From positions 2,374,501 through 2,438,500 of the forward strand of contig NZ_CP013264.1 of the NCBI RefSeq assembly GCF_001456115.1: 64,000 bases of DNA, given 5' to 3'. Shown here one piece after another: positions 1 to 64,000 of this stretch. This DNA is from Sphingobium baderi (GTDB lineage: Bacteria > Pseudomonadota > Alphaproteobacteria > Sphingomonadales > Sphingomonadaceae). Below the pieces are notes generated by a model. The model made no database searches. It was not told where the DNA came from and saw nothing but the letters and a program-made list of their open reading frames with translations. Each line of letters opens with the position of its first letter. Within the stretch, counting starts at the first letter, position 1. A program made the position numbers and the translations under genes.

Positions 1-429
1 CGAGGCGGTATGTCCATCCTCTCCCATGCCCAGCAGCACGATGTCCAGCGGCCAGGGCAGTGCCTCAAACGCCACCTCGCAAGCCGCCGCGCCGGCATAG
101 GCATCCGCCGCGTCATTCTTCATCGGCACGAACCGCGCCTTGGTCGCCGCTCCGGTCAACAGCGTCTCGCGGATCAGCTTTTCATTGGAATCGGCATGGT
201 CCGGCGCGACCCAGCGTTCGTCCACCAGCGTCACGACCACCTCGCCCCAGTCGAGCGGCAGTCCCGACAGCGCCTTCAGCACCGGCCGGGGGGATCGCCC
301 GCCCGACAGCGCGATGCCCGCCACGCCCCGCGCCGCGATCGCTTCGCCCAGCACCGCGCCGATCCGCCGCGCCAGATTCTGCGCCGCCGCCGCGCCATCG
401 GCAAAGACATGCTCCACCGGTCTGCTCAA
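1..429 (-). CDS. pgl: 6-phosphogluconolactonase, 3'-truncated by window edge
   Basis: Reading leftward from about 429, the minus strand encodes 143 codons and runs off the window. The product would hydrolyse 6-phosphogluconolactone in the oxidative pentose phosphate / Entner-Doudoroff pathway. Visible family motifs are IALSGGRSPRPVLKAL (phosphate-binding loop), VTLVDERWVAPDHADSN and, at the edge, LLGMGEDGHTAS, the conserved GMGxDGHTAS block of PGL/DevB proteins. The start is ambiguous. A TTG at 429 overlaps the stop of the upstream deacylase gene; a GTG at 417 is in frame and gives VEHVFADG. No ATG is available. The overlap implies translational coupling with the two genes upstream. The C-terminal part is outside the window. 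Confidence 0.85.
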   Translation of the reverse strand, partial: MSRPVEHVFADGAAAAQNLARRIGAVLGEAIAARGVAGIALSGGRSPRPVLKALSGLPLDWGEVVVTLVDERWVAPDHADSNEKLIRETLLTGAATKARFVPMKNDAADAYAGAAACEVAFEALPWPLDIVLLGMGEDGHTAS

Positions 430-902
430 GCCACTTCCTCGGGCAGTGTGCAGGCGTCGATCCACCGCGCGTCCGTCAGTTCCGCCAGCCGCGTCGGCGT
501 CAGTTCCACCGAAGCGGTGCGCGATCCTGCCGCCGGAAACACCGTTTCGAACGCCTGCAAGCTCACGTCGCAATAGACGGGCAGGGGGGCGGCCAGCCCA
601 AAGGGGCACACGCCCCCCACCGGATGCCCGGTGATCGCTTCGACCTCTTCCGCGCCCAGCATCCGGGGCTTGCCGCCCAGCGCCGCCTTCGCCTTGCCGT
701 TGCTCAGCCGCGCATCGCCCCGCGCCACCACCAGCGCGACCTGGTCGCCCACCCGCAGCGACAGCGTCTTGGCGATCCGCGCCGGTTCCACGCCCAGCGC
801 GGCGGCGGCTTCCACCACCGTCGCCGTGCTCATGCCTTGGTCGATGATCGGCACATCGGGCGCATGGGTCGCGAAAAAGGCCCGGACGCTCGCTTCGCTC
901 AT
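426..902 (-). CDS. YbaK/EbsC-family aminoacyl-tRNA deacylase
   Basis: 158 residues, the usual size for the single-domain YbaK/ProX editing family, which removes mischarged amino acids (typically Cys, Ala or Pro) from tRNA. The family core is visible: a central KTL-type segment (ARIAKTLSLRVGDQ), VVARGDARLSNGKAKAALGG with the conserved lysine region, and GHPVGGVCPFGL, the glycine-rich substrate loop typical of these proteins. It starts inside the end of galE (4-base ATGA overlap at 899-902), and its stop overlaps the candidate start of pgl, so the three genes are one tightly packed unit. The exact tRNA substrate cannot be told from sequence; family assignment is secure. Confidence 0.85.
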   Translation of the reverse strand: MSEASVRAFFATHAPDVPIIDQGMSTATVVEAAAALGVEPARIAKTLSLRVGDQVALVVARGDARLSNGKAKAALGGKPRMLGAEEVEAITGHPVGGVCPFGLAAPLPVYCDVSLQAFETVFPAAGSRTASVELTPTRLAELTDARWIDACTLPEEVA

Positions 903-1903
903 GCCCCGCGAATCTCACTGAGCTTGCGTTCCCACGCCAGAGCGTGCGTCACGATCTGCTCCAGATCGGCATGACGCGGCTCCCACGGAAATTCATTCAT
1001 AATCGCCCGGTTATCGGAAATCAGCGAGTCCGGATCGCCCGCCCGCCGTCCTTCCATCCGCCGCTCGATCTTGATGTTGGTCACGCGGTCCACGGCGTCC
1101 AGCACCTCCAGCACGGAAAAGCCCCGGCCATAGCCGCAGTTGAGGAGATAATTCTGCTCCGGCTTCGCCATCAGCGCCTCCAGCGCCAGCACATGCGCGG
1201 CGGCAAGGTCAGTCACATGGATATAGTCGCGCACACCCGTCCCGTCGGGCGTATCGAAATCCGTCCCGAACACGCTGACGCCGTCGCGCTTGCCCAAAGC
1301 GGCCTCCACCGCCACCTTGATGAGATGCGTCGCGCCAGCCGTGGATTGCCCGCTGCGCCCCTGCGGATCGGCCCCCGCCACATTGAAATAACGCAGCGCG
1401 CAGAAGTTCATGCCATGCGCCGCGCTCACGTCGCGCAGCATATATTCGGTCATCAGCTTCGACATGCCATAAGGGTTGATCGGTCGCTGCGGCGTCGTCT
1501 CCCTGACCGGGCTTTCCTCCGGTATCCCATAGGTCGCCGCCGTCGAGGAGAAGATGAAATGCGGCACGCCAACCCGCACCGCGCTTTCGATCAGGTCGCG
1601 AGTCTTGGCGCTGTTATTATGATAATATTTCAACGGGTTTTCGACCGACTCTGGCACCACGACTGAACCGGCGAAATGCATGATCGCCTTGACGCCATGG
1701 TCCCGCAAAGCCGCCTTCACCAGCGGCTGGTCGGCGATGTCGCCCCGCACCAGCGGCACGCCATCGGGCACCGCCCAATCGAAGCCGGTGACGAGGTTGT
1801 CGATCACCACCACGCCATAGCCCGCGTCTTTCAGCGCCAGCACCGCATGGCTGCCGATATAACCGGCCCCGCCCGTCACCAATATCGTCGGCTTTTCGCT
1901 CAT
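899..1903 (-). CDS. galE: UDP-glucose 4-epimerase
   Basis: 334 residues, typical GalE length. It interconverts UDP-glucose and UDP-galactose for exopolysaccharide and lipid-linked glycan synthesis. The Rossmann NAD-binding motif GGAGYIGSH is at residues 11-19, the SSTAATYG serine region follows, then the SDR-type catalytic YGMSK (Tyr-x-x-x-Lys), then RYFNVAGADP, characteristic of GalE. It overlaps the downstream deacylase gene by four bases. Its start is unusual: the ATG abuts the U-tract of an intrinsic terminator belonging to the upstream gene, and the only Shine-Dalgarno-like sequence (GGGGAG) sits in the 3' arm of that hairpin. Confidence 0.95.
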   Translation of the reverse strand: MSEKPTILVTGGAGYIGSHAVLALKDAGYGVVVIDNLVTGFDWAVPDGVPLVRGDIADQPLVKAALRDHGVKAIMHFAGSVVVPESVENPLKYYHNNSAKTRDLIESAVRVGVPHFIFSSTAATYGIPEESPVRETTPQRPINPYGMSKLMTEYMLRDVSAAHGMNFCALRYFNVAGADPQGRSGQSTAGATHLIKVAVEAALGKRDGVSVFGTDFDTPDGTGVRDYIHVTDLAAAHVLALEALMAKPEQNYLLNCGYGRGFSVLEVLDAVDRVTNIKIERRMEGRRAGDPDSLISDNRAIMNEFPWEPRHADLEQIVTHALAWERKLSEIRGA

Positions 1904-1939
1904 AAAAAGAAGGTCTCCCCGGATGTTCCGGGAAGACCT
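1904..1939 (-). terminator. Intrinsic terminator abutting the galE start codon
   Basis: Read on the minus strand, aggtcttcccgg / ccggggagacct forms a 12-bp stem with one G-U pair and a 5-nt loop (stem-loop 1911-1939). It is followed by tcttttt and then directly by the ATG of galE. It would end transcription of the hydratase/dehydrogenase gene that stops at 1970. The 3' arm also contains the galE Shine-Dalgarno candidate. Confidence 0.8.
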
Positions 1940-1969
1940 AGCCGAGGGGGAGGGGGATTGTCAGCCTGT

Positions 1970-4147
1970 TTATGCCGCGGCGCGGGACGGAGCGGGGCGA
2001 TAGAAGGTCGCGCCGCTCGCCGCCATCTCCCGCAATTGCTTCGTCGGCGCGAACCGTTCGCCATGCGCTGCCGCCAGCCGGTCCAGCACCGCCACCACAT
2101 GCGCGATGCCGACCGTATCCATATGGCTGAACGGCCCGCCGGTCCAGGGCGCAAAGCCCCAGCCGAAGATCGCGCCGATATCGCCATCCTCCGGCGTCTC
2201 CAGCACGCCCTCCTCGAAACAGCGGGCACATTCGATCAGTTGCCGATAGAGCAGCCGCTCCTTCACGGCCTCCACATCGGGCTGATCGGCGGCCAGCGGG
2301 AACAGATCGGCCAGACCCGGCCACAGATGCTTCTTCCCGCCTTCGGGATAGTCATACCATCCCTTCGCGCTCTTGCGGCCCAAACGGCCCAATTCCACCA
2401 TCTGCGCCATCAATTCGTCGGACCGCTGCGGGACATAGGCATCGCCCAGTTCCTTCTTCGCCGCGAGCACGATCTTGTTGCCCAGCTCGATGGACACCTC
2501 ATCGCCCACGGCCAGCGGCCCCACGGGCATCCCCAATTGCCGCCCGCCATTTTCGATCAGCGCCGGATTGACCCCTTCGGCCACCATCTCCACACCCTCC
2601 TGCACATAGGTGCCGAAGCAGCGCGAGGTATAGAAGCCGCGCGAGTCATTGACGACGATGGGCGTTTTCTTGATCTGCGCCACGAAATCCAGCGCTTTGG
2701 CGATGGCGGCGGGGCCGGTTTCGCGCCCCAGGATGATTTCTACCAGCGGCATCTTCTCGACCGGCGAGAAAAAGTGGATGCCGATGAAATTCGCCGGCTT
2801 GCTCCACGCCTTCGCCAGCTTGGTGATCGGCAGCGTCGACGTGTTGGACCCGAAGATCGTGTCCGCGCCCAGCACTTCCTCGACCTTTTTCGTGACTTCC
2901 GCCTTGATGGCGACATCCTCGAACACCGCCTCGATCACGAAATCCGCCCCGGCCAGCGCCGCATAGTCGGTCGTCGGCGTCACGCGGGCCAGCGTCTCCG
3001 CCATCTTCTCCGGCGTCATGCCCTTGCCGAGCCGCTTGCTTAACTGCTCCTCGACATGCGCCTTGCCTTTTTCCGCATAGGCCAGATCCCGGTCGAACAG
3101 CACGACCTCCATCCCCGCCTGAGCGGCGACCGTGGCGATGCCTGCGCCCATCATGCCCGCGCCCAGCATGGCGAGCTTCCTCGTCGGCGCCTTGGGCTGG
3201 TCCTTGGGGCGGCGCGCGCCGCGTTCGGCGGCCTGCTTGTTAACGAACAGGCTGCGGATCATGTTGCTCGCCTGCGGGTCGGCGGCGACCTTGGCGAAAT
3301 ATTTGCTCTCGATCCGGATCGCCTGATCAATGGGCAGTATCGCGCCTTCATAGACTGCTGACAGCAAAGCGATGGGCGCGTTCATGTTGCGCTGCGTCTG
3401 CTTGAGGGTCATCGGCACGGCGCCCGCCATGGTCTGCACGAAAGCGGGGTTGAACCCACCCGCGCCGCCCGGAATTTTGAAGCCCTTCACATCCCATGGC
3501 TGCACCGATGCGGTCGGATTCGCCTTCACCCACGCCTTTGCCGTGTCCAGCGCCGTGCCCTGCGGCACCACTTCATCGACAACTTTCAGCATCGCCGCTT
3601 CGGCGGGCCGGAACAGCTTGCCTTGCAACATATACATCAGCGCCGCCTGCACCCCCATCAGGCGCGTCATGCGCTGCGACCCGCCACCGCCGGGAAACAG
3701 GCCGATCAGTATTTCGGGCAATCCCAACTGCGTCTTGGGGCTATCCCCCACCACGCGCCGATGACAGGCCATCGCCAGTTCCAGCCCGCCGCCGACGCAG
3801 GTGCCCTCAATGGCGCAGGCGACCGGCTTGCCGCAGGTTTCCAGACGGCGGAAAAGCTGGTTCAGCACGAACACCTTGTCGAATATATCGGCGGGGGCGG
3901 GGCGTTCGCCTTCCGCGCTTGCCAGCATCGCGCCCAGAAATTTCAGGTCCATGCCGGCCATGAAGCCGCTGTCCTTGCCCGACGCGATGACGGCGCCCTT
4001 GATGGCTTCTTCCGACGCGATGCGCGTGATCGCCGCGTCCAGATCGGTGATGAAATCCGGGCCGATGACGTTCATCGACTGACCGGGCACGTCGATGGTC
4101 AGCGTGGCGATGCCGTCGCCGTCAATGTCGAATGCGATTGTGCTCAT
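1970..4147 (-). CDS. Bifunctional enoyl-CoA hydratase / 3-hydroxyacyl-CoA dehydrogenase (FadB/FadJ type)
   Basis: 725 residues from the ATG at 4147, chosen because GGAGACA lies just upstream; the open frame extends further 5' but that part is not protein-like. It catalyses two beta-oxidation steps on acyl-CoAs. The N-terminal third is a crotonase domain, with FMAGMDLKF and the oxyanion-hole segment GTCVGGGLELAM. The middle carries the NAD-binding fold (MLGAGMMGAGIATVAAQAG, about residues 320-345) and HFFSPVEKMPLVEI of 3-hydroxyacyl-CoA dehydrogenases; the rest is the C-terminal 3HCDH region. The thiolase gene lies 95 bp upstream on the same strand, so the two form a beta-oxidation pair. An intrinsic terminator follows. 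Confidence 0.93.
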   Translation of the reverse strand: MSTIAFDIDGDGIATLTIDVPGQSMNVIGPDFITDLDAAITRIASEEAIKGAVIASGKDSGFMAGMDLKFLGAMLASAEGERPAPADIFDKVFVLNQLFRRLETCGKPVACAIEGTCVGGGLELAMACHRRVVGDSPKTQLGLPEILIGLFPGGGGSQRMTRLMGVQAALMYMLQGKLFRPAEAAMLKVVDEVVPQGTALDTAKAWVKANPTASVQPWDVKGFKIPGGAGGFNPAFVQTMAGAVPMTLKQTQRNMNAPIALLSAVYEGAILPIDQAIRIESKYFAKVAADPQASNMIRSLFVNKQAAERGARRPKDQPKAPTRKLAMLGAGMMGAGIATVAAQAGMEVVLFDRDLAYAEKGKAHVEEQLSKRLGKGMTPEKMAETLARVTPTTDYAALAGADFVIEAVFEDVAIKAEVTKKVEEVLGADTIFGSNTSTLPITKLAKAWSKPANFIGIHFFSPVEKMPLVEIILGRETGPAAIAKALDFVAQIKKTPIVVNDSRGFYTSRCFGTYVQEGVEMVAEGVNPALIENGGRQLGMPVGPLAVGDEVSIELGNKIVLAAKKELGDAYVPQRSDELMAQMVELGRLGRKSAKGWYDYPEGGKKHLWPGLADLFPLAADQPDVEAVKERLLYRQLIECARCFEEGVLETPEDGDIGAIFGWGFAPWTGGPFSHMDTVGIAHVVAVLDRLAAAHGERFAPTKQLREMAASGATFYRPAPSRAAA

Positions 4148-4168
4148 ATCCTGTCTCCTTCCCATTCT

Positions 4169-4196
4169 CCGTTCGCCCTGATCCTGTCGAAGGGCG
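4169..4196. repeat. Sphingomonad-type dispersed intergenic element (single copy)
   Basis: The gap between the two beta-oxidation genes contains ccgttcgccctgatcctgtc followed by gaagggcg. It closely resembles the short CCTTCGACAGG..CGAACGG element I know to be scattered through sphingomonad intergenic regions. Only this copy was noticed in the window, so the repeat status rests on general knowledge, not on repetition seen here. Confidence 0.45.
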
Positions 4197-4242
4197 CTCG
4201 CAAACCGGGCTTCAACAGCCCGAACGGGGTGTTTTGAATGCC

Positions 4243-5451
4243 TCAAATACGCTCGATGATCGTGCCGGTGCCCATGCCCGCGCCCACGCACAGGTTGACG
4301 AGCGCGGTGCCCTTGCCCGTCCGCTCCAGTTCATCCAGCGCGGTGCCCAGCACCATCGCGCCGGTCGCGCCCAGCGGATGCCCCATGGCGATCGCGCCGC
4401 CATTGACGTTGATCAGGCCATGGTCGAGGTCCATCGCCTGCATGTAGCGCAGCACCACGGCGGCAAAGGCTTCGTTCAGTTCCCACAGGTCGATGTCGGC
4501 CTTGCTCATTCCCGCGCGCTTCAGCAGCTTGCCCGCGACGAACTCCGGCCCGGTCAGCATGATGAGCGGTTCGGACCCGATGGAGGCCGCCGCGCGGATG
4601 CGCGCGCGCGGTTTCAGCCCATATTTCTCGCCGATCGCCTTGCTGCCGACCAGTACGCCCGCGGCGCCGTCGACGATGCCGGAACTGTTGCCTGCATGGT
4701 GGACATGATCGACCTTCTCCAGTTCCGGGTAGCGCAGCAGCGCCACCGTATCGAAGCCCGGCATGTCCTCGCCCAGCGCGGCGAAGCTGGGTTTCAGGGC
4801 GGCGAGCGACTGCATCGTGGCGTCGGGCCGCATATGTTCGTCATGGTCCAGCGCGATGCGGCCGATAATGTCTTTCACCGGCAGGATGGATCTGGCGAAG
4901 CGCCCTTCGTCCCATGCCATCTTCGCGCGCCGCTGGCTCTCCACCGCATAGGCGTCGACATCATCCCGCGAAAAGCCGAATTTGGTCGCGATCACGTCCG
5001 CGCCGATGCCCTGCGGCGCGAAATAGGTTTTGTAGGCGACGGCCGGGTCCATGGCCCATGCGCCGCCATCCGACGCCATCGGCACCCGGCTCATGGATTC
5101 GACGCCGCCCGCGACGACGAAATCCGCTTCGCCCGATACGACCTTGCCCGCGGCCATGTTCACCGCTTCGAGTCCCGAAGCGCAAAAGCGGCTGATCTGT
5201 ACGCCCGGCGTGGTCTGCGCGTAACCCGCGTTCAGCACCGCGACGCGCGCGATGTCCGCGCCCTGCTCGCCCACCGGCGTGACGCAGCCCAGTATGACGT
5301 CGTCCACATCTGCGGTGTCGATGCCGTTGCGATCACGTATGCCTTCCAACACCTGCGTCGCAAGCTGGATGGGGGTGATCTCATGCAGCGACCCGTCGGT
5401 CTTGCCCCGGCCCCGGGGCGTCCTGACGGTGTCGTAGATATAGGCTTCCAT
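4243..5451 (-). CDS. Acetyl-CoA C-acyltransferase (thiolase)
   Basis: 402 residues, full thiolase length. It performs the final thiolytic cleavage of beta-oxidation (or the reverse condensation). The nucleophilic Cys90 is in the motif [13 protein letters not shown]; the catalytic His lies in [15 protein letters not shown]; the second Cys is in [12 protein letters not shown] near the C-terminus. A strong Shine-Dalgarno (ggagagga) precedes the ATG. The downstream gene on the same strand supplies the hydratase and dehydrogenase activities. The promoter region upstream carries a palindrome in its spacer, so the pair is probably repressed by a TetR-type acyl-CoA sensor. Whether it is FadA-like or PcaF/PhaA-like in chain-length preference cannot be decided here. 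Confidence 0.93.
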
Positions 5452-5501
5452 GGATTAAGTCCTCTCCGATGACCGGGACGCGATGCGATTTATACCCGCA
5501 A

Positions 5502-5529
5502 AATGTATTTACGTTTACGTAAAGTGCAA
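5502..5529 (-). promoter_or_regulatory. Candidate sigma-70-type promoter of the thiolase operon
   Basis: On the minus strand, TTGCAC (5524-5529) and TACATT (5502-5507) are separated by 16 nt and lie about 50 bp before the thiolase start. The spacer is occupied by a palindrome. Confidence 0.5.
5508..5523. promoter_or_regulatory. Palindromic operator TTTACG-N4-CGTAAA
   Basis: A perfect inverted repeat with 6-bp arms and a 4-bp centre fills exactly the spacer between the -35 and -10 candidates. It lies between the divergent thiolase and MFS genes. Size and placement fit a TetR/FadR-type repressor such as those responding to acyl-CoA. No regulator gene is adjacent, so its identity is inference. 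Confidence 0.55.
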
Positions 5530-5673
5530 GGGGAAGATGCCCGAACGTCCCGCTTCCCAACCTGCCGTAGGGTCAGCAGACTAACAGGAACCCCGTTCCC
5601 TTCTTCATCTCCCTCTTGGTCTCCCGTGATTCGCCGGTTTGACGCCTCCGCCATTTTCGGCTTCACCGTTGAT

Positions 5674-7335
5674 GTGTCCGAGGCTGATTCCCCCACCGCG
5701 CCGTCGCCCCTTTCCATTCCCATCTTCCGCGCCATCTGGCTGGCCAGCCTTTCCTCGAACTTCGGCGGTCTCATCCAGTCGGTCGGCGCGGCGTGGATGA
5801 TGACCTCGCTTTCCGGCTCTTCGATGATGGTGGCGCTGGTTCCCGCCGCAACGACGCTGCCGATCATGCTGCTATCGCTTTGGGCCGGGGCGGTTGCGGA
5901 CAATCTGGAACGGCGCAAGGTGATGCTGGCCTGCCAGTGCTTCATGCTGGTCGTCTCGGCCGTTCTCGCCATTGCCGCGTGGCAAGCCATGCTGACTCCG
6001 TGGATATTGCTGGGCCTGACCTTTTTGATCGGTTGCGCCACGGCGGTGAACGGCCCGGCATGGCAGGCGTCGGTGGGCGACATGGTGCCGCGTTCGGTCC
6101 TGCCTAGCGCGGTGAGCCTCAACAGCATGGGGTTCAACCTGGCACGCAGTATGGGTCCAGCCTTGGGCGGCGTCATCGTCGCCGCGGCTGGCGCGGCCGC
6201 CGCCTTTCTGACTAACGCTATCAGCTATATCCCGTTGATCTTGGTTCTGGCCCGCTGGAAACCGGAAAGAGCGCCGCAACTACTCCCGCGTGAGCGTCTG
6301 GGCGTGGCGATGCGGGCCGGCGTGCGTTATGTGGCGATGTCGCCCAATATAAAGCTTGTGCTCGTGCGCGCGCTGGCTTTCGGATTTGGCGCTAGCGCCG
6401 TATCGGCCCTCATGCCGCTTGTCGCTCGCGATGTGTTGGGCGGCGGCGCGCTTACCTTCGGTTTGCTCAGCGGCGGCTTCGGTATTGGCGCGGTAGGCGG
6501 CGCGTTGAGCACTAGCCGCCTGCGCGTGCGTTATTCCATAGAGCGGATCGTGCAGATCGGGACATTCTCCCTCGCTGTCGGTACAGCCATCATGGGGTTG
6601 AGCGCCTGGTTGCCGCTTGCCATCCTGGGTTATCTGGTGGCCGGTGCGGGCTGGGTGGTGGTGCTCGCCACTTTCAACGTGTCGGTGCAGATGTCCGCAC
6701 CACGCTGGGTGGTGGCGCGCGCCGTTGCCTTTTACCAGATGGTGGCTTTCGGCGGCATGGCGGTTGGCGCATGGATATTCGGAACCGTCGCCGAAGGGCA
6801 CGGCGTTGTCCTCGCGCTCCATGCCGCCGCGGCCGCGCAATTCGCCGTCATGCTGATTGGGTTGGTCCGCCCGTTGCCGCAAACCAGCGAGGACAATCTC
6901 AACCCTCAGAATCTCTGGCGCGAACCTGAAACGGCGGTGCCGGTGGAAGCGCGGAGCGGGCCTGTGGTGGTGACGATCGAATATCGCATTCCGCCCGGTT
7001 CGATCGTGCCGTTTCTTACAGCGATGAGCGAACGCCGCCGGATCAGGCGGCGGGACGGCGCGCATGGATGGTCGTTGATGCGCGATCTGGGCGACCCGGA
7101 ATTGTGGATCGAACGCTATCATGTGCCCACCTGGCTCGATTATGTTCGGCACAACCAACGCCGCACCTTCGCCGATCAGGCGAATAGCGAGGCGATACAT
7201 GCGCTGCATAGCGGACCCAACCCGCCCACCGTTCATCGCATGCTGGAGCGGCAGACGGGTTCGCTACCGCTCAGCCGCGCGCCCGATCCGCGTGAAATGG
7301 GCGATCCGATGACCGACCCCACCCGGTCGAGTTAA
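5674..7335 (+). CDS. MFS exporter of the MFS_3/EntS type with a C-terminal soluble domain
   Basis: About 553 residues from a GTG at 5674. The frame is open further upstream, but that part is not protein-like and would run through the operator. The body is a 12-helix MFS transporter. It opens with IPIFRAIWLASLSSNFGGLIQSVGAAWMM, as in MFS_3/EntS exporters, followed by LSLWAGAVADNLERRKVM, the motif-A loop. After the last helix, roughly 120 residues starting near VVVTIEYRIPPGS form a soluble alpha/beta domain resembling the ABM-like tail known from MFS_3 proteins. The substrate is unknown. It is divergent from the thiolase operon and convergent with the next gene (4-bp tail overlap). No clear Shine-Dalgarno supports the start. 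Confidence 0.8.
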   Translation: MSEADSPTAPSPLSIPIFRAIWLASLSSNFGGLIQSVGAAWMMTSLSGSSMMVALVPAATTLPIMLLSLWAGAVADNLERRKVMLACQCFMLVVSAVLAIAAWQAMLTPWILLGLTFLIGCATAVNGPAWQASVGDMVPRSVLPSAVSLNSMGFNLARSMGPALGGVIVAAAGAAAAFLTNAISYIPLILVLARWKPERAPQLLPRERLGVAMRAGVRYVAMSPNIKLVLVRALAFGFGASAVSALMPLVARDVLGGGALTFGLLSGGFGIGAVGGALSTSRLRVRYSIERIVQIGTFSLAVGTAIMGLSAWLPLAILGYLVAGAGWVVVLATFNVSVQMSAPRWVVARAVAFYQMVAFGGMAVGAWIFGTVAEGHGVVLALHAAAAAQFAVMLIGLVRPLPQTSEDNLNPQNLWREPETAVPVEARSGPVVVTIEYRIPPGSIVPFLTAMSERRRIRRRDGAHGWSLMRDLGDPELWIERYHVPTWLDYVRHNQRRTFADQANSEAIHALHSGPNPPTVHRMLERQTGSLPLSRAPDPREMGDPMTDPTRSS

Positions 7336-7937
7336 TCAGGCCCGTCCGTCGCGGGTTGCCAAGCCATCAGATCCTCTGGCGTATCGATGTCGCGCAACAG
7401 ATTGCCGTGGGTTTCAATCTGCACCCCGTGGCTCAGCAGCGCGCGTGCCCCCTGATCGCCGCGCAACGTCAGCAATTCCCCAAAATGTTTCCGGCCGATG
7501 AAGGCAGGCGGGGAGGAGGAAAAGCCATCGGTGCTGGCGACGACGGACCGGATGTCGATCGCGGCCATGCATAGGCGGTTATAATGGGTCTGCGGCACTT
7601 CCGGCATGTCGGCCAGGCATATGAGTATGCCGCGGATGCGCCGGATCGGCATGACATGTTCGACCGCGCGCACGATGCTGCTGGAAATGCCCTCTTCGGG
7701 CTGTTCATTGACGAGAATGGTGTATCCGCGTCTCTCAAGCTTGCGATGGATGACCGGCGCTTGCCCGAGGGGGCGAGTCACCGCGATCAATTCGCCAAAG
7801 GCCATGGAGGCGACTGTTTCCAGCACATGCTGGACGACTGGTTTGCCGCGCAGGTCGGCCATCAACTTGTCTTCCTTGCCAAAGCGGGAGGAAGTGCCCG
7901 CCGCCAACAGCACGGCCGCGATGCGTTCAGTTCGCAT
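7332..7937 (-). CDS. MobA/MocA-like nucleotidyltransferase
   Basis: 201 residues from the ATG at 7937; a TTG four codons upstream is also in frame. The N-terminal AAVLLAAGTSSRFGKEDKLM is the nucleotide-binding signature of GT-A-fold NTP transferases. ICLADMPEVP is the metal/NTP-binding LxDMP motif typical of molybdenum-cofactor cytidylyl/guanylyltransferases (MocA/MobA). ARALLSH and RDIDTPEDL near the end also match the MocA pattern. It probably attaches CMP or GMP to molybdopterin, but no molybdoenzyme gene is nearby in the window to show its client. Confidence 0.8.
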   Translation of the reverse strand: MRTERIAAVLLAAGTSSRFGKEDKLMADLRGKPVVQHVLETVASMAFGELIAVTRPLGQAPVIHRKLERRGYTILVNEQPEEGISSSIVRAVEHVMPIRRIRGILICLADMPEVPQTHYNRLCMAAIDIRSVVASTDGFSSSPPAFIGRKHFGELLTLRGDQGARALLSHGVQIETHGNLLRDIDTPEDLMAWQPATDGPD

Positions 7938-8091
7938 GGAAGGCCGCAATGGATGGCATATGCTCGATCAAGCTCCTTGAACTCCCGGATTTGCCACTGA
8001 AGCGATCCGGTGTCCAGCATGCCCGAAAGGGCTGGCCTTCGCGAGTACGAGACGCCATATGCAGGGCCGAAACCAAGGAGCGGTCTTTATC

Positions 8092-8700
8092 ATGATATAT
8101 GATCCCGATGCGGAATCCGTTGGGGAATCCTCGAAAGAGCCCGTGCCGACCGAGGTGTCCGATGCGATCCGCACTCTGATCAGATGGTCTGGTGACAATC
8201 CGGAGCGGGAAGGGCTGATCGAAACGCCCGAGCGGGTGGCCCGTGCCTGGCGGGAATATTGCCGCGGCTATGGAGACGATCCGGCCTATCATCTATCCCG
8301 CATTTTTCATGAAGTCGGCGGTTATGACGATGTCGTGCTGCTCAAGGACATTCCCTTCCAGTCGCATTGCGAACATCATATGGCGCCGATCATCGGAAGG
8401 GCGCATATCGCCTATCTGCCCGGCGATTATGTCGTGGGCATATCGAAGCTTGCACGCGTCCTGCACGCCTTTGCCCATCGCTTGCAGGTGCAGGAACGGC
8501 TGACGTCCGAAGTCGCCAATTGCATCTGGGAAAATCTGAAGCCTCAGGGCGTAGCCGTGGTGATCGAAGCGACGCACGGATGCATGACGGGCCGTGGCGT
8601 GCGAACGCCCAACGTCATCATGAAAACCAGCCGTATGCTTGGTGTATTCCGCGATGATGAAAAGAGTCGCGAGGAAGTGCTGAAGCTCATCGGCTCGTGA
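8092..8700 (+). CDS. folE: GTP cyclohydrolase I
   Basis: 202 residues from the ATG at 8092, selected because AAGGAG lies 11 nt upstream; an ATG at 8059 is also in frame. It converts GTP to dihydroneopterin triphosphate, the first step of folate and pterin synthesis. Family motifs are IETPERVARAW at the N-terminus, PFQSHCEHHMAPIIGRAHIA with the zinc-binding Cys and His, ERLTSEVANCIW, and THGCMTGRGV with the second zinc Cys. The next gene begins within its stop codon (GTGA) and encodes a FolM-like pteridine reductase, a sensible functional pairing. Confidence 0.95.
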   Translation: MIYDPDAESVGESSKEPVPTEVSDAIRTLIRWSGDNPEREGLIETPERVARAWREYCRGYGDDPAYHLSRIFHEVGGYDDVVLLKDIPFQSHCEHHMAPIIGRAHIAYLPGDYVVGISKLARVLHAFAHRLQVQERLTSEVANCIWENLKPQGVAVVIEATHGCMTGRGVRTPNVIMKTSRMLGVFRDDEKSREEVLKLIGS

Positions 8701-9533
8701 GTGGACGGGACGCATCCTATCGTCCGCTGGGACGTGCGCGGCGCGAAGGTGAAGGGGGCGCGGCCCCTCTCGCCGGGAAGCGGCTTGCACTGGTCACAGG
8801 CGGGCATCGCAGGTTGGGCGCCCATATCGCCGCCGCGTTCGCCGGAGCGGGATTTTCGCTCGCCATTCATGGCAGCCACGATACCCGGCTCGACTCTCAC
8901 CTTGCCCTGGCACTGGAGGAGAACGGGACGGAATGGGAAGGCTTCGTCGTCGATTTCTCCGATCCCGAAAGTGCCGAGGAACTGATCGCGCAGGTCGCGG
9001 AACGCTTTGGCCGTCCGCCCGATGTGCTGGTGAATGGTGCGGCGCTGTTCGGGCAGGACCGGCTGGGCGACGTCACGGCCGATGATCTGATGCGACATTA
9101 TGCCGTCAATTGCGCGGCTCCGACCTTGCTGACCAAGGCCTTTGCCATGGTTCCCGCAGGGACGGGCGATCGATGTATCGTCAACATACTCGATCAGAGG
9201 ATCGATCATCCGCATGAAGATCAACTGGCCTATACGCTTTCCAAACTGGCATTGGCGGGCCTGACCCGATTGAGCGCCAACAATCTGGCGCCCCGGATCA
9301 GGGTGAACGCGGTGGCGCCGGGGCTGACTATTCCGACGCCGGATTATAATGAAACGCAGATGGAGCAACTGAAGAGCCTGATGCCGCTGGACAGCCTGCC
9401 GCAGCCCGAACAGATCGCCGAAGCGGTTCTGTATCTGGCGCGGGCGACTGTCGTGACGGGGCAGACCCTTTATGTCGACGCCGGCGCGCATATGCGGAGC
9501 TATGACCGGGATTTCATGCATTTGTACCGTTAA
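8697..9533 (+). CDS. SDR-family pteridine / dihydromonapterin reductase-like protein (FolM-like)
   Basis: 278 residues from a GTG overlapping the folE stop. The NAD(P)-binding turn is TGGHRRLGAHIA, close to the TGGxxRxG version seen in pteridine reductases and FolM rather than the TGxxxGIG of standard SDRs. The active site is YTLSKLALAGL (Tyr-x-x-x-Lys), preceded by NILDQR where pteridine reductases also have an Asp. VNAVAPGLTIP and the C-terminal VTGQTLYVDAGAHM are usual SDR ends. Coupling to folE supports reduction of a pterin or dihydrofolate; the exact substrate is inference. Confidence 0.78.
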   Translation: MSGRDASYRPLGRARREGEGGAAPLAGKRLALVTGGHRRLGAHIAAAFAGAGFSLAIHGSHDTRLDSHLALALEENGTEWEGFVVDFSDPESAEELIAQVAERFGRPPDVLVNGAALFGQDRLGDVTADDLMRHYAVNCAAPTLLTKAFAMVPAGTGDRCIVNILDQRIDHPHEDQLAYTLSKLALAGLTRLSANNLAPRIRVNAVAPGLTIPTPDYNETQMEQLKSLMPLDSLPQPEQIAEAVLYLARATVVTGQTLYVDAGAHMRSYDRDFMHLYR

Positions 9534-9641
9534 GATTTGCGGCTTTGCAGAGATTTTTTGGTGGTGATGGGAAAAGAGCCCGCCTAGAGCGCGGGGCATG
9601 GTGGGCGCTTTCGCGCTGTGGGCAGATCGAAGGAGACAGCA

Positions 9642-10418
9642 ATGGCTTATGAAACGATTTTAGTGGAACAGCGGGACGCGGTGACGCTCATCACCCTGAA
9701 CCGTCCGCAGGCGCTGAATGCGCTCAACACCCAGGTGCTTGCCGACCTCGGTGCGGCCTTTGCGGCTTTCGATGCCGATCCGTCTCAACATTGCGCGGTC
9801 GTGACCGGCAGCGAAAAAGCCTTCGCGGCAGGCGCCGACATCAAGGAAATGGCGGACAAGCCTGCGGCGGATTTCTTCCTGGAAGATTTCTTTTCAGGCT
9901 GGCAGTCAAAGGTAGTGGCGACGCGCAAGCCATGGATTGCCGCCGTGGCCGGCTTCGCCTTGGGCGGTGGCTGTGAGCTGGCGATGATGGCCGACTTCAT
10001 CATTGCCGCCGACACGGCCAAATTCGGCCAGCCCGAAATCAAGCTGGGCGTTGCGCCGGGCATGGGCGGGTCGCAGCGCCTGACGCGCGCGGTGGGTAAG
10101 GCCAAGGCGATGGAAATGTGCCTGACCGGCCGCATGATGGACGCGCAGGAGGCGGAGCGTTCCGGCCTGGTCGCGCGGATCGTGCCGGCGGCGGATTTGC
10201 TCGACGATGCCTTGAAAACAGCGACCACCATTGCGTCCATGCCCCCCATGGCAGCCATGGTGAACAAGGAAATGATCAACGTCGCGTTTGAAACGGGTCT
10301 GGCGCAGGGATTGCTGACCGAGCGCCGCTTTTTCCAGATACTGACCGCGACGGAAGACAAGAAGGAAGGCATGGCTGCTTTTGTCGAGAAACGTCCCGGC
10401 GTTTGGAAGGGGCGTTGA
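9642..10418 (+). CDS. Enoyl-CoA hydratase
   Basis: 258 residues from the ATG at 9642, with AAGGAGA a few bases upstream. This is a classic crotonase: [13 protein letters not shown] at the N-terminus, [10 protein letters not shown] contributing to the acyl-CoA pocket, [15 protein letters not shown] forming the oxyanion hole, and [17 protein letters not shown] with the catalytic-glutamate region. It hydrates trans-2-enoyl-CoA to 3-hydroxyacyl-CoA in fatty acid or aromatic (PaaF-like) catabolism. It stands alone between short gaps and is followed by a terminator, so it is probably monocistronic. Confidence 0.92.
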
Positions 10419-10428
10419 TTCACATTCG

Positions 10429-10458
10429 GCCCGCCACGATCTGTAGATGGTGGCGGGC
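10429..10458 (+). terminator. Stem-loop after the enoyl-CoA hydratase gene
   Basis: gcccgccac / gtggcgggc make a perfect 9-bp stem with a 12-nt loop. The stem starts 11 bp after the hydratase stop codon. The following bases contain only a short T run (cttt). Confidence 0.6.
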
Positions 10459-10577
10459 TGATCGCTTTGGCCCGTGGAATGGTTAATTGACTGGGGCCAT
10501 GCCGAAACAGAATCGACGCGGCTTTATCTCACGGTTAAGAGGGCTCGCAACGGAAACGGAGCGGTCGCATTTCGCCC

Positions 10578-11207
10578 ATGCAGCATAAGTCAAAGCGCAG
10601 TCGGGCGATCGCTATGCCCCAGAGCGAATTTCGCACCCGTGCATCCGAATATCTGGATTTCCTCGGCGCCTGGTTGAAAAAGCCGCGCCAGACGGCGTCT
10701 GTCGTTCCGAGCAGTCGTTATCTGGCGCGTCTGATGGTGTCGCATATCGACCCTGCAGATGGCCGTGTGCTGGAATTGGGCGGGGGCACGGGCGTCTTTA
10801 CGCGGGCCATATTGGAAACCGGCCTCCCGACGGAAAAGCTGGAAGTAGTGGAAATCAACCCGGCATTCGCGAGAGGATTGCGGCGGCACTTCCCCCATGT
10901 GGAGATTTTGGAAACCCCCGCTCAGGTCGTGTCGACCGTCGCTGCTGGAGAACCGGGCGAATATCAGACGGTCATCAGCGGGCTGCCACTGCTGGCCATG
11001 GATCGCGCCATGCATGTGGACATATTGACCGAAGCCTTCCGCATGTTGCGTCCAGGGGGCTGTTTCATCCAGTTCACCTATGCCATGCGCCCACCAGTCA
11101 ATCGGGACATTCTCGATATGCTGGACCTGGATGTCGTTCGGGTAGGGCAGACGGTCAGGAATTTTCCTCCCGCGACGGTGTTTCGGTTTTTCCGCCGGGG
11201 AGAGTGA
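10578..11207 (+). CDS. Class I SAM-dependent methyltransferase, PmtA-like phospholipid N-methyltransferase
   Basis: 209 residues; an alternative start at 10614 (MPQSEF) would give 197, and no good Shine-Dalgarno decides between them. FLGAWLKKPRQTASVVPSS is the N-terminal block typical of bacterial PmtA proteins, which methylate phosphatidylethanolamine toward phosphatidylcholine. VLELGGGTGVFTRAIL is SAM motif I. VVEINPAFARGL carries the acidic motif-II residue, and TVISGLPLLAM and MLRPGGCFIQFTY correspond to later methyltransferase motifs. It probably acts at the inner membrane. No synthase partner is adjacent. Confidence 0.75.
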   Translation: MQHKSKRSRAIAMPQSEFRTRASEYLDFLGAWLKKPRQTASVVPSSRYLARLMVSHIDPADGRVLELGGGTGVFTRAILETGLPTEKLEVVEINPAFARGLRRHFPHVEILETPAQVVSTVAAGEPGEYQTVISGLPLLAMDRAMHVDILTEAFRMLRPGGCFIQFTYAMRPPVNRDILDMLDLDVVRVGQTVRNFPPATVFRFFRRGE

Positions 11208-11273
11208 GCGGACGCTTGTCTGGCGGAGCCAAGCGCCTATGTTCCCGGCAAAGCGAAAGGGGCCTTGCCGCAC

Positions 11274-12206
11274 ATGGCATCGATCATCACTATTTCCGGC
11301 CTGACGAAAAGCTATGCGTCGGGCTTTCAGGCGCTCAAAGGCGTGGATCTTTCGATCGAAGAGGGTGAGATTTTCGCGCTACTGGGCCCCAATGGCGCGG
11401 GGAAAACGACCCTCATCTCGATAGTGTGCGGCAATGTGCGGCCTAGCGGCGGTTCTGTATCGGTCGCGGGTCATGACATTATCCGTGACTACCGCGGCGC
11501 TAGGTCCGCCATCGGTCTTGTGCCGCAGGAATTGTCCACCGACCAGTTTGAGCGCGTTTTGGACACGGTCGCCTTTTCCCGCGGCCTGTTCGGAAAACCA
11601 CGCAATGACGTCTTTATCGAAAAGGTGCTGCGCGACCTGTCCTTGTGGGAAAAGCGGCACAACAGGATATTGGAGCTGTCGGGGGGCATGAAGCGTCGCG
11701 TCATGATCGCCAAGGCGCTCAGCCATGAACCGCGGGTCCTGTTCCTGGATGAGCCGACGGCGGGCGTGGACGTGGATTTGCGGCGTGACATGTGGAAACT
11801 GATCGGGGAACTCCGCCAGATGGGCGTCACCATCATCCTGACCACCCATTATATCGAGGAAGCCGAGGAGATGGCGGATCGCGTGGGTGTCATCAACAAG
11901 GGCGAACTGGTGCTTGTCGAGGACAAGGTCGCCCTAATGCGGAAACTCGGGAAAAAGACGCTGACGATCACCCTCGCGGAACCGCTTGCGAAAGTGCCGG
12001 ACGAACTGGCTGAATGGAGCGTATCCCTGAAGGCCGAGGGGAGCGAAATGGAATATCTGTTCGACACGCGGGTCGAGCGCACGGGTGTGTCTTCCCTGCT
12101 TCGCAAGCTCGGCGATCTTGGCATAGCCTACAAGGACCTCAACACGCAGCAGAGCAGCCTGGAGGATATTTTCGTCAGCCTGGTGCATCAGGAGAAGGCG
12201 GCATGA
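11274..12206 (+). CDS. ABC-2 exporter ATP-binding subunit (YadG-like)
   Basis: 310 residues from the ATG at 11274; a TTG three codons upstream is possible. Walker A is GPNGAGKTT, the ABC signature LSGGMKRR, and Walker [13 protein letters not shown] followed by the H-loop [11 protein letters not shown]. The roughly 80-residue C-terminal extension is typical of ATPases partnered with ABC-2 permeases (YadG, NodI, drug exporters). The permease gene starts inside its stop codon (ATGA). The substrate is unknown. Confidence 0.9.
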
Positions 12207-12973
12207 GCGGCCCCAATCTGCGCGCCATATGGGCGATCTACAAATTCGAGCTGCACAGATTCCGGCGCACGCTTCTGACCGGGCTTCTGGTGCCGGTCAT
12301 CACGACATCGCTCTATTTCGTAGTCTTCGGCGGTGCGATCGGTTCGCGCATGACGGAAATCGACGGCATTCCCTATGCCGCCTTCATCGTGCCGGGCCTC
12401 ATCATGATGTCCATGTTCACGGAAAGCATTTTCAATGCCAGTTTCGGGATATACATGCCGAAATTCACCGGCACCATCTATGAACTGCTGTCCGCGCCGG
12501 TTTCAGCGACGGAAACCGTGACCGCCTATGTGGGGGCGGCGGCGACGAAGGCCTTCATCGTCGGCATCATCATCTTCGCGACGGCGCATCTGTTCGTCGA
12601 TCTACCCATCGCGCACCCCTTCGCCATGGTCGCTTTCATGGTTCTTATAGCGATCAGTTTCTGCCTGTTCGGTTTCATTCTGGGCATATGGGCGCAGAGT
12701 TTCGAGCAGTTACAGGTCATTCCCATGCTGCTCATCATGCCGATGACCTTTCTGGGTGGCGCTTTTTATTCCATCCACATGCTGGGCGAGCCGTGGCGAA
12801 CGATTACGCTGTTCAACCCGATCGTCTATCTGATCTCCGGCTTTCGCTGGACCTTTTTTGGCAAGGGCGATGTGGGGATCGAATTCAGCATCGCGTTCAT
12901 CGGGGCGATGCTGGTGCTGTGCATTGCGATTGTGGGATGGATATTCAGGACGGGCTACCGCCTGAAGAAATAG
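12203..12973 (+). CDS. ABC-2 type permease (YadH/NodJ-like)
   Basis: 256 residues. The ATG at 12203 overlaps the ATPase stop and has ggagaagg upstream. Six hydrophobic segments are visible, starting with [21 protein letters not shown]. The central [15 protein letters not shown] and the [14 protein letters not shown] segment are ABC-2 membrane-domain hallmarks. With the preceding ATPase it forms a homodimeric exporter, (ATPase)2(permease)2. Confidence 0.9.
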
Positions 12974-12984
12974 CCTCCGGCGGA

Positions 12985-13320
12985 TCAGGCCGTCGCGTTT
13001 TCGGATTGGACAGCGAACAGGGTCACGCCCTTATATTTGTCGTCCGTTTCATCATAAAGGCCATGCATGGCTTCAAACGGCTCATCGACTACGCCGATAT
13101 TGCCCAGGCCCGACAATTTGAACGTGCCCAGCTTCAATTCCCGCGGAGACCTGCCATCCCGTTCGATCGTCACCGCGTCGATGAACATTTCATCATGGCG
13201 GGTATAGAGGATGTGCGGCGCCAGCTTCACGACCATCTTGTTATAGGTCGCGATCAGGCATTTCTGCAGGGCTATGGCTTCAAAGATGTTAGTCGGCGCT
13301 TGCATGATGCCGCTGAGCAT
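12985..13320 (-). CDS. Hypothetical protein, possibly WYL-like
   Basis: 111 residues; a second ATG at 13305 (MQAPTNIFEAI) may be the true start. No signal peptide or membrane segment. The order of segments (IFEAIALQKCLIATYN, LAPHILYTRHDEMFIDAV, RELKLGTFKLSGLGNI) resembles the strand pattern and PH.ly....y.da...f.l..l..i spacing of WYL ligand-sensing domains, but the diagnostic residues are not clear. It is convergent with the ABC permease gene (11 bp between stops). Function unknown. Confidence 0.6.
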   Translation of the reverse strand: MLSGIMQAPTNIFEAIALQKCLIATYNKMVVKLAPHILYTRHDEMFIDAVTIERDGRSPRELKLGTFKLSGLGNIGVVDEPFEAMHGLYDETDDKYKGVTLFAVQSENATA

Positions 13321-13407
13321 TACCGATTCGTCCGGGTGTCTTCAATTGTTTTGTGCGCTGCGTCATTGGGTCGCGGGAAATCGTGATTTATCACTCCATC
13401 GCTTTCG

Positions 13408-14772
13408 CTAATGGGAAAGAAGGCCCAGTTTTTCGCGCCTTGTCCAGCGAATCACCAGCAAAACCGCTACGACGCTGAGCCCGCTCGCAAGACCGATCCA
13501 GATGCCAAGGCCGCCCAGGCGAAGGGGAAAGGCAAGGAATGCGCCCACGCCGATACCGATGATCCAATAACCGATCAGCGCGAAGACCATGGGAATCTTC
13601 GTGTCCCGAATACCACGCAGCACGCCTGCTCCAACGGCCTGTGTCGCGTCGACGAGCTGGAACAGGGCCGCAACACCCAGAAACGTGACGGCAAGGGCGA
13701 TGGTCCGACTATTGGCGGGATCCTGAACGTCAAGGAAAATGGCTATCAGCGATCGCGGGAAGATGACCAGTAGTGCAGCCGCGATGAATGCGAAACCGAC
13801 GCCGATCATCAATGAAAGCCAGCCGGACCGGGCGATCGCCGCTTTGTCCCTGCGACCATGGGCGAGGCCCACTCGCACGGTTGCCGCCTGTCCCATGCCC
13901 ATCGGCACCATGAACAGCAGGGACGCGATCTGGATGGCGACGGCATGAGCTGCCAGCGTTTCCCGGCCAAGAAGGCCCATCAGCAGCGCCGAGGCGTTGA
14001 ATACAGCGCTTTCCAGCCCCAGCATCACCGCTATCGGTAATCCCAGCCGCCATATTGCGCGAAGCCGTTCCTTGTCCCTCTTCCAGAAATGGCCAAGCAG
14101 CCGGTAACGGCGGAAACCCCGGTCGCGCAAGATAACGAACAGCAGGGCGAAGAACAGGAAGGAGGAGGAGAAGGTGCTCGCCAGGCCCGCGCCCAATATG
14201 CCCATGGCAGGCAATCCGAGATGGCCGAAGATGAGGACCCAGCCCATCAGAATATTGAACGGAATCGCGCACAGCATGATGATGACGGCCCATATTGGCC
14301 GTTCGAGTGCTGAAATGAAATTCCTGAGCGTCGAAAAGCCGAGAAATGGCAAAAGCGCCCATTGCAGGCCATGCATCAACTCGCCTGCCTTCTGGGCGAG
14401 AGAGGCATCCTGCCCCATGGCCCGCAGGATGCCTTCGCACTGCCAGAGGATGACCCAGGCCGGCACGGCGAAAATCAGGGCGGCGCGCAATGTCTGATGA
14501 ACGGTGCGTCGAACATCCCGCACCGAATGGCGGCGGCGTCCGCGTTCCTCGGCGATCAGTGGTGCGGCGGCCGTCACCAGTCCCATGCCGAAAATCAGCA
14601 TGGCGGCGAACAGGTTGATGGCAAGTGCGCCCGCAGCGACCGCATCGGTCCCCAGCCAGCCGAGCAGCAGCAGGTCGGTGGCGGCAATCGCGGACCAGGC
14701 GATGTTGCCCGCTATCATGGGCAGGGCAAGCGTCAGCAAAGCCCGCGTTTCATAACGCCATGCCAGATTCAT
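13408..14772 (-). CDS. MATE-family efflux transporter
   Basis: 454 residues from the ATG at 14772; upstream in-frame codons look non-coding. Twelve hydrophobic segments and the MATE pattern are visible: ALPMIAGNIAWSAIAATDLLLLGWLGTDAVAA near the N-terminus, and the second-half equivalent VAIQIASLLFMVPMGMGQAATVRVGLAHGRR, which carries the family's VR.G...G signature. It likely exchanges Na+ or H+ for cationic drugs or metabolites at the inner membrane. The DUF808 gene ends 10 bp upstream on the same strand, so the two are probably cotranscribed. Confidence 0.9.
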   Translation of the reverse strand: MNLAWRYETRALLTLALPMIAGNIAWSAIAATDLLLLGWLGTDAVAAGALAINLFAAMLIFGMGLVTAAAPLIAEERGRRRHSVRDVRRTVHQTLRAALIFAVPAWVILWQCEGILRAMGQDASLAQKAGELMHGLQWALLPFLGFSTLRNFISALERPIWAVIIMLCAIPFNILMGWVLIFGHLGLPAMGILGAGLASTFSSSFLFFALLFVILRDRGFRRYRLLGHFWKRDKERLRAIWRLGLPIAVMLGLESAVFNASALLMGLLGRETLAAHAVAIQIASLLFMVPMGMGQAATVRVGLAHGRRDKAAIARSGWLSLMIGVGFAFIAAALLVIFPRSLIAIFLDVQDPANSRTIALAVTFLGVAALFQLVDATQAVGAGVLRGIRDTKIPMVFALIGYWIIGIGVGAFLAFPLRLGGLGIWIGLASGLSVVAVLLVIRWTRREKLGLLSH

Positions 14773-14782
14773 CGCCAGGGCT

Positions 14783-15715
14783 TCAGTGCTTTGCGGGGAG
14801 AAGATGGAGCAGCGCGACGATGATAGCGCCAATCGCCAGTCCCACGATGCCAGACCCGATCGCGCTGACTACCCATTCGATCACAGCGCCCATGGCGGGA
14901 AGAGCGAGGGCGGCGCTTTCAGCCATGCGTTGAATGGCGCCAGGGATCAGATCCCAGTGGAATTCATGAAGGCCATGCACGATCAGGCCACCACCCACCC
15001 AAAGCATCGCGGCGGTGCCGACGACGCTCAATATCTTCATGAGGACCGGCATGGCCAAGACCAGCCCACGTCCCAGCATCCGCGCAAGGGCGGAAGTCCG
15101 TTGCGCCAGATGCAGGCCGATATCATCCATTTTCACGATGAAACCGACGACGCCATAAACGCCTGCCGTTATCAGGACGGCCACGACCAGCAGGATGATG
15201 GCCTGCTCCCACAGCGGTTCGGTAGCGACCGTTCCGAGCGCGATGGCCATGATTTCTCCCGAAAGGATGAAATCGGTGCGGATGGCTCCGGAAACTTTCT
15301 GGTCTTCCAGTTCCTGCGAACTATGCGTCGCGAGCGCTTCCTCAGCCAGATCATGATCGCCCCGCAACGCCTCGACCAGCTTTTCGGTCGCTTCGAAACA
15401 GAGAAATGCGCCGCCCAGCATGAGAAGCGGAGGGAGTAGCCAAGGGGCCAGCGCGCTGAGCACAAGGGCGGCTGGAAGAAGAAAAAGCAGCTTGTTACGC
15501 AGCGAGCCCTTGGCGATCTTCCATATGATCGGAAGTTCGCGATCCGGGGTCAGCCCCATGACATAGCGAGGCGTCACCGCCGTATCGTCGATCACGACCC
15601 CGGCGGCCTTGGTTCCGGCCTTTCCCGCCGCCGCCGCGACATCATCCAGCGACGTTGCCGCCAGTTTCGCTATGCCCGCTACATCATCCAGCAGCGCGAT
15701 CAGACCCGAGGGCAT
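14783..15715 (-). CDS. DUF808/YedI-family inner membrane protein
   Basis: 310 residues. The family's opening MPSGLIALLDDVAGIAKLAA and the following VIDDTAVTPRYVMGL..RELPIIWKIAKGSL segment are close matches to the YedI/DUF808 family. Five or more hydrophobic segments follow. The biochemical role of the family is not established. It precedes the MATE gene with a 10-bp gap, suggesting one transcript. Confidence 0.9.
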   Translation of the reverse strand: MPSGLIALLDDVAGIAKLAATSLDDVAAAAGKAGTKAAGVVIDDTAVTPRYVMGLTPDRELPIIWKIAKGSLRNKLLFLLPAALVLSALAPWLLPPLLMLGGAFLCFEATEKLVEALRGDHDLAEEALATHSSQELEDQKVSGAIRTDFILSGEIMAIALGTVATEPLWEQAIILLVVAVLITAGVYGVVGFIVKMDDIGLHLAQRTSALARMLGRGLVLAMPVLMKILSVVGTAAMLWVGGGLIVHGLHEFHWDLIPGAIQRMAESAALALPAMGAVIEWVVSAIGSGIVGLAIGAIIVALLHLLPAKH

Positions 15716-15812
15716 GAATTTTCAGCTTTCCCCTGTGGGAAGCTGGCAATCAGCTTCCCTGCTTCGCGGTCATAGAAGGGTGTGGGGAAAGGAGCAACGC
15801 CGCAACGCTGCC

Positions 15813-16058
15813 TCAGGCCACCCCACGGAAATTGGCGGGCGGATCGCTCGCGGGGAAGGATTCGTCGGATTGTTCGTCCACCAGATCCCAATCTTCGGCA
15901 TTTACATGTTGTTCGGCCGGGCCGGCGTCCCGGATGATACCTGACGATCCGGCACCGCCCCGATCGTCGCGACCCCGTTTCGCTTTCCAATCCCGCCAGC
16001 CTTTCCAGGCCACCGTTCCGATGCCCGTCAGGAAAGCCAGCTTCAACAATGATTTCAT
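15813..16058 (-). CDS. Small acidic-tailed protein with one N-terminal hydrophobic segment
   Basis: 81 residues from the ATG at 16058, with GGGAG eight nt upstream. The N-terminus (LLKLAFLTGIGTVAWKGW) is a possible membrane anchor, followed by a charged stretch and the C-terminal DEQSDESFPASDPPANF. I recognise that motif as common in small alphaproteobacterial proteins of unknown function. The start lies 2 bp after the stop of the next gene, so the pair is cotranscribed. Confidence 0.75.
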   Translation of the reverse strand: MKSLLKLAFLTGIGTVAWKGWRDWKAKRGRDDRGGAGSSGIIRDAGPAEQHVNAEDWDLVDEQSDESFPASDPPANFRGVA

Positions 16059-16060
16059 GG

Positions 16061-16393
16061 TCATTTCTCCCGCGATTTTTGAAGGTGAATCCAATCCGCC
16101 GGATCGCCGCCAACGGCCTTCTCCGATAGCGTAAGTTCGCCTTCTTCATCCGCCCCGGCAGGCAGTTCTGGATGGGCTTTTTCTCTTGTCGGTGCTGCTT
16201 GCCAGCGTTGACGCAAGGCCGCCTCAATCATGGAGCGCCAGATCTCGCCAGCACCCGCTTCCATCATGGCGGCGTCCGGTTCCTTGAGGATGGCGAGGAT
16301 GCTGGCCGCATCTTCCAAGCGGTCCGTCCATCGGTCCGGCTGATCGGCGGAAAGATGACGGGCCAGGCGTTCGATGAGGGCGCGTTGCTCCAT
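16061..16393 (-). CDS. Hypothetical protein, 110 residues
   Basis: Start at 16393 (MEQRALIERLARHL); an upstream ATG at 16432 is also in frame. The protein is helical and charged with no membrane segment. The segment RWTDRLEDAASILAILKEPDAAMMEAG, followed by an IWRSMIEAALRQRW helix, is the sort of small conserved protein found in sphingomonads, but I know no function. It is coupled to the preceding 81-residue gene. Confidence 0.65.
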   Translation of the reverse strand: MEQRALIERLARHLSADQPDRWTDRLEDAASILAILKEPDAAMMEAGAGEIWRSMIEAALRQRWQAAPTREKAHPELPAGADEEGELTLSEKAVGGDPADWIHLQKSREK

Positions 16394-16512
16394 GACGGGG
16401 GAACGTCCTTGCCCTGCTCCTGTTCCGATCATTTTGTGACGCGGTCGCAGCGATGTGAACCGATGCGCGTCTCACGGGTTCCGCTGGGGTCGGGGCTGGC
16501 AGGAGAATGACG

Positions 16513-16818
16513 ATGCCGCAGGGCGACAAGAGCAGCTACACGGACAAGCAGAAGCGCAAGGCCGAACATATTGAGGAAGGCTATGAAAAGCGCGGCGTAT
16601 CCAACAAGGAGGCCGAACGGCGCGCATGGGCCACGGTGAACAGCGAATCGGGCGGCGGCAAGAAATCCGGATCGGGACGCGGCAAGCCCGAAAACCATGC
16701 CGCTTCCCGCAAGGGCGGCCGCAAAGGCGGTGGGGCATCGGCGCGGCGTTCTGCGGCCGATCGCTCGGCCGCCGCGAAAAAAGGATGGGAAACCCGGCGC
16801 AGGAAAGCAGGCGGATGA
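16513..16818 (+). CDS. Small basic Lys/Gly-rich protein (annotated in relatives as plasmid stabilisation protein)
   Basis: 101 residues from the second ATG at 16513; AGGAG is seven nt upstream of it, while the first ATG at 16507 is too close. MPQGDKSSYTDKQKRKAEHI and RRAWATVNSESGGGKK match a widespread small protein often labelled plasmid stabilisation protein, without good functional evidence. The C-terminal half is Gly/Lys/Arg/Ala-rich and probably disordered or nucleic-acid binding. Confidence 0.8.
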   Translation: MPQGDKSSYTDKQKRKAEHIEEGYEKRGVSNKEAERRAWATVNSESGGGKKSGSGRGKPENHAASRKGGRKGGGASARRSAADRSAAAKKGWETRRRKAGG

Positions 16819-16926
16819 CTACGGAAGGGAAGTCTGGACGAGTGATGGAAACATTCCCACTCAGTTAGGAAATGTCACCTTGTGGCTGAAAGCAACCATC
16901 CCAGGATCGGGAGGCGTGAACTATTC

Positions 16927-16966
16927 AATAAAAAAAGCCGCCCGGAGAAGGGCGGCTTCTTTTTTG
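16927..16966 (-). terminator. Bidirectional intrinsic terminator of the S6-S18-L9 operon
   Basis: gccgccc / gggcggc stem (16937-16956) flanked by a run of A on one side and a run of T on the other, so it works in both directions. It ends the ribosomal operon on the minus strand and could end the small gene on the plus strand. Confidence 0.88.
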
Positions 16967-16980
16967 TCCCGTCGGGAAGC

Positions 16981-17577
16981 TCAGGCTTCCTCGACCGGAG
17001 CCTCTTCGGCTTCCGCGGCGATTTCGCCCGGTTCGGCGTTCGGATCATAATCTTCGGTGAAGCCTGCCTCGTCCTTTTCGAACAGGTCAGCCATCACGTC
17101 TACGCCCTGCGCCTGCAGATCGGCTTCTTCCGGCGAGCGGGCGACGTTCACCTGAATGGTGACGGCCACTTCCGGGTGCAGCGCGACCTTGACGTCGAAA
17201 ACGCCCAGCGTCTTGATCGGACGTTCCAGCACGACCATCGCCTTGGTGACGTTGTTTACGCCATCGGCATGCAGTGCATCCACCACGTCGCGGACGGCGA
17301 CCGAACCGTAAAGATGGCCGGCGTTGGACGACTGGCGAATGAGGACGATCTGCTTGCCGTTGACGCCTTCGGCAGCCTTTTCGGCGTCGGTGCGGCGAGC
17401 GGCATTGTCAGCCTCGATCTTCGCGCGGTTGGCTTCGAAGACCTTTTTGTTGGCGTTGTTGGAACGCAGCGCCTTCTTGTTGGGCAGCAGGTAGTTACGG
17501 GCGTAACCGTCCTTCACGGTGACGACATCACCGATCGCGCCCAGCTTCTCGATCCGTTCGAGGAGAATGATTTCCAT
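16981..17577 (-). CDS. rplI: 50S ribosomal protein L9
   Basis: 198 residues. MEIILLERIEKLGAIGDVV followed by KDGYARNYLLPNKKAL is the L9 signature. The protein is longer than E. coli L9 (149 residues) by an acidic C-terminal tail, as is common in sphingomonads. It is last in the rpsF-rpsR-rplI operon and is followed by a strong terminator. Confidence 0.97.
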   Translation of the reverse strand: MEIILLERIEKLGAIGDVVTVKDGYARNYLLPNKKALRSNNANKKVFEANRAKIEADNAARRTDAEKAAEGVNGKQIVLIRQSSNAGHLYGSVAVRDVVDALHADGVNNVTKAMVVLERPIKTLGVFDVKVALHPEVAVTIQVNVARSPEEADLQAQGVDVMADLFEKDEAGFTEDYDPNAEPGEIAAEAEEAPVEEA

Positions 17578-17590
17578 GATTTCTACTCCC

Positions 17591-17815
17591 TCACTTCACG
17601 ATGTAGGGCAGCAGGCCCAGATGACGGGCGCGCTTGATGGCCTGGGCCAGTTCGCGCTGCTTCTTGGCGGACACCGCCGTGATGCGGCTGGGAACGATCT
17701 TGCCGCGTTCGGACACGAAGCCCTGCAGCAGACGAACGTCCTTGTAATCGATCTTCGGCGCATCCTTGGCGGCGAAGGGGCAGCTCTTGCGGCGGCGGAA
17801 AAACGGGCGTGCCAT
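17591..17815 (-). CDS. rpsR: 30S ribosomal protein S18
   Basis: 74 residues, standard S18 length. [10 protein letters not shown] at the N-terminus, [18 protein letters not shown] and [26 protein letters not shown]... are the S18 core. It binds S6 in the 30S platform. It lies between rpsF and rplI with 13-bp gaps. Confidence 0.98.
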
Positions 17816-17828
17816 TGTTCAGATCTCC

Positions 17829-18242
17829 TTATTCGCCAGCCGGGGCTTCGTCGCGGTCGCGACGCGGACCACGATCGCCGCGGTCGCCACGGGGGCCACG
17901 CTCACCGCGTTCGCTACGCTCTTGCTTGCGCATCATGACCGACGGGCCGGTTTCCAGCTCATCGACCTTGATGGTCATATAGCGAATCACGTCTTCGTTG
18001 ATCTGGGTCTGGCGCTCCAGCTCGGCGACCACGCCAGCAGGGGCGTCGATGTTGAGCATGACGTAATGCGCCTTGCGATTCTTGGCGATCTTGTATGCGA
18101 GCGAACGCAGGCCCCAGGTTTCAACCTTGGTCACCTTGCCCTGCATATCCTCGACGATCTTGGTGGCGGTTTCCGCCAGCGCGTCCACCTGCGCCTGTGC
18201 CAGATCCTGGCGCGCAAGGAACACATGCTCGTAAAGAGCCAT
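17829..18242 (-). CDS. rpsF: 30S ribosomal protein S6
   Basis: 137 residues. [21 protein letters not shown] at the N-terminus, [19 protein letters not shown] and the [19 protein letters not shown] segment identify S6. The C-terminal tail after residue 110 is very rich in Arg/Gly/Asp ([18 protein letters not shown]), a disordered extension usual in this group. It is first gene of its operon; GAGG precedes the ATG. Confidence 0.97.
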
Positions 18243-18464
18243 GGGTATTGCCTCATCTGTTGGCCGATCGCTGACGTGCGCCCCATGCGCAGCGCCCCTC
18301 CGGCTGTCGTCTCAAGCATTCTTCCGCACGCGATCGAGTCACCCCTATCCCGTGCGAAGCGGCGCCTATGACGGAAATGCAGGGGAAAGGCAAGGAGGAG
18401 TTGGCTTGCGCCGCCGCACGGCATAGATAGCCGGATCGGAAGAGCAAGGAAGAGGGAGGGGGCT

Positions 18465-19865
18465 ATGGCTGTCGGCATTGCGGCGCTGTCGCTGATATTG
18501 TTGATGCTGGCGGCCTATCGGGGGATGAGCGTCATATTGATGGCGCCCCTGCTGGCGATGCTGGCGGTGTTCCTGACGGACCCGTCCGCCGTGCCCGCTG
18601 TCTTTTCCGGCCTGTTCATGGAGAAGGTCGCCAGTTTCCTTAAGCTGTATTTCCCGGTTTTCCTGCTGGGCGCGCTGTTCGGCAAGCTGATCGAGATTTC
18701 GGGCTTTTCCCGCGCCATCGTTACGGCCGTGATTGGCTTTGTGGGAGCGGAGCGGGCGATTCCCGCCATCATGCTGGTGACGGCCCTGCTGACCTATGGC
18801 GGCGTTTCGGTTTTCGTCGCGGTGTTTGCGGTTTACCCCTTCGCGGCGGAGATGTTCCGGCGCGCCGACATTCCCAAGCGGCTTGTGCCCGCGACCATTG
18901 GTCTCGGCGCGATCACCTTCACCATGGACGCCATGCCGGGCACGCCGCAGATTCAGAACATCATCCCCACCAGTTTCTTCGGCACGACTGCCTGGGCCGC
19001 ACCTGTGCTGGGGTTGATCGGATCGGCCTGCATCATGGGGATGGGGCTGGCCTATCTGGGCTGGCGCCGCCGGTCGGTCATGGCGGCCGGGGAGGGGTAT
19101 GGCGCGCCAGAAACATTGCTCAACGAGCCGGAACCGGTCGCTGACGATGTAAAAACACCCGCGCTTATCGCCCTGCTGCCATTGCTGGTGGTGGGATTTG
19201 GCAATCTGGCGCTAACCATATTGATCCCGCGCATCTGGGCCGGAGATGAAATCAGCGTGCCGCTTGCTGGCCTGGCCGAACCGGTAACGGTCAAAGTGGC
19301 GCAAATGGCGGCGCTTTGGGCGGTGGAAGGCGCGTTGCTGCTGGGCATAGCGACAATCCTGCTCTTCGCCTTTCCTGTCGTGGCGAAGCGTTTTGCCGAA
19401 GGGTCGAAGGCGGCGGTCGGTGGCGCGCTGCTGGCGGGTATGAATACGGCGGTTGAATATGGGTTTGGCGCGGTAATCGCTGCGCTGCCTGGTTTCCTGA
19501 TCGTCAAGGAGGCGCTGAAATCGGTGCCCAATCCGCTGCTCAACGAAGCGATCACGGTCACGTCGCTGGCCGGGATTACCGGATCGGCCTCCGGCGGACT
19601 TTCCATCGCGCTGGCCGCGATGGCGGACCAGTTCATGGCGGCGGGCGATGCAGCGGGCATTCCGCGTGAAGTGCTGCACCGGGTGGCGTCCATGGCGTCG
19701 GGAGGGATGGACAGCCTGCCGCACAATGGTGCGATCATCACCTTGCTGGCGGTGACGGGCCTGACCCACCGGCAGGCTTATAAGGACATATTCGCGCTGA
19801 CGCTCATCAAGACGCTGACCGTGTTCATCGTCATCGCCGTTTATTATCTGACCGGATTGGTGTGA
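18465..19865 (+). CDS. GntP-family H+/organic acid symporter
   Basis: 466 residues with about twelve hydrophobic segments. FGKLIEISGFSRAIVTAVIGFVG, VTALLTYGGVSVFVAVFAVYP and the FTMDAMPGTPQIQNIIPTSFFGT block are characteristic of the GntP (gluconate permease) family. The substrate could be gluconate or another hydroxy acid; no catabolic gene is adjacent. The ATG is preceded by gaagagggaggggg. It is divergent from rpsF across a 222-bp gap in which I see no clear motif. Confidence 0.87.
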   Translation: MAVGIAALSLILLMLAAYRGMSVILMAPLLAMLAVFLTDPSAVPAVFSGLFMEKVASFLKLYFPVFLLGALFGKLIEISGFSRAIVTAVIGFVGAERAIPAIMLVTALLTYGGVSVFVAVFAVYPFAAEMFRRADIPKRLVPATIGLGAITFTMDAMPGTPQIQNIIPTSFFGTTAWAAPVLGLIGSACIMGMGLAYLGWRRRSVMAAGEGYGAPETLLNEPEPVADDVKTPALIALLPLLVVGFGNLALTILIPRIWAGDEISVPLAGLAEPVTVKVAQMAALWAVEGALLLGIATILLFAFPVVAKRFAEGSKAAVGGALLAGMNTAVEYGFGAVIAALPGFLIVKEALKSVPNPLLNEAITVTSLAGITGSASGGLSIALAAMADQFMAAGDAAGIPREVLHRVASMASGGMDSLPHNGAIITLLAVTGLTHRQAYKDIFALTLIKTLTVFIVIAVYYLTGLV

Positions 19866-19872
19866 TACGCAA

Positions 19873-19906
19873 AAGCGCCCCGGGGAGGAGAATCCCCGAG
19901 GCGCTT
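19873..19906 (-). terminator. Stem-loop between convergent GntP and RcnB-like genes
   Basis: A 14-position stem with one mismatch (aagcgccccgggga / tccccgaggcgctt) and a 6-nt loop. On the minus strand it is followed by TTTT, so it best serves the RcnB-like gene but can also act for the GntP gene. Confidence 0.7.
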
Positions 19907-19926
19907 CCCGCCGCTCGGAAGGCTGA

Positions 19927-20301
19927 TTAACGCAGGGCGCCTCCGATCACCGCGCCGATGATGCCGCTGGTGATCGCAACCAGCACCGCATCATTGCCCG
20001 ACCGCACCCAGTGATAACCACGCGGCGGAGTGGAGAGGCGATAGTTGCGGTAGTTGTCGACCACCCGATAGTTGTTCGCATAGCGGCGGTCGAAACGCTG
20101 ACCCTTCGCCCAGTGGCGGTTGTTGTTGCGATAGTCGTTCTTGCGGACGACGGTCTTTTGCCGAACCACGGTGCGGCCGTGTGGACCCTGCTTCACGACG
20201 CGGTGGACTTCGCGATGAGGGGCGGCCTGCGCCTGTGCTGTGACCATCGGGCTGGCGATCATGGTGGTGGCGGCCAGGGCCATCAGGAACTTCTTCATCA
20301 T
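19927..20301 (-). CDS. RcnB-family periplasmic protein
   Basis: 124 residues with a signal peptide (MMKKFLMALAATTMIASPMV, cleavage after AQAQA). The mature part is His/Arg/Asn/Tyr-rich (RQKTVVRKNDYRNNNRHWAKGQRF). It ends with LSTPPRGYHWVRSGNDAVLVA, the PPxGYxWVRxGxDavLvAi signature of RcnB/YohN-like proteins. RcnB modulates nickel/cobalt efflux in E. coli, but most relatives are uncharacterised. A final hydrophobic ITSGIIGAVIGGAL segment is present. GAAGGAG precedes the ATG. Confidence 0.82.
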   Translation of the reverse strand: MMKKFLMALAATTMIASPMVTAQAQAAPHREVHRVVKQGPHGRTVVRQKTVVRKNDYRNNNRHWAKGQRFDRRYANNYRVVDNYRNYRLSTPPRGYHWVRSGNDAVLVAITSGIIGAVIGGALR

Positions 20302-20500
20302 CGTAACTGCTCCTTCTTCGATCTCGGGCGCCGTTCCGTGGCGTCGAAGACAGAATTAGGATGGGCTTGTCGCAAGCATGTGCCGGGCGGAGTGCGATTG
20401 TGTCGGAAATTGTATCAGGAAGCGATCCAGTCTGAATGGATGTTCATAAGTCCGCGAAATCTGCGGGATAGCTTGCGTCTTCGCCGCAAACAGGCGCAAG

Positions 20501-20534
20501 GGAAACGCCCCGGAATGTTCACCGGGGCGTTTCC
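20501..20534 (-). terminator. Perfect 13-bp stem-loop after the efflux operon
   Basis: ggaaacgccccgg / ccggggcgtttcc with an 8-nt loop, 25 bp beyond the stop of the permease gene. No strong T tract follows on the minus strand. The rest of the 20302-20559 gap shows nothing I can assign. Confidence 0.7.
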
Positions 20535-20559
20535 TGCAAATGTCGAAACCATATCGCCC

Positions 20560-21765
20560 CTATTCGTGGCGCAGCGCGTCTATGGGATTGAGCGCGGCGG
20601 CGCGCCGGGCAGGGAAATAGCCGAACACAACGCCGATCGCCGCTGAAAAGAGGAAGGCGATAAGGTTTACCTTCACGTCGAAGATGAAGGGCACCTGCAT
20701 CAGCGGCGCGATGGCGATGGATGCGATCAGGGCGAGGAACAGGCCGATGACGCCACCCAGGCAGGATAGCACGATCGCTTCCACCAGAAACTGCATCAAC
20801 ACTTCCCGCGCGACCGCCCCGATAGCGAGGCGGATGCCGATTTCCCGTGTCCGCTCCGTCACGGACACCAGCATGATGTTCATGATGCCGATGCCGCCGA
20901 CCAGCAGGGAAATAGCCGCCACCGCCGCCACGATCTGCGTCAGGATGGTGGTGGTGCCGGTCAGCGTGTCCGAAATCTGCTTGGTGTCGAAGACGTTGAA
21001 ATTATCCTCCGCCCCTGCCTTGATCTTGCGCCGTTCGCGCATCAGTTCCTCAAGGCTGCTCTGCACGGCGGAGGTGTCATAGGCGTCGTCCACCGCGATC
21101 ATGATCTGGCTGATGTCGCGGTCGCCGGTGAAGCGGCGCTGCACGAACTTGATCGGCATGACGACGACATCGTCCTGATCGCCAAAGCCGCCTTGGCCAC
21201 GCGTGGCGAGCACGCCGATGACCTGGCAAGAAACGCCCTTGATCCGCATCCGCTTGCCGACGGGATCATTGCCCTGGAACAGGTTGGTGCGGACGGTATT
21301 GCCGATGATGCAGACGGGTTTCCCGGCCTCTTCCTCATCCGGCATGAACAGGCGGCCTGCATCGGCCTTCCAGCTTTGCACCTCGAAATAGGCAGCGGTG
21401 GTGCCGTAGACGGTGGTGGACCAGTTGCTGCCTTCATAGATGCCCGTGCCGCTCGACTGCACCAGCGGCGCGACGGCGCGCACGCCGGTGAGCTGGTTTT
21501 CGATGGCGGTCAAATCCTGCGGCTTGAAATCGGGCGGGCGAGGACCGCCACCGCCGCGGCCGAAGCCCTGGCCGGGACGCAGTTGCAGCACATTGGCGCC
21601 CAGCGAACTGATCTGCTCGCGCACGGCCGCCGTGGCGCCATTGCCCAGCGTCACCATGGTCACGACAGCGGCGACGCCGATGATGATGCCGAGCGTCGTC
21701 AGGAAAGATCGCATCTTGTGCCGGTTGATTGCGCGAAGGGCGAGGATGACGGTGGTGCCCAGCAT
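20560..21765 (-). CDS. MacB-type ABC transporter permease
   Basis: 401 residues. The first membrane helix is within FLTTLGIIIGVAAVVTMVTLG. A periplasmic MacB_PCD domain follows, and three C-terminal helices form the FtsX domain (GGIGIMNIMLVSVTERTREIGIRLAIGA is diagnostic). In MacB the ATPase is usually fused; here it is a separate upstream gene whose stop overlaps this start (TGATG). It works with the MacA-like adaptor and NodT-like channel upstream as a tripartite pump. A glycine/proline-rich insert (GQGFGRGGGGPRPPDF) lies early in the periplasmic domain. Confidence 0.92.
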   Translation of the reverse strand: MLGTTVILALRAINRHKMRSFLTTLGIIIGVAAVVTMVTLGNGATAAVREQISSLGANVLQLRPGQGFGRGGGGPRPPDFKPQDLTAIENQLTGVRAVAPLVQSSGTGIYEGSNWSTTVYGTTAAYFEVQSWKADAGRLFMPDEEEAGKPVCIIGNTVRTNLFQGNDPVGKRMRIKGVSCQVIGVLATRGQGGFGDQDDVVVMPIKFVQRRFTGDRDISQIMIAVDDAYDTSAVQSSLEELMRERRKIKAGAEDNFNVFDTKQISDTLTGTTTILTQIVAAVAAISLLVGGIGIMNIMLVSVTERTREIGIRLAIGAVAREVLMQFLVEAIVLSCLGGVIGLFLALIASIAIAPLMQVPFIFDVKVNLIAFLFSAAIGVVFGYFPARRAAALNPIDALRHE

Positions 21766-22478
21766 CAGGCTGCCTCTCCTTCCTGAATCCGCTCGACCAG
21801 CCCGTCCTTGAAGTGGACGATGGTGTGGGCAAAGGCGGCCATGTCCGGCTCATGGGTGACCATGATGACCGTGATGCCGCTGTTGCGGTTGAGGTCGGTC
21901 AGCAGCTCCATGATCTCCACCGACCGTTCGGAATCGAGATTGCCGGTCGGTTCGTCGGCGAGCAGTACAGCGGGCTGGGTCACGATGGCGCGCGCTATGG
22001 CGACGCGTTGCTGCTGCCCTCCTGAAAGCTCAGCGGGCGTGTGGTCCCACCACTCCTTGAGGCCGACCTTGTCCAGCGCGGCCATGCCCGCTTCGTAGCG
22101 CATTTTCTTGTCCTCGCCCCGGTAGAGCAGCGGCAACTCCACATTCTCCAGCGCGTTGGTGCGGGCAAGCAGGTTGAACCCCTGGAACACGAAGCCCAGA
22201 TAGCGGCGGCGCAGCAATGCGCGCTGGTCGCGGTCAAGCGTTTCGACATGTCGCCCCTTGAACAGGAATTCTCCCGCCGTCGGCACATCAAGGCAGCCCA
22301 ATATGTTCATCGTCGTCGATTTGCCGGAGCCGGACGGCCCCATGACGGCGACAAAATCACCTGGCCTTATGTCGAGGTCTATGCCTTTGAGTGCCTGAAA
22401 CGCGGTGGGGCCGCTGCCGAAAACCTTGGTGATGCCGCGCAGCGAAATGATCGGCGCGGCGGTGCGATCCGGAGTCAT
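21765..22478 (-). CDS. MacB-type ABC transporter ATP-binding protein
   Basis: 237 residues from the ATG at 22478, four bases after the adaptor-gene stop; the open frame continues upstream but that overlaps the adaptor. Walker A is MGPSGSGKST, the signature LSGGQQQRVAIARA, and Walker B VLLADEPTGNLD with the LolD/MacB-type GNLD ending. It energises the pump from the cytoplasm and is translationally coupled to the permease gene. Confidence 0.93.
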   Translation of the reverse strand: MTPDRTAAPIISLRGITKVFGSGPTAFQALKGIDLDIRPGDFVAVMGPSGSGKSTTMNILGCLDVPTAGEFLFKGRHVETLDRDQRALLRRRYLGFVFQGFNLLARTNALENVELPLLYRGEDKKMRYEAGMAALDKVGLKEWWDHTPAELSGGQQQRVAIARAIVTQPAVLLADEPTGNLDSERSVEIMELLTDLNRNSGITVIMVTHEPDMAAFAHTIVHFKDGLVERIQEGEAA

Positions 22479-22482
22479 GCCG

Positions 22483-24042
22483 TTAAGTCCCGTTGCCCCG
22501 GCTCGTGCCTCGTTGTTCATTCCGCTGGCCTTGCGGCGTGGCGGGGGAGGGGCTGACCGGAGCCGTTTCCGGCGGCGAATCGCCGGAGTTGCCGAGTTTT
22601 CCAATCGTGGCGGGACTCCCGTCGGCCGCCTTGTTGCGGGGCGCGGCCTTGCGCGCGCCATCGCCCTGATCGGCCCTTTGATCCTCGGCGGGCTGCTGCT
22701 GCCCGGCGGCAAGCTGACCCGTGATGACCCGCATCCCGGCTTTCAGGTCGCCCCCGATGATGGCGGTGCGGGAACCGTCGCTTGCCCCGATCGTGACCTG
22801 CACGGCCTTGGGCTCGCCATTCTCATCCTGGACATAGACGGTCTGGCTGCTGCCTGTGCCGAAGCTCACCTGCCGGGTGTTGCCGCGACGGAAACGGCGC
22901 GGACCGGGCACGATCTGGCTGGTGATGCCGCCGCCCTGGCTGGCGCCGGTGCTGGGCTTGAAGCGCAGCGCGGCATTGGGAACGAGCAGCACGTCATGCA
23001 GTTCCTGCGTCACGACATCAGCGGTCGCCGTCATGCCGGGGCGCAGCGTTTCATCCTGATTGTCGACTGCAAGCACCGCCGTATAGGCGACGACCGTGCC
23101 TGCGATGGTGCTTGTCGTGCTGCTGGACGTGGAGGATGAGGATGAACTGCTGCTGTTCGATCCGACATTCACCCGCGTGACCTTCGCCGGGAAGGTGCGG
23201 CCGGGGAAGGCGTCGACCGAGAAATTCGCGCTCTGGCCTTCCTTCACCTGTCCGACATCGGCCTCGTCGACCGACACCTCGACCTCCATCTTGGTAAGGT
23301 CTTCGGCGATGGTGAACAGGACGGGTGCGTTCAGGGACGCTGCGACCGTCTGGCCCGGTTCGATGTCGCGCGACAGCACCACGCCGGTGACGGGCGAAAC
23401 GATCTGCGCGATCGACAGGTTGGTCTGCGCGGTGGAAAGCTGGGCCTGCGATACGCGGACCTGCGCCTGCGCCGAATTGAGATTGCTGAGCGCGGATTGG
23501 TAATCGGCGCGGGCCGCATCCAGTTCCGTCTTGGCGGGGACGCGTCCGCCCGACAGCTTGAAGACGTTCAGTTGCCGGTCCAGCGTCGCTTTTGCGAGGG
23601 CGAGTTGGGCCTGCGCCTGCGACACGCCCGCCTGCGAGGAAACGACCTGCGCGCGATTCTGGTTGATGGTGTCGACCAGACGGCGCGTATCGAGTTCGGC
23701 CAGTTTCTGGCCCTTTGTCACGCGATCATTCACATCGACATAGACCGCCGTGATCTTGCCAGATTGTTCGGAACCCACATCCACCTGATTGATCGGCTTG
23801 AGGTTGCCGGTGGCGGAAACGGTGACGGTCAGGTCGCCCTTGCGTACCTCGCGGGTCGCATAGTCGGGCTTGTCATCGCCTGAAAAGCAGCGCGCCAGCA
23901 GCAGGATCACGATCAGCAATACCAGGCCGATGCCACCCCGGATCGCCCATTTGCGCCACGGCTTTTCCGGCTTGGCGCCAAGGAAGTCGTTCAGATCCTG
24001 ATCCTGATCCGTCGTCACATCATTGCTCATGATTTTGCTCAT
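22483..24042 (-). CDS. MacA-like periplasmic adaptor (RND/ABC membrane fusion protein)
   Basis: About 519 residues from 24042 (MSKIMSND); 24030 is an equal alternative, and neither has a clear Shine-Dalgarno. A cytoplasmic N-terminus precedes one membrane segment (GGIGLVLLIVILLLARCF). Then come a beta-barrel/lipoyl region (GNLKPINQVDVGSEQSGKI), a long alanine/glutamine-rich helical hairpin, and SPVTGVVLSRDIEPGQTV, typical of membrane fusion proteins. Residues around 310-335 are a serine/threonine tract. The C-terminal 80 residues are hydrophilic and probably disordered, longer than in E. coli MacA. It links the inner-membrane ABC pair to the outer-membrane channel. Confidence 0.9.
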   Translation of the reverse strand: MSKIMSNDVTTDQDQDLNDFLGAKPEKPWRKWAIRGGIGLVLLIVILLLARCFSGDDKPDYATREVRKGDLTVTVSATGNLKPINQVDVGSEQSGKITAVYVDVNDRVTKGQKLAELDTRRLVDTINQNRAQVVSSQAGVSQAQAQLALAKATLDRQLNVFKLSGGRVPAKTELDAARADYQSALSNLNSAQAQVRVSQAQLSTAQTNLSIAQIVSPVTGVVLSRDIEPGQTVAASLNAPVLFTIAEDLTKMEVEVSVDEADVGQVKEGQSANFSVDAFPGRTFPAKVTRVNVGSNSSSSSSSSTSSSTTSTIAGTVVAYTAVLAVDNQDETLRPGMTATADVVTQELHDVLLVPNAALRFKPSTGASQGGGITSQIVPGPRRFRRGNTRQVSFGTGSSQTVYVQDENGEPKAVQVTIGASDGSRTAIIGGDLKAGMRVITGQLAAGQQQPAEDQRADQGDGARKAAPRNKAADGSPATIGKLGNSGDSPPETAPVSPSPATPQGQRNEQRGTSRGNGT

Positions 24043-25507
24043 TGGGGGGACGGTTTTCCATGTTCTGCCAGCCGCCGCCCAGCGCATTATAGAGCTGGGC
24101 GATGGCGAGCACTTCATCGGCTTGCGCGGAAGCAAGACTGTTGCGGGCGTTCAAAAGCGTGGATTCGCTGGTGGAAAGCGTCTGAAAATCGATCAGTCCC
24201 GACTGATATTGGCTGCGGGCCATGATCGCGGCGTTGTTCGATGCTTCGAAGGCGGTGGCAAACTCCGTCTTGCGGGCTTGCGCGCTGCTGAGCGCCGCCA
24301 TGGCGTTTTCCACATCCTCCAGCGCGGTCAGCACGCTTTGCTTATAGAAAGCAAAAGCGCCATCGGCGGCCGCTTTCTGCGACCGGAGTTGTGAGGAAAG
24401 ACGGCCACCATCGAAGATCACCTGCGCGACATTGGCAAAGACGCCGCCCGTCACCAGATCGAACAGGTTTTTGAACGCGTTGGAGGTGGTGCCGATATTA
24501 CCGCTGATCCCCAACGAGGGATAAAGCTGCGCCTGCGCCACGCCGATCCGCGCAGTGGCGGCCGCCAGAGCGCGCTCCGCCGAACGCACGTCAGGCCGCT
24601 GACGCAGCGTGTCGGCGGGAATGCCCGTGGCGATCTGTGTCGTGGCGGCCGGAATGGGGGAAGGGGCTTCAAGCGTGCGCGTCGCTTCGCCGGGTGCTTG
24701 TCCGGTCAGGACCGCGATGCGGTTGAGGCTGCCTTTCAGACTGGCCTCGAGCTGGGGGATGGATGCTCTGGTCTGCGCCAGTTGCGCCTTGGCCTGCTGT
24801 TCGTCGAGGGAGGAGACAAGCCCTGCCTGCAACCGCCAGTTGGCGATGTCGTAATTATCCTGCTGGATGGTCTGCGTTTCCCGCGCCACCTGAAGCTGCG
24901 CCTGCGCCAGCCGCGCCTGCACATAGTTGGTGACCAGTTCGGAAATGATGGTCATTCGCACATTGGCAAGATCATAGCCGGAGGCGGCCAGATCGGCGCG
25001 AGCGGCTTCTGCCGAGCGCGAGAGTTCGCCGAACAGGTCGATCTGCCAGCTTGCATTGGCGCGCAGGGAATAGCTGCTTGACCAGTTGCCCGTTCCGCCG
25101 CCGATGGGATTGCCGCTGCTGTCGAGCCGTCCGCCCGCATCCTGGCTGCTGTAATTGCGCCCGCCGCTGCCTGACGCGTTCACTTGCGGCAGAAAGGACG
25201 CATTGGCCTGCCGCAGCGATTCCCGCGCCTGCCGCAGCCGTGCCTGCGCCTGCACTATGTCGAGATTTCCGGCGATCGCCTGATCGATCAGGTGGCTGAG
25301 CGCGGGATCGTTGAGTTGGGTCCACCAGCTTGCCAGATCGGCCTCGCTGACCGGGGCGGACGTGCCCTGACTATAGGCGGCGGGAAGCCCGAGCCCCGCC
25401 GTTTCAGGCGGGCGATAATCGGGGCCGGCGGCGCAGGCCGCCAGCGTCAGCGTCGTTCCGGTGATCCAGGCTATGCGATATCGCACCTTTTCCTTGCACT
25501 CCGTCAT
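24020..25507 (-). CDS. NodT/OprM-family outer membrane efflux lipoprotein
   Basis: 495 residues from the ATG at 25507. The lipobox LAAC (after TGTTLT) is followed by AGPDYRPPE, the classic beginning of NodT-family RND channel proteins. Paired coiled-coil repeats follow: QAQARLRQARESLRQANASFLPQVNA, and later AALEDVENAMAAL in the second half. It forms the TolC-like trimeric exit duct. First gene of the four-gene efflux operon; its stop overlaps the adaptor start region. Confidence 0.92.
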   Translation of the reverse strand: MTECKEKVRYRIAWITGTTLTLAACAAGPDYRPPETAGLGLPAAYSQGTSAPVSEADLASWWTQLNDPALSHLIDQAIAGNLDIVQAQARLRQARESLRQANASFLPQVNASGSGGRNYSSQDAGGRLDSSGNPIGGGTGNWSSSYSLRANASWQIDLFGELSRSAEAARADLAASGYDLANVRMTIISELVTNYVQARLAQAQLQVARETQTIQQDNYDIANWRLQAGLVSSLDEQQAKAQLAQTRASIPQLEASLKGSLNRIAVLTGQAPGEATRTLEAPSPIPAATTQIATGIPADTLRQRPDVRSAERALAAATARIGVAQAQLYPSLGISGNIGTTSNAFKNLFDLVTGGVFANVAQVIFDGGRLSSQLRSQKAAADGAFAFYKQSVLTALEDVENAMAALSSAQARKTEFATAFEASNNAAIMARSQYQSGLIDFQTLSTSESTLLNARNSLASAQADEVLAIAQLYNALGGGWQNMENRPPNEQNHEQ

Positions 25508-25590
25508 CGTTAAAGGGGCCGCAGACAGCTGCTCAGGGGCGATGTTGCGGCGCTTGGCGAAATAACTGCCTAAATCGCGAGGGCGCCTCA

Positions 25591-25606
25591 ACGACAATGT
25601 TGTCGT
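25591..25606. promoter_or_regulatory. Palindrome between efflux operon and fabD
   Basis: acgacaa-tg-ttgtcgt: perfect 7-bp arms with a 2-bp centre in the 156-bp divergent gap, 84 bp before the efflux operon start. Size and symmetry fit a TetR-type operator for the pump; no regulator gene lies nearby. Confidence 0.5.
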
Positions 25607-25663
25607 AAAGTGTAACGGTCTTGGAAAACAGCGTTTTCCGCCATCGGGTTCAGAAGGTGAAGC

Positions 25664-26599
25664 ATGAGGGCATTTCTATTTCCGGGTCAGGGGAGCCAGT
25701 CGGTTGGCATGGGCAAGGCGCTGGCCGATGCGAGCACGGCGGCGAGGGAATTGTTTCAGGAAGTCGATGACGCGCTGTCGCAAAATTTGTTCCGCATCAT
25801 GGTGGAAGGACCGGAAAGCGACCTGACGCTTACCGAAAATGCCCAGCCCGCGATCATGGCCAATGCGCTGGCGACGCTGCGGGTGATGCAGAGGGAAGGA
25901 GGCTTTTCGCTGGCCGACAAGGGCGATTATGTCGCCGGGCACAGTCTGGGCGAATATAGCGCCCTTTGCGCGGCGGAGGCGTTCGATATCGCGACCGCGG
26001 CGAAGCTGCTCAAGCTGCGCGGCCGGGCGATGCAGGCTGCCGTGCCGGTGGGTGAGGGCGCCATGGCGGCTCTGCTGGGCGCGGACATTGAAAAAGCGCA
26101 GGCTCTGGCCGATGCCGCCGCGCAAGGCGAAGTCTGCACCGTCGCCAATGACAATGATCCCACGCAGGTCGTGATCTCCGGCCACAAGGGCGCGATCGAG
26201 CGGGCCGTGGCGCTGGTCAAGGATCATGGCATCAAGCGCGGTGTTCTCCTGCCTGTATCGGCTCCCTTCCACTGCCCGCTGATGCAGCCCGCCGCCGAAG
26301 TGATGGAAGAGGCGTTGTCGAAGGCGGTGATCCATGCGCCGCTATTGCCGGTTTACGCCAATGTCCTGGCGGCTCCCATTGCCGACCCTGCCGAAATCAG
26401 GGCGCGACTGGTGGAGCAGGTGACGGGCCGCGTGCGCTGGCGCGAATCCGTGGCGGCGATGTGGGACGCGGGCGTCTCCGAATTTGTCGAACTGGGCGGC
26501 AAGGTGCTTGGCCCGATGGTGAAGCGCATTGCGCCCGACGCCACCGTCCGCAGCATCGTGACGATGGACGATATCGAAGCGGCTCTGGCCGAATTCTGA
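25664..26599 (+). CDS. fabD: Malonyl-CoA:ACP transacylase
   Basis: 311 residues. FPGQGSQSVGMGKAL at the N-terminus and the catalytic GHSLGEYSALCAA (Ser in GHSLG) are diagnostic. LPVSAPFHCPLM carries the catalytic His. It loads malonyl units onto acyl carrier protein. fabG follows 17 bp downstream, and acpP/fabF lie 1.4 kb further on the same strand. GAAGGTG precedes the start. Confidence 0.97.
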   Translation: MRAFLFPGQGSQSVGMGKALADASTAARELFQEVDDALSQNLFRIMVEGPESDLTLTENAQPAIMANALATLRVMQREGGFSLADKGDYVAGHSLGEYSALCAAEAFDIATAAKLLKLRGRAMQAAVPVGEGAMAALLGADIEKAQALADAAAQGEVCTVANDNDPTQVVISGHKGAIERAVALVKDHGIKRGVLLPVSAPFHCPLMQPAAEVMEEALSKAVIHAPLLPVYANVLAAPIADPAEIRARLVEQVTGRVRWRESVAAMWDAGVSEFVELGGKVLGPMVKRIAPDATVRSIVTMDDIEAALAEF

Positions 26600-26616
26600 C
26601 GAGACGGGGATAAAAA

Positions 26617-27360
26617 ATGATGTTCGATCTGACAGGCATGACCGCGCTGGTGACGGGCGCTTCGGGAGGCATCGGCTCCGCTATCGCAAAATCGTTGGCA
26701 GCGCAGGGGGCGACGCTCGCTCTTTCGGGCAGCAATGAGGAAAAGCTGAAAGCCTTCGCGGCGGAGCTGGGCGGCGATCATAAGGCGCTCGTCTGCAACC
26801 TGTCCGACGCGGCTTGCGTCGATGCGCTGGTGCCGCAGGCGGTGGAGGCGTTGGGCGGCAGGATCGACATCCTCGTCAACAATGCGGGCATCACCCGTGA
26901 CAATCTGATCCTTCGCATGAAGGACGATGAGTGGTCAGATGTGATCGCGGTGAACCTCGAAGCCGTGTTCCGCCTTGCCCGCGCCGCCGCCAAGCCGATG
27001 ATGAAGGCGCGCTTCGGCCGTATCATCTCCATCACCTCGGTCGTGGGCGTCACCGGCAATCCGGGACAGGCCAATTATGCGGCGTCCAAGGCGGGCATCA
27101 TCGGCATGTCCAAGTCGCTGGGGCAGGAACTGGCGAGCCGCGGCATCACCGTGAACTGCGTCGCTCCGGGTTTTATCCGCTCCGCCATGACCGATGCGCT
27201 GAACGAAGCGCAGAAGGGCGCGATCCTCCAGAAAATCCCGGCGGGCGATCTGGGCGCTGGCGAGGATATCGGCGCTGCGGTCGTCTATCTGGCGAGCCGG
27301 GAAGCAGGCTATGTCACTGGCCAGACGCTGCATGTGAATGGCGGCATGGCGATGATCTGA
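26617..27360 (+). CDS. fabG: 3-oxoacyl-ACP reductase
   Basis: 247 residues, typical FabG. VTGASGGIGSAIAKSLA is the cofactor loop, NNAGITRDNLILRMKDDEW the family-specific stretch, YAASKAGIIGMSKSL the catalytic Tyr-Lys pair, and VNCVAPGFIRSAMT and VTGQTLHVNGGMAM the end. It reduces beta-ketoacyl-ACP with NADPH. A second in-frame ATG is at 26620. The last 47 bp overlap the convergent GT87 gene. Confidence 0.96.
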   Translation: MMFDLTGMTALVTGASGGIGSAIAKSLAAQGATLALSGSNEEKLKAFAAELGGDHKALVCNLSDAACVDALVPQAVEALGGRIDILVNNAGITRDNLILRMKDDEWSDVIAVNLEAVFRLARAAAKPMMKARFGRIISITSVVGVTGNPGQANYAASKAGIIGMSKSLGQELASRGITVNCVAPGFIRSAMTDALNEAQKGAILQKIPAGDLGAGEDIGAAVVYLASREAGYVTGQTLHVNGGMAMI

Positions 27361-28555
27361 GATTGGCGAGCGCGCCGTCGAACCGGACGGCGCGCCGTAA
27401 TGCGATGAAGAGCACGGCGATGGCCGCGATCATATCCACTGGAATACCGGTCGTCGCATTCATCCAGCGGCCAAAAAGGGGCGCGACCCAGGCATAGGCC
27501 AGCGCCGTGCGTTCCCAAGGCAATTCGCCGCGTTTCAGCATGTCCGCCGACAGGAAGGCGATGGCGACGCCAAGCAGCACGAAATCATAGTCCAGCACAT
27601 AAGGGGTGCACAGCAGCGCGGCGGACAGGGCTGCGCCTCCGCGTGCTTCCACGGACCCGCGCCGCGTAATGAGGGCAGCGGTTGCAATCGCGGCGAAGGT
27701 CACGACCCCCTGAACGGCATAAGCCGCTGGAACTGAGCCACCCCATTGCCGTATCGCGGAAAACGGGCTTGGAATCTTCTCCCAGCCCGTATTGCCGCTT
27801 TCGATGACGATGTGGCGCGTCAGGGGCAGGGAATCGAGGAAGGCTTGCCAAACCGGCCAGCCCCAAATGGCGAAAGTCAGCAGGCAAAGGCTTACGCTGG
27901 CCATCCCGGCGGCGGCGAACGCCCGCCAGTTTCCCCGTGCCGCGATCAGCACCGGGATTAACACGGCAAATTGCGGTTTGTAGACGAGCGTTCCCAGCAG
28001 GATGCCGGCAATCCACGGACGCCGGTCAAGCAGTAACATCCCGCCGCCCAGCAGGCTGGCCGTAAGAAAAGCATTCTGCCCATGGGCAAGGCAAATCAGG
28101 ACGACAGGCGCTCCTATCGCCGCCAGCCACGCGTCGCGCTCTTTGGGAAGGATTTGGCGGATGAGAAGGAATGCGAACGCGAGCGTCGATCCCTGCCACA
28201 GGATCAGCGCAGCGATATAGGGAAGCTGCGCGAGCAGGACGGCCAACAGAAGGAAGGGCGGGGGATAATGCCAGCCATAGAAGGGGATGGCGGCGTCCTG
28301 GTGCAGCGCCTGCTGGACAGCATAGTGGGCGCGCCAGTCCCAGACATCGGCGGCGCGGCCATGATCGGCCAGCCATCCGGCAGTCCAGACGTTGGAAAAA
28401 TCCGTTCCGATCGGTCGCCCCAGAAAATCCACGGTTCCTTGCGCTGTCAGGAAAAGAATCGCGATTGCCCCGATCGTCATGACGGCCATCAAGCTGGCCG
28501 TTATCCGGATACGTTCGCGCGAAATATGGCGGTCTGGGCAAAGCCGTTCGATCAT
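27314..28555 (-). CDS. GT87-like (DUF2029) multi-pass membrane glycosyltransferase
   Basis: 413 residues with ten or more hydrophobic segments. GTDFSNVWTAGWLADHGRAADVWDW after the first helix contains the acidic residues in the first periplasmic loop found in GT87/GT-C polyprenyl-linked mannosyltransferases. FYGWHYPPPFLLL, ILLGTLVYKPQFAVLIP and LLCTPYVLDYDFVLLG are typical of DUF2029 proteins. Donor and acceptor are unknown. The last ~16 codons are read antisense through the end of fabG. No neighbour suggests the pathway. Confidence 0.82.
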   Translation of the reverse strand: MIERLCPDRHISRERIRITASLMAVMTIGAIAILFLTAQGTVDFLGRPIGTDFSNVWTAGWLADHGRAADVWDWRAHYAVQQALHQDAAIPFYGWHYPPPFLLLAVLLAQLPYIAALILWQGSTLAFAFLLIRQILPKERDAWLAAIGAPVVLICLAHGQNAFLTASLLGGGMLLLDRRPWIAGILLGTLVYKPQFAVLIPVLIAARGNWRAFAAAGMASVSLCLLTFAIWGWPVWQAFLDSLPLTRHIVIESGNTGWEKIPSPFSAIRQWGGSVPAAYAVQGVVTFAAIATAALITRRGSVEARGGAALSAALLCTPYVLDYDFVLLGVAIAFLSADMLKRGELPWERTALAYAWVAPLFGRWMNATTGIPVDMIAAIAVLFIALRRAVRFDGALANLRSSPCRHSHAASGQ

Positions 28556-28760
28556 GCGCGATATGTCGCAAATTCGATTGAACTTTTGGTAAATAGACGG
28601 TTATCGCCTTGATTTCGGGATTGGGTGTCGCCGGATTGCAGCCCGTAGTGCATGTAGGCACTTGGCTCTGTTGCCTCTTGCCTCTATCGGAGCTTGGCTT
28701 TAGGGCATCCCTTAACGGATATTCATACCAACCAACGATACCCAGTAAAAAGGACCACTC

Positions 28761-28994
28761 ATGAGTGAGACCGCGGATCGCGTAAAGAAAATCGTCGTCG
28801 AGCATCTGGGCGTCGAAGCCGAAAAGGTGACTGAGGACGCAAGCTTCATCGACGATCTGGGCGCAGACAGCCTGGATATCGTCGAGCTGGTGATGGCGTT
28901 CGAGGAAGAGTTCGGCGTCGAGATCCCTGACGATGCGGCTGAAAAGATCGCTACCGTCAAGGACGCGATCGACTATATCGACAGCAAGCAGTAA
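28761..28994 (+). CDS. acpP: Acyl carrier protein
   Basis: 77 residues, acidic. [21 protein letters not shown] carries the phosphopantetheine-attachment Ser37. AAGGA lies before the ATG. It carries growing acyl chains for FabD, FabG and FabF. A terminator-like structure separates it from fabF, consistent with acpP being made in excess. The 205-bp upstream gap presumably holds its promoter, but I cannot assign the boxes with confidence. Confidence 0.98.
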
Positions 28995-29040
28995 GGGCGT
29001 TTTGCGGCTCGCCCCACCGGCAGGCCGCTGCGCTTGAAGG

Positions 29041-29086
29041 AAAACGGCTCCTCCTGTCCGGTCTTCCGGGTCTTGGGGAGCCTTTT
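29041..29086 (+). terminator. Attenuator-like structure after acpP
   Basis: ggctcc (29046-29051) pairs with ggagcc (29077-29082), followed by TTTT; flanking A4 and T4 extend the stem around a bulge. The loop contains a small ccgg-tctt-ccgg hairpin. It may reduce read-through into fabF. Confidence 0.5.
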
Positions 29087-29185
29087 CGTATCTGGCGCGC
29101 TGGTTCCCCGTGTCAGCTTTCGACAATCGGTTCGCAAGCGGCTAAAGGGACTGGCGGAAGCCAATAAGGAATTTCGGAGCAAGAT

Positions 29186-30445
29186 ATGCGTCGTGTCGTC
29201 GTAACCGGTCTCGGCATGGTGAGCCCGTTGGGAGCGGATGTCGAAACCACCTGGAAGAATATTCTCGCGTCGAAGTCCGGCGCGGCCACGATCGCGCGCT
29301 TCGATGCTACCGATTACAAATGCCGCATCGCCTGCGAAGTGAAGCCGGTTGGCCATGAATATGGCTTCGATGCGAATCTGGAGGTCGATCACAAGATTCA
29401 GCGTCAGGTCGATCCCTTCATCGTCTTCGGCATCGCTGCCGCGAGCGAGGCGCTCAAGGACGCGGGCCTGACCGACATGAGCGAGGAGGAACGCCTGCGC
29501 GCGGGCTGCTCCATCGGTTCGGGCATCGGCGGCCTGCCGGGTATTGAAAGCGAATCGCTGGTTTTGGCGAACAAGGGGCCGAGCCGCGTTTCGCCGCACT
29601 TCGTTCATGGTCGCCTTATCAACCTGATCTCCGGTCAGGTGTCCATCAAATATGGTCTGATGGGGCCGAACCATGCCGTCGTCACCGCCTGTTCGACTGG
29701 CGCGCATTCCATCGGCGACGCGGCGCGCATGATCGCGATGGACGACGCCGACGTCATGCTGGCGGGCGGCGCGGAAAGCGCGATCTGCCCCATCGGCATT
29801 GCCGGTTTCGCCCAGGCGCGGGCGCTCTCGACCGGCTTCAACGACACGCCGGAAAAGGCTTCGCGGCCCTATGACGTCAACCGCGACGGCTTCGTCATGG
29901 GTGAAGGCGCGGGCGTGGTAGTGCTGGAAGAATATGAGCATGCCAAGAAGCGCGGCGCCAAAATCTATGCGGAAGTCGTGGGCTATGGCCTTTCGGGCGA
30001 CGCCTATCACGTCACCGCGCCGCATCCCGAAGGTTCGGGCGGCTATCGTTCGATGGAAATGGCGCTCAAGAAATCTGGACTGTCGCTGGCCGACATCGAT
30101 TATGTGAACGCGCATGGCACATCGACCCCGCTGGGCGACGAACTGGAACTGGGGGCGGTCAAGCGGCTGTTCGGCGACAATATCGCCACCATGTCGATGA
30201 GCTCGACCAAATCCGCCATCGGACATTTGCTGGGCGGCGCGGGCGCGGTGGAGAGCATCTTCTGCATCCTCGCGATGCGCGACCAGATCGTGCCGCCGAC
30301 GCTCAACCTTGACGAACCGAGCGAAAGCTGCGCGGGCGTGGATTTGGTCCCGCACGTCGCGAAGGAACGCAAGGTGCGCGCGGTGCTGAACAACAGCTTC
30401 GGCTTTGGCGGCACTAATGCATCGCTCATCATGAAGGCGGTCTAA
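29186..30445 (+). CDS. fabF: 3-oxoacyl-ACP synthase II
   Basis: 419 residues. The catalytic triad Cys-His-His is in TACSTGAHSIGDAA, NAHGTSTPLGDELE and KSAIGHLLGGAGAVE. MRRVVVTGLGMVSPLGADVE begins the protein, as in FabF. It elongates acyl-ACPs by decarboxylative condensation with malonyl-ACP. mltG follows 10 bp downstream, giving the common acpP-fabF-mltG order. Confidence 0.97.
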   Translation: MRRVVVTGLGMVSPLGADVETTWKNILASKSGAATIARFDATDYKCRIACEVKPVGHEYGFDANLEVDHKIQRQVDPFIVFGIAAASEALKDAGLTDMSEEERLRAGCSIGSGIGGLPGIESESLVLANKGPSRVSPHFVHGRLINLISGQVSIKYGLMGPNHAVVTACSTGAHSIGDAARMIAMDDADVMLAGGAESAICPIGIAGFAQARALSTGFNDTPEKASRPYDVNRDGFVMGEGAGVVVLEEYEHAKKRGAKIYAEVVGYGLSGDAYHVTAPHPEGSGGYRSMEMALKKSGLSLADIDYVNAHGTSTPLGDELELGAVKRLFGDNIATMSMSSTKSAIGHLLGGAGAVESIFCILAMRDQIVPPTLNLDEPSESCAGVDLVPHVAKERKVRAVLNNSFGFGGTNASLIMKAV

Positions 30446-30455
30446 GGACATAATC

Positions 30456-31427
30456 ATGCGGCGGCTGGGCTGTGGCATATTGCTGATCGGCCTTGCCATC
30501 GCGGCTTTCGTCGCGTTCCGCTTCGTCCATGGATGGTCGGAAGCGGGACCGGCGACGCAGAATATCACGATTGCCGTGCCGGAAGGGGCAACCCTTTCCG
30601 ATGCGGCGGTGCTGTTGAAGCAGGCAGGAGCGGTGCGTTCCGCCGATGCGTTCCTGACCCGCGCCAAGGTTTTCGGGCGGGGGACGCCGATCAAGGCCGG
30701 TGAGTTCGTAATTCCCAAGGGCGCGAGCAATTCGGAAATCCTGACGCTCCTTCAGGGCGGCAAGACGCTTACCCGTCTCGTCACCATTCCCGAGGGGATG
30801 CCCTCGATCCTCGTCTATGAGCGGTTGATGGCGAATGACGAACTGACTGGCGAGATCCAACCCCCGGCGGAAGGCAGCGTCCTTCCCGACAGCTATGCCT
30901 ATGACAGGGGCGAAAGCCGCGCCGCCGTGCTGAAACGCATGCAGGCCGCGATGGATCGCACGCTCGCAAAGCTATGGGCGGAACGCGCGCCGAACACGAT
31001 GGCGAAGTCGCCGCAAGAGGCCGTCACCTTGGCCAGCATCGTGGAAAAGGAAACCGCTCTTGCCAAGGAAAGGCCCATGGTCGCGGGCGTTTACGGCAAC
31101 CGCCTCAAAGCCGGAATGATGTTGCAGGCCGATCCGACCATCATCTATCCCATCACCAAGGGAAAGCCGCTGGGACGCCGCATCAAGAAATCGGAAATCG
31201 CCGCCGTCAACGATTACAACACCTATGCGATGGTCGGACTGCCAAAGGGGCCGATCGCCAATCCGGGGCGATTGTCCATATTGGCCGTGCTGCACCCCGC
31301 TGAAACCAAGGCGCTCTACTTTGTGGCGGACGGCAAAGGAGGGCATATCTTTGCCGACACCTATCAGGAACATAATGAGAATGTGCGTAAATGGTTCGAA
31401 ATCCGCCGTGCGCGCGGCGAGCTTTGA
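30456..31427 (+). CDS. mltG: Endolytic murein transglycosylase
   Basis: 323 residues with one N-terminal membrane segment (LLIGLAIAAFVAFRFVHGW). The YceG-like domain includes ASIVEKETALAKERPMVAGVYGNRL, with the catalytic glutamate, then GMMLQADPTIIY and YNTYAMVGLPKGPIANPG, all MltG signatures. It cleaves nascent glycan strands in the periplasm and helps set glycan length. AAGGA precedes the start. Confidence 0.94.
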   Translation: MRRLGCGILLIGLAIAAFVAFRFVHGWSEAGPATQNITIAVPEGATLSDAAVLLKQAGAVRSADAFLTRAKVFGRGTPIKAGEFVIPKGASNSEILTLLQGGKTLTRLVTIPEGMPSILVYERLMANDELTGEIQPPAEGSVLPDSYAYDRGESRAAVLKRMQAAMDRTLAKLWAERAPNTMAKSPQEAVTLASIVEKETALAKERPMVAGVYGNRLKAGMMLQADPTIIYPITKGKPLGRRIKKSEIAAVNDYNTYAMVGLPKGPIANPGRLSILAVLHPAETKALYFVADGKGGHIFADTYQEHNENVRKWFEIRRARGEL

Positions 31428-31463
31428 CCTTTAGCGCGCGGCCTTGCCGGTGCCGCTGATCTC

Positions 31464-31979
31464 ATGATCGGCCCCCCGTCCGTGCCGATCATCGTTACCG
31501 CGTTGATGGGAAGCGGAGACTTTGCCTGGCTGGATCGTCAACGCCGGGCTTACTATCCCCCGGATCGTAACATCCTGCCCGCTCATCTGACGTTATTTCG
31601 CCATTTGCCGCCGTCGGCGCTTGAAGAGGTGATAACGCTTATCAGGCGCCTGTGCGCGATGCCTCCGCCTGAAGCATCGCTGGCCGCGATCCTGCTGCTG
31701 GAGCGGGGCGTGGCCTATCGGGTCGAAAGCCCGGCTCTCATGGAAATATGGTCGGAACTGGCGGAGGCTCTTTCCGGCCTTCTGATGCCCCAGGATCGCG
31801 CGTGTCCTCGTCTGCACGTCACGGTGCAGAACAAGGTCACGCCGATGGAGGCAAAGGCTCTTGCCGGGCGGCTGCGGGCCGGATTCCGCCTGCGTCCGCT
31901 TGCAATCACGGGACTGGCGGCCTGGCGCTATTGCAATGGCCCGTGGGAACTGGCCGCCCAGGCGTCCTTTCGCGGCTAG
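31464..31979 (+). CDS. 2'-5' RNA ligase-like 2H phosphoesterase
   Basis: 171 residues. Two HxT-type motifs, HLTLFRHLP (about residues 41-49) and LHVTVQNKV (about 115-123), define the 2H phosphoesterase superfamily (LigT/ThpR-like). Members hydrolyse 2',3'-cyclic phosphates or similar bonds; the natural substrate here is unknown. It ends with a 4-bp overlap against the convergent reductase gene. It may be cotranscribed with mltG (36-bp gap). Confidence 0.78.
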
Positions 31980-33202
31980 GCCAGCCCGACTTCCTTGAGC
32001 GGCACGGATGAGTCAGCCAACTGCGCCTGATCGAGCAGGGCGCCGGACAGGACATGGGCGCGTCCCTGGACGTAATCCTTGACTGCGTTGACGCAATCCA
32101 GCGCGATGAGTTTCCCGCCCTTGAGGTAAAGCACGGAAAAGCTGCGCGTCGCCGGGTTGCCGCGCAATATCGTCTGGTCGTAGCCGATCGAAAGTCCGAC
32201 CGTTTGCAGCTTCAGATCATATTGATTGGACCAGAACCAGGGCACCGCATCATAGGCATCTTCCTTGCCCAGTATGTGCGTGACGGCCGTTTTTGCCTGA
32301 TCATTGGCGTTCTGAACGGATTCGAGGCGAAGCTGCGCGCCCCGCGCAAAGCGGTTGGCGTGCGCGGCGCAATCGCCCACGGCATAGATGTCGGGCAGGC
32401 TGGTGCGGCAATATTCATCCACGTCGACGCCATTGCCGCCGACGGCTCCCGCCGCGATCAGAGGTCCGGTTTCCGGTACGATGCCGATCCCGACGATGAC
32501 CATGTCCGTTTCGATGCGCTCCCCGTCCGCCATCAGCACGGCGGTCGCCTTGCCGTCCTTGACCTCGATGCAGTCCATTTTGGCACCGGTCCGCAGATCC
32601 ACGCCATGAGCGCGATGTTCGGCTTCGTAAAAGCGCGAGAGTTCCTCTCCCGCCACGCGGGCGAGTACGCGATCGAGCGCTTCCAGAAGGACGACCTTCT
32701 TGCCGAACTTGCTCAGGACGGCAGCGGCTTCCAGGCCGATATAGCCGCCGCCAATGATGGTCACATGGCTGATCTGATCCAGCTTCGCCATCATGGCATC
32801 CACATCGTCGCGACGGCGCACGGCATGGACATTGGATGCGTCGGCGCCATTGCAGGTCAGCATGCGCGGACTGCCGCCGGTTGCCCAGATCAGCTTGCCA
32901 TAGCCGATTTCCTCATCCCCGGCCGTCACGAATTTGCCGGATGGATCGACATGCTTCACGCGCTTGCCCAGCAGCATGTCGATCTTGCGTTCCGCCCAAA
33001 AGGTCGCGGGCCTGATGAGAATGCGATCGAAGCTCTTGTCGCCCGCGAAATATTCCTTGGACAGCGGCGGACGTTCATAGGGCGGATCCTTTTCGTCGCC
33101 GATCATGCCGACCGACCCTTCGAATCCAAGCTGCCGCAGGGCAATGCCTGCCTGCGCCCCGGCATGGCCGGCTCCTACGATCAGAACGTCATAATAGCTC
33201 AT
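31976..33202 (-). CDS. Ferredoxin-type NAD(P)H/FAD oxidoreductase (rhodocoxin/putidaredoxin reductase-like)
   Basis: 408 residues. The N-terminal FAD-binding motif is [14 protein letters not shown], the central NAD-binding motif [13 protein letters not shown], and the second FAD contact [14 protein letters not shown]. Length, order and the C-terminal reductase domain match class I ferredoxin reductases that feed [2Fe-2S] ferredoxins for P450s or dioxygenases. No ferredoxin, P450 or oxygenase gene is adjacent, so it acts as a stand-alone component here. Confidence 0.87.
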
Positions 33203-33572
33203 CCGCGCTCATCCTCTGCACTGTCGAGCGCGTGATTGAACGGCTTTGGCTCTGCTTTCAAGAGTGCAAACGTAGATTTTCGTCCGGTCCTGTTCGCGAA
33301 AGGGAACGCATCGGTTGTCCTAGGCTGCACGGCTTGCGGCGCCCGATCATGAATCATCCATTAGTTTGACTCGAACTTCTTCACATGCCAAGGCATGAAG
33401 CCATGCACATGTGGGCTGATTATATACGCTTCCGCCACCAAGGGGGGCAGCTTCTAGCGGGCACCTAGCCCCGGGTTCTGTGCGCTATGCTCCGAACTCG
33501 GGGCACATCGAAAGAGTGACTTGTGCCCTCATGTAGGCGCGCGATTGTTCCTTCTCGAAAGCCAGCAGCACC
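33203..33572. other. Intergenic region upstream of rnk with two palindromes
   Basis: 370 bp between divergent genes. It contains catgcc-aa-ggcatg (33384-33397, perfect) and cacatgtg (33406-33413). An AT-rich tatata stretch follows near 33420. These may be protein-binding sites for rnk or for the reductase gene; I cannot assign a known motif. Confidence 0.35.
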
Positions 33573-33986
33573 ATGACAAAAAGCACCAGAACGGGGCGCC
33601 CCCCCGTCCATCTCATCAGCACCGAAGCCGACAATCTGACCAATCTTGCATTGGGCGTGGCCGAAACCATGCCGCAGGTCAGCGAACTGCTGTTGCGTGA
33701 AATTGCCCGCGCCACAATCCATGGCCCAGCGCATATACCCTCCGACATCGTCACGATGCATTCGACCGTCCAGTTCAGGGATGAGGCGAGCGGTGCCGAA
33801 CGCACGGTCCGGCTCGTCTACCCTGCGGAAGCGGACATATCGGCCGGACGAATCTCGATTCTCACGCCGGTCGGCGCGGGCTTGCTTGGATTGCGCGAAG
33901 GCCATTCGATCAAATGGCCCGATCGCGAAGGTCGCGAGCGGCGGTTGACCATTCTAAAAGTCATACAGCCAGACCGGGGCCTATAG
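33573..33986 (+). CDS. rnk: Rnk-like regulator of nucleoside diphosphate kinase (GreA/GreB C-terminal family)
   Basis: 137 residues. A short N-terminal helical part is followed by the FKBP-like GreA/B C-terminal fold: VTMHSTVQFRDEASGAERTVRLVYPAEAD, then ISILTPVGAGLLGLREGHSI, with the typical PVG.aLLG...G..i pattern. Rnk relatives bind RNA polymerase without being Gre cleavage factors. A good terminator follows. Confidence 0.85.
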   Translation: MTKSTRTGRPPVHLISTEADNLTNLALGVAETMPQVSELLLREIARATIHGPAHIPSDIVTMHSTVQFRDEASGAERTVRLVYPAEADISAGRISILTPVGAGLLGLREGHSIKWPDREGRERRLTILKVIQPDRGL

Positions 33987-34026
33987 GGCTTTATTGAAAG
34001 TCCGTTTGCGGCGCCGTCCGATCAGC

Positions 34027-34053
34027 GGGCGGGCCACGAGCCTGCCCTTTTTT
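34027..34053 (+). terminator. Intrinsic terminator after rnk
   Basis: gggcgggc / gcctgccc stem (8 bp with one G-U pair), a 5-nt loop and then six T, ending just ahead of the gdhA ribosome binding site. Confidence 0.85.
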
Positions 34054-34058
34054 CATGA

Positions 34059-35426
<1,368 letters not shown>

Positions 35427-35447
35427 GGCCGTCGGCCATTATGTTCG

Positions 35448-35486
35448 CACCGCGCGGAAAATCGCATTCCGCTTTTCCGCGCGGTG
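35448..35486. terminator. Perfect 14-bp bidirectional terminator stem
   Basis: caccgcgcggaaaa / ttttccgcgcggtg with an 11-nt loop, between the convergent gdhA and MreB-like genes. A-rich and T-rich bases close the loop-side of the stem on both strands. Confidence 0.75.
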
Positions 35487-35551
35487 GTATGAAGATGTTG
35501 AGGCTGGTCACGCCGGAATCGCCCACCGACGAACTGGCCGAACAGCGGCTT

Positions 35552-36559
35552 TCAGGATGCCAGCATCGCCTCAAGGCCTAGCATCACGCATTGTTCCGGC
35601 CGGTCGGGAATATGGACGCGAAGACCGGTTTCCTGCGTGATGGCTTGACCGATGCAGGGAATTGTGGCGCTCCCTCCGGTAAGGGTCAGCCCCTTTTCGT
35701 AAATATCGTGGCTGAGTTCGGGCGGGGTCTGGTTGAGAATGTCGCGCACGACTTCCACGATTTGCATCACATGCTTGGTCACAACCGGCCGCAATTCGTT
35801 GACCGGCACCTGTTGAACGCCGGGGATGCCCGACGTCAGGCTGCGACCCTTGGCTTCGATCATCTGGTCATCGCCGTCGGGAGTGCCCAGCAATCGCACC
35901 AGATCGCATTTCAGGCGTTCCGTCGTGATCTCGCCGATCAGGAACTTTCTTCGGAAGTGGAAGTGATCCGCGAGCGCGGCGTCCAACGCAGCGCCGCCGA
36001 CGCGGACTGATCGGGTGAGGCAGATTCCGCCGAGGGAAATGACGGCGACCTCGGTGGTGCCCGCGCCACATTCGACGATCATCGAGCCTTCTGGATGATG
36101 CACGGGAAGGCCTGCGCCGAGTGCAGCTGCAAAAGGTTCGTTTATCAGGTTGACAGGGCCCAGCCCTGCGTCCCCTGCCGCCGTGAGCAGCGCGCTCCGT
36201 TCCGCCTGCGTCGCATCGGCCGGAATTCCGATCGCCACGGCTGGTGATCTGAGGCGACGGCGACTGAGAGATGACGAGGTGGCATAGGCAAGAAGTTCGC
36301 GGGTGGCGTCGATGTCCTGGAGAACGCCTCGACGAAGCGGGCGCGTAACTTTGAGGGAATCCGGAGTCCGGTCGACCATGGGGCGAACGGCTTCGCCCGC
36401 CGCCACAAGCCGGGGCCGGGTGCCGCCGCTTGAAAAGCAGCACAGCGACGGTTCGTCGAACACCATGCCCGATCCTCGGGCGACGACGCGCGTATTCGCG
36501 GTTCCCAGGTCGATAGCTATATCTGCGCGCCGACCATTCCATGAAATCATATGAGCCAT
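35552..36559 (-). CDS. MreB-like actin-family protein (solo paralogue)
   Basis: 335 residues, MreB length. Phosphate-1 motif DIAIDLGTANTRVV; LINEPFAAALGAGLPV and MIVECGAGTTEVAVISLGGI (phosphate-2 motif); LTLTGGSATIPCIGQAI (adenosine motif). It lacks the usual mreC/mreD neighbours and diverges from canonical MreB (ANTRV rather than ANTLV, weak N-terminal amphipathic helix), so it is probably a second copy beside a core mreB elsewhere. Likely role: filament-forming ATPase at the membrane. An in-frame ATG three codons in (36550) is an alternative start. Confidence 0.82.
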   Translation of the reverse strand: MAHMISWNGRRADIAIDLGTANTRVVARGSGMVFDEPSLCCFSSGGTRPRLVAAGEAVRPMVDRTPDSLKVTRPLRRGVLQDIDATRELLAYATSSSLSRRRLRSPAVAIGIPADATQAERSALLTAAGDAGLGPVNLINEPFAAALGAGLPVHHPEGSMIVECGAGTTEVAVISLGGICLTRSVRVGGAALDAALADHFHFRRKFLIGEITTERLKCDLVRLLGTPDGDDQMIEAKGRSLTSGIPGVQQVPVNELRPVVTKHVMQIVEVVRDILNQTPPELSHDIYEKGLTLTGGSATIPCIGQAITQETGLRVHIPDRPEQCVMLGLEAMLAS

Positions 36560-36681
36560 GGATGTGCCTTAGCGGCGAATATCGCAATTGTCTCGCAGAC
36601 CTGTACCGATAGACGCGCGCAGCAAAGCCCGTTCTACGCGCTCGATGATCCGGCCCTGACGAAACCCAAGGCCAGTCTTTG

Positions 36682-37086
36682 TCATGACTCCAAAGGGAAG
36701 CTCAGCTCCACCATCACATCGTTAGGATCGCGCACAAAGATCAGATGCATGGCGATGGCGGGCACGTCCTGCCGCGTGAAGTCGCAACCATGCGCTGTCA
36801 GCCGCTCAACATACGCCTCCGGATCGACGCCGCGCAGGGCAAAATGGTCGATCATGCCGCGCTGGGCAGCGCCCCGCACCGGCTCCGAACCCTCGATAAC
36901 CTTATCGGTCCCTATCAGGTGGACGATGGCAGCGCCGCGTTCGTCCAGAACATAGGCGCCCCGCGTCAGGTCACTGGCCATTGGCGGAGGCGCGATCGTC
37001 AGGCCCAGAACATTGCCGTAGAATTCCACGCATTCCGCAAGGCGCGCCGTGCGGATGTTGACATGATCCAGCTGAACTGCGGCCAT
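36682..37086 (-). CDS. VOC (glyoxalase/dioxygenase-fold) protein
   Basis: 134 residues, one VOC module pair. The metal-ligand positions are visible: His in QLDHVNIRTARL, His in GMIDHFALRG and Glu in DVMVELSFP, the H-H-E pattern of glyoxalase-fold enzymes. Its partner gene upstream on the same strand (25 bp) is a sugar-isomerase-like TIM barrel, so both may act on one small-molecule pathway. The reaction is not predictable from sequence. Confidence 0.82.
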   Translation of the reverse strand: MAAVQLDHVNIRTARLAECVEFYGNVLGLTIAPPPMASDLTRGAYVLDERGAAIVHLIGTDKVIEGSEPVRGAAQRGMIDHFALRGVDPEAYVERLTAHGCDFTRQDVPAIAMHLIFVRDPNDVMVELSFPLES

Positions 37087-37111
37087 GATGATCTTCTCCT
37101 GTGATTGCCGC

Positions 37112-37939
37112 TCACGCTTCGGCGGCGGCTACAACCTTGCGCGCTCCTTCAACGGCAAGGCGCACGCGTTCCGTTTCGGACATGCCCGCCTCTTTCAGCG
37201 ATCGCATCGGCACTTCTATGCTGACGATGATATCCCGCCGCATGGCCCGGATCATTTCGACCAAAGGCATCTCTCCGGTGCCCGGCACCATGCGTTCGTT
37301 CATCGCTTCGTTCATGTAGTTTAGCGGATCGGGAACGGACAGGGGGCCATCGCTGATCTGCACATAATCAATCAGCATCGGATCAAGGCGGGCGATATCC
37401 CCGCTCTCCCCTGAACGAGTGATATGCATGGTGTCGATCAGTAACTTGAAGTTCGGCAGGTTCACGGCGGAGATGACCTCCAGCGCCTGAGCCAGCGTTT
37501 TGACGGTCAGCATGGGACAGGATTCGATCGTCACCGTGACATCATATTCCCGCGCCATGGCGACGATCTCCGCCGTTTTATCGATCATGCGCGACCAGTC
37601 TTCATCGAAGGAAACCGTGTTCACTCTTCGGACGCCCAGCTCAGCGAGTATTTCGAAAGCCTGACGGTGATTTTCCGTGGGTTGGCCGGGATAGACCGCA
37701 AAACCGTCCACAAGCGCAATGGACACGTCCCGATCGCGGAGGCATGTCACCGTTTCCCGCCGCAGCGCCGCATCATCGATCAGCGAGAACCAGGGGTATC
37801 CGTCCGGATTATAATCCGGCCGCGTGAGGATGAGGCTGATGTTGTGGCATCCCGCATCCGCCGCTGCTGCGATCATCCCCAGCGGCGATATGCCGATCAG
37901 GCTGATATAGTCTACGCCGATCCTGTTCATCTCAATCAT
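37112..37939 (-). CDS. Sugar phosphate isomerase/epimerase-like TIM barrel
   Basis: 275 residues of the xylose isomerase-like / AP endonuclease 2 fold. Conserved metal-binding positions are suggested by VTIESCPML (Glu), LLIDTMHITRSG (Asp and His), YVQISDGPL (Asp) and IIVSIEVPMRSL (Glu), all placed at ends of barrel strands. It may isomerise or epimerise a sugar-like or hydroxy-acid substrate, or act as a dehydratase. A second in-frame ATG lies at 37930. It precedes the VOC gene and diverges from the secreted propeller-like gene. Confidence 0.8.
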   Translation of the reverse strand: MIEMNRIGVDYISLIGISPLGMIAAAADAGCHNISLILTRPDYNPDGYPWFSLIDDAALRRETVTCLRDRDVSIALVDGFAVYPGQPTENHRQAFEILAELGVRRVNTVSFDEDWSRMIDKTAEIVAMAREYDVTVTIESCPMLTVKTLAQALEVISAVNLPNFKLLIDTMHITRSGESGDIARLDPMLIDYVQISDGPLSVPDPLNYMNEAMNERMVPGTGEMPLVEMIRAMRRDIIVSIEVPMRSLKEAGMSETERVRLAVEGARKVVAAAEA

Positions 37940-38116
37940 CCTGTCCGGCCATAACCCCTCCGAACAATCAGACGGGACGGCATCTTATGCAATCGTCCAT
38001 CAATAGGGATGGAGCGCCATATTAGCGTGAATCCGCCAAATGCAGCCGGTCTGGATTGACGGACGCGCTACCGTCTTGTCTGATACTCATAATCAGGTCT
38101 GGAGGGGATCGGGATC

Positions 38117-39148
38117 ATGCGATCTGGGCGATATGTGTCAGCGGCGATCATTTTCGCAGCGGCTTGCGGTGCTTATCCCACCCATGCCGCGGATAGAGCG
38201 ATAGGGGGGCTTCCAAATATCGAGGACATGGTTGTCGCCCCCGATCACTCCTGGGTCATCGCCAGCTCGATGGTCGGCGGCACGCAGTCGCAGGGCGCGC
38301 TCTATCTCGTTGATGTCGAAACCAGCAAGCCCACCAGGATAGCATTGACCGCCGCCGAAGGGACGCCGCTTTGCCCCGGCGGCTTTCAGCCCGAGTCGCT
38401 CGCGCCGCACGGTCTGGCGCTTCGGGCTGAAGGGAAGGAGTGGGCGCTCTATGTCGTCAATCATGGTGGGCGGGAATCCATCGAGCGTTTCAGAGTGAAG
38501 GCGCAAGGTTCCACGCTCTCCGTCCGATGGAAGGACTGCATTCCCCTTCCAAAGGGTGGCTTTGCCAACAGTGTGGCGGCCGCTGGCGATGGCACGATTT
38601 TCGTCACCAATATGGGCCAGGCGTTCAAGGCGCAGGAGGGCGAAACGGGAGATCTGCTGAAATGGTCGGCCGAAACAGGCTGGCAGGCTCTGCCCGGCAG
38701 TCAGCAGCCCGGTTGGAACGGCATTATAGTCTCGAAGGATGGGAACCGCATTTACGCCGCCGCATGGCCGGACAAGCAAGTGGTGGAATTCATGCGCGGT
38801 CGCTCAGGGCCGGTGCGATCGGTTGCGGTCGATTTCCTCCCGGACAATCTCCATTGGGCCGATAACGGAACGATCATTGTCGCGGGACAGGATTCCGCAG
38901 CCAAAGCCGCCACAGACTGTTACTTTTCAGCGGCGACAACATGCGGTCTCAATTCCGGTATCGCGCGTCTTGACCCCGGCAGGATGCGACTGACGTGCGC
39001 GCACAAGCTCAAGGCCGCTGACGGCTTTAACACAGCCACCACCGGCATTGCAGTCAAGGGTGCGCTTTGGTTGGGTACGATGCGCGGCCAGTCGATCCTT
39101 GTGACGGATGCGTGCGCTGCGGATGTGCCGCCAAGGCCCGAAGAATGA
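38117..39148 (+). CDS. Exported SMP-30/paraoxonase-like beta-propeller protein
   Basis: 343 residues with a signal peptide (cleavage near THAA, residue 25). ESLAPHGLALRAEG, LYVVNHGGRESIERF and GFANSVAAAGDGTIFVTNM are repeats typical of six-bladed SMP-30/gluconolactonase/paraoxonase propellers (His and Asn calcium-ligand positions). HWADNGTIIVAGQD is another blade. It is probably a periplasmic lactonase or esterase. GGAGGGG precedes the ATG. It diverges from the TIM-barrel/VOC pair, hinting at lactone or hydroxy-acid metabolism. Confidence 0.75.
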   Translation: MRSGRYVSAAIIFAAACGAYPTHAADRAIGGLPNIEDMVVAPDHSWVIASSMVGGTQSQGALYLVDVETSKPTRIALTAAEGTPLCPGGFQPESLAPHGLALRAEGKEWALYVVNHGGRESIERFRVKAQGSTLSVRWKDCIPLPKGGFANSVAAAGDGTIFVTNMGQAFKAQEGETGDLLKWSAETGWQALPGSQQPGWNGIIVSKDGNRIYAAAWPDKQVVEFMRGRSGPVRSVAVDFLPDNLHWADNGTIIVAGQDSAAKAATDCYFSAATTCGLNSGIARLDPGRMRLTCAHKLKAADGFNTATTGIAVKGALWLGTMRGQSILVTDACAADVPPRPEE

Positions 39149-39283
39149 AAGTGGAGATCGGCGCTGGTGCCGGAAGGGAGGGATGCCAAAAGCGCGGTGG
39201 GTTCTGTGGCGCTTTTTCATCGACGTGTCTCTCTGCCTGTCGATCACAGCGGGCTTTGCTGCCCTGACTGAAGAGCGCCAGCC

Positions 39284-39666
39284 ATGAACGTGAGCAATGA
39301 AGCGCGACAGGCCGCTGCACGTTGGGCAAAGATCAATGGTCGTCACCATCAGGCCGCTAATATCCCGCGCGGCAGTTGCGATGGTGCGCCTATCGTCCAA
39401 GACTTCGCCAAGTTCGAAGCCGAGATAGCGCAGCGCGACCGTGACGAGGCGCTGGAGGCGGCGGCGAAGGTGGCCGATAGCTGGTGTGCGTCCGATTACA
39501 GCGAAGAATGCCATATCCTGGCCGATAGCATCTCAGGAAATCCGCCAGATGATCGGAAGCAGGGCACTATGGGGGCCCGAACGAGATTTGGGACGTGGTG
39601 CGTGAAATAGCTAACCGCCTCAAGTTGGCCGAGGCGTTCGCCAAATACTCCATCGTAGAATCCTGA
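39284..39666 (+). pseudogene. Frameshifted small phage-type gene remnant
   Basis: The first frame reads to about 39540 with a helical segment (RDRDEALEAAAKVADSW) of the kind common in small prophage proteins, then continues as basic, unprotein-like sequence. In the next frame lies QEIRQMIGSRALWG, and in the third frame, ending at 39666, NEIWDVVREIANRLKLAEAF. The three pieces in three frames look like one ancestral protein broken twice, with one break near the GGGGG run at 39556-39560. It lies just outside the tRNA junction, so it may be debris of an earlier insertion. Confidence 0.5.
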
Positions 39667-39676
39667 TAATCACCAT

Positions 39677-39714
39677 GAGGCGCACAACGCATCCCCTTTC
39701 GCGTTGTGCGCCTC
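39677..39714. terminator. Perfect 14-bp stem-loop
   Basis: gaggcgcacaacgc / gcgttgtgcgcctc with a 10-nt loop, 10 bp after the end of the broken small gene. It lacks a pure T tract, so terminator function is likely but not certain. Confidence 0.6.
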
Positions 39715-39880
39715 GATCTCCTTCTTCACCGTCGCATCCGATCCGCCTTGTTCCCCGGATCGTCTAGGACGCCAGCAGGAAGCTGAGCATATGCCCGGCT
39801 GCTGCTCAGCGAGGTGCGCGTGAACGACCGGAAAATCCGCACAGCGGCTCGAAAGCCGTGCTGGCCCGGACTGCTGCAGG

Positions 39881-39902
39881 GGGCGTGGCCAACACCACGC
39901 CC
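39881..39902. other. 8-bp perfect stem-loop near the tRNA junction
   Basis: gggcgtgg / ccacgccc with a 6-nt loop, 24 bp from the truncated tRNA. It may be a terminator for plus-strand transcription (T-rich bases follow about 10 nt later) or part of the attachment region. The remainder of 39715-39926 shows nothing I can assign. Confidence 0.4.
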
Positions 39903-39926
39903 GCAGTTCTCTCTTTTGTTCGAGAT

Positions 39927-39971
39927 TGGCGCACCCAAGAGGATTCGAACCTCTGGCCTCTGCCTTCGGAG
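39927..39971 (-). other. 3' 45 nt of tRNA-Arg(CCG): attachment-site half
   Basis: On the minus strand the anticodon loop CTCCGAA (anticodon CCG), 3' anticodon stem GGCAG, variable loop AGGCC, T-arm AGAGG-TTCGAAT-CCTCT, acceptor strand TGGGTGC, discriminator G and encoded CCA are all present in order. The bases before the loop (read on the minus strand, gttctaatt) do not pair with GGCAG and no 5' half exists, so this is not a functional tRNA gene. A fragment ending exactly at CCA next to a tyrosine integrase is the usual product of integration into a tRNA 3' end. Confidence 0.88.
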
Positions 39972-40164
39972 AATTAGAACATGGGCCACGCCACGGTTTG
40001 ATGTTCTATGCCAAACTACGAAAATCTACGCTAATACGCTATATTAATTAGGTTTTTTATCAAATAGAATGCGCCGCTGGTACGCTGTTCTAACCGGGAC
40101 TTTGCTCCCACCTGCTTCCGTGGTGCTTCCGCGGAAGCAGGCCAGATGCCGGAGGTATTTCGCA

Positions 40165-41532
40165 ATGGCCAAGATCAACAAGCGCAATGTGGATGCTGCT
40201 GAGGTCCGTGAAAGGGACTATTTCGTATGGGACGACGATCTTCCCGGCTTCGGGTTGAGGGTCTTCGCGTCCGGCAAACGCAGCTATCTCGTTCAATATC
40301 GTGCGCTTGGTCGAACGCGACGGTTCACGATCGGATTGCACGGCGTCTGGACGCCCGAAATGGCGAGAAAGGAAGCCAAGGTTCTTCTTGGTCGGATCGC
40401 GCAGGGCGAGAACCCGGCTGAGGCGCGGCAGCTCGACCACAAGTCGATCACGGTCAAGGAACTGTGCGATCTCTACCTCAAGGATCTGGAGGAAGGGTTG
40501 ATCCTGGGCAAAGGCGGTCGGCCCAAGCGGCCCGGAACAATCGTGTCCGATAAGGGACGCATTCTTCGGCATATCGTGCCACTGATCGGCACGCGCCGGG
40601 TGAAGGATTTGACAAAGGCCGACGTCACCAAGGTTCTGAAAGACGTGATGGCGGGCAAAACCCGCCGCAACATCAAGACCAAGAACTTAAGAGGTCGTTC
40701 CATCGTCAAGGGCGGTGCCGGAACAGCGAACCGCACGGTCGGCCTGCTCGGCGGCATCCTGACCTATGCCAAGGACGCGGGCATTATCGATGTCAATCCG
40801 GCAGCGGGCGTGAAGAAGCCGAAGGACCAGGTCCGCACTCGGCGCCTGACCGAAGCCGAGTATCGCCTTTTCGGCGAGATACTGAACGAAGCGGGCCGAA
40901 ACCCCAACTATGCGATGACGGTAGAGATCGCTCACAACATCGCACTGACGGGCGCGCGTCGCAGCGAGATTATTGGGCTGGAATGGAGCGAGTTCGACGG
41001 AGATGAAAGCTGCCTGCGATTGATCGATAGTAAGGAAGGCGCATCGGTGCGGCCAATTGGATTGCGCGTGATCGAACGGCTTGAAAATCTACATTACGCT
41101 GAGGGGCAGACATTTGTCTTCCCCGGAATCAGAAGGCGCGATCAGGCATTTGGCGGATTCCCGCGGCAATGGCGGGCCATTTTCAAGGGAACCGACCTGG
41201 AATGGATGACTCCTCACGTCCTGCGTCACAGCTTTGCCAGCATCGGCAATGACCTCGGTTTCACCGAAGCGACTATTTCCGCGATCGTAGGCCACTCGCG
41301 CAACAGCGTGACGAGCAAATATATCCATACGCTGGACACGGCGCTCATCATGGCCGCAGATACCATCTCCGGCTACATTCATGGCCTGATGGACGGCATG
41401 GCGCTGAAGCACACGTCGTACGCATTGGATCGCTTTTCACGCCAAGCCGCCCTGTCGCGATTCCTCGGGCTGGGCGAGGTTGACATCGAGCGTGGCGCTA
41501 ATGATGCAACAGGGCTGCCGAAGGCAGCCTAG
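40165..41532 (+). CDS. P4-type tyrosine recombinase / integrase
   Basis: 455 residues from the ATG at 40165, chosen because GGAGG lies nine nt upstream. The N-terminal arm-binding (DUF4102-type) domain includes LPGFGLRVFASGKRSYLVQY. A core-binding domain covers roughly residues 90-210. The catalytic domain carries Arg in TGARRSEIIGLEW, His-x-x-Arg in HVLRHSFAS, His in GHSRNSV and the nucleophilic Tyr in SKYIHTLD. All active-site residues are intact. It sits about 190 bp from the truncated tRNA-Arg and points away from it. The AT-rich leader (39972-40164) has ctacg/tacg repetitions that could be arm-type sites. Confidence 0.93.
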   Translation: MAKINKRNVDAAEVRERDYFVWDDDLPGFGLRVFASGKRSYLVQYRALGRTRRFTIGLHGVWTPEMARKEAKVLLGRIAQGENPAEARQLDHKSITVKELCDLYLKDLEEGLILGKGGRPKRPGTIVSDKGRILRHIVPLIGTRRVKDLTKADVTKVLKDVMAGKTRRNIKTKNLRGRSIVKGGAGTANRTVGLLGGILTYAKDAGIIDVNPAAGVKKPKDQVRTRRLTEAEYRLFGEILNEAGRNPNYAMTVEIAHNIALTGARRSEIIGLEWSEFDGDESCLRLIDSKEGASVRPIGLRVIERLENLHYAEGQTFVFPGIRRRDQAFGGFPRQWRAIFKGTDLEWMTPHVLRHSFASIGNDLGFTEATISAIVGHSRNSVTSKYIHTLDTALIMAADTISGYIHGLMDGMALKHTSYALDRFSRQAALSRFLGLGEVDIERGANDATGLPKAA

Positions 41533-41642
41533 CTGAGCCAACTGGAACTGAGGTATGACCGAAGTTCAGGGCTGATTTTCAATTCAGACTGGCGGAAGAC
41601 AATCTGGATTATGGCCGGTAGACGCACACTTTTGAGCGAGTG

Positions 41643-41924
41643 TCAGTCGTTGACCTTGTCCTTGAGCGCCTTCGCGGCGGTGAAGGTCACACGCCTGGAC
41701 GCACGGATCGTTATCGTTTCACCGGTAGCGGGGTTGCGGCCCTCACGCGCAGCTGACTGCTTTACGCGGAACTTCCCGAACCCGTTGAAGGAAACTTCCT
41801 CTCCATTGGCGGCCGCATCGCCGATCAGCCCAAGGATGGCATCGAAATATTTCTTGGCATCAGCTTTCGAAATACCCTGCGAGGCGGAAAGGGCTTCTAC
41901 AATGTCATTTCCAGTCATTCGCAC
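41643..41924 (-). CDS. HU-family DNA-binding protein
   Basis: 93 residues from a GTG, or 91 from the ATG at 41918. DIVEALSASQGISKADAKKYFDAILGLIGDA forms the helical part. VSFNGFGKFRVKQSAAREGRNPATGETITI is the HU/IHF signature with the DNA-inserting Pro in RNPATGE. It is the last gene of the long minus-strand train and the GTG directly follows the previous stop. It could serve nucleoid structure, regulation of the locus, or assist the integrase that ends 110 bp away in the opposite orientation. Confidence 0.9.
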   Translation of the reverse strand: MRMTGNDIVEALSASQGISKADAKKYFDAILGLIGDAAANGEEVSFNGFGKFRVKQSAAREGRNPATGETITIRASRRVTFTAAKALKDKVND

Positions 41925-42116
41925 TCATACTTTCATTGGTGATGAAAATCTCTTCGGTAGCGGCCCGCGGGAGAGAGGTCGGCGCGCCTTGAAGCGGGCC
42001 CGCTTCAGCGCCTCGTCGCCATAATCGCGCTGGATCTCGTCCAGCGCTCGGGCAACGGCCTCGTCGAACCGAGGGGAATGACGCCAGCGGTAGCGATCAA
42101 GCCAACAGGACAGCAT
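41925..42116 (-). CDS. Small charged helical ORF, 63 residues
   Basis: From the ATG at 42116 it encodes a helical, charged protein (RFDEAVARALDEIQRDYGDEAL in two parts) with a basic C-terminus. Upstream in-frame starts at 42182 (ATG) or 42173 (GTG) would add a plausible segment (PYRPFAIML) and overlap the previous gene. None has a clear Shine-Dalgarno. A competing 49-residue frame starting at 42154 is less protein-like. Function unknown. Confidence 0.5.
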   Translation of the reverse strand: MLSCWLDRYRWRHSPRFDEAVARALDEIQRDYGDEALKRARFKARRPLSRGPLPKRFSSPMKV

Positions 42117-42150
42117 GATCGCAAAAGGCCGATAAGGAAAAGAGCGAGGG

Positions 42151-42636
42151 TCATGTCCGGTTGAGCGACGCACTCTGGCCATCGGTGGGAGCAGAAGCTG
42201 GTGTCGGCGCATCGAGCTGGACCGCGATGCGCATCGGCAGCAGCATATCGCGCGGCGGTATAGAGGCGAGCTTCTGGCCGACGATGAGCGCCTGCATATC
42301 CGCATTGGCCTGCTCGTGTGCGAAAGGTGGATAGTCGATCCGCGACACCATTCCCTCGCCATCGACCCAGATCTTAACAACCAGCAGCGCGGTGGGCTGA
42401 TAGGGCGCGGGTCGCGTCGCATCGAGGTAGGTCCGCAGCCGGCTGGCAATTTCGCTATCAGCCTGAAGCAGCTCAGTGATGCTCCTCGTAGCCGTTTCGG
42501 CATAGGCGATCCATGCTGCGGGCGCCTGTTCAGGAGAGACAGGCTGCGCGGCAACAGGTGCGCTGGCAGCAAGCCCGACACCGACAAGCGCCGCCGTCCA
42601 GCGGCCGATACGCGCAAGGATCGAAGGATTGTGCAT
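42151..42636 (-). CDS. Exported TonB-C-like protein without membrane anchor
   Basis: 161 residues from the ATG at 42636. A signal peptide ends near AQPVSPEQ (cleavage after PVAA, about residue 30). The mature protein resembles a TonB C-terminal domain: ITELLQADSEIASRLRTYL, then LLVVKIWVDGEGMVSRIDYPPF (strand-turn-strand with G.v....i), then ALIVGQKLASIPPRDMLLPM. Unlike ordinary TonB it has no retained helix or proline-rich spacer. It may be a periplasmic adaptor or decoy that contacts TonB boxes of the porin or adhesin machinery in this locus. Confidence 0.7.
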   Translation of the reverse strand: MHNPSILARIGRWTAALVGVGLAASAPVAAQPVSPEQAPAAWIAYAETATRSITELLQADSEIASRLRTYLDATRPAPYQPTALLVVKIWVDGEGMVSRIDYPPFAHEQANADMQALIVGQKLASIPPRDMLLPMRIAVQLDAPTPASAPTDGQSASLNRT

Positions 42637-42638
42637 GG

Positions 42639-42872
42639 TCACGCCGTGCCTCCCAAAATGAGATACCCATAGAGAAGGGCAACGCCACAGGTTAGCAGCC
42701 CGTAGAACCATAGCTGTACTGGCGTGATTGGCTGCTCCCGCTTGCGCAGGCTACGGCGTTCTTGTTCGGCACGACATGCGCGATGGCTCGTCTGTATGTC
42801 CCGCCACCAGCCTGACAACCCGCTCGCGCTGGAAAGGGGCTGCTCGTAGCGGATCAATTTACTGGTTGGCAT
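42639..42872 (-). CDS. Small tail-anchored membrane protein, 77 residues
   Basis: From the ATG at 42872 (MPTSKLIRYEQPLSS). A charged Arg/Glu-rich N-terminal half (RACRAEQERRSLRKREQ) is followed by a C-terminal helix (LWFYGLLTCGVALLYGYLIL). It overlaps the preceding gene by 14 bp and ends 2 bp before the next, so it is embedded in the operon. I do not recognise the family. Confidence 0.65.
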   Translation of the reverse strand: MPTSKLIRYEQPLSSASGLSGWWRDIQTSHRACRAEQERRSLRKREQPITPVQLWFYGLLTCGVALLYGYLILGGTA

Positions 42873-43065
42873 GGGACGATCCCGACGGGGTTGCTTTTCC
42901 GGCCGCCGAATGAAGAACCATGGGCGCCGCCATTGCGAACATATGGCTGTCGACGATCCGCACCGCCTCGCGATGGATGACGCCAATCACCAAACAGGCC
43001 CCGGCGCCCGCGAGAAGAACGCCCAGCACGAATCCGACAACGACCAGGCCGATGGCCGACAGCAT
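42859..43065 (-). CDS. Small membrane protein, 68 residues
   Basis: An N-terminal hydrophobic helix (AIGLVVVGFVLGVLLAGAGA) could be a signal anchor, followed by a short hydrophilic part (HREAVRIVDSHMFAM). It lies 24 bp after the Skp-like gene and overlaps the next gene. Family not recognised. Confidence 0.65.
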   Translation of the reverse strand: MLSAIGLVVVGFVLGVLLAGAGACLVIGVIHREAVRIVDSHMFAMAAPMVLHSAAGKATPSGSSHANQ

Positions 43066-43089
43066 GATGTTTTCCTTTCCCGTCGCGGC

Positions 43090-43704
43090 TTACTGGACCG
43101 TCGGCGTGACGGGCTGCTGCGGCAGTCGCTCGCGTTCGAAGGTGATCGTCTGGATGCGGCCATCGAGCGCGCGCACGACATCGGCGGTCAGATCATTGGC
43201 GAAATTGCCGCCAAGCGCCGCGCCGCGATCGAACAGCAGGCCGCATTTCTTGCTGCCATAGACCTGGGCGATCACTGGCTGTGCTTCATTGGCGATGCGT
43301 TCCAATGCCTTGGCGCGGGTCGCCTCGATCTCGCGGCTGGAATGAGCGGCCTGCTGCTGGAGCGTCTGCCAACGGGTCGCCAGAGCCTGACGGCGCTGCC
43401 GCATTTGCGCGTTGTCCGGCTGCCCTTCGAGCGCCTTGGCTTCGGTTTCGAGCGGCGTGCGCTGCTGGTCGATGCCGGTCTGTGCGGCGCGGGTCAGTTC
43501 GGCAAGCCGGGCCGACGCCGCCTTGCCGACCGCAGCATTGGCGAAGATCGCCTCGCGCGAGAGCAGGCAGACGCCGGGGATCACGGGGCCGCCGAGCGGC
43601 TGCGCGGCGGGCGCCTGTGCGGGCTGGGCGCCGCCCACGGTCTGCGCCGACGCGGCCGAAGCGGAAGCAAGAAGAATGGCGGAGAGGATAAGTTTACGGG
43701 ACAT
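43090..43704 (-). CDS. Skp/OmpH-like periplasmic chaperone
   Basis: 204 residues with a signal peptide (cleavage near SASAQ, residue 20). A conserved strand (GVCLLSREAIFANAAVGKAA) matches the Skp core. A long helical hairpin (about residues 60-150, rich in Ala/Gln/Glu/Arg) forms the tentacle arms of Skp. KKCGLLFDRGAALGGNFANDLTADVVRALD closes the body. Skp holds unfolded outer membrane proteins. A dedicated copy next to a giant exported protein suggests a client-specific chaperone. Coupled to SapC by a 1-bp stop/start overlap. Confidence 0.82.
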   Translation of the reverse strand: MSRKLILSAILLASASAASAQTVGGAQPAQAPAAQPLGGPVIPGVCLLSREAIFANAAVGKAASARLAELTRAAQTGIDQQRTPLETEAKALEGQPDNAQMRQRRQALATRWQTLQQQAAHSSREIEATRAKALERIANEAQPVIAQVYGSKKCGLLFDRGAALGGNFANDLTADVVRALDGRIQTITFERERLPQQPVTPTVQ

Positions 43705-44555
43705 CAGGAAGCGACTTTCTTGGACTTGGTGGATGCGGGCACGGCGGCGGGATCAGCAGAAGCAGGTGCTTGTGACTCCGGCGCGACAGCCACGGCGAGC
43801 GCCTGGCGATTGAGCAGCGCGGTGAAGCGATCGAGCGAGGCCATGTGGAAATTGATCCAGGGGAGGTAGCCGTTGTTGTGCCACTCGAGCACCACCTCGT
43901 CGGGGAGCTGGGAGTATTTGGCCGGGTCAATGACCTGAAAGCCTTCGAGCCCCAGCTTGCGGCCATCAGGCAATGTCGCGTCGGCACGGCGGTCGACCAG
44001 CAGGTTCTGTTCACGCAGCGCGTTGGCGAACGCCATCGTGTCGCGCGCCTCGGCCTGGAAGGCGTTGCAGAAGTCCAGCGCCTGCTTGGTCAGCGCCGAA
44101 GGCGCGCCATTCTCGAAAAGCGCGGCGCCATCACTGCCCGTTTGCAGGACGCGGTCTGACCCGGTGTCGATCGCCAGCGCAAAGCCGTTGGGTCCGTCCT
44201 TGCCGGCCTCCATTGTGGCGAGAAAGCCGAAGGGATAGCGCCGCACGTAGGCCGGGACATAGGCGTCCGCGATCCAGCGGCCATCCTCGATGAAAAGATT
44301 GCGCCGTTCCAGACCCAGAATGGCGATCGGCTGCGCATCACCGGCAGCGAACACGATCGGGTAATCGCGCGCGGCCTGCGCCAGCTCGCCCACAACGATT
44401 GGCACATAGGGCGCTTCAGCCGCAAAGGACGCATCGCCCTGCGCCAGCCGCCAGTCTGCGTGACGCTCGATATGCAGGGGTGCGAGCGCCTTGTAGAACA
44501 GCGGGAGCCGCGGCGCGGTGCTTGTCGCCGCTGTGGTGGCGGATTGGTCAGTCAT
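43704..44555 (-). CDS. SapC-family protein
   Basis: 283 residues matching the SapC family (named from Campylobacter S-layer genes): LPLFYKALAPLHIERHADWRL near the N-terminus, FAAEAPYVPIVVGELAQAARDYPIVF, then DGRWIADAYVPAYVRRYPF and ALVREQ-like segments later. No signal peptide is obvious, so it is probably cytoplasmic. A small Pro/Ala/Lys-rich tail follows. SapC proteins in proteobacteria lie near outer membrane receptors; here it directly follows the giant adhesin gene by 50 bp and precedes the Skp-like gene. Confidence 0.88.
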   Translation of the reverse strand: MTDQSATTAATSTAPRLPLFYKALAPLHIERHADWRLAQGDASFAAEAPYVPIVVGELAQAARDYPIVFAAGDAQPIAILGLERRNLFIEDGRWIADAYVPAYVRRYPFGFLATMEAGKDGPNGFALAIDTGSDRVLQTGSDGAALFENGAPSALTKQALDFCNAFQAEARDTMAFANALREQNLLVDRRADATLPDGRKLGLEGFQVIDPAKYSQLPDEVVLEWHNNGYLPWINFHMASLDRFTALLNRQALAVAVAPESQAPASADPAAVPASTKSKKVAS

Positions 44556-44605
44556 ATGATCTCCAGGAGGAAAATGGCGGGGCGGCAGCGCCGCCCCGCA
44601 GGGGA

Positions 44606-47600
44606 TTACTCGCCGAAGCCGAGGAAACGGACGTTGAGGATCGTCGGAATCTCGGTGCGCATCTGCGGGCGCGCCCGTTCCGCGAGGTCCGCTGCCTGAT
44701 TGGCGACGGCGCTCGCAGCCGAGCTAGCCGAGGTGAGGGCGCCTGTATTGACCGCGACCACTACCGGGATGCCGGTCGCTTCGCCCTCAACCTTGATGTT
44801 GGCGGCGTTTAGGATCTGCAAGGCCGCCAGATTGATGTCGCCCGACACGCGGATGCCCGCTTCGCCCGCGTCGATCACGCCCAGCGGCGCGATCAGGTCG
44901 ATATCGCCTGGCGGGATTTCCGGGATCGGCGCCAGCGTGGCGATGCCCGCCCCGGTGTTCTGCGTCGGTGGCGACAGGGTGACGTTGCCGAACGTGTCAT
45001 AGACCCGGCGCGGCGGCTGATAGACCACCGTGCTCTTGGCCCCGCGCCCGGCGTTGATGTCGCCCTGCGCCGACCACATCAGCAGATCGCCGCCGAATGT
45101 CGTGAACACGCGGCTTTTCCCCAGCAGGATCGAGCCCAGCGAATAGATGTCGATATTGCCCGATCCCATGGAGAGCACGCCCGCCGTGGAAGGCGGCGCG
45201 ATGCCGCCCACGCCCAGCGTCGTCTGGCCGCCGGCCACCAATATCTCGACATCGCCGCCGAATTCGGTGCGCGTGCCCGATGCGCCGAACATCGTCAGGT
45301 TGCCGCCATAGGATATGGCGTTGCCGTCCGCGTCCGTCTCCGGGAACAAGGCGGCGATGGCCAGACGGCTGCGCAGATAGCTGCTCAGGCGCCCGCTTTC
45401 GATCTTGCCGCTATATTCCCGCCCGCCGATCTTCAGCTCGTCGAAATAGACCTCCCGGGCGAAGATCGCCTGCTCCTGTTCGGTGCGAGTGGCGAAGAAG
45501 GCGCGCGCATCCTCCGCATCCGTCGCTTCATAGCCGAAGCGCGCCTCCAGCCATGCGGCCAGTTCCTCGCCATAATTCTTGGCGACCTTCTGCACGTCTT
45601 CGACGAAGCCTTCGTCATTGACGACATTCTGTTCGCCAAGTCCGCGACCAGCGTCCGCCAGATTTTCCGGGTTCAGATAGAGGTCGAGGAAGCGGGCATA
45701 GTCCGGCCCGCCCGCGCCCACGCCGGTCAGCACGGTGATGGCCGCGCCGCCGTTGCGGGTTTCGGGCGACAGGTCGAACAGCGGGCCGACGCTTTTGAAC
45801 ATGCCGCGATCGGCCTGATAGATGTCGCGCCCCGCCTCGATCACCAGATTGCCCGCCCCGGCGACATTCATGCTGGAATAGATGATGTCGCGCCCGGCGG
45901 ACATGATCGAGATGTCGCGCGGATCGTTGTGGACCACAAGGCCCCGGATCATGCCCACGCCGGTCAGATAGTAATTGGGCGTGGTCCGGCAACTGGCCGG
46001 GCCGCCATAGCCGCAGCCCAGTTGCGGGTTGGAGCCGAAGTTCACGATATCGCGCCCGGCGCGGATTTCCGCCGGTCCGGCCCCGATATAATGGGGCATC
46101 ATATCCTGCCAGCCCATGAAGCCGACGCTGAAGTTGGAGATATCGCCATCCACCGCATAGAAGCGCATCGGATCGCGCTGGCCGTCATAGAGCCGACCGA
46201 GCGCTGTATCGCGCTGGAACGCCACCAGGCTGTTGGCAGCGGTGCCGGGAGCGTTGAAGAGCGTCGGCAGGCCGTGATTGGCGGGCGCGCCCCAGGTGCG
46301 GACATAGTGGCTTTCCCAATTGGGCCGGAACGGATTGGGCACATCATTGGGGTTGAGCGCCATGCCCGACATGCCGACCGCGAGACCGGATGCGTGAATA
46401 TTCTGTTCCGTGCCCGCCCCGCGGATCGAGCCGCCGATCAGGAATTCAAGGCTGCCATTGGGCGATGGCGCCAGTTCCAGCACCGGCAGGCCAGAGCCAG
46501 TGGGACCGCTGGAACAGGACGAACTGGACGCGCTGCAAGAGCCGACATCGACAAACAGATCGCCATGGGCCGCGATCACGCTGAGCGTGCCGGGGAACCA
46601 ATAGCGGCCATCGTCCATCTTGCTGATATTGCGGGTGCTCACATTGGCCGTGTTGTCATACACCAGCGGCGTCAGATCGCCACCGGCCGAGAACAGGCTG
46701 ATCGAGGTATCTTCCCGCCACAGGCTGAAGCCGGTGCGCAATATGTCGCCGGCGACGCGCCCGAAGGTCGGATCGCCATCGGGATCGAAAGTTTCGATGG
46801 TGCCCATGACACAGGCGCCCGGATACAGGTCGCAGACTGGGAAGCCGGGGTCGAGCGCCCATTCCTCCACAGGCTGGCCGGCCGTGCCCCACCCGCTGTT
46901 ATTGTTCGACCAGACGAGGGTCGGGACGAGGGTGGTCGGTGGCACGAACCGCCCGAAGGAAACGCCGGCATTGGCCGACTGGCCGACGCGGCCCGGATCG
47001 ACGACGCCCGCGATCACCATGTCGCCGCGTGTGTTCACGCTCACATGGCCGTCACCCGGCGCCAGCCCGATGCCGCCCCGGCTGTAGGCGTTGGCCGGGT
47101 GCAGCGGATCGGGAACGCGCGGGTCGATCGTCGTGGTCAGGATATAGGGCTGGATGACGCCGATGGAGCCGGCGGCGATGTCGATATCGCCGCGCAGATT
47201 GACGAACGTGCCGTTGAGATCGCCGGCATGATTGGTGCCCGAGCCGGGGTTGAGCCCGCCGCCGATCTTCACGATCATGTCGCCGCCGCCGGTCTGCACC
47301 AGCGTGCCGCCAGTCACGCGCCCTTCCACCATCGTCACCTGCGTCACTCGCCCGGTGCCGCCCACCGAAAGGTTCAGCCCGCTCGATGCGATCGCGCCGA
47401 GCCCATTGTCGTTGGTGCCAGTGGCAGTGGTCGCCCAATTCTCCATCACGCCAGCATTGCCGCCCGCCGTCACGGTAAGATTACCGCCGCCCAGCGTACC
47501 GATGCCCATGAAGCCTTCCAGCAGCGGCCCATTCTGGTTGTTCGGGGCGGTCGCGCTGTTGGCATAGGGGTTATTGGCCACATAGCCGCCAAAGTTGATC

Positions 47601-50600
47601 CACCAGGCCGTGGGCGTATCCGCCCCGCCCATGATGTCCGCCTGGCTATAAGCGCCCTGCCGCCACAGCCAGTTGCCCATGGCGGCGCTGCCCACCCGCA
47701 TATAGGCGGAAGTGCGCGTGGTGGTGTAGGATCGGATATCGCCCTGCACCGCCAGCAGCAGATCGCCGCCGTGTTCGGGATACCAGGCGCGATAATCCTC
47801 CATCGCGGTGCGATATCCGGCGAACGCTGCATCGCCCAGCCATGGGTTGGCGGGATCGCCGCCATTCAGCGTGGCGCGCGGCTGGTTGAACTCATTATAG
47901 CCATCCGGCGTCAGCCCGCCGATATCGGCCGTGGGCGTGCCCGCCGTATAAATGCCGTAGAGCGAGGATTGCTGATAACCGCCGCCCGCCAGCAGATCGA
48001 GCGATCCGGTGCCGGTGCGGATCACCGAGAAATTCTGCATCCGGTTGAGTGCGAGCGCCCAGGTGGGGCTGATGCCGAAATCCGTCTCCGCATTGGGGTT
48101 CACATAGTGCCGGTCCGACAGCAGGAGATCGCCGGACAGCCCCTGTTCCGCCAGCGCGGTTTCGGAGCTGAGCGTGCGGCCATCGGCGGATGCGATATCC
48201 GCTCCCGCCACCAGCCGCATCGACCAGCTTTCGGAGCCTTGCGGCAACATCGGGGCCACGGCCCAGATGCGTCCCTGCGTGCCATCGGGCAAAGTGGGCC
48301 GCATCGACGCGCCGCCGATCTGCCGCACAGTGGTTCCGGCGGGCAGCACCGTGCCGGCCGCTACCGTTACCGGCGCATTGAGGTTGATCGCCTCGCTGAA
48401 GACATCGAGCGGCGTTCCGGCGGGCAACGTCATGGATTCGATATTCATGGTGCCGGGGCTGCCTGCGTTCTGCCGCGGGAGCACCGTGCCCGCTCCAAAG
48501 CGTGAGCCGGACGGAATGTTGAGCGTAATCAGGTCGCCCGGCCGATAGAGGAGCGTACCTTGGGCGTTCCAGATATTGGCCGTCGCCACCCAGCCATCGG
48601 CCATCCATGACGGCTTCGACATCGAGATGCTGCTGACGAACTCGAACGGGATCACCACATCGCGCCACAACCGCGAGGATCTGCGTATCTCGATATCGAA
48701 ATCGAGCGTGCCGCGGTTGGCGAAGCTGCTGACCACGCCCGATGTCCCGCCGGCCAGCGTCAGTTCGCTGTCAAGCGTCAGCGGGGCCGCAAGCAGGCCG
48801 GAGATCCGGTCCAGCGCCACATTGCTGTTGCGCGGGATGATGTCGCCGGCCTGCAATTGTGCCGGGCCTGACAGGGTGAGCATGGCGGGCAGTTCCGCGC
48901 CCGCCGGCCATGTCATCGCTTGCAGGCTCACCTGCTGCGGCAGCACCGTGCCCGTGCCCAGCACCGTATCGGCAGGCAGCAGCGTGCCCGCCGGCAGGAT
49001 CGCGCCGCGCGCGTGAATAGTGCCATCGGGCAGGGTGACGGGGGCCGTCAGCACCCATTCGCGGTTCAGCGTCAGCGCGGTGTTCAGTCGGCTTTCCGCG
49101 CCGATCACCCGGTTGGCGACGACGTTGAAGCCGTTGACCTCAATGTCATAGCCCAGCACCGCGCCCAGCGGCAGCACCGCGCCGGCGCCCAGCCGCATCG
49201 CGCGGGGCACATGATAATCGGCGGGCCAGGCGTTGCTGGTGGCGTTCTGCCCCCCGGCATAGAGCACCCAGCCATTATCGTCCGGCGTGCGCGCCGGCTC
49301 GGCGAAACCATCGGTGATGGAGCCGAAGATATTGAGATCGTCGGCCGCGCGCACCAGCAGCACGCCCGCCTCGCCCGAACCGTAAACGGCGGTGCGCTGC
49401 GTGTCGACGTTCAGGCTGGCATAGCGATACCCGGCAAGGTTGAGATCGCCCGAGACGCTGAGGCTTTCGCCTGCCGCGCTCACCAGCTCCACTCCGGGGC
49501 GCAGGTGGAAAGCATCCGCATAAGCGCGCAGGCCCGCCATGCGGCCCAGCAGCGCGGCATTGCCGATGGCGGCGTTGATGAAGGCGTCGCTATCGGCATG
49601 GATACCGTCCATCAGCGCCTGATTGATGACGCCGCCCGCCGGTTCATAGCTGCGGAAAGCATTGACCGCGATGCTGTCCGCGCCGCTGATATTCACCGCC
49701 TGCGCGGCGGCGATCGCGACATCGTTGCTGCCTCTGCGCTGCGCGTTCAGCTCGATCCGCCCGCGCGCCACATCGTCGGCGGAGGACAGGTCGATCGTCG
49801 CGCCCTGTTGCAGCGCCAATGTGCCGCCCGCCGAAGTCAGTTCGACGAGGCCGCGATTCTGCGCCTCGACCGGCGCGCCATAGCTGTCCACCCACAGTTC
49901 GCTGGCGCTGGCGTCCAGCACCGCGCTGCCGGCCAGCGTCAGATCGTCCCTCGCGGACAGGCGGATGGTGCCGGGCTTCGCGCCGCTGGCGTCGATCCGG
50001 CCGTTGACCGTCAGGCTACCGCCATCGGCCGAGATGGTGACATTGCGCGCCACGATCTCGTCGCCGATCGCCAGATCGCCGGTCTTGACGATGAAGCTGC
50101 GGCTATCGGTGACGCCGCTTTCGGTGAGCCCCGTGTTGAGGCCCGCGAAATCGGCGATGGTCCCCGCGCGGATGTCGATGGAGCCGTTGCGCAGTTCCGG
50201 GTCGGCTTCGTCGTCCGCGCCCGTCGCATGGCCGGTGATCGCGCCGTCCAGCGTGACCGTGCCTTCCACCGCCGTCACCTTGAGAGTGCCCGCATGATTA
50301 TGCTGCGCGCCGATGGCGATGCTGGCCCCTTGCGCCAGCGAAACATCGCCATGCGCGCTTTCCAGCACCACGTCGCCGCCCCAGCTATAGCGGGTCTGGT
50401 CGAAGAACTCGGTCGGACGCCCGGCCATGTCGATGACCGCGCCGTCGCCCAGCACAATGTCGCCCTGCGTTGCCGTCATCACCAGCCGCCCGCTGGGCAG
50501 CGCCACATGGGTATCGGCGGCGATGCTGGCCCCGGTCAGGCGGATTTCCCCGCCAAGTGCCGCCTCGGCGCTTTCCGCCGTGCCGCCTTCGGGCGCGCTC

Positions 50601-53600
50601 AGCGTCAGCGCGCCGCCGGTGCGGTAATCGAACACCGAACCCGCCTTGCCGGTCACGACCGGCGCGACGAGGTTGAGCGTGCCGCCCGTCCCCGCCTCGC
50701 CATACACGGCCTGCGATTGCCAGACGGACAGGCTGCCCTTCTCGCCGGTCACGATCCGGTCGGCCGCCACCAGGTTGACGGTGGAGAAGCCCAGCGCCAG
50801 CCGGTCCAGAGTCTCGTCATGATAGACGGCCGACCCGTCCTGATAGCCGAGCAGGATGGTGTCGGCGATCAGGTTCAGCGTGCCGCTGCCATGGCCGGGG
50901 CCGTTCAGGATCGGCGCGCCGGGCTGAATGGAGCCATAGTTGGCCGAGGCCCCGTTGCCCGCCTGCGTGACGATGCCGTTCCACACCAGGGTCCCGGCGC
51001 TGATCGACACCGCATCGCCATCGCCGCCATGGCCATAGAGCGCCGGCGCGTTCAGCACCAGTTGCAGCGCTTCCTCGCCCGATCCATTGCCGGTGTCGAG
51101 GTCGACCGAGCCATAGAAATTGATCTGCTGGCTGGCGGTCAGGATCAGCCGTTCCACCGCCGGCACGCCGCTGGTGCTGCTGCCTTCCATCAGCCGTGTC
51201 AGCACATTCTGGTTCAGGCTGATGCCGAAGGGCATGATGCCATCGGCTTCCGCATCGGCCAGCGCGTCGCTTTCACCGATGTTGAAGCTGCCGGTGGACA
51301 GGCTGACATAGCGGCCGCCATAATCGGCCTCGCCGCTCAGTTCCACCGCGCCGTTGGAAACGAAGGCCAGCGTGCCGTCGCTGTGCAGTTGCGCGCCGTC
51401 TTCCACGCGGATGGTGCCGGCGGTTGCCGTCACCGCCGTCACGGAAAGGTCCAGCAACCCGTTCGACACCGCCAGCACATTCGCGCCGGTCTGCGCGACA
51501 TAGCCGGAGGCGGCGTCATAGGCCGGCTCGCCCTGGCCGATGCTGCTGATGCGCGCGCCGTCCTCGACCACCACATGATTGTTCGCACCGGCGATCAACA
51601 TCACCTGCGGCGCTTCCAGCACCGCGCCGTCGCGCAGGGCGACGGTCGTGAAGCCGGAACTGTCGACGATGTAGGAACTCAAAGTGCCCGTGGCCAGGAA
51701 CAGGGGAAGCGAGCCGCCCCCCGCGCGGATGTTCATGATCTGCGGCTGCAACGCGGACAGCGGCTCCATCTCGCCGCCGATGGTCACCAGCGTCGCGCCG
51801 ATGGCGTTGAGGTCGGACGCGTTGAGGGCGATGAAGCCTTCGCTCGCCACCGCGCCATCCGCCACGATCTCCAGCCCGCCGTTGAAGGCATTGCTGGCCA
51901 CGCCCTTCACCACCGCCAGCGATCCGCCGCGCCCGCCTTCGCCCGCACCGAACAGGCCGGTGCCGTTGAAGCTGAGGACCAGGCGGTCGCTGTCTTCCTT
52001 CTGCGGCGTCACCGCCAGCAGCAATTGCTTGCCGTCCTGCGGCAGCGCCGGCATCGGATGGTCGAACAGCGCGCCACGCGGCGCCTGCGCGAAATAGGTG
52101 GCCAGGTCGGTCTGGTTATACTCCGTATAGGTTTTCACCACTTCGGCCGGCGTCAATATGGCGGAAAGCGGCTGGCCGTTCCGCTCTCCGGTCAGTGCGT
52201 TGGCGCTGTTCACGGCGGCGAAGAAAGACCCGTCCGCCAATTGCGAAACCGCCGCGCCGGGCTTGATCGCCGCGCCCAGTTCCACCCGGAACGCGCCTTC
52301 CATCAGCGCATATTCGCCCGGCAGCAGCGTATAGGTGCCGGCGGGAAGCCCGGCGACGCCGTTGGGCACCACGATCTGCTGACCCACGCCCGGCTGGTTG
52401 CGCCCGGCCTCCGCCACCGGCGCGGTGGACGCGCCATAGGACGGCACCAGCGCATAGACCTTGTTGCCGGGGCTGCTCAGGTCGCGATAGGCGGGGCTGA
52501 TATTGTAAAACGGGTTCGACAGCACGTCGATCGAGCCGCCACGCCCCGGAATGAAGCCCGCGCCCGCCACCGTGCCGCCGCCCGACAGGTCGAGCGTGGA
52601 GCCTTCATCGGCCCGCAGCGATCCGATGATCGCAATGCCCTGATGGGCCAGCGTCGTGTCCATTTCGCCATCTTCGGCGGGCAGATCGTTCACATCCCGG
52701 CGCACCCAGGTCAGCCCGTCGACCGTACCGCCATAGGGGATGACCAGATCGGCGGCGCTGACGGACGTGACGCTGCCGGGCAGCAGATTGACCTCGCTGG
52801 TGCTGACATAGGGGCCGTTGTAGGTATAGCCGTCGCCATTTTCATTCGGCACCGGCAGCGGTGCGTTGAACTGGTTATGCGCGCCCGATCCCAGCACGAT
52901 CTTGCCCAGCGGCGCGCGGATGTTGCCTCCCTGCTCGATGATGTCGGCGGACAGCGTCAGTTGGCCATAGAGCGACAGCGGTGCCGCAGGCGTGACGCCT
53001 TCGATGCCGTTGATGGTCAGCGTGCTGCCCGGCAGGATGGATTGATAAGGCGCCGTCTGGTTGGGGCGCACATATTCCAGCCGGCCGGCATAAAGCGCGG
53101 CGGTCGCGTCCGTCAGCGGATAGACTTGCGCGGCGGTCAGCGTCAGGTCGCCCGACGTGCCGATCCGGCCGCCGGTCAGGCGGATGTCGCCGCTGCTGGA
53201 AAGATGCACATCCTTCCACGACGCATATTCGAACGGCAGCATCTGCGCGTTGTTGCGGAAAATCTCGCCATTGGCGCCAAAGCGCGCATGGCCGGCGTCG
53301 ATCAGACTGCCCTCGATAGTCAGCGTGCCCTTGCCGATGGACGGCCAGTCGCCTTCCAGCGCGGACTTGCCCGATTCCCGCACCGGGTGAAGCTGAAGGC
53401 TGGAGGGACGCGCTCCGCTGCCGTCCATACGGACATAGCCGGCGCGAAGGATGGAATCATTGTCGGCATTGGTCGCGCCGCTAAGGTCGTCTTCACCCGG
53501 CAATGCGCCGCGCAGATCGCCATCCGCCGCGCCGATCGCGCCATCCAGCGTCAACGTGCCGGCCAGCGTCAGGTCCACCGCGCCGTTGATCAGGACCACG

Positions 53601-56600
53601 TCCTGGGCGCGCAGCGTCAGGCTGTCGAAGCCGGAATCCTCGATCTTGTCCGCCCCGATCCGCGCCAGCAACAATATGTCAGGTGTGCCTTCATTGGCGG
53701 CGTCTGCTTCCGCCAGCGTCTGCCCCGGCGTCCAGCAGGCGGCGATACAATCGCCGAAATCTATCTCGCCCATGTCGGTGGCGACATGGCTGACGTCCAG
53801 CACCGTCTTCGACAATTCGCGCAGATAATCGGGCAACGGATAGGTGGGCAGTTGGGGGCCGAATGTCAGCCCCAGCGCCCGCTGGTCGATCGACAGCAGG
53901 CCGCCGATCGCCCCTTCGCCGCCGCCGGCGGCGCGCAATTCGGCATCCAGCACGATTGCCCGCGCCGACGTCAGTTCCAGCGAACCGCCATTGGTTGCAA
54001 CGTCGGCCGTCCCCGACCCGCCCAGGACCCCGGCGACCGCATAGTCGATCTGTGCCGCCGCGCCCGAAATGTCGATCAGCGCGCCCGGCCGGGTGATGAG
54101 GAAGGCGTGGCCATTGGCGGCCAGCTGCACCGCGCCGCCCGCCGAAACATCGGCATAGCGGCGGCCGAAACGGTCGCTGGCCGTCTGCGCGCGGCCCGAT
54201 ACGTCGAGCACGGCGCCATCGGCGATCCACAGCGATTGGGTGGGATCATAGCTGGCATGGTTGTCCCCCACCGCCGGCGGTGCGCCCAGCGCCTCCAGCG
54301 ACAGCGCGCCGCCATGCGCTTCCAGCCGCCCTTCAACCAGCATGGAGGTATAGGAATGGAGCGCGATGGACTGTCCGTCATCGACGCGCAGGGTGGAATC
54401 CCTGCCGACATAAAGCGCGCCCGCCGGCGGCGGCGGGTTGCTGCCCGTGCGCTGGTTGCTGGCCGTCAGGCTGATGCCCGCGCCCGTGCGCTGGATGAAG
54501 CGGCCGTTCGCCATGTCCTCGCGGAACATCTCCGGCAACCACAATTCCAGCGCCTCGCCGGGCGCGGCGCCCGATGCAACATCGGCGCTGTCGGCGGTGA
54601 AGCGGCGAACCGGGGCAGCCACTTCGATCGTCGCGCCATCCGCGACGGCGATGTCGCCGAAACTGCGGACATCATATTGGCTGAAGCCCTGCTGGAAGAA
54701 ATCCTGTGTCAGCACGGTTTCGCGCACCTTCGCCGCCACGCCCAGCGCGTTGCCGCGCTCGATCGCCGTGCCCGCGGGAACCGTTAGATCCTCTGCCAAT
54801 ATCGTGCCGGCCGCATAAGTGGTGCTGACCGGCGTGGTCAGCGCAAGCCCGGTGGGATAGAGCAGTTCGGGAAGCGGCGTGCCGATGGGTATGGTGCCCG
54901 ATATCTGCCGGACGTCGGTATTGGCCTCGATAAAGGTGCCAGCCCGATATGATAGCTGATTATGGCCATAGACCGTCACGCCGGTCGGAACCGTCCAGCC
55001 GCCTTCGGGGATGAGGAAACTGCCCGGATTCATGTGAAAGATGGAAACCCGCGTGATTTCCGTCGTGATCTCGCCGGGGCCGACCCGCATTTTGGTGACG
55101 GTGACATCGGTGGGCAGTTCCAGCCCGGCGGGCAGCACCGTATCTTCCGTCAGAGCCAGCGCGAAGGGCGCGCGTTCGCCCGCCCCCAGCACGCCATTTT
55201 CGGCCAGCATGGAACCGCCGATCACCACGGCATCGTTGGTGGCGAGCGTCAGCGTGCCCCCGACGCCATCCTCGCTGCCATAGGAGCGGATCGTGCCGTC
55301 CATCTGCACCCGGTTGTGGCTGCCGACCGGCGTGCTGGCGACGGACAGCGTCACGTCGCCGCCATCGGCGCCCCGCATCTCGCCGTCGATCAGGATCGCG
55401 CCGCCCGCCGACGCATCCAGCAGGCTGCCCGCGCCCAGCACGATATCGCCCTGATTGCTGGCGATATGGATGTCGCCGCCCGCGATATGGGCGACATCGG
55501 CCGCATTGCCGCCATCGGGCAGGTTCACCCACAGACCGCTGGTGTCCAGCGCCACGCCCTCGCCGATGATGACGCTGCTGGCGCTTTCGGAACCGATGCT
55601 GCCATCCTGCGTGCCGAACAGCGCGATCAGCCCGCTGCGCGCCGTCACATTCCCCTGCACATTGATATCCTGCCCGCGCAGGCGCAACTGGCCGCCGTCC
55701 TGCAACGTCAGGGATTCCGCGATGGTGATCGAATCGCTGGTCAGCACCCGCAAGTCGCCCAGGCCGAAACGGTTGAGATCGGCAGCGGAAAATTCGATCC
55801 GGTTCACCAGATCGTCGGACAGCGCCGTGTGGCTGTCGAGCGAGCCGGCAACATCGCTGCCCGCGCCGATAACGACGGTGCTTTCGAACGGAATCGCATT
55901 CTGGTCCAGGCTGCTCAATACGCCCTTGAAGCCACCCACCCCGACATAAAGCTGCCCGGCCAGCGGCGCGACATCTTGCGGCACCTTGTAACCATCGACC
56001 CGGTCCGGCAGCATGTTCTGTTCCACCGGCTTGGGATAGCCGGGCCGCTCGGCGGTCTGCCGGTCGCCGGCGATGACATCGGCGACGATCTCGCCCTCGA
56101 ACACCACGGTCGGCGCGCGCAGCGTCAGCACGCCGGCGTCCCGCCCCACGGTATAGCCTTCTTCCCAGCGGGAGATGCCCCGGCTGCTGAACAGCGGGTT
56201 GGACCAGACCTGCGTATAGGCGTCGCCCCAGCGTTCATGCTTGCGGACGAAGGCATCGCCCCAGGCGACCATTTCCATGCCGGCGGGCGCATTGGCGATG
56301 TCATAGAGCTTCCCGTCCGCGCCCATCACGCGGGTGGAGCGGATCAGCCCCGCCTGATAATCGATGCTGCCGCCGGAAATATCGAAGATCGCGCCCTTCT
56401 GCGCGACGATCTCGTCGGAATAGATGGTGATGTTGCCGCCCTGCGCCGTCCATTCGCCGATGCCGCGTTCGACATTGCCCAGATGGCCGCCGACTTCGAG
56501 GAAGCCGTTGCCGGTATAATAGCGGTCGCCATCATGGCCGCCGGTGCCGTCGGGCATCAGCACCAGGCTGCGCACATCGACCCAGATGTCGGTGCTCTTG

Positions 56601-58192
56601 AGGTTTTCATTTTCCCGGTTGAGCGCGCTGTCGCGCATCTCATAGGGCTGGATGTTCACCAGCAGGCTGTTCGATTCCATCGACAGCGCCACGCCTTGCG
56701 AGCCGGATACGTCGAGCAGCGCGCCGTCTTCCACGAAGACGCGCTTCAGCGCGGTGATCGCCATCTGCCCTCCGGTGGCGATGGTCTGCGAATCGCCCTC
56801 GAAAGTCACCGTCCCGCCAGTACGGATGTCGATGCGCGACAGATCCTTGCGATCGGGCAGGGTATAGACGAGGTTGCCGATCGCCTTGTTGTTCCAGCCC
56901 CGGCCATCGACATCGACCCCGACCTGCTCGTTGGTCATCGCATTGCGCTGGGCGTCGGTCGCGGTCGTCTCGCTGTCGTAATCGGGGACGACCAGCGTCA
57001 GGCTGTTTCCGGTGAGCGTGACGCTCGCTTCGCTATCGGAAAGATCGGTCAGCAGATGGACGCTGCCGCGCGCAGCGACGGTGGTGGTGGCCACGGCCAC
57101 GCCATTCTGCACCACATGCTTGCCGACCAGCGTGATATCGCCTTCGGCCGCTTCGATGATGCCCCGGTTCGTCACCGTGCCGCCATCGGCATTGACGCTC
57201 AGTTCGTTGCCGCGCGTGGTCGCCCACAGATTAGCGTCGGTGCCTTGCCCGGCGCGGACGGCGAACTCACCGCCGGCGGCCAGCAGCGCCTGGCCGCGCG
57301 GCGTGGTGATCGTGCCTTCATTGACCGTTTCCGCACCCATCAGCAGCACATAGCCGCCGCCCTCGACGACGGAGGCGGGTTTGATGGTGTTGATCTGCGC
57401 GCCGGCCTCCACCTTGATCGCGCCCAGCGCATCGGTGAAGCTGGAATTGAACCGCAGCGAGGCGTTCGCGCCCGTGGTGCCCGAATAGTAAATCCCATAT
57501 TCGTTGAACTGCGTGTCGGTCATCAGGGCGGCGGCGGCGACAAGGTTGCGGACATTGACCGTGGACGTGCCGCCGAACAGCACACCGTTCTGGTTGAGGA
57601 TCAGCACGGTTCCCGGCGCGGTGATGCTGCCGTGGATCTGGCTGGCGCTGGCGTCATGGACGCGGTTCAGGACCACCCAATCGGAGCCGCCCTGCTGGAA
57701 GGCCAGATCAGTTTCGCGGCCGACGTTAAAGCTGTCCCAGTTGAGGATGGCTTTCTGCTCGGTCTGCTCGACCGTCACATTCGTGCGCCCGTCTTCACCG
57801 GCGCTCTCGATCGGGCCGTTCGCGCCGACCCACAGGCTGGGGTCCAGGTCCACGCCATTGGCAATCTGCAACCCGCCGGGTTTCAGCCCATTGGCGATCA
57901 TATTCTGTGCCGCCATCGCGGCGGCGCGGGCCTGCACCTGCGCATCCATCGCTGCGCGACGGGTTTCAGCGGCGCGGCGGAAGGTTTCGATCGCTCGCTT
58001 GCTCGCGGAATTGGTCTGCGTGGCCCGCACGGCCTCGGCCTGCGCGGCGCGCGCGGCGGCGGCGGCCGGATCGGCGCCGCCCCGACCCGAGAAGACGCGA
58101 CCCGACCGGGCCTCGGCCACGCCGGTCATCAGCATGGCGCTGAGCGATGCGCCGATGAGGAGCTTGCGGCGGAAGGAAGAATTAGTGGTCAT
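44606..58192 (-). CDS. Giant filamentous haemagglutinin family protein (4,528 residues)
   Basis: A single intact frame. A signal peptide ends near residue 28 (TGVAEA|R). Residues 41-100 are an Ala/Arg/Gln-rich helical stretch. The TPS/haemagglutination activity domain covers about 105-400, with NWDSFNVG at 151-158 and NQNGVLFG at 200-207 replacing the usual NPNG motif. The middle is a beta-helix of G/N/D-rich strands. The last ~220 residues match the DUF3739-type C-terminus (DLIAPLGVIDAGEAGIRVSG). No toxin, RTX or sortase-type ending is visible. Eight cysteines were noticed, in four close pairs. Several blocks repeat LPAGT-like units. The start has GGAG eight nt upstream and overlaps the stop of a 42-residue ORF. 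Export normally needs a TpsB porin, absent from this window. Likely surface adhesin or biofilm fibre. Confidence 0.93.
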   Translation of the reverse strand: MTTNSSFRRKLLIGASLSAMLMTGVAEARSGRVFSGRGGADPAAAAARAAQAEAVRATQTNSASKRAIETFRRAAETRRAAMDAQVQARAAAMAAQNMIANGLKPGGLQIANGVDLDPSLWVGANGPIESAGEDGRTNVTVEQTEQKAILNWDSFNVGRETDLAFQQGGSDWVVLNRVHDASASQIHGSITAPGTVLILNQNGVLFGGTSTVNVRNLVAAAALMTDTQFNEYGIYYSGTTGANASLRFNSSFTDALGAIKVEAGAQINTIKPASVVEGGGYVLLMGAETVNEGTITTPRGQALLAAGGEFAVRAGQGTDANLWATTRGNELSVNADGGTVTNRGIIEAAEGDITLVGKHVVQNGVAVATTTVAARGSVHLLTDLSDSEASVTLTGNSLTLVVPDYDSETTATDAQRNAMTNEQVGVDVDGRGWNNKAIGNLVYTLPDRKDLSRIDIRTGGTVTFEGDSQTIATGGQMAITALKRVFVEDGALLDVSGSQGVALSMESNSLLVNIQPYEMRDSALNRENENLKSTDIWVDVRSLVLMPDGTGGHDGDRYYTGNGFLEVGGHLGNVERGIGEWTAQGGNITIYSDEIVAQKGAIFDISGGSIDYQAGLIRSTRVMGADGKLYDIANAPAGMEMVAWGDAFVRKHERWGDAYTQVWSNPLFSSRGISRWEEGYTVGRDAGVLTLRAPTVVFEGEIVADVIAGDRQTAERPGYPKPVEQNMLPDRVDGYKVPQDVAPLAGQLYVGVGGFKGVLSSLDQNAIPFESTVVIGAGSDVAGSLDSHTALSDDLVNRIEFSAADLNRFGLGDLRVLTSDSITIAESLTLQDGGQLRLRGQDINVQGNVTARSGLIALFGTQDGSIGSESASSVIIGEGVALDTSGLWVNLPDGGNAADVAHIAGGDIHIASNQGDIVLGAGSLLDASAGGAILIDGEMRGADGGDVTLSVASTPVGSHNRVQMDGTIRSYGSEDGVGGTLTLATNDAVVIGGSMLAENGVLGAGERAPFALALTEDTVLPAGLELPTDVTVTKMRVGPGEITTEITRVSIFHMNPGSFLIPEGGWTVPTGVTVYGHNQLSYRAGTFIEANTDVRQISGTIPIGTPLPELLYPTGLALTTPVSTTYAAGTILAEDLTVPAGTAIERGNALGVAAKVRETVLTQDFFQQGFSQYDVRSFGDIAVADGATIEVAAPVRRFTADSADVASGAAPGEALELWLPEMFREDMANGRFIQRTGAGISLTASNQRTGSNPPPPAGALYVGRDSTLRVDDGQSIALHSYTSMLVEGRLEAHGGALSLEALGAPPAVGDNHASYDPTQSLWIADGAVLDVSGRAQTASDRFGRRYADVSAGGAVQLAANGHAFLITRPGALIDISGAAAQIDYAVAGVLGGSGTADVATNGGSLELTSARAIVLDAELRAAGGGEGAIGGLLSIDQRALGLTFGPQLPTYPLPDYLRELSKTVLDVSHVATDMGEIDFGDCIAACWTPGQTLAEADAANEGTPDILLLARIGADKIEDSGFDSLTLRAQDVVLINGAVDLTLAGTLTLDGAIGAADGDLRGALPGEDDLSGATNADNDSILRAGYVRMDGSGARPSSLQLHPVRESGKSALEGDWPSIGKGTLTIEGSLIDAGHARFGANGEIFRNNAQMLPFEYASWKDVHLSSSGDIRLTGGRIGTSGDLTLTAAQVYPLTDATAALYAGRLEYVRPNQTAPYQSILPGSTLTINGIEGVTPAAPLSLYGQLTLSADIIEQGGNIRAPLGKIVLGSGAHNQFNAPLPVPNENGDGYTYNGPYVSTSEVNLLPGSVTSVSAADLVIPYGGTVDGLTWVRRDVNDLPAEDGEMDTTLAHQGIAIIGSLRADEGSTLDLSGGGTVAGAGFIPGRGGSIDVLSNPFYNISPAYRDLSSPGNKVYALVPSYGASTAPVAEAGRNQPGVGQQIVVPNGVAGLPAGTYTLLPGEYALMEGAFRVELGAAIKPGAAVSQLADGSFFAAVNSANALTGERNGQPLSAILTPAEVVKTYTEYNQTDLATYFAQAPRGALFDHPMPALPQDGKQLLLAVTPQKEDSDRLVLSFNGTGLFGAGEGGRGGSLAVVKGVASNAFNGGLEIVADGAVASEGFIALNASDLNAIGATLVTIGGEMEPLSALQPQIMNIRAGGGSLPLFLATGTLSSYIVDSSGFTTVALRDGAVLEAPQVMLIAGANNHVVVEDGARISSIGQGEPAYDAASGYVAQTGANVLAVSNGLLDLSVTAVTATAGTIRVEDGAQLHSDGTLAFVSNGAVELSGEADYGGRYVSLSTGSFNIGESDALADAEADGIMPFGISLNQNVLTRLMEGSSTSGVPAVERLILTASQQINFYGSVDLDTGNGSGEEALQLVLNAPALYGHGGDGDAVSISAGTLVWNGIVTQAGNGASANYGSIQPGAPILNGPGHGSGTLNLIADTILLGYQDGSAVYHDETLDRLALGFSTVNLVAADRIVTGEKGSLSVWQSQAVYGEAGTGGTLNLVAPVVTGKAGSVFDYRTGGALTLSAPEGGTAESAEAALGGEIRLTGASIAADTHVALPSGRLVMTATQGDIVLGDGAVIDMAGRPTEFFDQTRYSWGGDVVLESAHGDVSLAQGASIAIGAQHNHAGTLKVTAVEGTVTLDGAITGHATGADDEADPELRNGSIDIRAGTIADFAGLNTGLTESGVTDSRSFIVKTGDLAIGDEIVARNVTISADGGSLTVNGRIDASGAKPGTIRLSARDDLTLAGSAVLDASASELWVDSYGAPVEAQNRGLVELTSAGGTLALQQGATIDLSSADDVARGRIELNAQRRGSNDVAIAAAQAVNISGADSIAVNAFRSYEPAGGVINQALMDGIHADSDAFINAAIGNAALLGRMAGLRAYADAFHLRPGVELVSAAGESLSVSGDLNLAGYRYASLNVDTQRTAVYGSGEAGVLLVRAADDLNIFGSITDGFAEPARTPDDNGWVLYAGGQNATSNAWPADYHVPRAMRLGAGAVLPLGAVLGYDIEVNGFNVVANRVIGAESRLNTALTLNREWVLTAPVTLPDGTIHARGAILPAGTLLPADTVLGTGTVLPQQVSLQAMTWPAGAELPAMLTLSGPAQLQAGDIIPRNSNVALDRISGLLAAPLTLDSELTLAGGTSGVVSSFANRGTLDFDIEIRRSSRLWRDVVIPFEFVSSISMSKPSWMADGWVATANIWNAQGTLLYRPGDLITLNIPSGSRFGAGTVLPRQNAGSPGTMNIESMTLPAGTPLDVFSEAINLNAPVTVAAGTVLPAGTTVRQIGGASMRPTLPDGTQGRIWAVAPMLPQGSESWSMRLVAGADIASADGRTLSSETALAEQGLSGDLLLSDRHYVNPNAETDFGISPTWALALNRMQNFSVIRTGTGSLDLLAGGGYQQSSLYGIYTAGTPTADIGGLTPDGYNEFNQPRATLNGGDPANPWLGDAAFAGYRTAMEDYRAWYPEHGGDLLLAVQGDIRSYTTTRTSAYMRVGSAAMGNWLWRQGAYSQADIMGGADTPTAWWINFGGYVANNPYANSATAPNNQNGPLLEGFMGIGTLGGGNLTVTAGGNAGVMENWATTATGTNDNGLGAIASSGLNLSVGGTGRVTQVTMVEGRVTGGTLVQTGGGDMIVKIGGGLNPGSGTNHAGDLNGTFVNLRGDIDIAAGSIGVIQPYILTTTIDPRVPDPLHPANAYSRGGIGLAPGDGHVSVNTRGDMVIAGVVDPGRVGQSANAGVSFGRFVPPTTLVPTLVWSNNNSGWGTAGQPVEEWALDPGFPVCDLYPGACVMGTIETFDPDGDPTFGRVAGDILRTGFSLWREDTSISLFSAGGDLTPLVYDNTANVSTRNISKMDDGRYWFPGTLSVIAAHGDLFVDVGSCSASSSSCSSGPTGSGLPVLELAPSPNGSLEFLIGGSIRGAGTEQNIHASGLAVGMSGMALNPNDVPNPFRPNWESHYVRTWGAPANHGLPTLFNAPGTAANSLVAFQRDTALGRLYDGQRDPMRFYAVDGDISNFSVGFMGWQDMMPHYIGAGPAEIRAGRDIVNFGSNPQLGCGYGGPASCRTTPNYYLTGVGMIRGLVVHNDPRDISIMSAGRDIIYSSMNVAGAGNLVIEAGRDIYQADRGMFKSVGPLFDLSPETRNGGAAITVLTGVGAGGPDYARFLDLYLNPENLADAGRGLGEQNVVNDEGFVEDVQKVAKNYGEELAAWLEARFGYEATDAEDARAFFATRTEQEQAIFAREVYFDELKIGGREYSGKIESGRLSSYLRSRLAIAALFPETDADGNAISYGGNLTMFGASGTRTEFGGDVEILVAGGQTTLGVGGIAPPSTAGVLSMGSGNIDIYSLGSILLGKSRVFTTFGGDLLMWSAQGDINAGRGAKSTVVYQPPRRVYDTFGNVTLSPPTQNTGAGIATLAPIPEIPPGDIDLIAPLGVIDAGEAGIRVSGDINLAALQILNAANIKVEGEATGIPVVVAVNTGALTSASSAASAVANQAADLAERARPQMRTEIPTILNVRFLGFGE

Positions 58193-58317
58193 CGGGTCAT
58201 CTCCGGCAGGCTGATGGCCGCCTCCGCAAAGCGGGCGGCTGCATTATGGGTGGTGTTCGGAAAGGCTTGGCAACGGGCAGGGACGCAGCCGCCCCGACCG
58301 GAAAACTCGTGGATCAT
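58189..58317 (-). CDS. 42-residue ORF coupled to genes on both sides
   Basis: The ATG at 58317 overlaps the stop of the upstream gene (ATGA), and its own TGA overlaps the ATG of the giant adhesin gene (again ATGA). The frame fills the entire 121-bp gap exactly. The product has two cysteines (GRGGCVPARCQAF) and ends with RFAEAAISLPEMTR. No signal peptide or helix long enough for a membrane. It may be a real microprotein or a translated leader that couples adhesin synthesis to the upstream genes. Too short for family recognition. Confidence 0.6.
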   Translation of the reverse strand: MIHEFSGRGGCVPARCQAFPNTTHNAAARFAEAAISLPEMTR

Positions 58318-59009
58318 GGCCGGCTGCCTCTCGGCGGCCGCGATGGGGGACGTTCGGAATGGACCGAACGGCCGAGCGCATCACCCATGCGCAGGCGCGT
58401 CGCGCCCTGATGGGCGACGCCGGTCTGGATATCGGGCGATCCCGCGCCGACGACCGGCGCGTCGATCCCGGCGCGGGCCTGGCTCTGCGCGGTATCGGCG
58501 GCGGCTTGCAGGCGATCGGTGGCGCAATCGAGATGACCGGCCTTGTGACCGGCGATATCGACGATCACGCAGGGCGACGCCCCGGGCGCTCCACCGATCC
58601 GGCGGGCCGGCTTCGGCTCGGCCTGACGATCGGCTTCGACGACAGCCGGAGTCAGAATGAGCATTGGCGCATTGTCAGTCTTTCGCTCGCCTTCTTGCCG
58701 GGCGGCAGCGCTCTGCGTGGGCAGCAAGGGGGCGAGAATGAAGGCAAGGCTGGCTGTGATAAGGGTGCGGATACGCGGAAAGGGAAAACGCGTATCCGCA
58801 CAGGCCAGTGGACGATACCGCGTGCCGGGGAGTTGTGGCCGCGGTGCCTTGCCGGCATTGCTGCGCCGGATTGGGTTATGACCAGGCGCGCTCCGCGTGG
58901 CCCGGCTCCGCTCACCGAGGGAAGCGGTCGGAGCCGGGCGTCGATTCCCGTCTGCCTGTGCGATCTGGCGCAGACGGGTCGCGAGCATTAGGAGCGTTGC
59001 GGTGGACAT
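58314..59009 (-). CDS. Exported hypothetical protein next to the adhesin
   Basis: 231 residues as opened from the ATG at 59009 (GAGGGG upstream). A hydrophobic segment with an Ala-rich cleavage site (LITASLAFILAPLLPTQSAA) begins only near residue 83, so the first 80 residues, which are Arg/Pro-rich and contain a 13-bp inverted repeat at DNA level, may not belong to the mature gene. After it come APMLILTPAVVEADR, PCVIVDIAGHKAGHLDCATDRLQ (two Cys) and TGVAHQGATRLRMGDALGRSV. I recognise the last segments as a pattern seen in small proteins beside haemagglutinin genes, without known function. It is coupled to the 42-residue ORF. Confidence 0.65.
   Translation of the reverse strand: MSTATLLMLATRLRQIAQADGNRRPAPTASLGERSRATRSAPGHNPIRRSNAGKAPRPQLPGTRYRPLACADTRFPFPRIRTLITASLAFILAPLLPTQSAAARQEGERKTDNAPMLILTPAVVEADRQAEPKPARRIGGAPGASPCVIVDIAGHKAGHLDCATDRLQAAADTAQSQARAGIDAPVVGAGSPDIQTGVAHQGATRLRMGDALGRSVHSERPPSRPPRGSRP
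58765..58801. repeat. Perfect 13-bp inverted repeat
   Basis: gtgcggatacgcg / cgcgtatccgcac with an 11-nt loop, inside the 5' part of the exported hypothetical gene and directly before its signal-like segment. Such a stable hairpin in the message may control processing or translation. Confidence 0.7.
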
Positions 59010-59026
59010 CAGGATCGCGCCGCCCC

Positions 59027-60844
59027 TCAGAACCGCGTCATCAGGTCGATGAAGCCGCGATCGACGCTGAACGGCACGCCGGCGATTTCCTCGGCCGCCA
59101 GCCAGCGGAAGCCCAGGACCGTATCCTTGGCGATCGCGTAATTGCCACCGATCTGCCAGCCGCGATTGTTGGTGCCGCCGATGTGGAAATCGCTGTCGGC
59201 AAAGGCATCGACCACCGCGTCGCTCTCAAGGCGGCGGTAAGCGATATTGGCGTTCCAGTCGCCAGCCTTGGCCTGCCATGCGCCGGCGCCCGCGAGGTTC
59301 AGCAGGGACCCGACCGTCAGGCGCGCCTGCCAGCCGGTATCGCCGCCTTCATAGGGACCATCGACGGTCAACGTGCCGTTGGTGTTGTCCGGGTCGGGAA
59401 TGGTGATCTGCGGCCCGAGATTATTGACCGCGCGCGCCATCAGCGTGGAACGATCCCAGCCGAGATTCTTGACGAAATCGCCTTCGAGGCGGACGCCGAA
59501 GCCGTTGGTCGGCCTGTATTCCACCTGACCCCGCACATGCAGAATCTCGAATTTCGACGCTAACCCGAAATACTGGTTGTTCGGCGACTGCGGAATATTG
59601 TTCGGATTGGGGATGACGTTTCGGATCGGGAACAGGGTGTTGCCGAACTGCTGGAACGCGGGACGGGTGATGTCGGTCGAGCAGACCAGTTCGTCCCAAT
59701 AGCAGGGCTCGGAGACCTTGCCCGCGATATTATCGAAGTGGAAATAGCCGCCGGCGAGGCTCAGCGTGACCTGATCGCTCGGCTTGAACTCGATGCCCGC
59801 CTGCGCGGCGAACAGATATTTGTCCTCGCTCTTGAACGGGCGGCCGGTGCCGGTTTCTGCGCCCGTGTCGGGATCTCTTAAGGTGGGCGCGTTTTGCGTC
59901 CCGAAATTGAGATCGGTGTTGAACACCGGGAAGGCGCCCAGCGTGCCGAACAACCGCACGCCGTCCGAAACCGCGCCTGCCGCCGAGAGGGCGACGCCGT
60001 CAAAGTTCATGTCATTGTCGAAGATCAGGTCGCTCGACCAGAAGGGGTTGGCGAAGCGGCCAAGGTCGATCGCGACCCCCTCGACCGGCGCGAGCCGGAT
60101 CGAGGCGCGGTCGAGCCACAGACCATAGTTGCTGGTGCCGTCGCCACCGAGCGTCTGGTTGGTGGAGATCGGCGAGCGGCCATTGCCGGTGGCGATCCGC
60201 AGGTCGGCAGTGATCCAGTCGGTGATCTGCGCCTTCAGCCCCAGACGCGCGCGCAGCTGGAAGCGCTGCCGGTCCTCCAGGCTGTTGATATAGGGCGGGC
60301 CGACATAATCGGGCGAGGCGTCATTGATGTTGAATGGGTTGCCCGCGTTGATCGCGCCATAATTGGGGAAAGCATCCAGATTGGCGTCGTCATAGCGCAG
60401 TGCCTCGCCGCGCACGCGCACATCGCCGTAAAGCTGGATGCGGCGGGTCCATTCCGGCGTCTCGCCGGGGCGCGACCAGCCCTCGGCTTGTGCCTGCTGG
60501 CCCAGCTCGCGCTTCAGGTCTTCCTTGATCTGTTCGCGCACGACCGGCGAGACATAGGTGACAGTCTGGGTGCCGTCGGCGGCTACGCCGGCCTGCGGCA
60601 GCGGTGCGGGCGCCGGAACTGCCTGTGCAGCCTGGACCTGCTGAACCGGAACGGTCGCCTTCTCGATCATCCGGTCGGCCTGGGCCTGGGTAATGATGCC
60701 TTCGGCGACAAGCTGCTCGACGAGCAGGCGCGGATCGACGGCGCTGTCCTGAGCGAGTGCCGGCGATGCGACGAGCGCGCCGCCGAATGCGCAGGCCATG
60801 AGCGCGGCCCGAAGCCGCCGTTTATGCGTGGTAAGACTGGTCAT
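59027..60844 (-). CDS. Putative porin (Porin_5-like outer membrane beta-barrel)
   Basis: 605 residues from the ATG at 60844, with AAGGGA seven nt upstream. A signal peptide ends after ALA at residue 31. The mature N-terminus has a short helical unit (LLVEQLVAEGIITQAQADRMI) as in putative porins that bind the cell wall or trimerise. A Pro/Gln linker follows, then a long beta-barrel beginning near WTRRIQLYGDVRVRGEALRYDD, with many alternating strands and a C-terminal Phe (LMTRF). It may form the outer-membrane pore of this locus; ordinary substrate diffusion is the alternative. It sits between tonB and the adhesin genes. Confidence 0.85.
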   Translation of the reverse strand: MTSLTTHKRRLRAALMACAFGGALVASPALAQDSAVDPRLLVEQLVAEGIITQAQADRMIEKATVPVQQVQAAQAVPAPAPLPQAGVAADGTQTVTYVSPVVREQIKEDLKRELGQQAQAEGWSRPGETPEWTRRIQLYGDVRVRGEALRYDDANLDAFPNYGAINAGNPFNINDASPDYVGPPYINSLEDRQRFQLRARLGLKAQITDWITADLRIATGNGRSPISTNQTLGGDGTSNYGLWLDRASIRLAPVEGVAIDLGRFANPFWSSDLIFDNDMNFDGVALSAAGAVSDGVRLFGTLGAFPVFNTDLNFGTQNAPTLRDPDTGAETGTGRPFKSEDKYLFAAQAGIEFKPSDQVTLSLAGGYFHFDNIAGKVSEPCYWDELVCSTDITRPAFQQFGNTLFPIRNVIPNPNNIPQSPNNQYFGLASKFEILHVRGQVEYRPTNGFGVRLEGDFVKNLGWDRSTLMARAVNNLGPQITIPDPDNTNGTLTVDGPYEGGDTGWQARLTVGSLLNLAGAGAWQAKAGDWNANIAYRRLESDAVVDAFADSDFHIGGTNNRGWQIGGNYAIAKDTVLGFRWLAAEEIAGVPFSVDRGFIDLMTRF

Positions 60845-60885
60845 GTTGATCCCTTTTGAAAGAATGTAGGTCGCTTCGCCCATGC

Positions 60886-61575
60886 TCAGCTGCGGGCATC
60901 GAGCTGGATGCGCATCACCGGCAGACCGGCGGGCGGACGTCGCGAAAGCTGAAGGCCGGTCAGCACCGCGCGCAGCCGCGCGTTGCGCTTCTCGTCACCG
61001 CCATCGATGATGCGCACATCGGTGATGCGGCCATCGCTATCGACGCTGACGGCAAGCTGGACCGTATAGCGGCCGCGTGACAGTTCCCGGTCGGACTGCG
61101 CCGCCTGACGGATGCCGTTCAGCGCGACCGCCGCATAGGCCCGGAACGCGTCGCCGCCGCCGGGACGTCCGCCGATCCGGGTGCCGCCGCCATCGCCTGC
61201 GGCGAGGCCGTAGTTGGACGGCCCCGCACCTTCGCGGGCGGTCAGCGCGCTGTCGCCCTGAACCGGATCGTTGCTCGCGGCTTCGGGCGGTGGGGGAGTA
61301 TCGAGCGGCTGCTCGATCGGCGGGGCGACCGTCGGTTCGGGCGGCTGTTCGACCGGCTTGGGTTCGGGCGGTGGCAGAGGTGGAGGCGGCGGCAGGATGA
61401 CCTGCGTCGTCTTCATCTCGTTGGGCCGGTCGCTGACCGATTGCCAACTGAGCATGTTATAGATCACCGCGATCGCCATGGCGACGCCAATGGCCGCGAT
61501 CACACGGCCGAAAGTGACCGGGGAACGCTTGCGGCGACCGCCCGGACCGCCCGCCATGAAGGTAGCGGCAGCCAT
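60886..61575 (-). CDS. TonB-like energy transducer
   Basis: 229 residues from the ATG at 61575, with GGGAGG six nt upstream. A cytoplasmic basic N-terminus (GGPGGRRKRSP), one membrane helix at about 22-44 (VIAAIGVAMAIAVIYNMLSW), a proline-rich periplasmic spacer (about residues 60-100, PPPPPLPPPEPKPVEQPPEP) and a TonB C-terminal domain from about 145 (RYTVQLAVSVDSDGRITDVRI). It would transmit ExbB-ExbD proton-motive force to an outer membrane partner. Coupled to the upstream 46-residue ORF (TGATG). Confidence 0.88.
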   Translation of the reverse strand: MAAATFMAGGPGGRRKRSPVTFGRVIAAIGVAMAIAVIYNMLSWQSVSDRPNEMKTTQVILPPPPPLPPPEPKPVEQPPEPTVAPPIEQPLDTPPPPEAASNDPVQGDSALTAREGAGPSNYGLAAGDGGGTRIGGRPGGGDAFRAYAAVALNGIRQAAQSDRELSRGRYTVQLAVSVDSDGRITDVRIIDGGDEKRNARLRAVLTGLQLSRRPPAGLPVMRIQLDARS

Positions 61576-61715
61576 CACAGACCTCCCAGCGACGCGTCGC
61601 GCTCTTGGTCGAAGCCCGCCAGCCACAGGCGAAGGCCTGTCCAGTCCGCGTCCCAGCCCGAGACGCTGACGCCATGCCGGAGCGCTTCGCGCCGAAGGTC
61701 GACGCCGGCCGTCAT
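61575..61715 (-). CDS. 46-residue operon microprotein
   Basis: The ATG at 61715 overlaps the previous gene's stop (ATGA), and its TGA overlaps the tonB ATG (TGATG). The sequence is soluble with three Trp (SGWDADWTGLRLWLAGFDQE). No known family. Coupling at both ends argues that it is translated. Confidence 0.6.
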   Translation of the reverse strand: MTAGVDLRREALRHGVSVSGWDADWTGLRLWLAGFDQERDASLGGL

Positions 61716-61966
61716 GGCGAGTCCGGGCTGTTGTCGGAGGGCGCCTGCGATGCCGCCGGAGCCGATGCGGCGGCAGGCATCTCCTCGATGGCCGTTGCCG
61801 GAGGGAGCACCAGCAGGATCGTGCCGATCAGCGCCAGCATCAGAGCGAGCAGGCGCCAGGCCCGACCGCTGCGCCGCCACCAGGGCTTGCGGAAGCTGTG
61901 CCGCGAACTGCGCACGACCGGTCTGCGGTCGATCATGCGGTCGAGAAGGCGGCGGATGGGGAGCAT
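61712..61966 (-). CDS. Small bitopic membrane protein, 84 residues
   Basis: A very basic N-terminus (RSSRHSFRKPWWRRSGRAW), one helix (LLALMLALIGTILLVLPPAT) and a short Ala/Pro/Ser-rich acidic tail. The charge bias predicts N-terminus in the cytoplasm. It starts 21 bp after exbD and overlaps the 46-residue ORF. Perhaps an accessory subunit of the Exb/Ton complex; not recognised. Confidence 0.7.
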   Translation of the reverse strand: MLPIRRLLDRMIDRRPVVRSSRHSFRKPWWRRSGRAWRLLALMLALIGTILLVLPPATAIEEMPAAASAPAASQAPSDNSPDSP

Positions 61967-61987
61967 GATGCATCTGTCCCTCCCGGC

Positions 61988-62404
61988 TCACGCGCCACTC
62001 GGCGGTCGCGTGGACGCCATGCCGAGGCTCGGCACGCCGACCTTGGAGCACAGGTCGAGCACCTGCATGATGCGATCATACTGAACGGCGCGGTCGCCGC
62101 GCAGGATGACCGCCAGGTCGGGCGTGTTGGCGATCGACGTGCGCAGCTGGCTTTCCAGCTCGCTCATCGACACCGGGATGGCATCGATCGACACCGTGCC
62201 GTCATTGCTGACCGCGATCACCCGCGACTTTTGCGCTTCGAGCGCCTGGGCCGAGGAGGCGGACGGCAGGTCCACCTTGATCCCCTGCACGGCGGCGGTG
62301 GTCATCAGGATGAAGATGATCAGTAGCACCAGCACCACGTCGACGAACGGAGTGATGTTGATCTCGTTATAGGGCTTCTTCCTGCCCCCGACTTGCATGG
62401 CCAT
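61988..62404 (-). CDS. exbD: ExbD/TolR-family proton channel subunit
   Basis: 138 residues. NEINITPFVDVVLVLLIIFI has the conserved aspartate (Asp22) at the start of the single membrane helix; a periplasmic domain (VDLPSASSAQALEAQ; VILRGDRAVQYDRIMQVLDL) follows. ggaggctcacgcc precedes the ATG; a second ATG is two codons later. It pairs with the ExbB-like protein encoded 27 bp upstream. Confidence 0.93.
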   Translation of the reverse strand: MAMQVGGRKKPYNEINITPFVDVVLVLLIIFILMTTAAVQGIKVDLPSASSAQALEAQKSRVIAVSNDGTVSIDAIPVSMSELESQLRTSIANTPDLAVILRGDRAVQYDRIMQVLDLCSKVGVPSLGMASTRPPSGA

Positions 62405-62431
62405 GGCGTGAGCCTCCTTCCTGTCCGGGGC

Positions 62432-64000
62432 TCAGGCCGCCTGGGCCGCGGCGGGAACGTCCTGCCACGTCTCGGCGATGCGCTTTTCCAGCTCGTCCAC
62501 GAAGATGTCGTGATCGGCCTGGATCTCTTCGATGCGGGAAAGCAGATAGTTGTAGCCGAACAGCGCCGGGATCGCGACGGCAAGGCCGGCAACGGTGGCG
62601 AGCAGCGCGGCGGCAATACCCGGCGCAATCGCGTTGATATTGACCTCACCGACAGCAGCCACGGCCGCGAAGGTGATCATGACGCCGAGCACCGTGCCGA
62701 GCAGGCCGATGAAGGGGCCGCCGGAGATGGCGATGGTCAGGAGCACGAGCCGCGCGTTCAGCTTCTGGCCCTCACGCACCCGGCCGGCATCGAGCGCCGA
62801 GCGGATCGCGGCGATCGACTGGCCGCGCAGCGCGAAGCGGCTGCCCGTCGCCTTGCCTTCGTTCAGGCGCTCCGTCAGTTCGCGCCGGCCGATATTGTAG
62901 AGCCGGCCCAGCGTCGAATCCGCCGCCGTCGCGCCCGGATCGAAAGCGGGCAGCCCGTCATGGTCGCCGGAACGCCGCGAGATCTGGCGATAGGCGTCGA
63001 GAAAGGCCTCGTTCGCCTGCCGCACCCGGCCGATCAGCAATCCCTTGCTGATCATGATCGCAATAGATAGCGCGAGCATCAGCCCGCAAATGAGGATGAC
63101 GACCCAGGCGTCGAAGGTCAGCGCCGAGAACAATATGCCCATATAGCCGTGACCGCCGCCGGTCTCGACCTGCTGCGCGGTGTCGGTGGTGATAAGGCGC
63201 GCATTCTGGCCTTCCGATGCGGCCGCCAACTGGAATGCGGACTGCGGCAGCGCCGCGCCCGCAACACGCAGTTCGTCGATCTCGCCGGCAAAGCCCTGGC
63301 CGAGAAGCGGCGCAGCGGTCGCAGGGGCAAGCGCGCCTGCGACTTCGCCGGCAGGCTGGCCGTTGATGAAGAGCAGGCTCTTGCCGCCGTCATTGACCAG
63401 CGCGACATTGGCCCAGCTATCCGCCGCCAGCGCCGCGCCGTTGCTGCGCGTGCCGTTCGCGTCGATGAAGAGCTGGCCGCCTTCGTTCACGAGGCTGATG
63501 CTGCCCGGCAGGTCGAAGATGGCGCCATCGCCACCCGGCTTGACCCAGAAGCTCAAGGACAGCGGGCCGCCGGAAAAAGCGGACGCGGGCAGCGTGACCG
63601 GGGTGGTGCCGTCCAGGACGAGACTCGATCCGATCAGGCCGCCCGCGTTCCGCGCCTCGCCGCCGCTGGCATTGTTGCCGTTGGCGGTTGCGTCCCGAGG
63701 GCTTCCTTGTTCGTTGAAATGATAAACCAGCCGGTAATCCGGCCCGAAGGTGCCCGCGACGTCCTGGCCAGCGCTTGCCGCTTCATTGCCGTAATAGGCA
63801 TAGATGGCGCTCGCCTGGCCCGGCTGAAGACCCTGCACGTCGACCCAGACCAGCGCCTGTTCTTCGGCCGGGCTCCACTTCTCGACATGGAACTTGAGCG
63901 GCGTGCGATCGTCGCCCGCGACAAAGCGCAGGTCGGAGCCGTCGGCCTTCACATCCTTGAAGCTGAAATTGCCGCTGTGCAGGCGGATGAGCACCGGCGC
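62432..64000 (-). CDS. ExbB/MotA/TolQ proton channel fused to DUF2341 and LamG-like domains (5'-truncated)
   Basis: At least 522 residues; the frame runs off the right edge. The visible N-terminal part (VLIRLHSGNFSFKDVKADG; LRFVAGDDRTPLKFHVEKW) matches DUF2341, found in large ExbB relatives. A jellyroll of LamG type (LSFWVKPGGDGAIFDLPG; GFAGEIDELRVAG) covers the next ~150 residues and should be periplasmic. Then come three membrane helices of the MotA/TolQ/ExbB domain: ILFSALTFDAWVVILICGL, ISGGPFIGLLGTVLGVMITF and IAAALLATVAGLAVAIPALF. The fusion suggests that the channel contacts a periplasmic polysaccharide or protein partner. A signal peptide is expected outside the window. Confidence 0.9.
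   Translation of the reverse strand, partial: APVLIRLHSGNFSFKDVKADGSDLRFVAGDDRTPLKFHVEKWSPAEEQALVWVDVQGLQPGQASAIYAYYGNEAASAGQDVAGTFGPDYRLVYHFNEQGSPRDATANGNNASGGEARNAGGLIGSSLVLDGTTPVTLPASAFSGGPLSLSFWVKPGGDGAIFDLPGSISLVNEGGQLFIDANGTRSNGAALAADSWANVALVNDGGKSLLFINGQPAGEVAGALAPATAAPLLGQGFAGEIDELRVAGAALPQSAFQLAAASEGQNARLITTDTAQQVETGGGHGYMGILFSALTFDAWVVILICGLMLALSIAIMISKGLLIGRVRQANEAFLDAYRQISRRSGDHDGLPAFDPGATAADSTLGRLYNIGRRELTERLNEGKATGSRFALRGQSIAAIRSALDAGRVREGQKLNARLVLLTIAISGGPFIGLLGTVLGVMITFAAVAAVGEVNINAIAPGIAAALLATVAGLAVAIPALFGYNYLLSRIEEIQADHDIFVDELEKRIAETWQDVPAAAQAA

What the first reader, a model, noticed from the sequence alone, without database searches (positions are those of the whole stretch)
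41643..64000. Candidate proton-driven export/display machine for a giant haemagglutinin
One minus-strand gene train joins ExbB (with DUF2341 and LamG-like domains), ExbD, TonB, a porin, an exported unknown protein, a 4,528-residue TPS-domain haemagglutinin with a DUF3739-type end, SapC, a Skp-like chaperone, a secreted TonB-C-like protein and several microproteins. Classical two-partner secretion needs only a TpsB/FhaC barrel, which is not in the window. Dedicated TonB-ExbBD, chaperone and porin genes interleaved by 1-4 bp overlaps suggest a composite system in which proton-motive force drives release, stretching or anchoring of the fibre. Families are recognised; the joint function is inference.
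Basis: partly seen in the sequence, partly recalled or inferred. Interest (0 to 1): 0.85.

Follow-up and report, generated by a model that had tools for sequence, protein, structure and literature searches.

The report
Motor-linked giant exoprotein secretion locus
This stretch of a bacterial chromosome carries a known but little-studied kind of gene cluster that is expected to secrete a giant surface protein through an outer-membrane pore and that, in the genomes examined, nearly always comes with its own proton-motor genes, so it is a good place to test whether this kind of secretion, thought to need no energy source, is in fact powered.

Summary
The gene train is real, but the inference from a missing pore is wrong: a normal TpsB gene (POTRA_2 + ShlB) lies just outside the window at 64171-65880 and overlaps exbB by 1 bp. 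By gene order and domains the locus belongs to a known kind, the Pseudomonas Vre/PUMA3-Pdt two-partner secretion locus (tpsB, exbB, exbD, tonB, porin, giant tpsA, VreA, ECF sigma, FecR-type anti-sigma, AraC, LysR). The hunch that the motor is dedicated is well supported. Of 299 Pseudomonadota genomes DUF3739 occurs in 11, full-length Porin_5 in exactly those 11, DUF2341 in 10 of those 11 and in no other; 134 have ShlB. In 185 genomes of the class of Pseudomonas all 12 DUF3739 genomes also have DUF2341. The ExbB of this kind has Ala where E. coli ExbB/TolQ have an essential Glu; its TpsB proteins seem too short at the N-terminus for an FhaC-type plug helix plus linker; the TpsA C-terminus is conserved to a last strand-like motif. 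Alphaproteobacterial copies add SapC, Skp and a soluble TonB-like protein. What the motor does is untested here and I found no paper showing it. Powered export or display remains open; signalling and nutrient uptake are rivals.

The parts
62432..64000 (-). exbB: DUF2341, LamG-like domain, MotA/TolQ/ExbB channel; full gene 62432-64171. tpsB follows outside the window at 64171-65880 (-), with 1 bp overlap
   Evidence: Pfam; extension L003; Ala at the Glu-176 place
61988..62404 (-). exbD
   Evidence: Pfam ExbD E 1.6e-30; membrane Asp aligned with that of solved ExbD (7ajq)
61712..61966 (-). small protein with one hydrophobic stretch between exbD and tonB (84 aa)
   Evidence: relatives in 11 loci including the window
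60886..61575 (-). tonB1: hydrophobic anchor, Pro-rich stretch, TonB-type C-terminal domain (ATG at 61575 is my choice; the listed ORF starts at GTG 61626)
   Evidence: profile comparison; found in 41 of 41 ExbB loci
59027..60883 (-). porin_5: outer-membrane barrel family
   Evidence: Pfam Porin_5 E 1.5e-186; full-length copies only in the DUF3739 genomes among the 299
58314..59009 (-). small exported protein with two conserved Cys between porin_5 and tpsA
   Evidence: after exbB in 23 of 41 loci; 28 rows aligned, alignment A3; no Pfam or NCBIfam match
44606..58192 (-). tpsA: 4,528 aa, TPS domain near the N-terminus, DUF3739 near the C-terminus
   Evidence: Pfam; NCBIfam adhes_NPXG
44609..44650 (-). 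codons of the last 14 residues of TpsA: conserved C-terminal strand-like motif ending GFGE
   Evidence: pattern in 31 of 34 TpsA C-termini
43704..44555 (-). sapC; no signal peptide seen by eye, so probably cytoplasmic
   Evidence: Pfam E 3.1e-60; next to DUF3739 in 25 of 32 places
43090..43704 (-). ompH/skp-like periplasmic chaperone
   Evidence: Pfam E 2.1e-18; in 17 of 20 fetched downstream stretches besides the window
42859..43065 (-). small membrane protein
   Evidence: 8 of 21 downstream stretches including the window
42639..42986 (-). small protein with hydrophobic C-terminus, start uncertain
   Evidence: 5 of 21 downstream stretches including the window
42151..42711 (-). exported soluble protein with TonB-type C-terminal domain
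   Evidence: profile comparison with VreA 97.4 and TonB1 95.6
41643..41924 (-). HU-type DNA-binding protein at the end of the train (226 bp gap, may be separate)
   Evidence: Pfam E 2.2e-29; 7 of 21 downstream stretches including the window

Best explanation
The locus is an alphaproteobacterial version of the Vre (PUMA3)/Pdt two-partner secretion locus of Pseudomonas. Shown here: the gene set, its order and its co-occurrence. Inferred: TpsB exports the giant TpsA; the dedicated ExbB-ExbD-TonB1 motor, which has no TonB-dependent transporter among the genes scanned beside it, acts on the outer-membrane pair TpsB/Porin_5, or on the C-terminal end of TpsA still in the periplasm, to open the pore or finish export and hold the protein on the surface. 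Skp keeps TpsA unfolded. VreA carries a TonB1-type end fused to a signalling domain; it would compete for the same site and report its state to the FecR-type anti-sigma factor, which sets free the ECF sigma factor for tpsA. Phosphate starvation is the likely outer switch. My confidence in the identity alone is about 0.95; the number below is for identity plus the motor acting on export or display.
For: tpsB just outside. AraC, TonB2, VreA (STN + TonB_2), ECF, FecR and LysR beyond it. A Pseudomonas locus (L045) has PhdA-like, TpsB, ExbB, ExbD, TonB, Porin_5, one protein without clear Pfam match, YbjN, PpiC, LysR in that order (named Pseudomonas), which is the published P. aeruginosa order. Co-occurrence: of 299 genomes, DUF3739 in 11, DUF2341 in 10 of those 11 only, full-length Porin_5 in the same 11, ShlB in 134; of 185 genomes of the class of G127, DUF3739 in 12, all among the 18 with DUF2341. 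tpsB directly before exbB in 37 of 41 loci, 2 of the 4 misses being contig ends. In G219 exbB-exbD-tonB lie on another contig than tpsB-porin-tpsA yet are kept. One motor/porin set goes with several TpsA in G174 (3 DUF3739, 1 DUF2341, 1 Porin_5). Short TpsB N-terminus. Conserved TpsA end.
Against: No call shows physical or functional coupling. Type V secretion is held to need no energy source, and translocation of TpsA proteins into liposomes without external energy is reported in the review (PMC5422565, passages). The Glu that is essential in E. coli ExbB/TolQ is Ala here; the authors of PMC8599685 took loss of that Glu in Sphingobium SYK-6 ExbB3 as a sign that it likely does not work as ExbB. 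In P. aeruginosa mutants in tpsA, tpsB, the tonB homologue PA0695 and PA0696 kept VreI-induced zebrafish virulence, and deleting vreA had no effect on regulation or virulence, which speaks against the VreA step. In 12 of 41 loci tpsA does not follow within 8 kb (4 of them cut by contig ends).
Confidence: 0.55

Rival explanations
1. The motor serves signalling only. TonB1-ExbBD energises transfer of a surface signal through VreA to the anti-sigma factor, as Ton systems do in classical cell-surface signalling, while TpsA export runs unaided.
For: VreA lies within 9 kb upstream of exbB in 26 of 41 loci, ECF and FecR in 30 of 41 each; VreA has the same TonB-type end as TonB1 (99.0).
Against: The motor is bound in order to tpsB and Porin_5 rather than to the signalling genes, which change place and strand. 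No TonB-dependent receptor among the genes scanned at the locus. VreA was dispensable in P. aeruginosa.
Confidence: 0.2
2. The locus is an uptake system under phosphate starvation. TpsA at the surface binds a nutrient source, as HxuA binds haemopexin, and Porin_5 with the motor brings the freed nutrient in.
For: HxuA-HxuB-HxuC precedent (PMC5422565, passages). PhoB control of the P. aeruginosa locus (PMC4971064, passages); PHO-box-like sites here in 6 of 29 intergenic regions. Full-length Porin_5 goes with DUF3739 without exception in the 299 genomes.
Against: No family match says what Porin_5 carries. HxuC is a TonB-dependent transporter; none was found among the genes scanned here. 23 of 29 intergenic regions do not stand out for a PHO box, and L003 as a whole has no more matches than chance.
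Confidence: 0.2
3. An ordinary two-partner system with bystander Ton genes that share only a promoter.
For: In P. aeruginosa phdA, pdtB, exbB2D2, tonB4 and PA0696-PA0701 share one promoter. A mutant in the tonB homologue showed no virulence change.
Against: Near-perfect co-occurrence across the genomes searched, while most ShlB genomes lack the set.
Confidence: 0.05

Closest known systems
Vre (PUMA3)/Pdt locus of Pseudomonas aeruginosa (vreAIR, pdtA, phdA, pdtB, exbB2, exbD2, tonB4, PA0696-PA0701)
   Same: TpsA, TpsB, ExbB, ExbD, TonB, porin, VreA with signalling and TonB-like domains, ECF sigma, anti-sigma, LysR and AraC genes
   Different: tpsA lies downstream of the porin here; SapC, Skp, small membrane proteins, a soluble TonB-like protein and HU where Pseudomonas has YbjN and PpiC; an extra TonB2; no PhdA between AraC and tpsB; type II secretion genes were not searched for
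Classical two-partner secretion, FhaB/FhaC
   Same: TPS domain on TpsA; POTRA_2 and ShlB barrel on TpsB
   Different: dedicated motor and second barrel; DUF3739 end; N-terminus of TpsB seems too short for plug helix plus 30-residue linker
Housekeeping ExbB-ExbD-TonB and TolQ-TolR
   Same: channel family, ExbD Asp, anchored Pro-rich TonB
   Different: N-terminal DUF2341 and LamG on ExbB; Ala in place of the essential Glu; below NCBIfam cut-offs for ExbB and TolQ
HxuA-HxuB-HxuC of Haemophilus influenzae
   Same: two-partner secretion linked to TonB energy (PMC5422565, passages)
   Different: HxuC is a TonB-dependent transporter; none among the genes scanned here

Membership tests
Vre/PUMA3-Pdt locus | tpsB followed by exbB, exbD, tonB and a porin | tested here: met
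   Pseudomonas locus L045 with the same order
Vre/PUMA3-Pdt locus | VreA: signalling (STN) domain plus TonB/TolA-like end, no barrel | tested here: met
   STN 2.7e-06 (27.5 bits, just under the cut-off 28.4) and TonB_2 1.3e-05, 262 aa; 99.0 to TonB1
Vre/PUMA3-Pdt locus | ECF sigma factor and FecR-type anti-sigma factor beside it | tested here: met
   FecR 1.7e-12 over cut-off; Sigma70_r4 3.7e-05, just under cut-off; both upstream of exbB in 30 of 41 loci each
Vre/PUMA3-Pdt locus | PhoB control through a pho box | tested here: inconclusive
   own locus 11 of 14 (1 of 60 shuffles), L009 14 of 14, but only 6 of 29 regions stand out; consensus recalled; dinucleotide test on L003 not significant
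Vre/PUMA3-Pdt locus | YbjN and PpiC genes downstream, PhdA before tpsB | tested here: not met
   present in L045, absent among the genes scanned here; I count these as Pseudomonas accessories, not as defining the core
Two-partner (type Vb) secretion | TPS domain on TpsA and POTRA + ShlB barrel on TpsB | tested here: met
   (CdiB 6wim)
Two-partner (type Vb) secretion | plug helix H1 and periplasmic linker before POTRA1 (usual; helix reported as dispensable) | tested here: not met
   by length only: median 28 residues (17-61) from end of signal hydrophobic core to POTRA in 30 of 39 TpsB frames; the rest had no motif match or, L058, were dropped by hand; FhaC figures from PMC5422565
Ton motor | ExbD membrane Asp | tested here: met
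   D in 28 of 40 by strict pattern, visible as MLDLAYV in 10 of the other 12, 2 not seen
Ton motor | ExbB Glu-176, essential in E. coli | tested here: not met
   Ala in 39 of 39 locus frames with the motif and in L055 by eye; L026 is frame-broken there; Ala in 240 of 240 listed homologues, the best 120 of each of two searches; Glu in own-genome paralogues L086 and L087, no motif in L089 and L090
Ton motor | proton-driven work on an outer-membrane partner | not testable with these tools
   needs mutants

The most novel reading that the evidence does not exclude
A powered type Vb secretion system: the dedicated ExbBD-TonB motor with its Glu-less ExbB grips the conserved C-terminal strand of DUF3739 TpsA proteins in the periplasm (a TonB-box-like handle) and, through a TpsB without plug helix and the obligate partner barrel Porin_5, drives or locks their display, while VreA, carrying the same gripping domain, reports the state to the cognate sigma factor of each TpsA.
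Probability: 0.25. Interest if true: 0.88.

Novelty: new variant of a known kind. Interest (0 to 1): 0.5.

Why it matters
Two-partner secretion is described as needing no energy source. A conserved set in which the giant substrate, its pore, a second barrel and a proton motor are inherited together makes it directly testable whether that rule has an exception. It also gives a likely context, within Pseudomonadota, for the DUF2341 domain on ExbB, for Porin_5 and for the SapC genes that sit by tpsA, and it ties environmental sphingomonads and Brevundimonas to a locus that the papers seen here treat as a Pseudomonas virulence regulon.
Full report
What is there. The window is G000:C1:2374501-2438500 of a 4.58-Mb genome. 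Pfam finds ExbB with DUF2341 and LamG, ExbD, Porin_5, a 4,528-residue TpsA with TPS domain and DUF3739, SapC, OmpH/Skp and HU. The TonB gene scores poorly alone (E = 0.075). When profiles of the relatives are compared, its C-terminal domain matches that of VreA (probability 99.1) and of TonB2 (96.0), and the soluble protein at 42151-42711 matches VreA (97.6) and TonB1 (97.0); TonB2 against that soluble protein gave only 6.3. With rows chosen mainly by position the values are 99.0, 90.7, 97.4, 95.6 and 5.0, and an unrelated exported family used as control gave 0.1-0.6. So four proteins of this locus carry related TonB-type ends: two anchored, one fused to a signalling domain, one soluble (anchors and export signals read by eye). 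Overlaps between genes are rarer than claimed: two of 1 bp, two larger ones that rest on uncertain starts, and gaps of 2-226 bp elsewhere.

Just outside. The stretch to the right (L003, window coordinate = L003 position + 60000) holds a 569-aa TpsB (ShlB 1.8e-23, POTRA_2 4.2e-12) that overlaps exbB by 1 bp, then an AraC-type gene. Diverging from it run TonB2, VreA (STN + TonB_2), an ECF sigma factor, a FecR-type protein and a LysR gene. Beyond these are a Fic protein and VirB-type conjugation genes.

What kind it is. The Pseudomonas aeruginosa PUMA3/Vre locus has vreA, vreI, vreR, pdtA, phdA, pdtB, exbB2, exbD2, tonB4, a putative porin PA0696, PA0697, a YbjN protein, a PpiC protein, a LysR and an AraC gene (PMC2729926 and PMC7035377, passages seen). 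The 2009 paper already reported that the cluster goes with the TPS system, ExbBD and PA0696 homologues in P. fluorescens, P. [quoted passage not shown] I did not have the P. aeruginosa genes themselves. As a stand-in, genome G127, whose ExbB cluster is named Pseudomonas, has a stretch (L045) with a Phd/transposase-domain protein, ShlB, DUF2341-LamG-ExbB, ExbD, TonB_2, Porin_5, a protein without clear Pfam match, YbjN, PpiC and LysR in that order. The identification is therefore by gene order and domain content, which I consider near certain.

How constant it is. In the same 299 Pseudomonadota genomes DUF3739 occurs in 11, DUF2341 in 10, all among those 11, and Porin_5 in 16, of which the 11 with full-length matches (E below 1e-100) are exactly the DUF3739 genomes; the other five have weak or partial matches (G145, G198, G232, G256, G290). 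ShlB occurs in 134 (131 over its cut-off). The DUF3739 genome without DUF2341, and without a listed ShlB match, is G230, a draft of about 70 contigs. For all 10 DUF2341 genomes the protein is this ExbB (window and L045-L061). In 185 genomes of the class of G127, DUF3739 occurs in 12 and DUF2341 in 18, with all 12 among the 18. In 11 of the 12 a DUF2341 match lies in an ExbB-sized frame (595-728 residues); in G414 its frame has 1,632, so ExbB is not shown there. Of the six genomes with DUF2341 but no DUF3739, five have it in frames of 1,093-4,506 residues and one (G417, 85% complete) in an ExbB-sized frame of 620. DUF2341 also occurs in archaea (two control genomes), so the link holds within the phylum only. 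G127 and G019 are in both sets, and related genomes are not independent. Of 41 loci with this ExbB, tpsB stands directly before it in 37, exbD follows in 40, tonB1 in 41, Porin_5 in 39; tpsA follows within 8 kb in 29 and the small exported gene in 23. The misses include contig ends (L008, L024, L025, L026) and true rearrangements (L055, L061; L045-L048, L050 and L052 have tpsA elsewhere). All these loci were reached through ExbB or DUF2341, several come from one genome or near relatives (for example L046 and L047), so the counts describe neighbours, not independent events.

The alphaproteobacterial addition. Next to DUF3739 lies SapC in 25 of 32 places in 22 genomes (the 7 misses are G315:C1, G316:C1, both places in G301, G302:C38, G319:C4, G314:C25; one of the 25 is broken by a stop). 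Against constancy: in G146 and G219, of the window's own family, SapC lies on other contigs; G094 has it elsewhere; G127, G174 and G270 have none. In 20 fetched downstream stretches besides the window SapC is found in 17 and OmpH/Skp in 17; HU in 6, the two small membrane proteins in 7 and 4. In Pseudomonas a PpiC protein lies in the same operon, so a dedicated periplasmic helper may be a shared need (inference).

Features that set the machine apart. (1) ExbB has Ala at the place of E. coli Glu-176, which PMC8599685 (passages) calls essential; the alignment with TolQ structures shows Glu there (that this is residue 176 is recalled). It is Ala in 39 of 39 locus frames with the motif, also in L055 when read by eye, while L026 is frame-broken at that place, and in 240 of 240 listed homologues, the best 120 of each of two searches and so close relatives. 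Two other family members of the same genome have Glu (L086, and L087 by eye); the remaining two, L089 and L090, lack the motif. The ExbD Asp is kept. The same paper took loss of this Glu in another ExbB as a sign of lost function, so the feature cuts both ways. (2) The mature TpsB begins close to POTRA1: from the end of the signal's hydrophobic core to POTRA the median is 28 residues (30 of 39 TpsB frames, range 17-61, a crude measure). FhaC has a helix through the barrel followed by a 30-residue linker (PMC5422565, passages), so there seems no room for both. The review notes that the helix is dispensable but the linker needed, so this is a difference, not a disqualification. (3) TpsA is conserved to its very end: DUF3739, a variable stretch and a strand-like motif such as ILNVRFLGFG. 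A pattern written from the alignment fits 31 of 34 C-termini and 0.5% of shuffles; misses are L079, L056, L057, some fits are loose (L049, L060, L080, L084), and a few rows are duplicates or near-duplicates. (4) One motor and porin set can go with several TpsA: G174 has 3 DUF3739, 1 DUF2341 and 1 Porin_5, and the two TpsA genes seen in L052-L054 are each preceded by a VreA-ECF-FecR cassette.

Regulation. In P. [quoted passage not shown] Between AraC/TpsB and the signalling genes, 6 of 29 regions have a best PHO-box match reached by at most 1 of 60 base shuffles: the window's own locus (11 of 14), L008 (13), L009 (14), L021 (12), L027 (11), L033 (12), all pointing to araC; the other 23 do not stand out. 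L008 and L009 have near-identical maps. Over L003 as a whole the number of matches is no more than chance. I take phosphate control as likely but not shown here.

Mechanism. Shown: anatomy, order, co-occurrence, and the sequence peculiarities. Inferred: export of TpsA by TpsB (family knowledge); action of the motor on TpsB/Porin_5 or on the TpsA end, because no TonB-dependent receptor was found among the genes scanned beside the motor and because motor, porin and DUF3739 are inherited together; competition by VreA. Against it stand the accepted view that type V secretion needs no energy source, the Ala in ExbB, and the published mutants: tpsA, tpsB, tonB-homologue and PA0696 insertions did not lower VreI-induced virulence in zebrafish and vreA deletion changed nothing. 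Signalling-only and nutrient-uptake readings remain open at about 0.2 each.

Verdict. Known kind, new variant, function of the motor open. The finding is ordinary as the discovery of a system and valuable as a sharpened question.

Noticed in passing
window 39929-39971 and 40069-41532 (+): A tRNA 3'-end-like fragment (recalled as Arg-type; ARAGORN finds no tRNA) beside a tyrosine-type integrase gene (Pfam Phage_integrase), with VirB-type conjugation genes beyond the other side of the locus (L003:13219-17494): the secretion locus may be cargo of an integrated conjugative element.
   Followed up: partly
window 43704-44555: SapC family: confident predicted fold with no solved counterpart by sequence, Foldseek or VIA-align.
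   Followed up: yes
window 44606-58192: All 8 Cys of TpsA lie in four close pairs (1482/1486, 3787/3794, 3886/3893, 4060/4068); of 7 other long TpsA frames one has none and the rest have close pairs, some with extra single Cys near the frame start.
   Followed up: partly
window 45929-58660 (+): Long plus-strand open frames (858, 1955, 1232 aa) opposite tpsA, most likely mirror frames of a GC-rich gene.
   Followed up: no
G314 (Sandaracinobacteroides sayramensis, L023): Five DUF3739 matches in one genome, one next to a SapC interrupted by a stop.
   Followed up: no
L003:11748-12917: DUF4172-Fic protein between the secretion locus and the conjugation genes.
   Followed up: no
P0240: A DUF2341-ExbB labelled Bacillus subtilis is 89% identical to a Pseudomonas protein: probably a mislabelled or contaminated record.
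   Followed up: no
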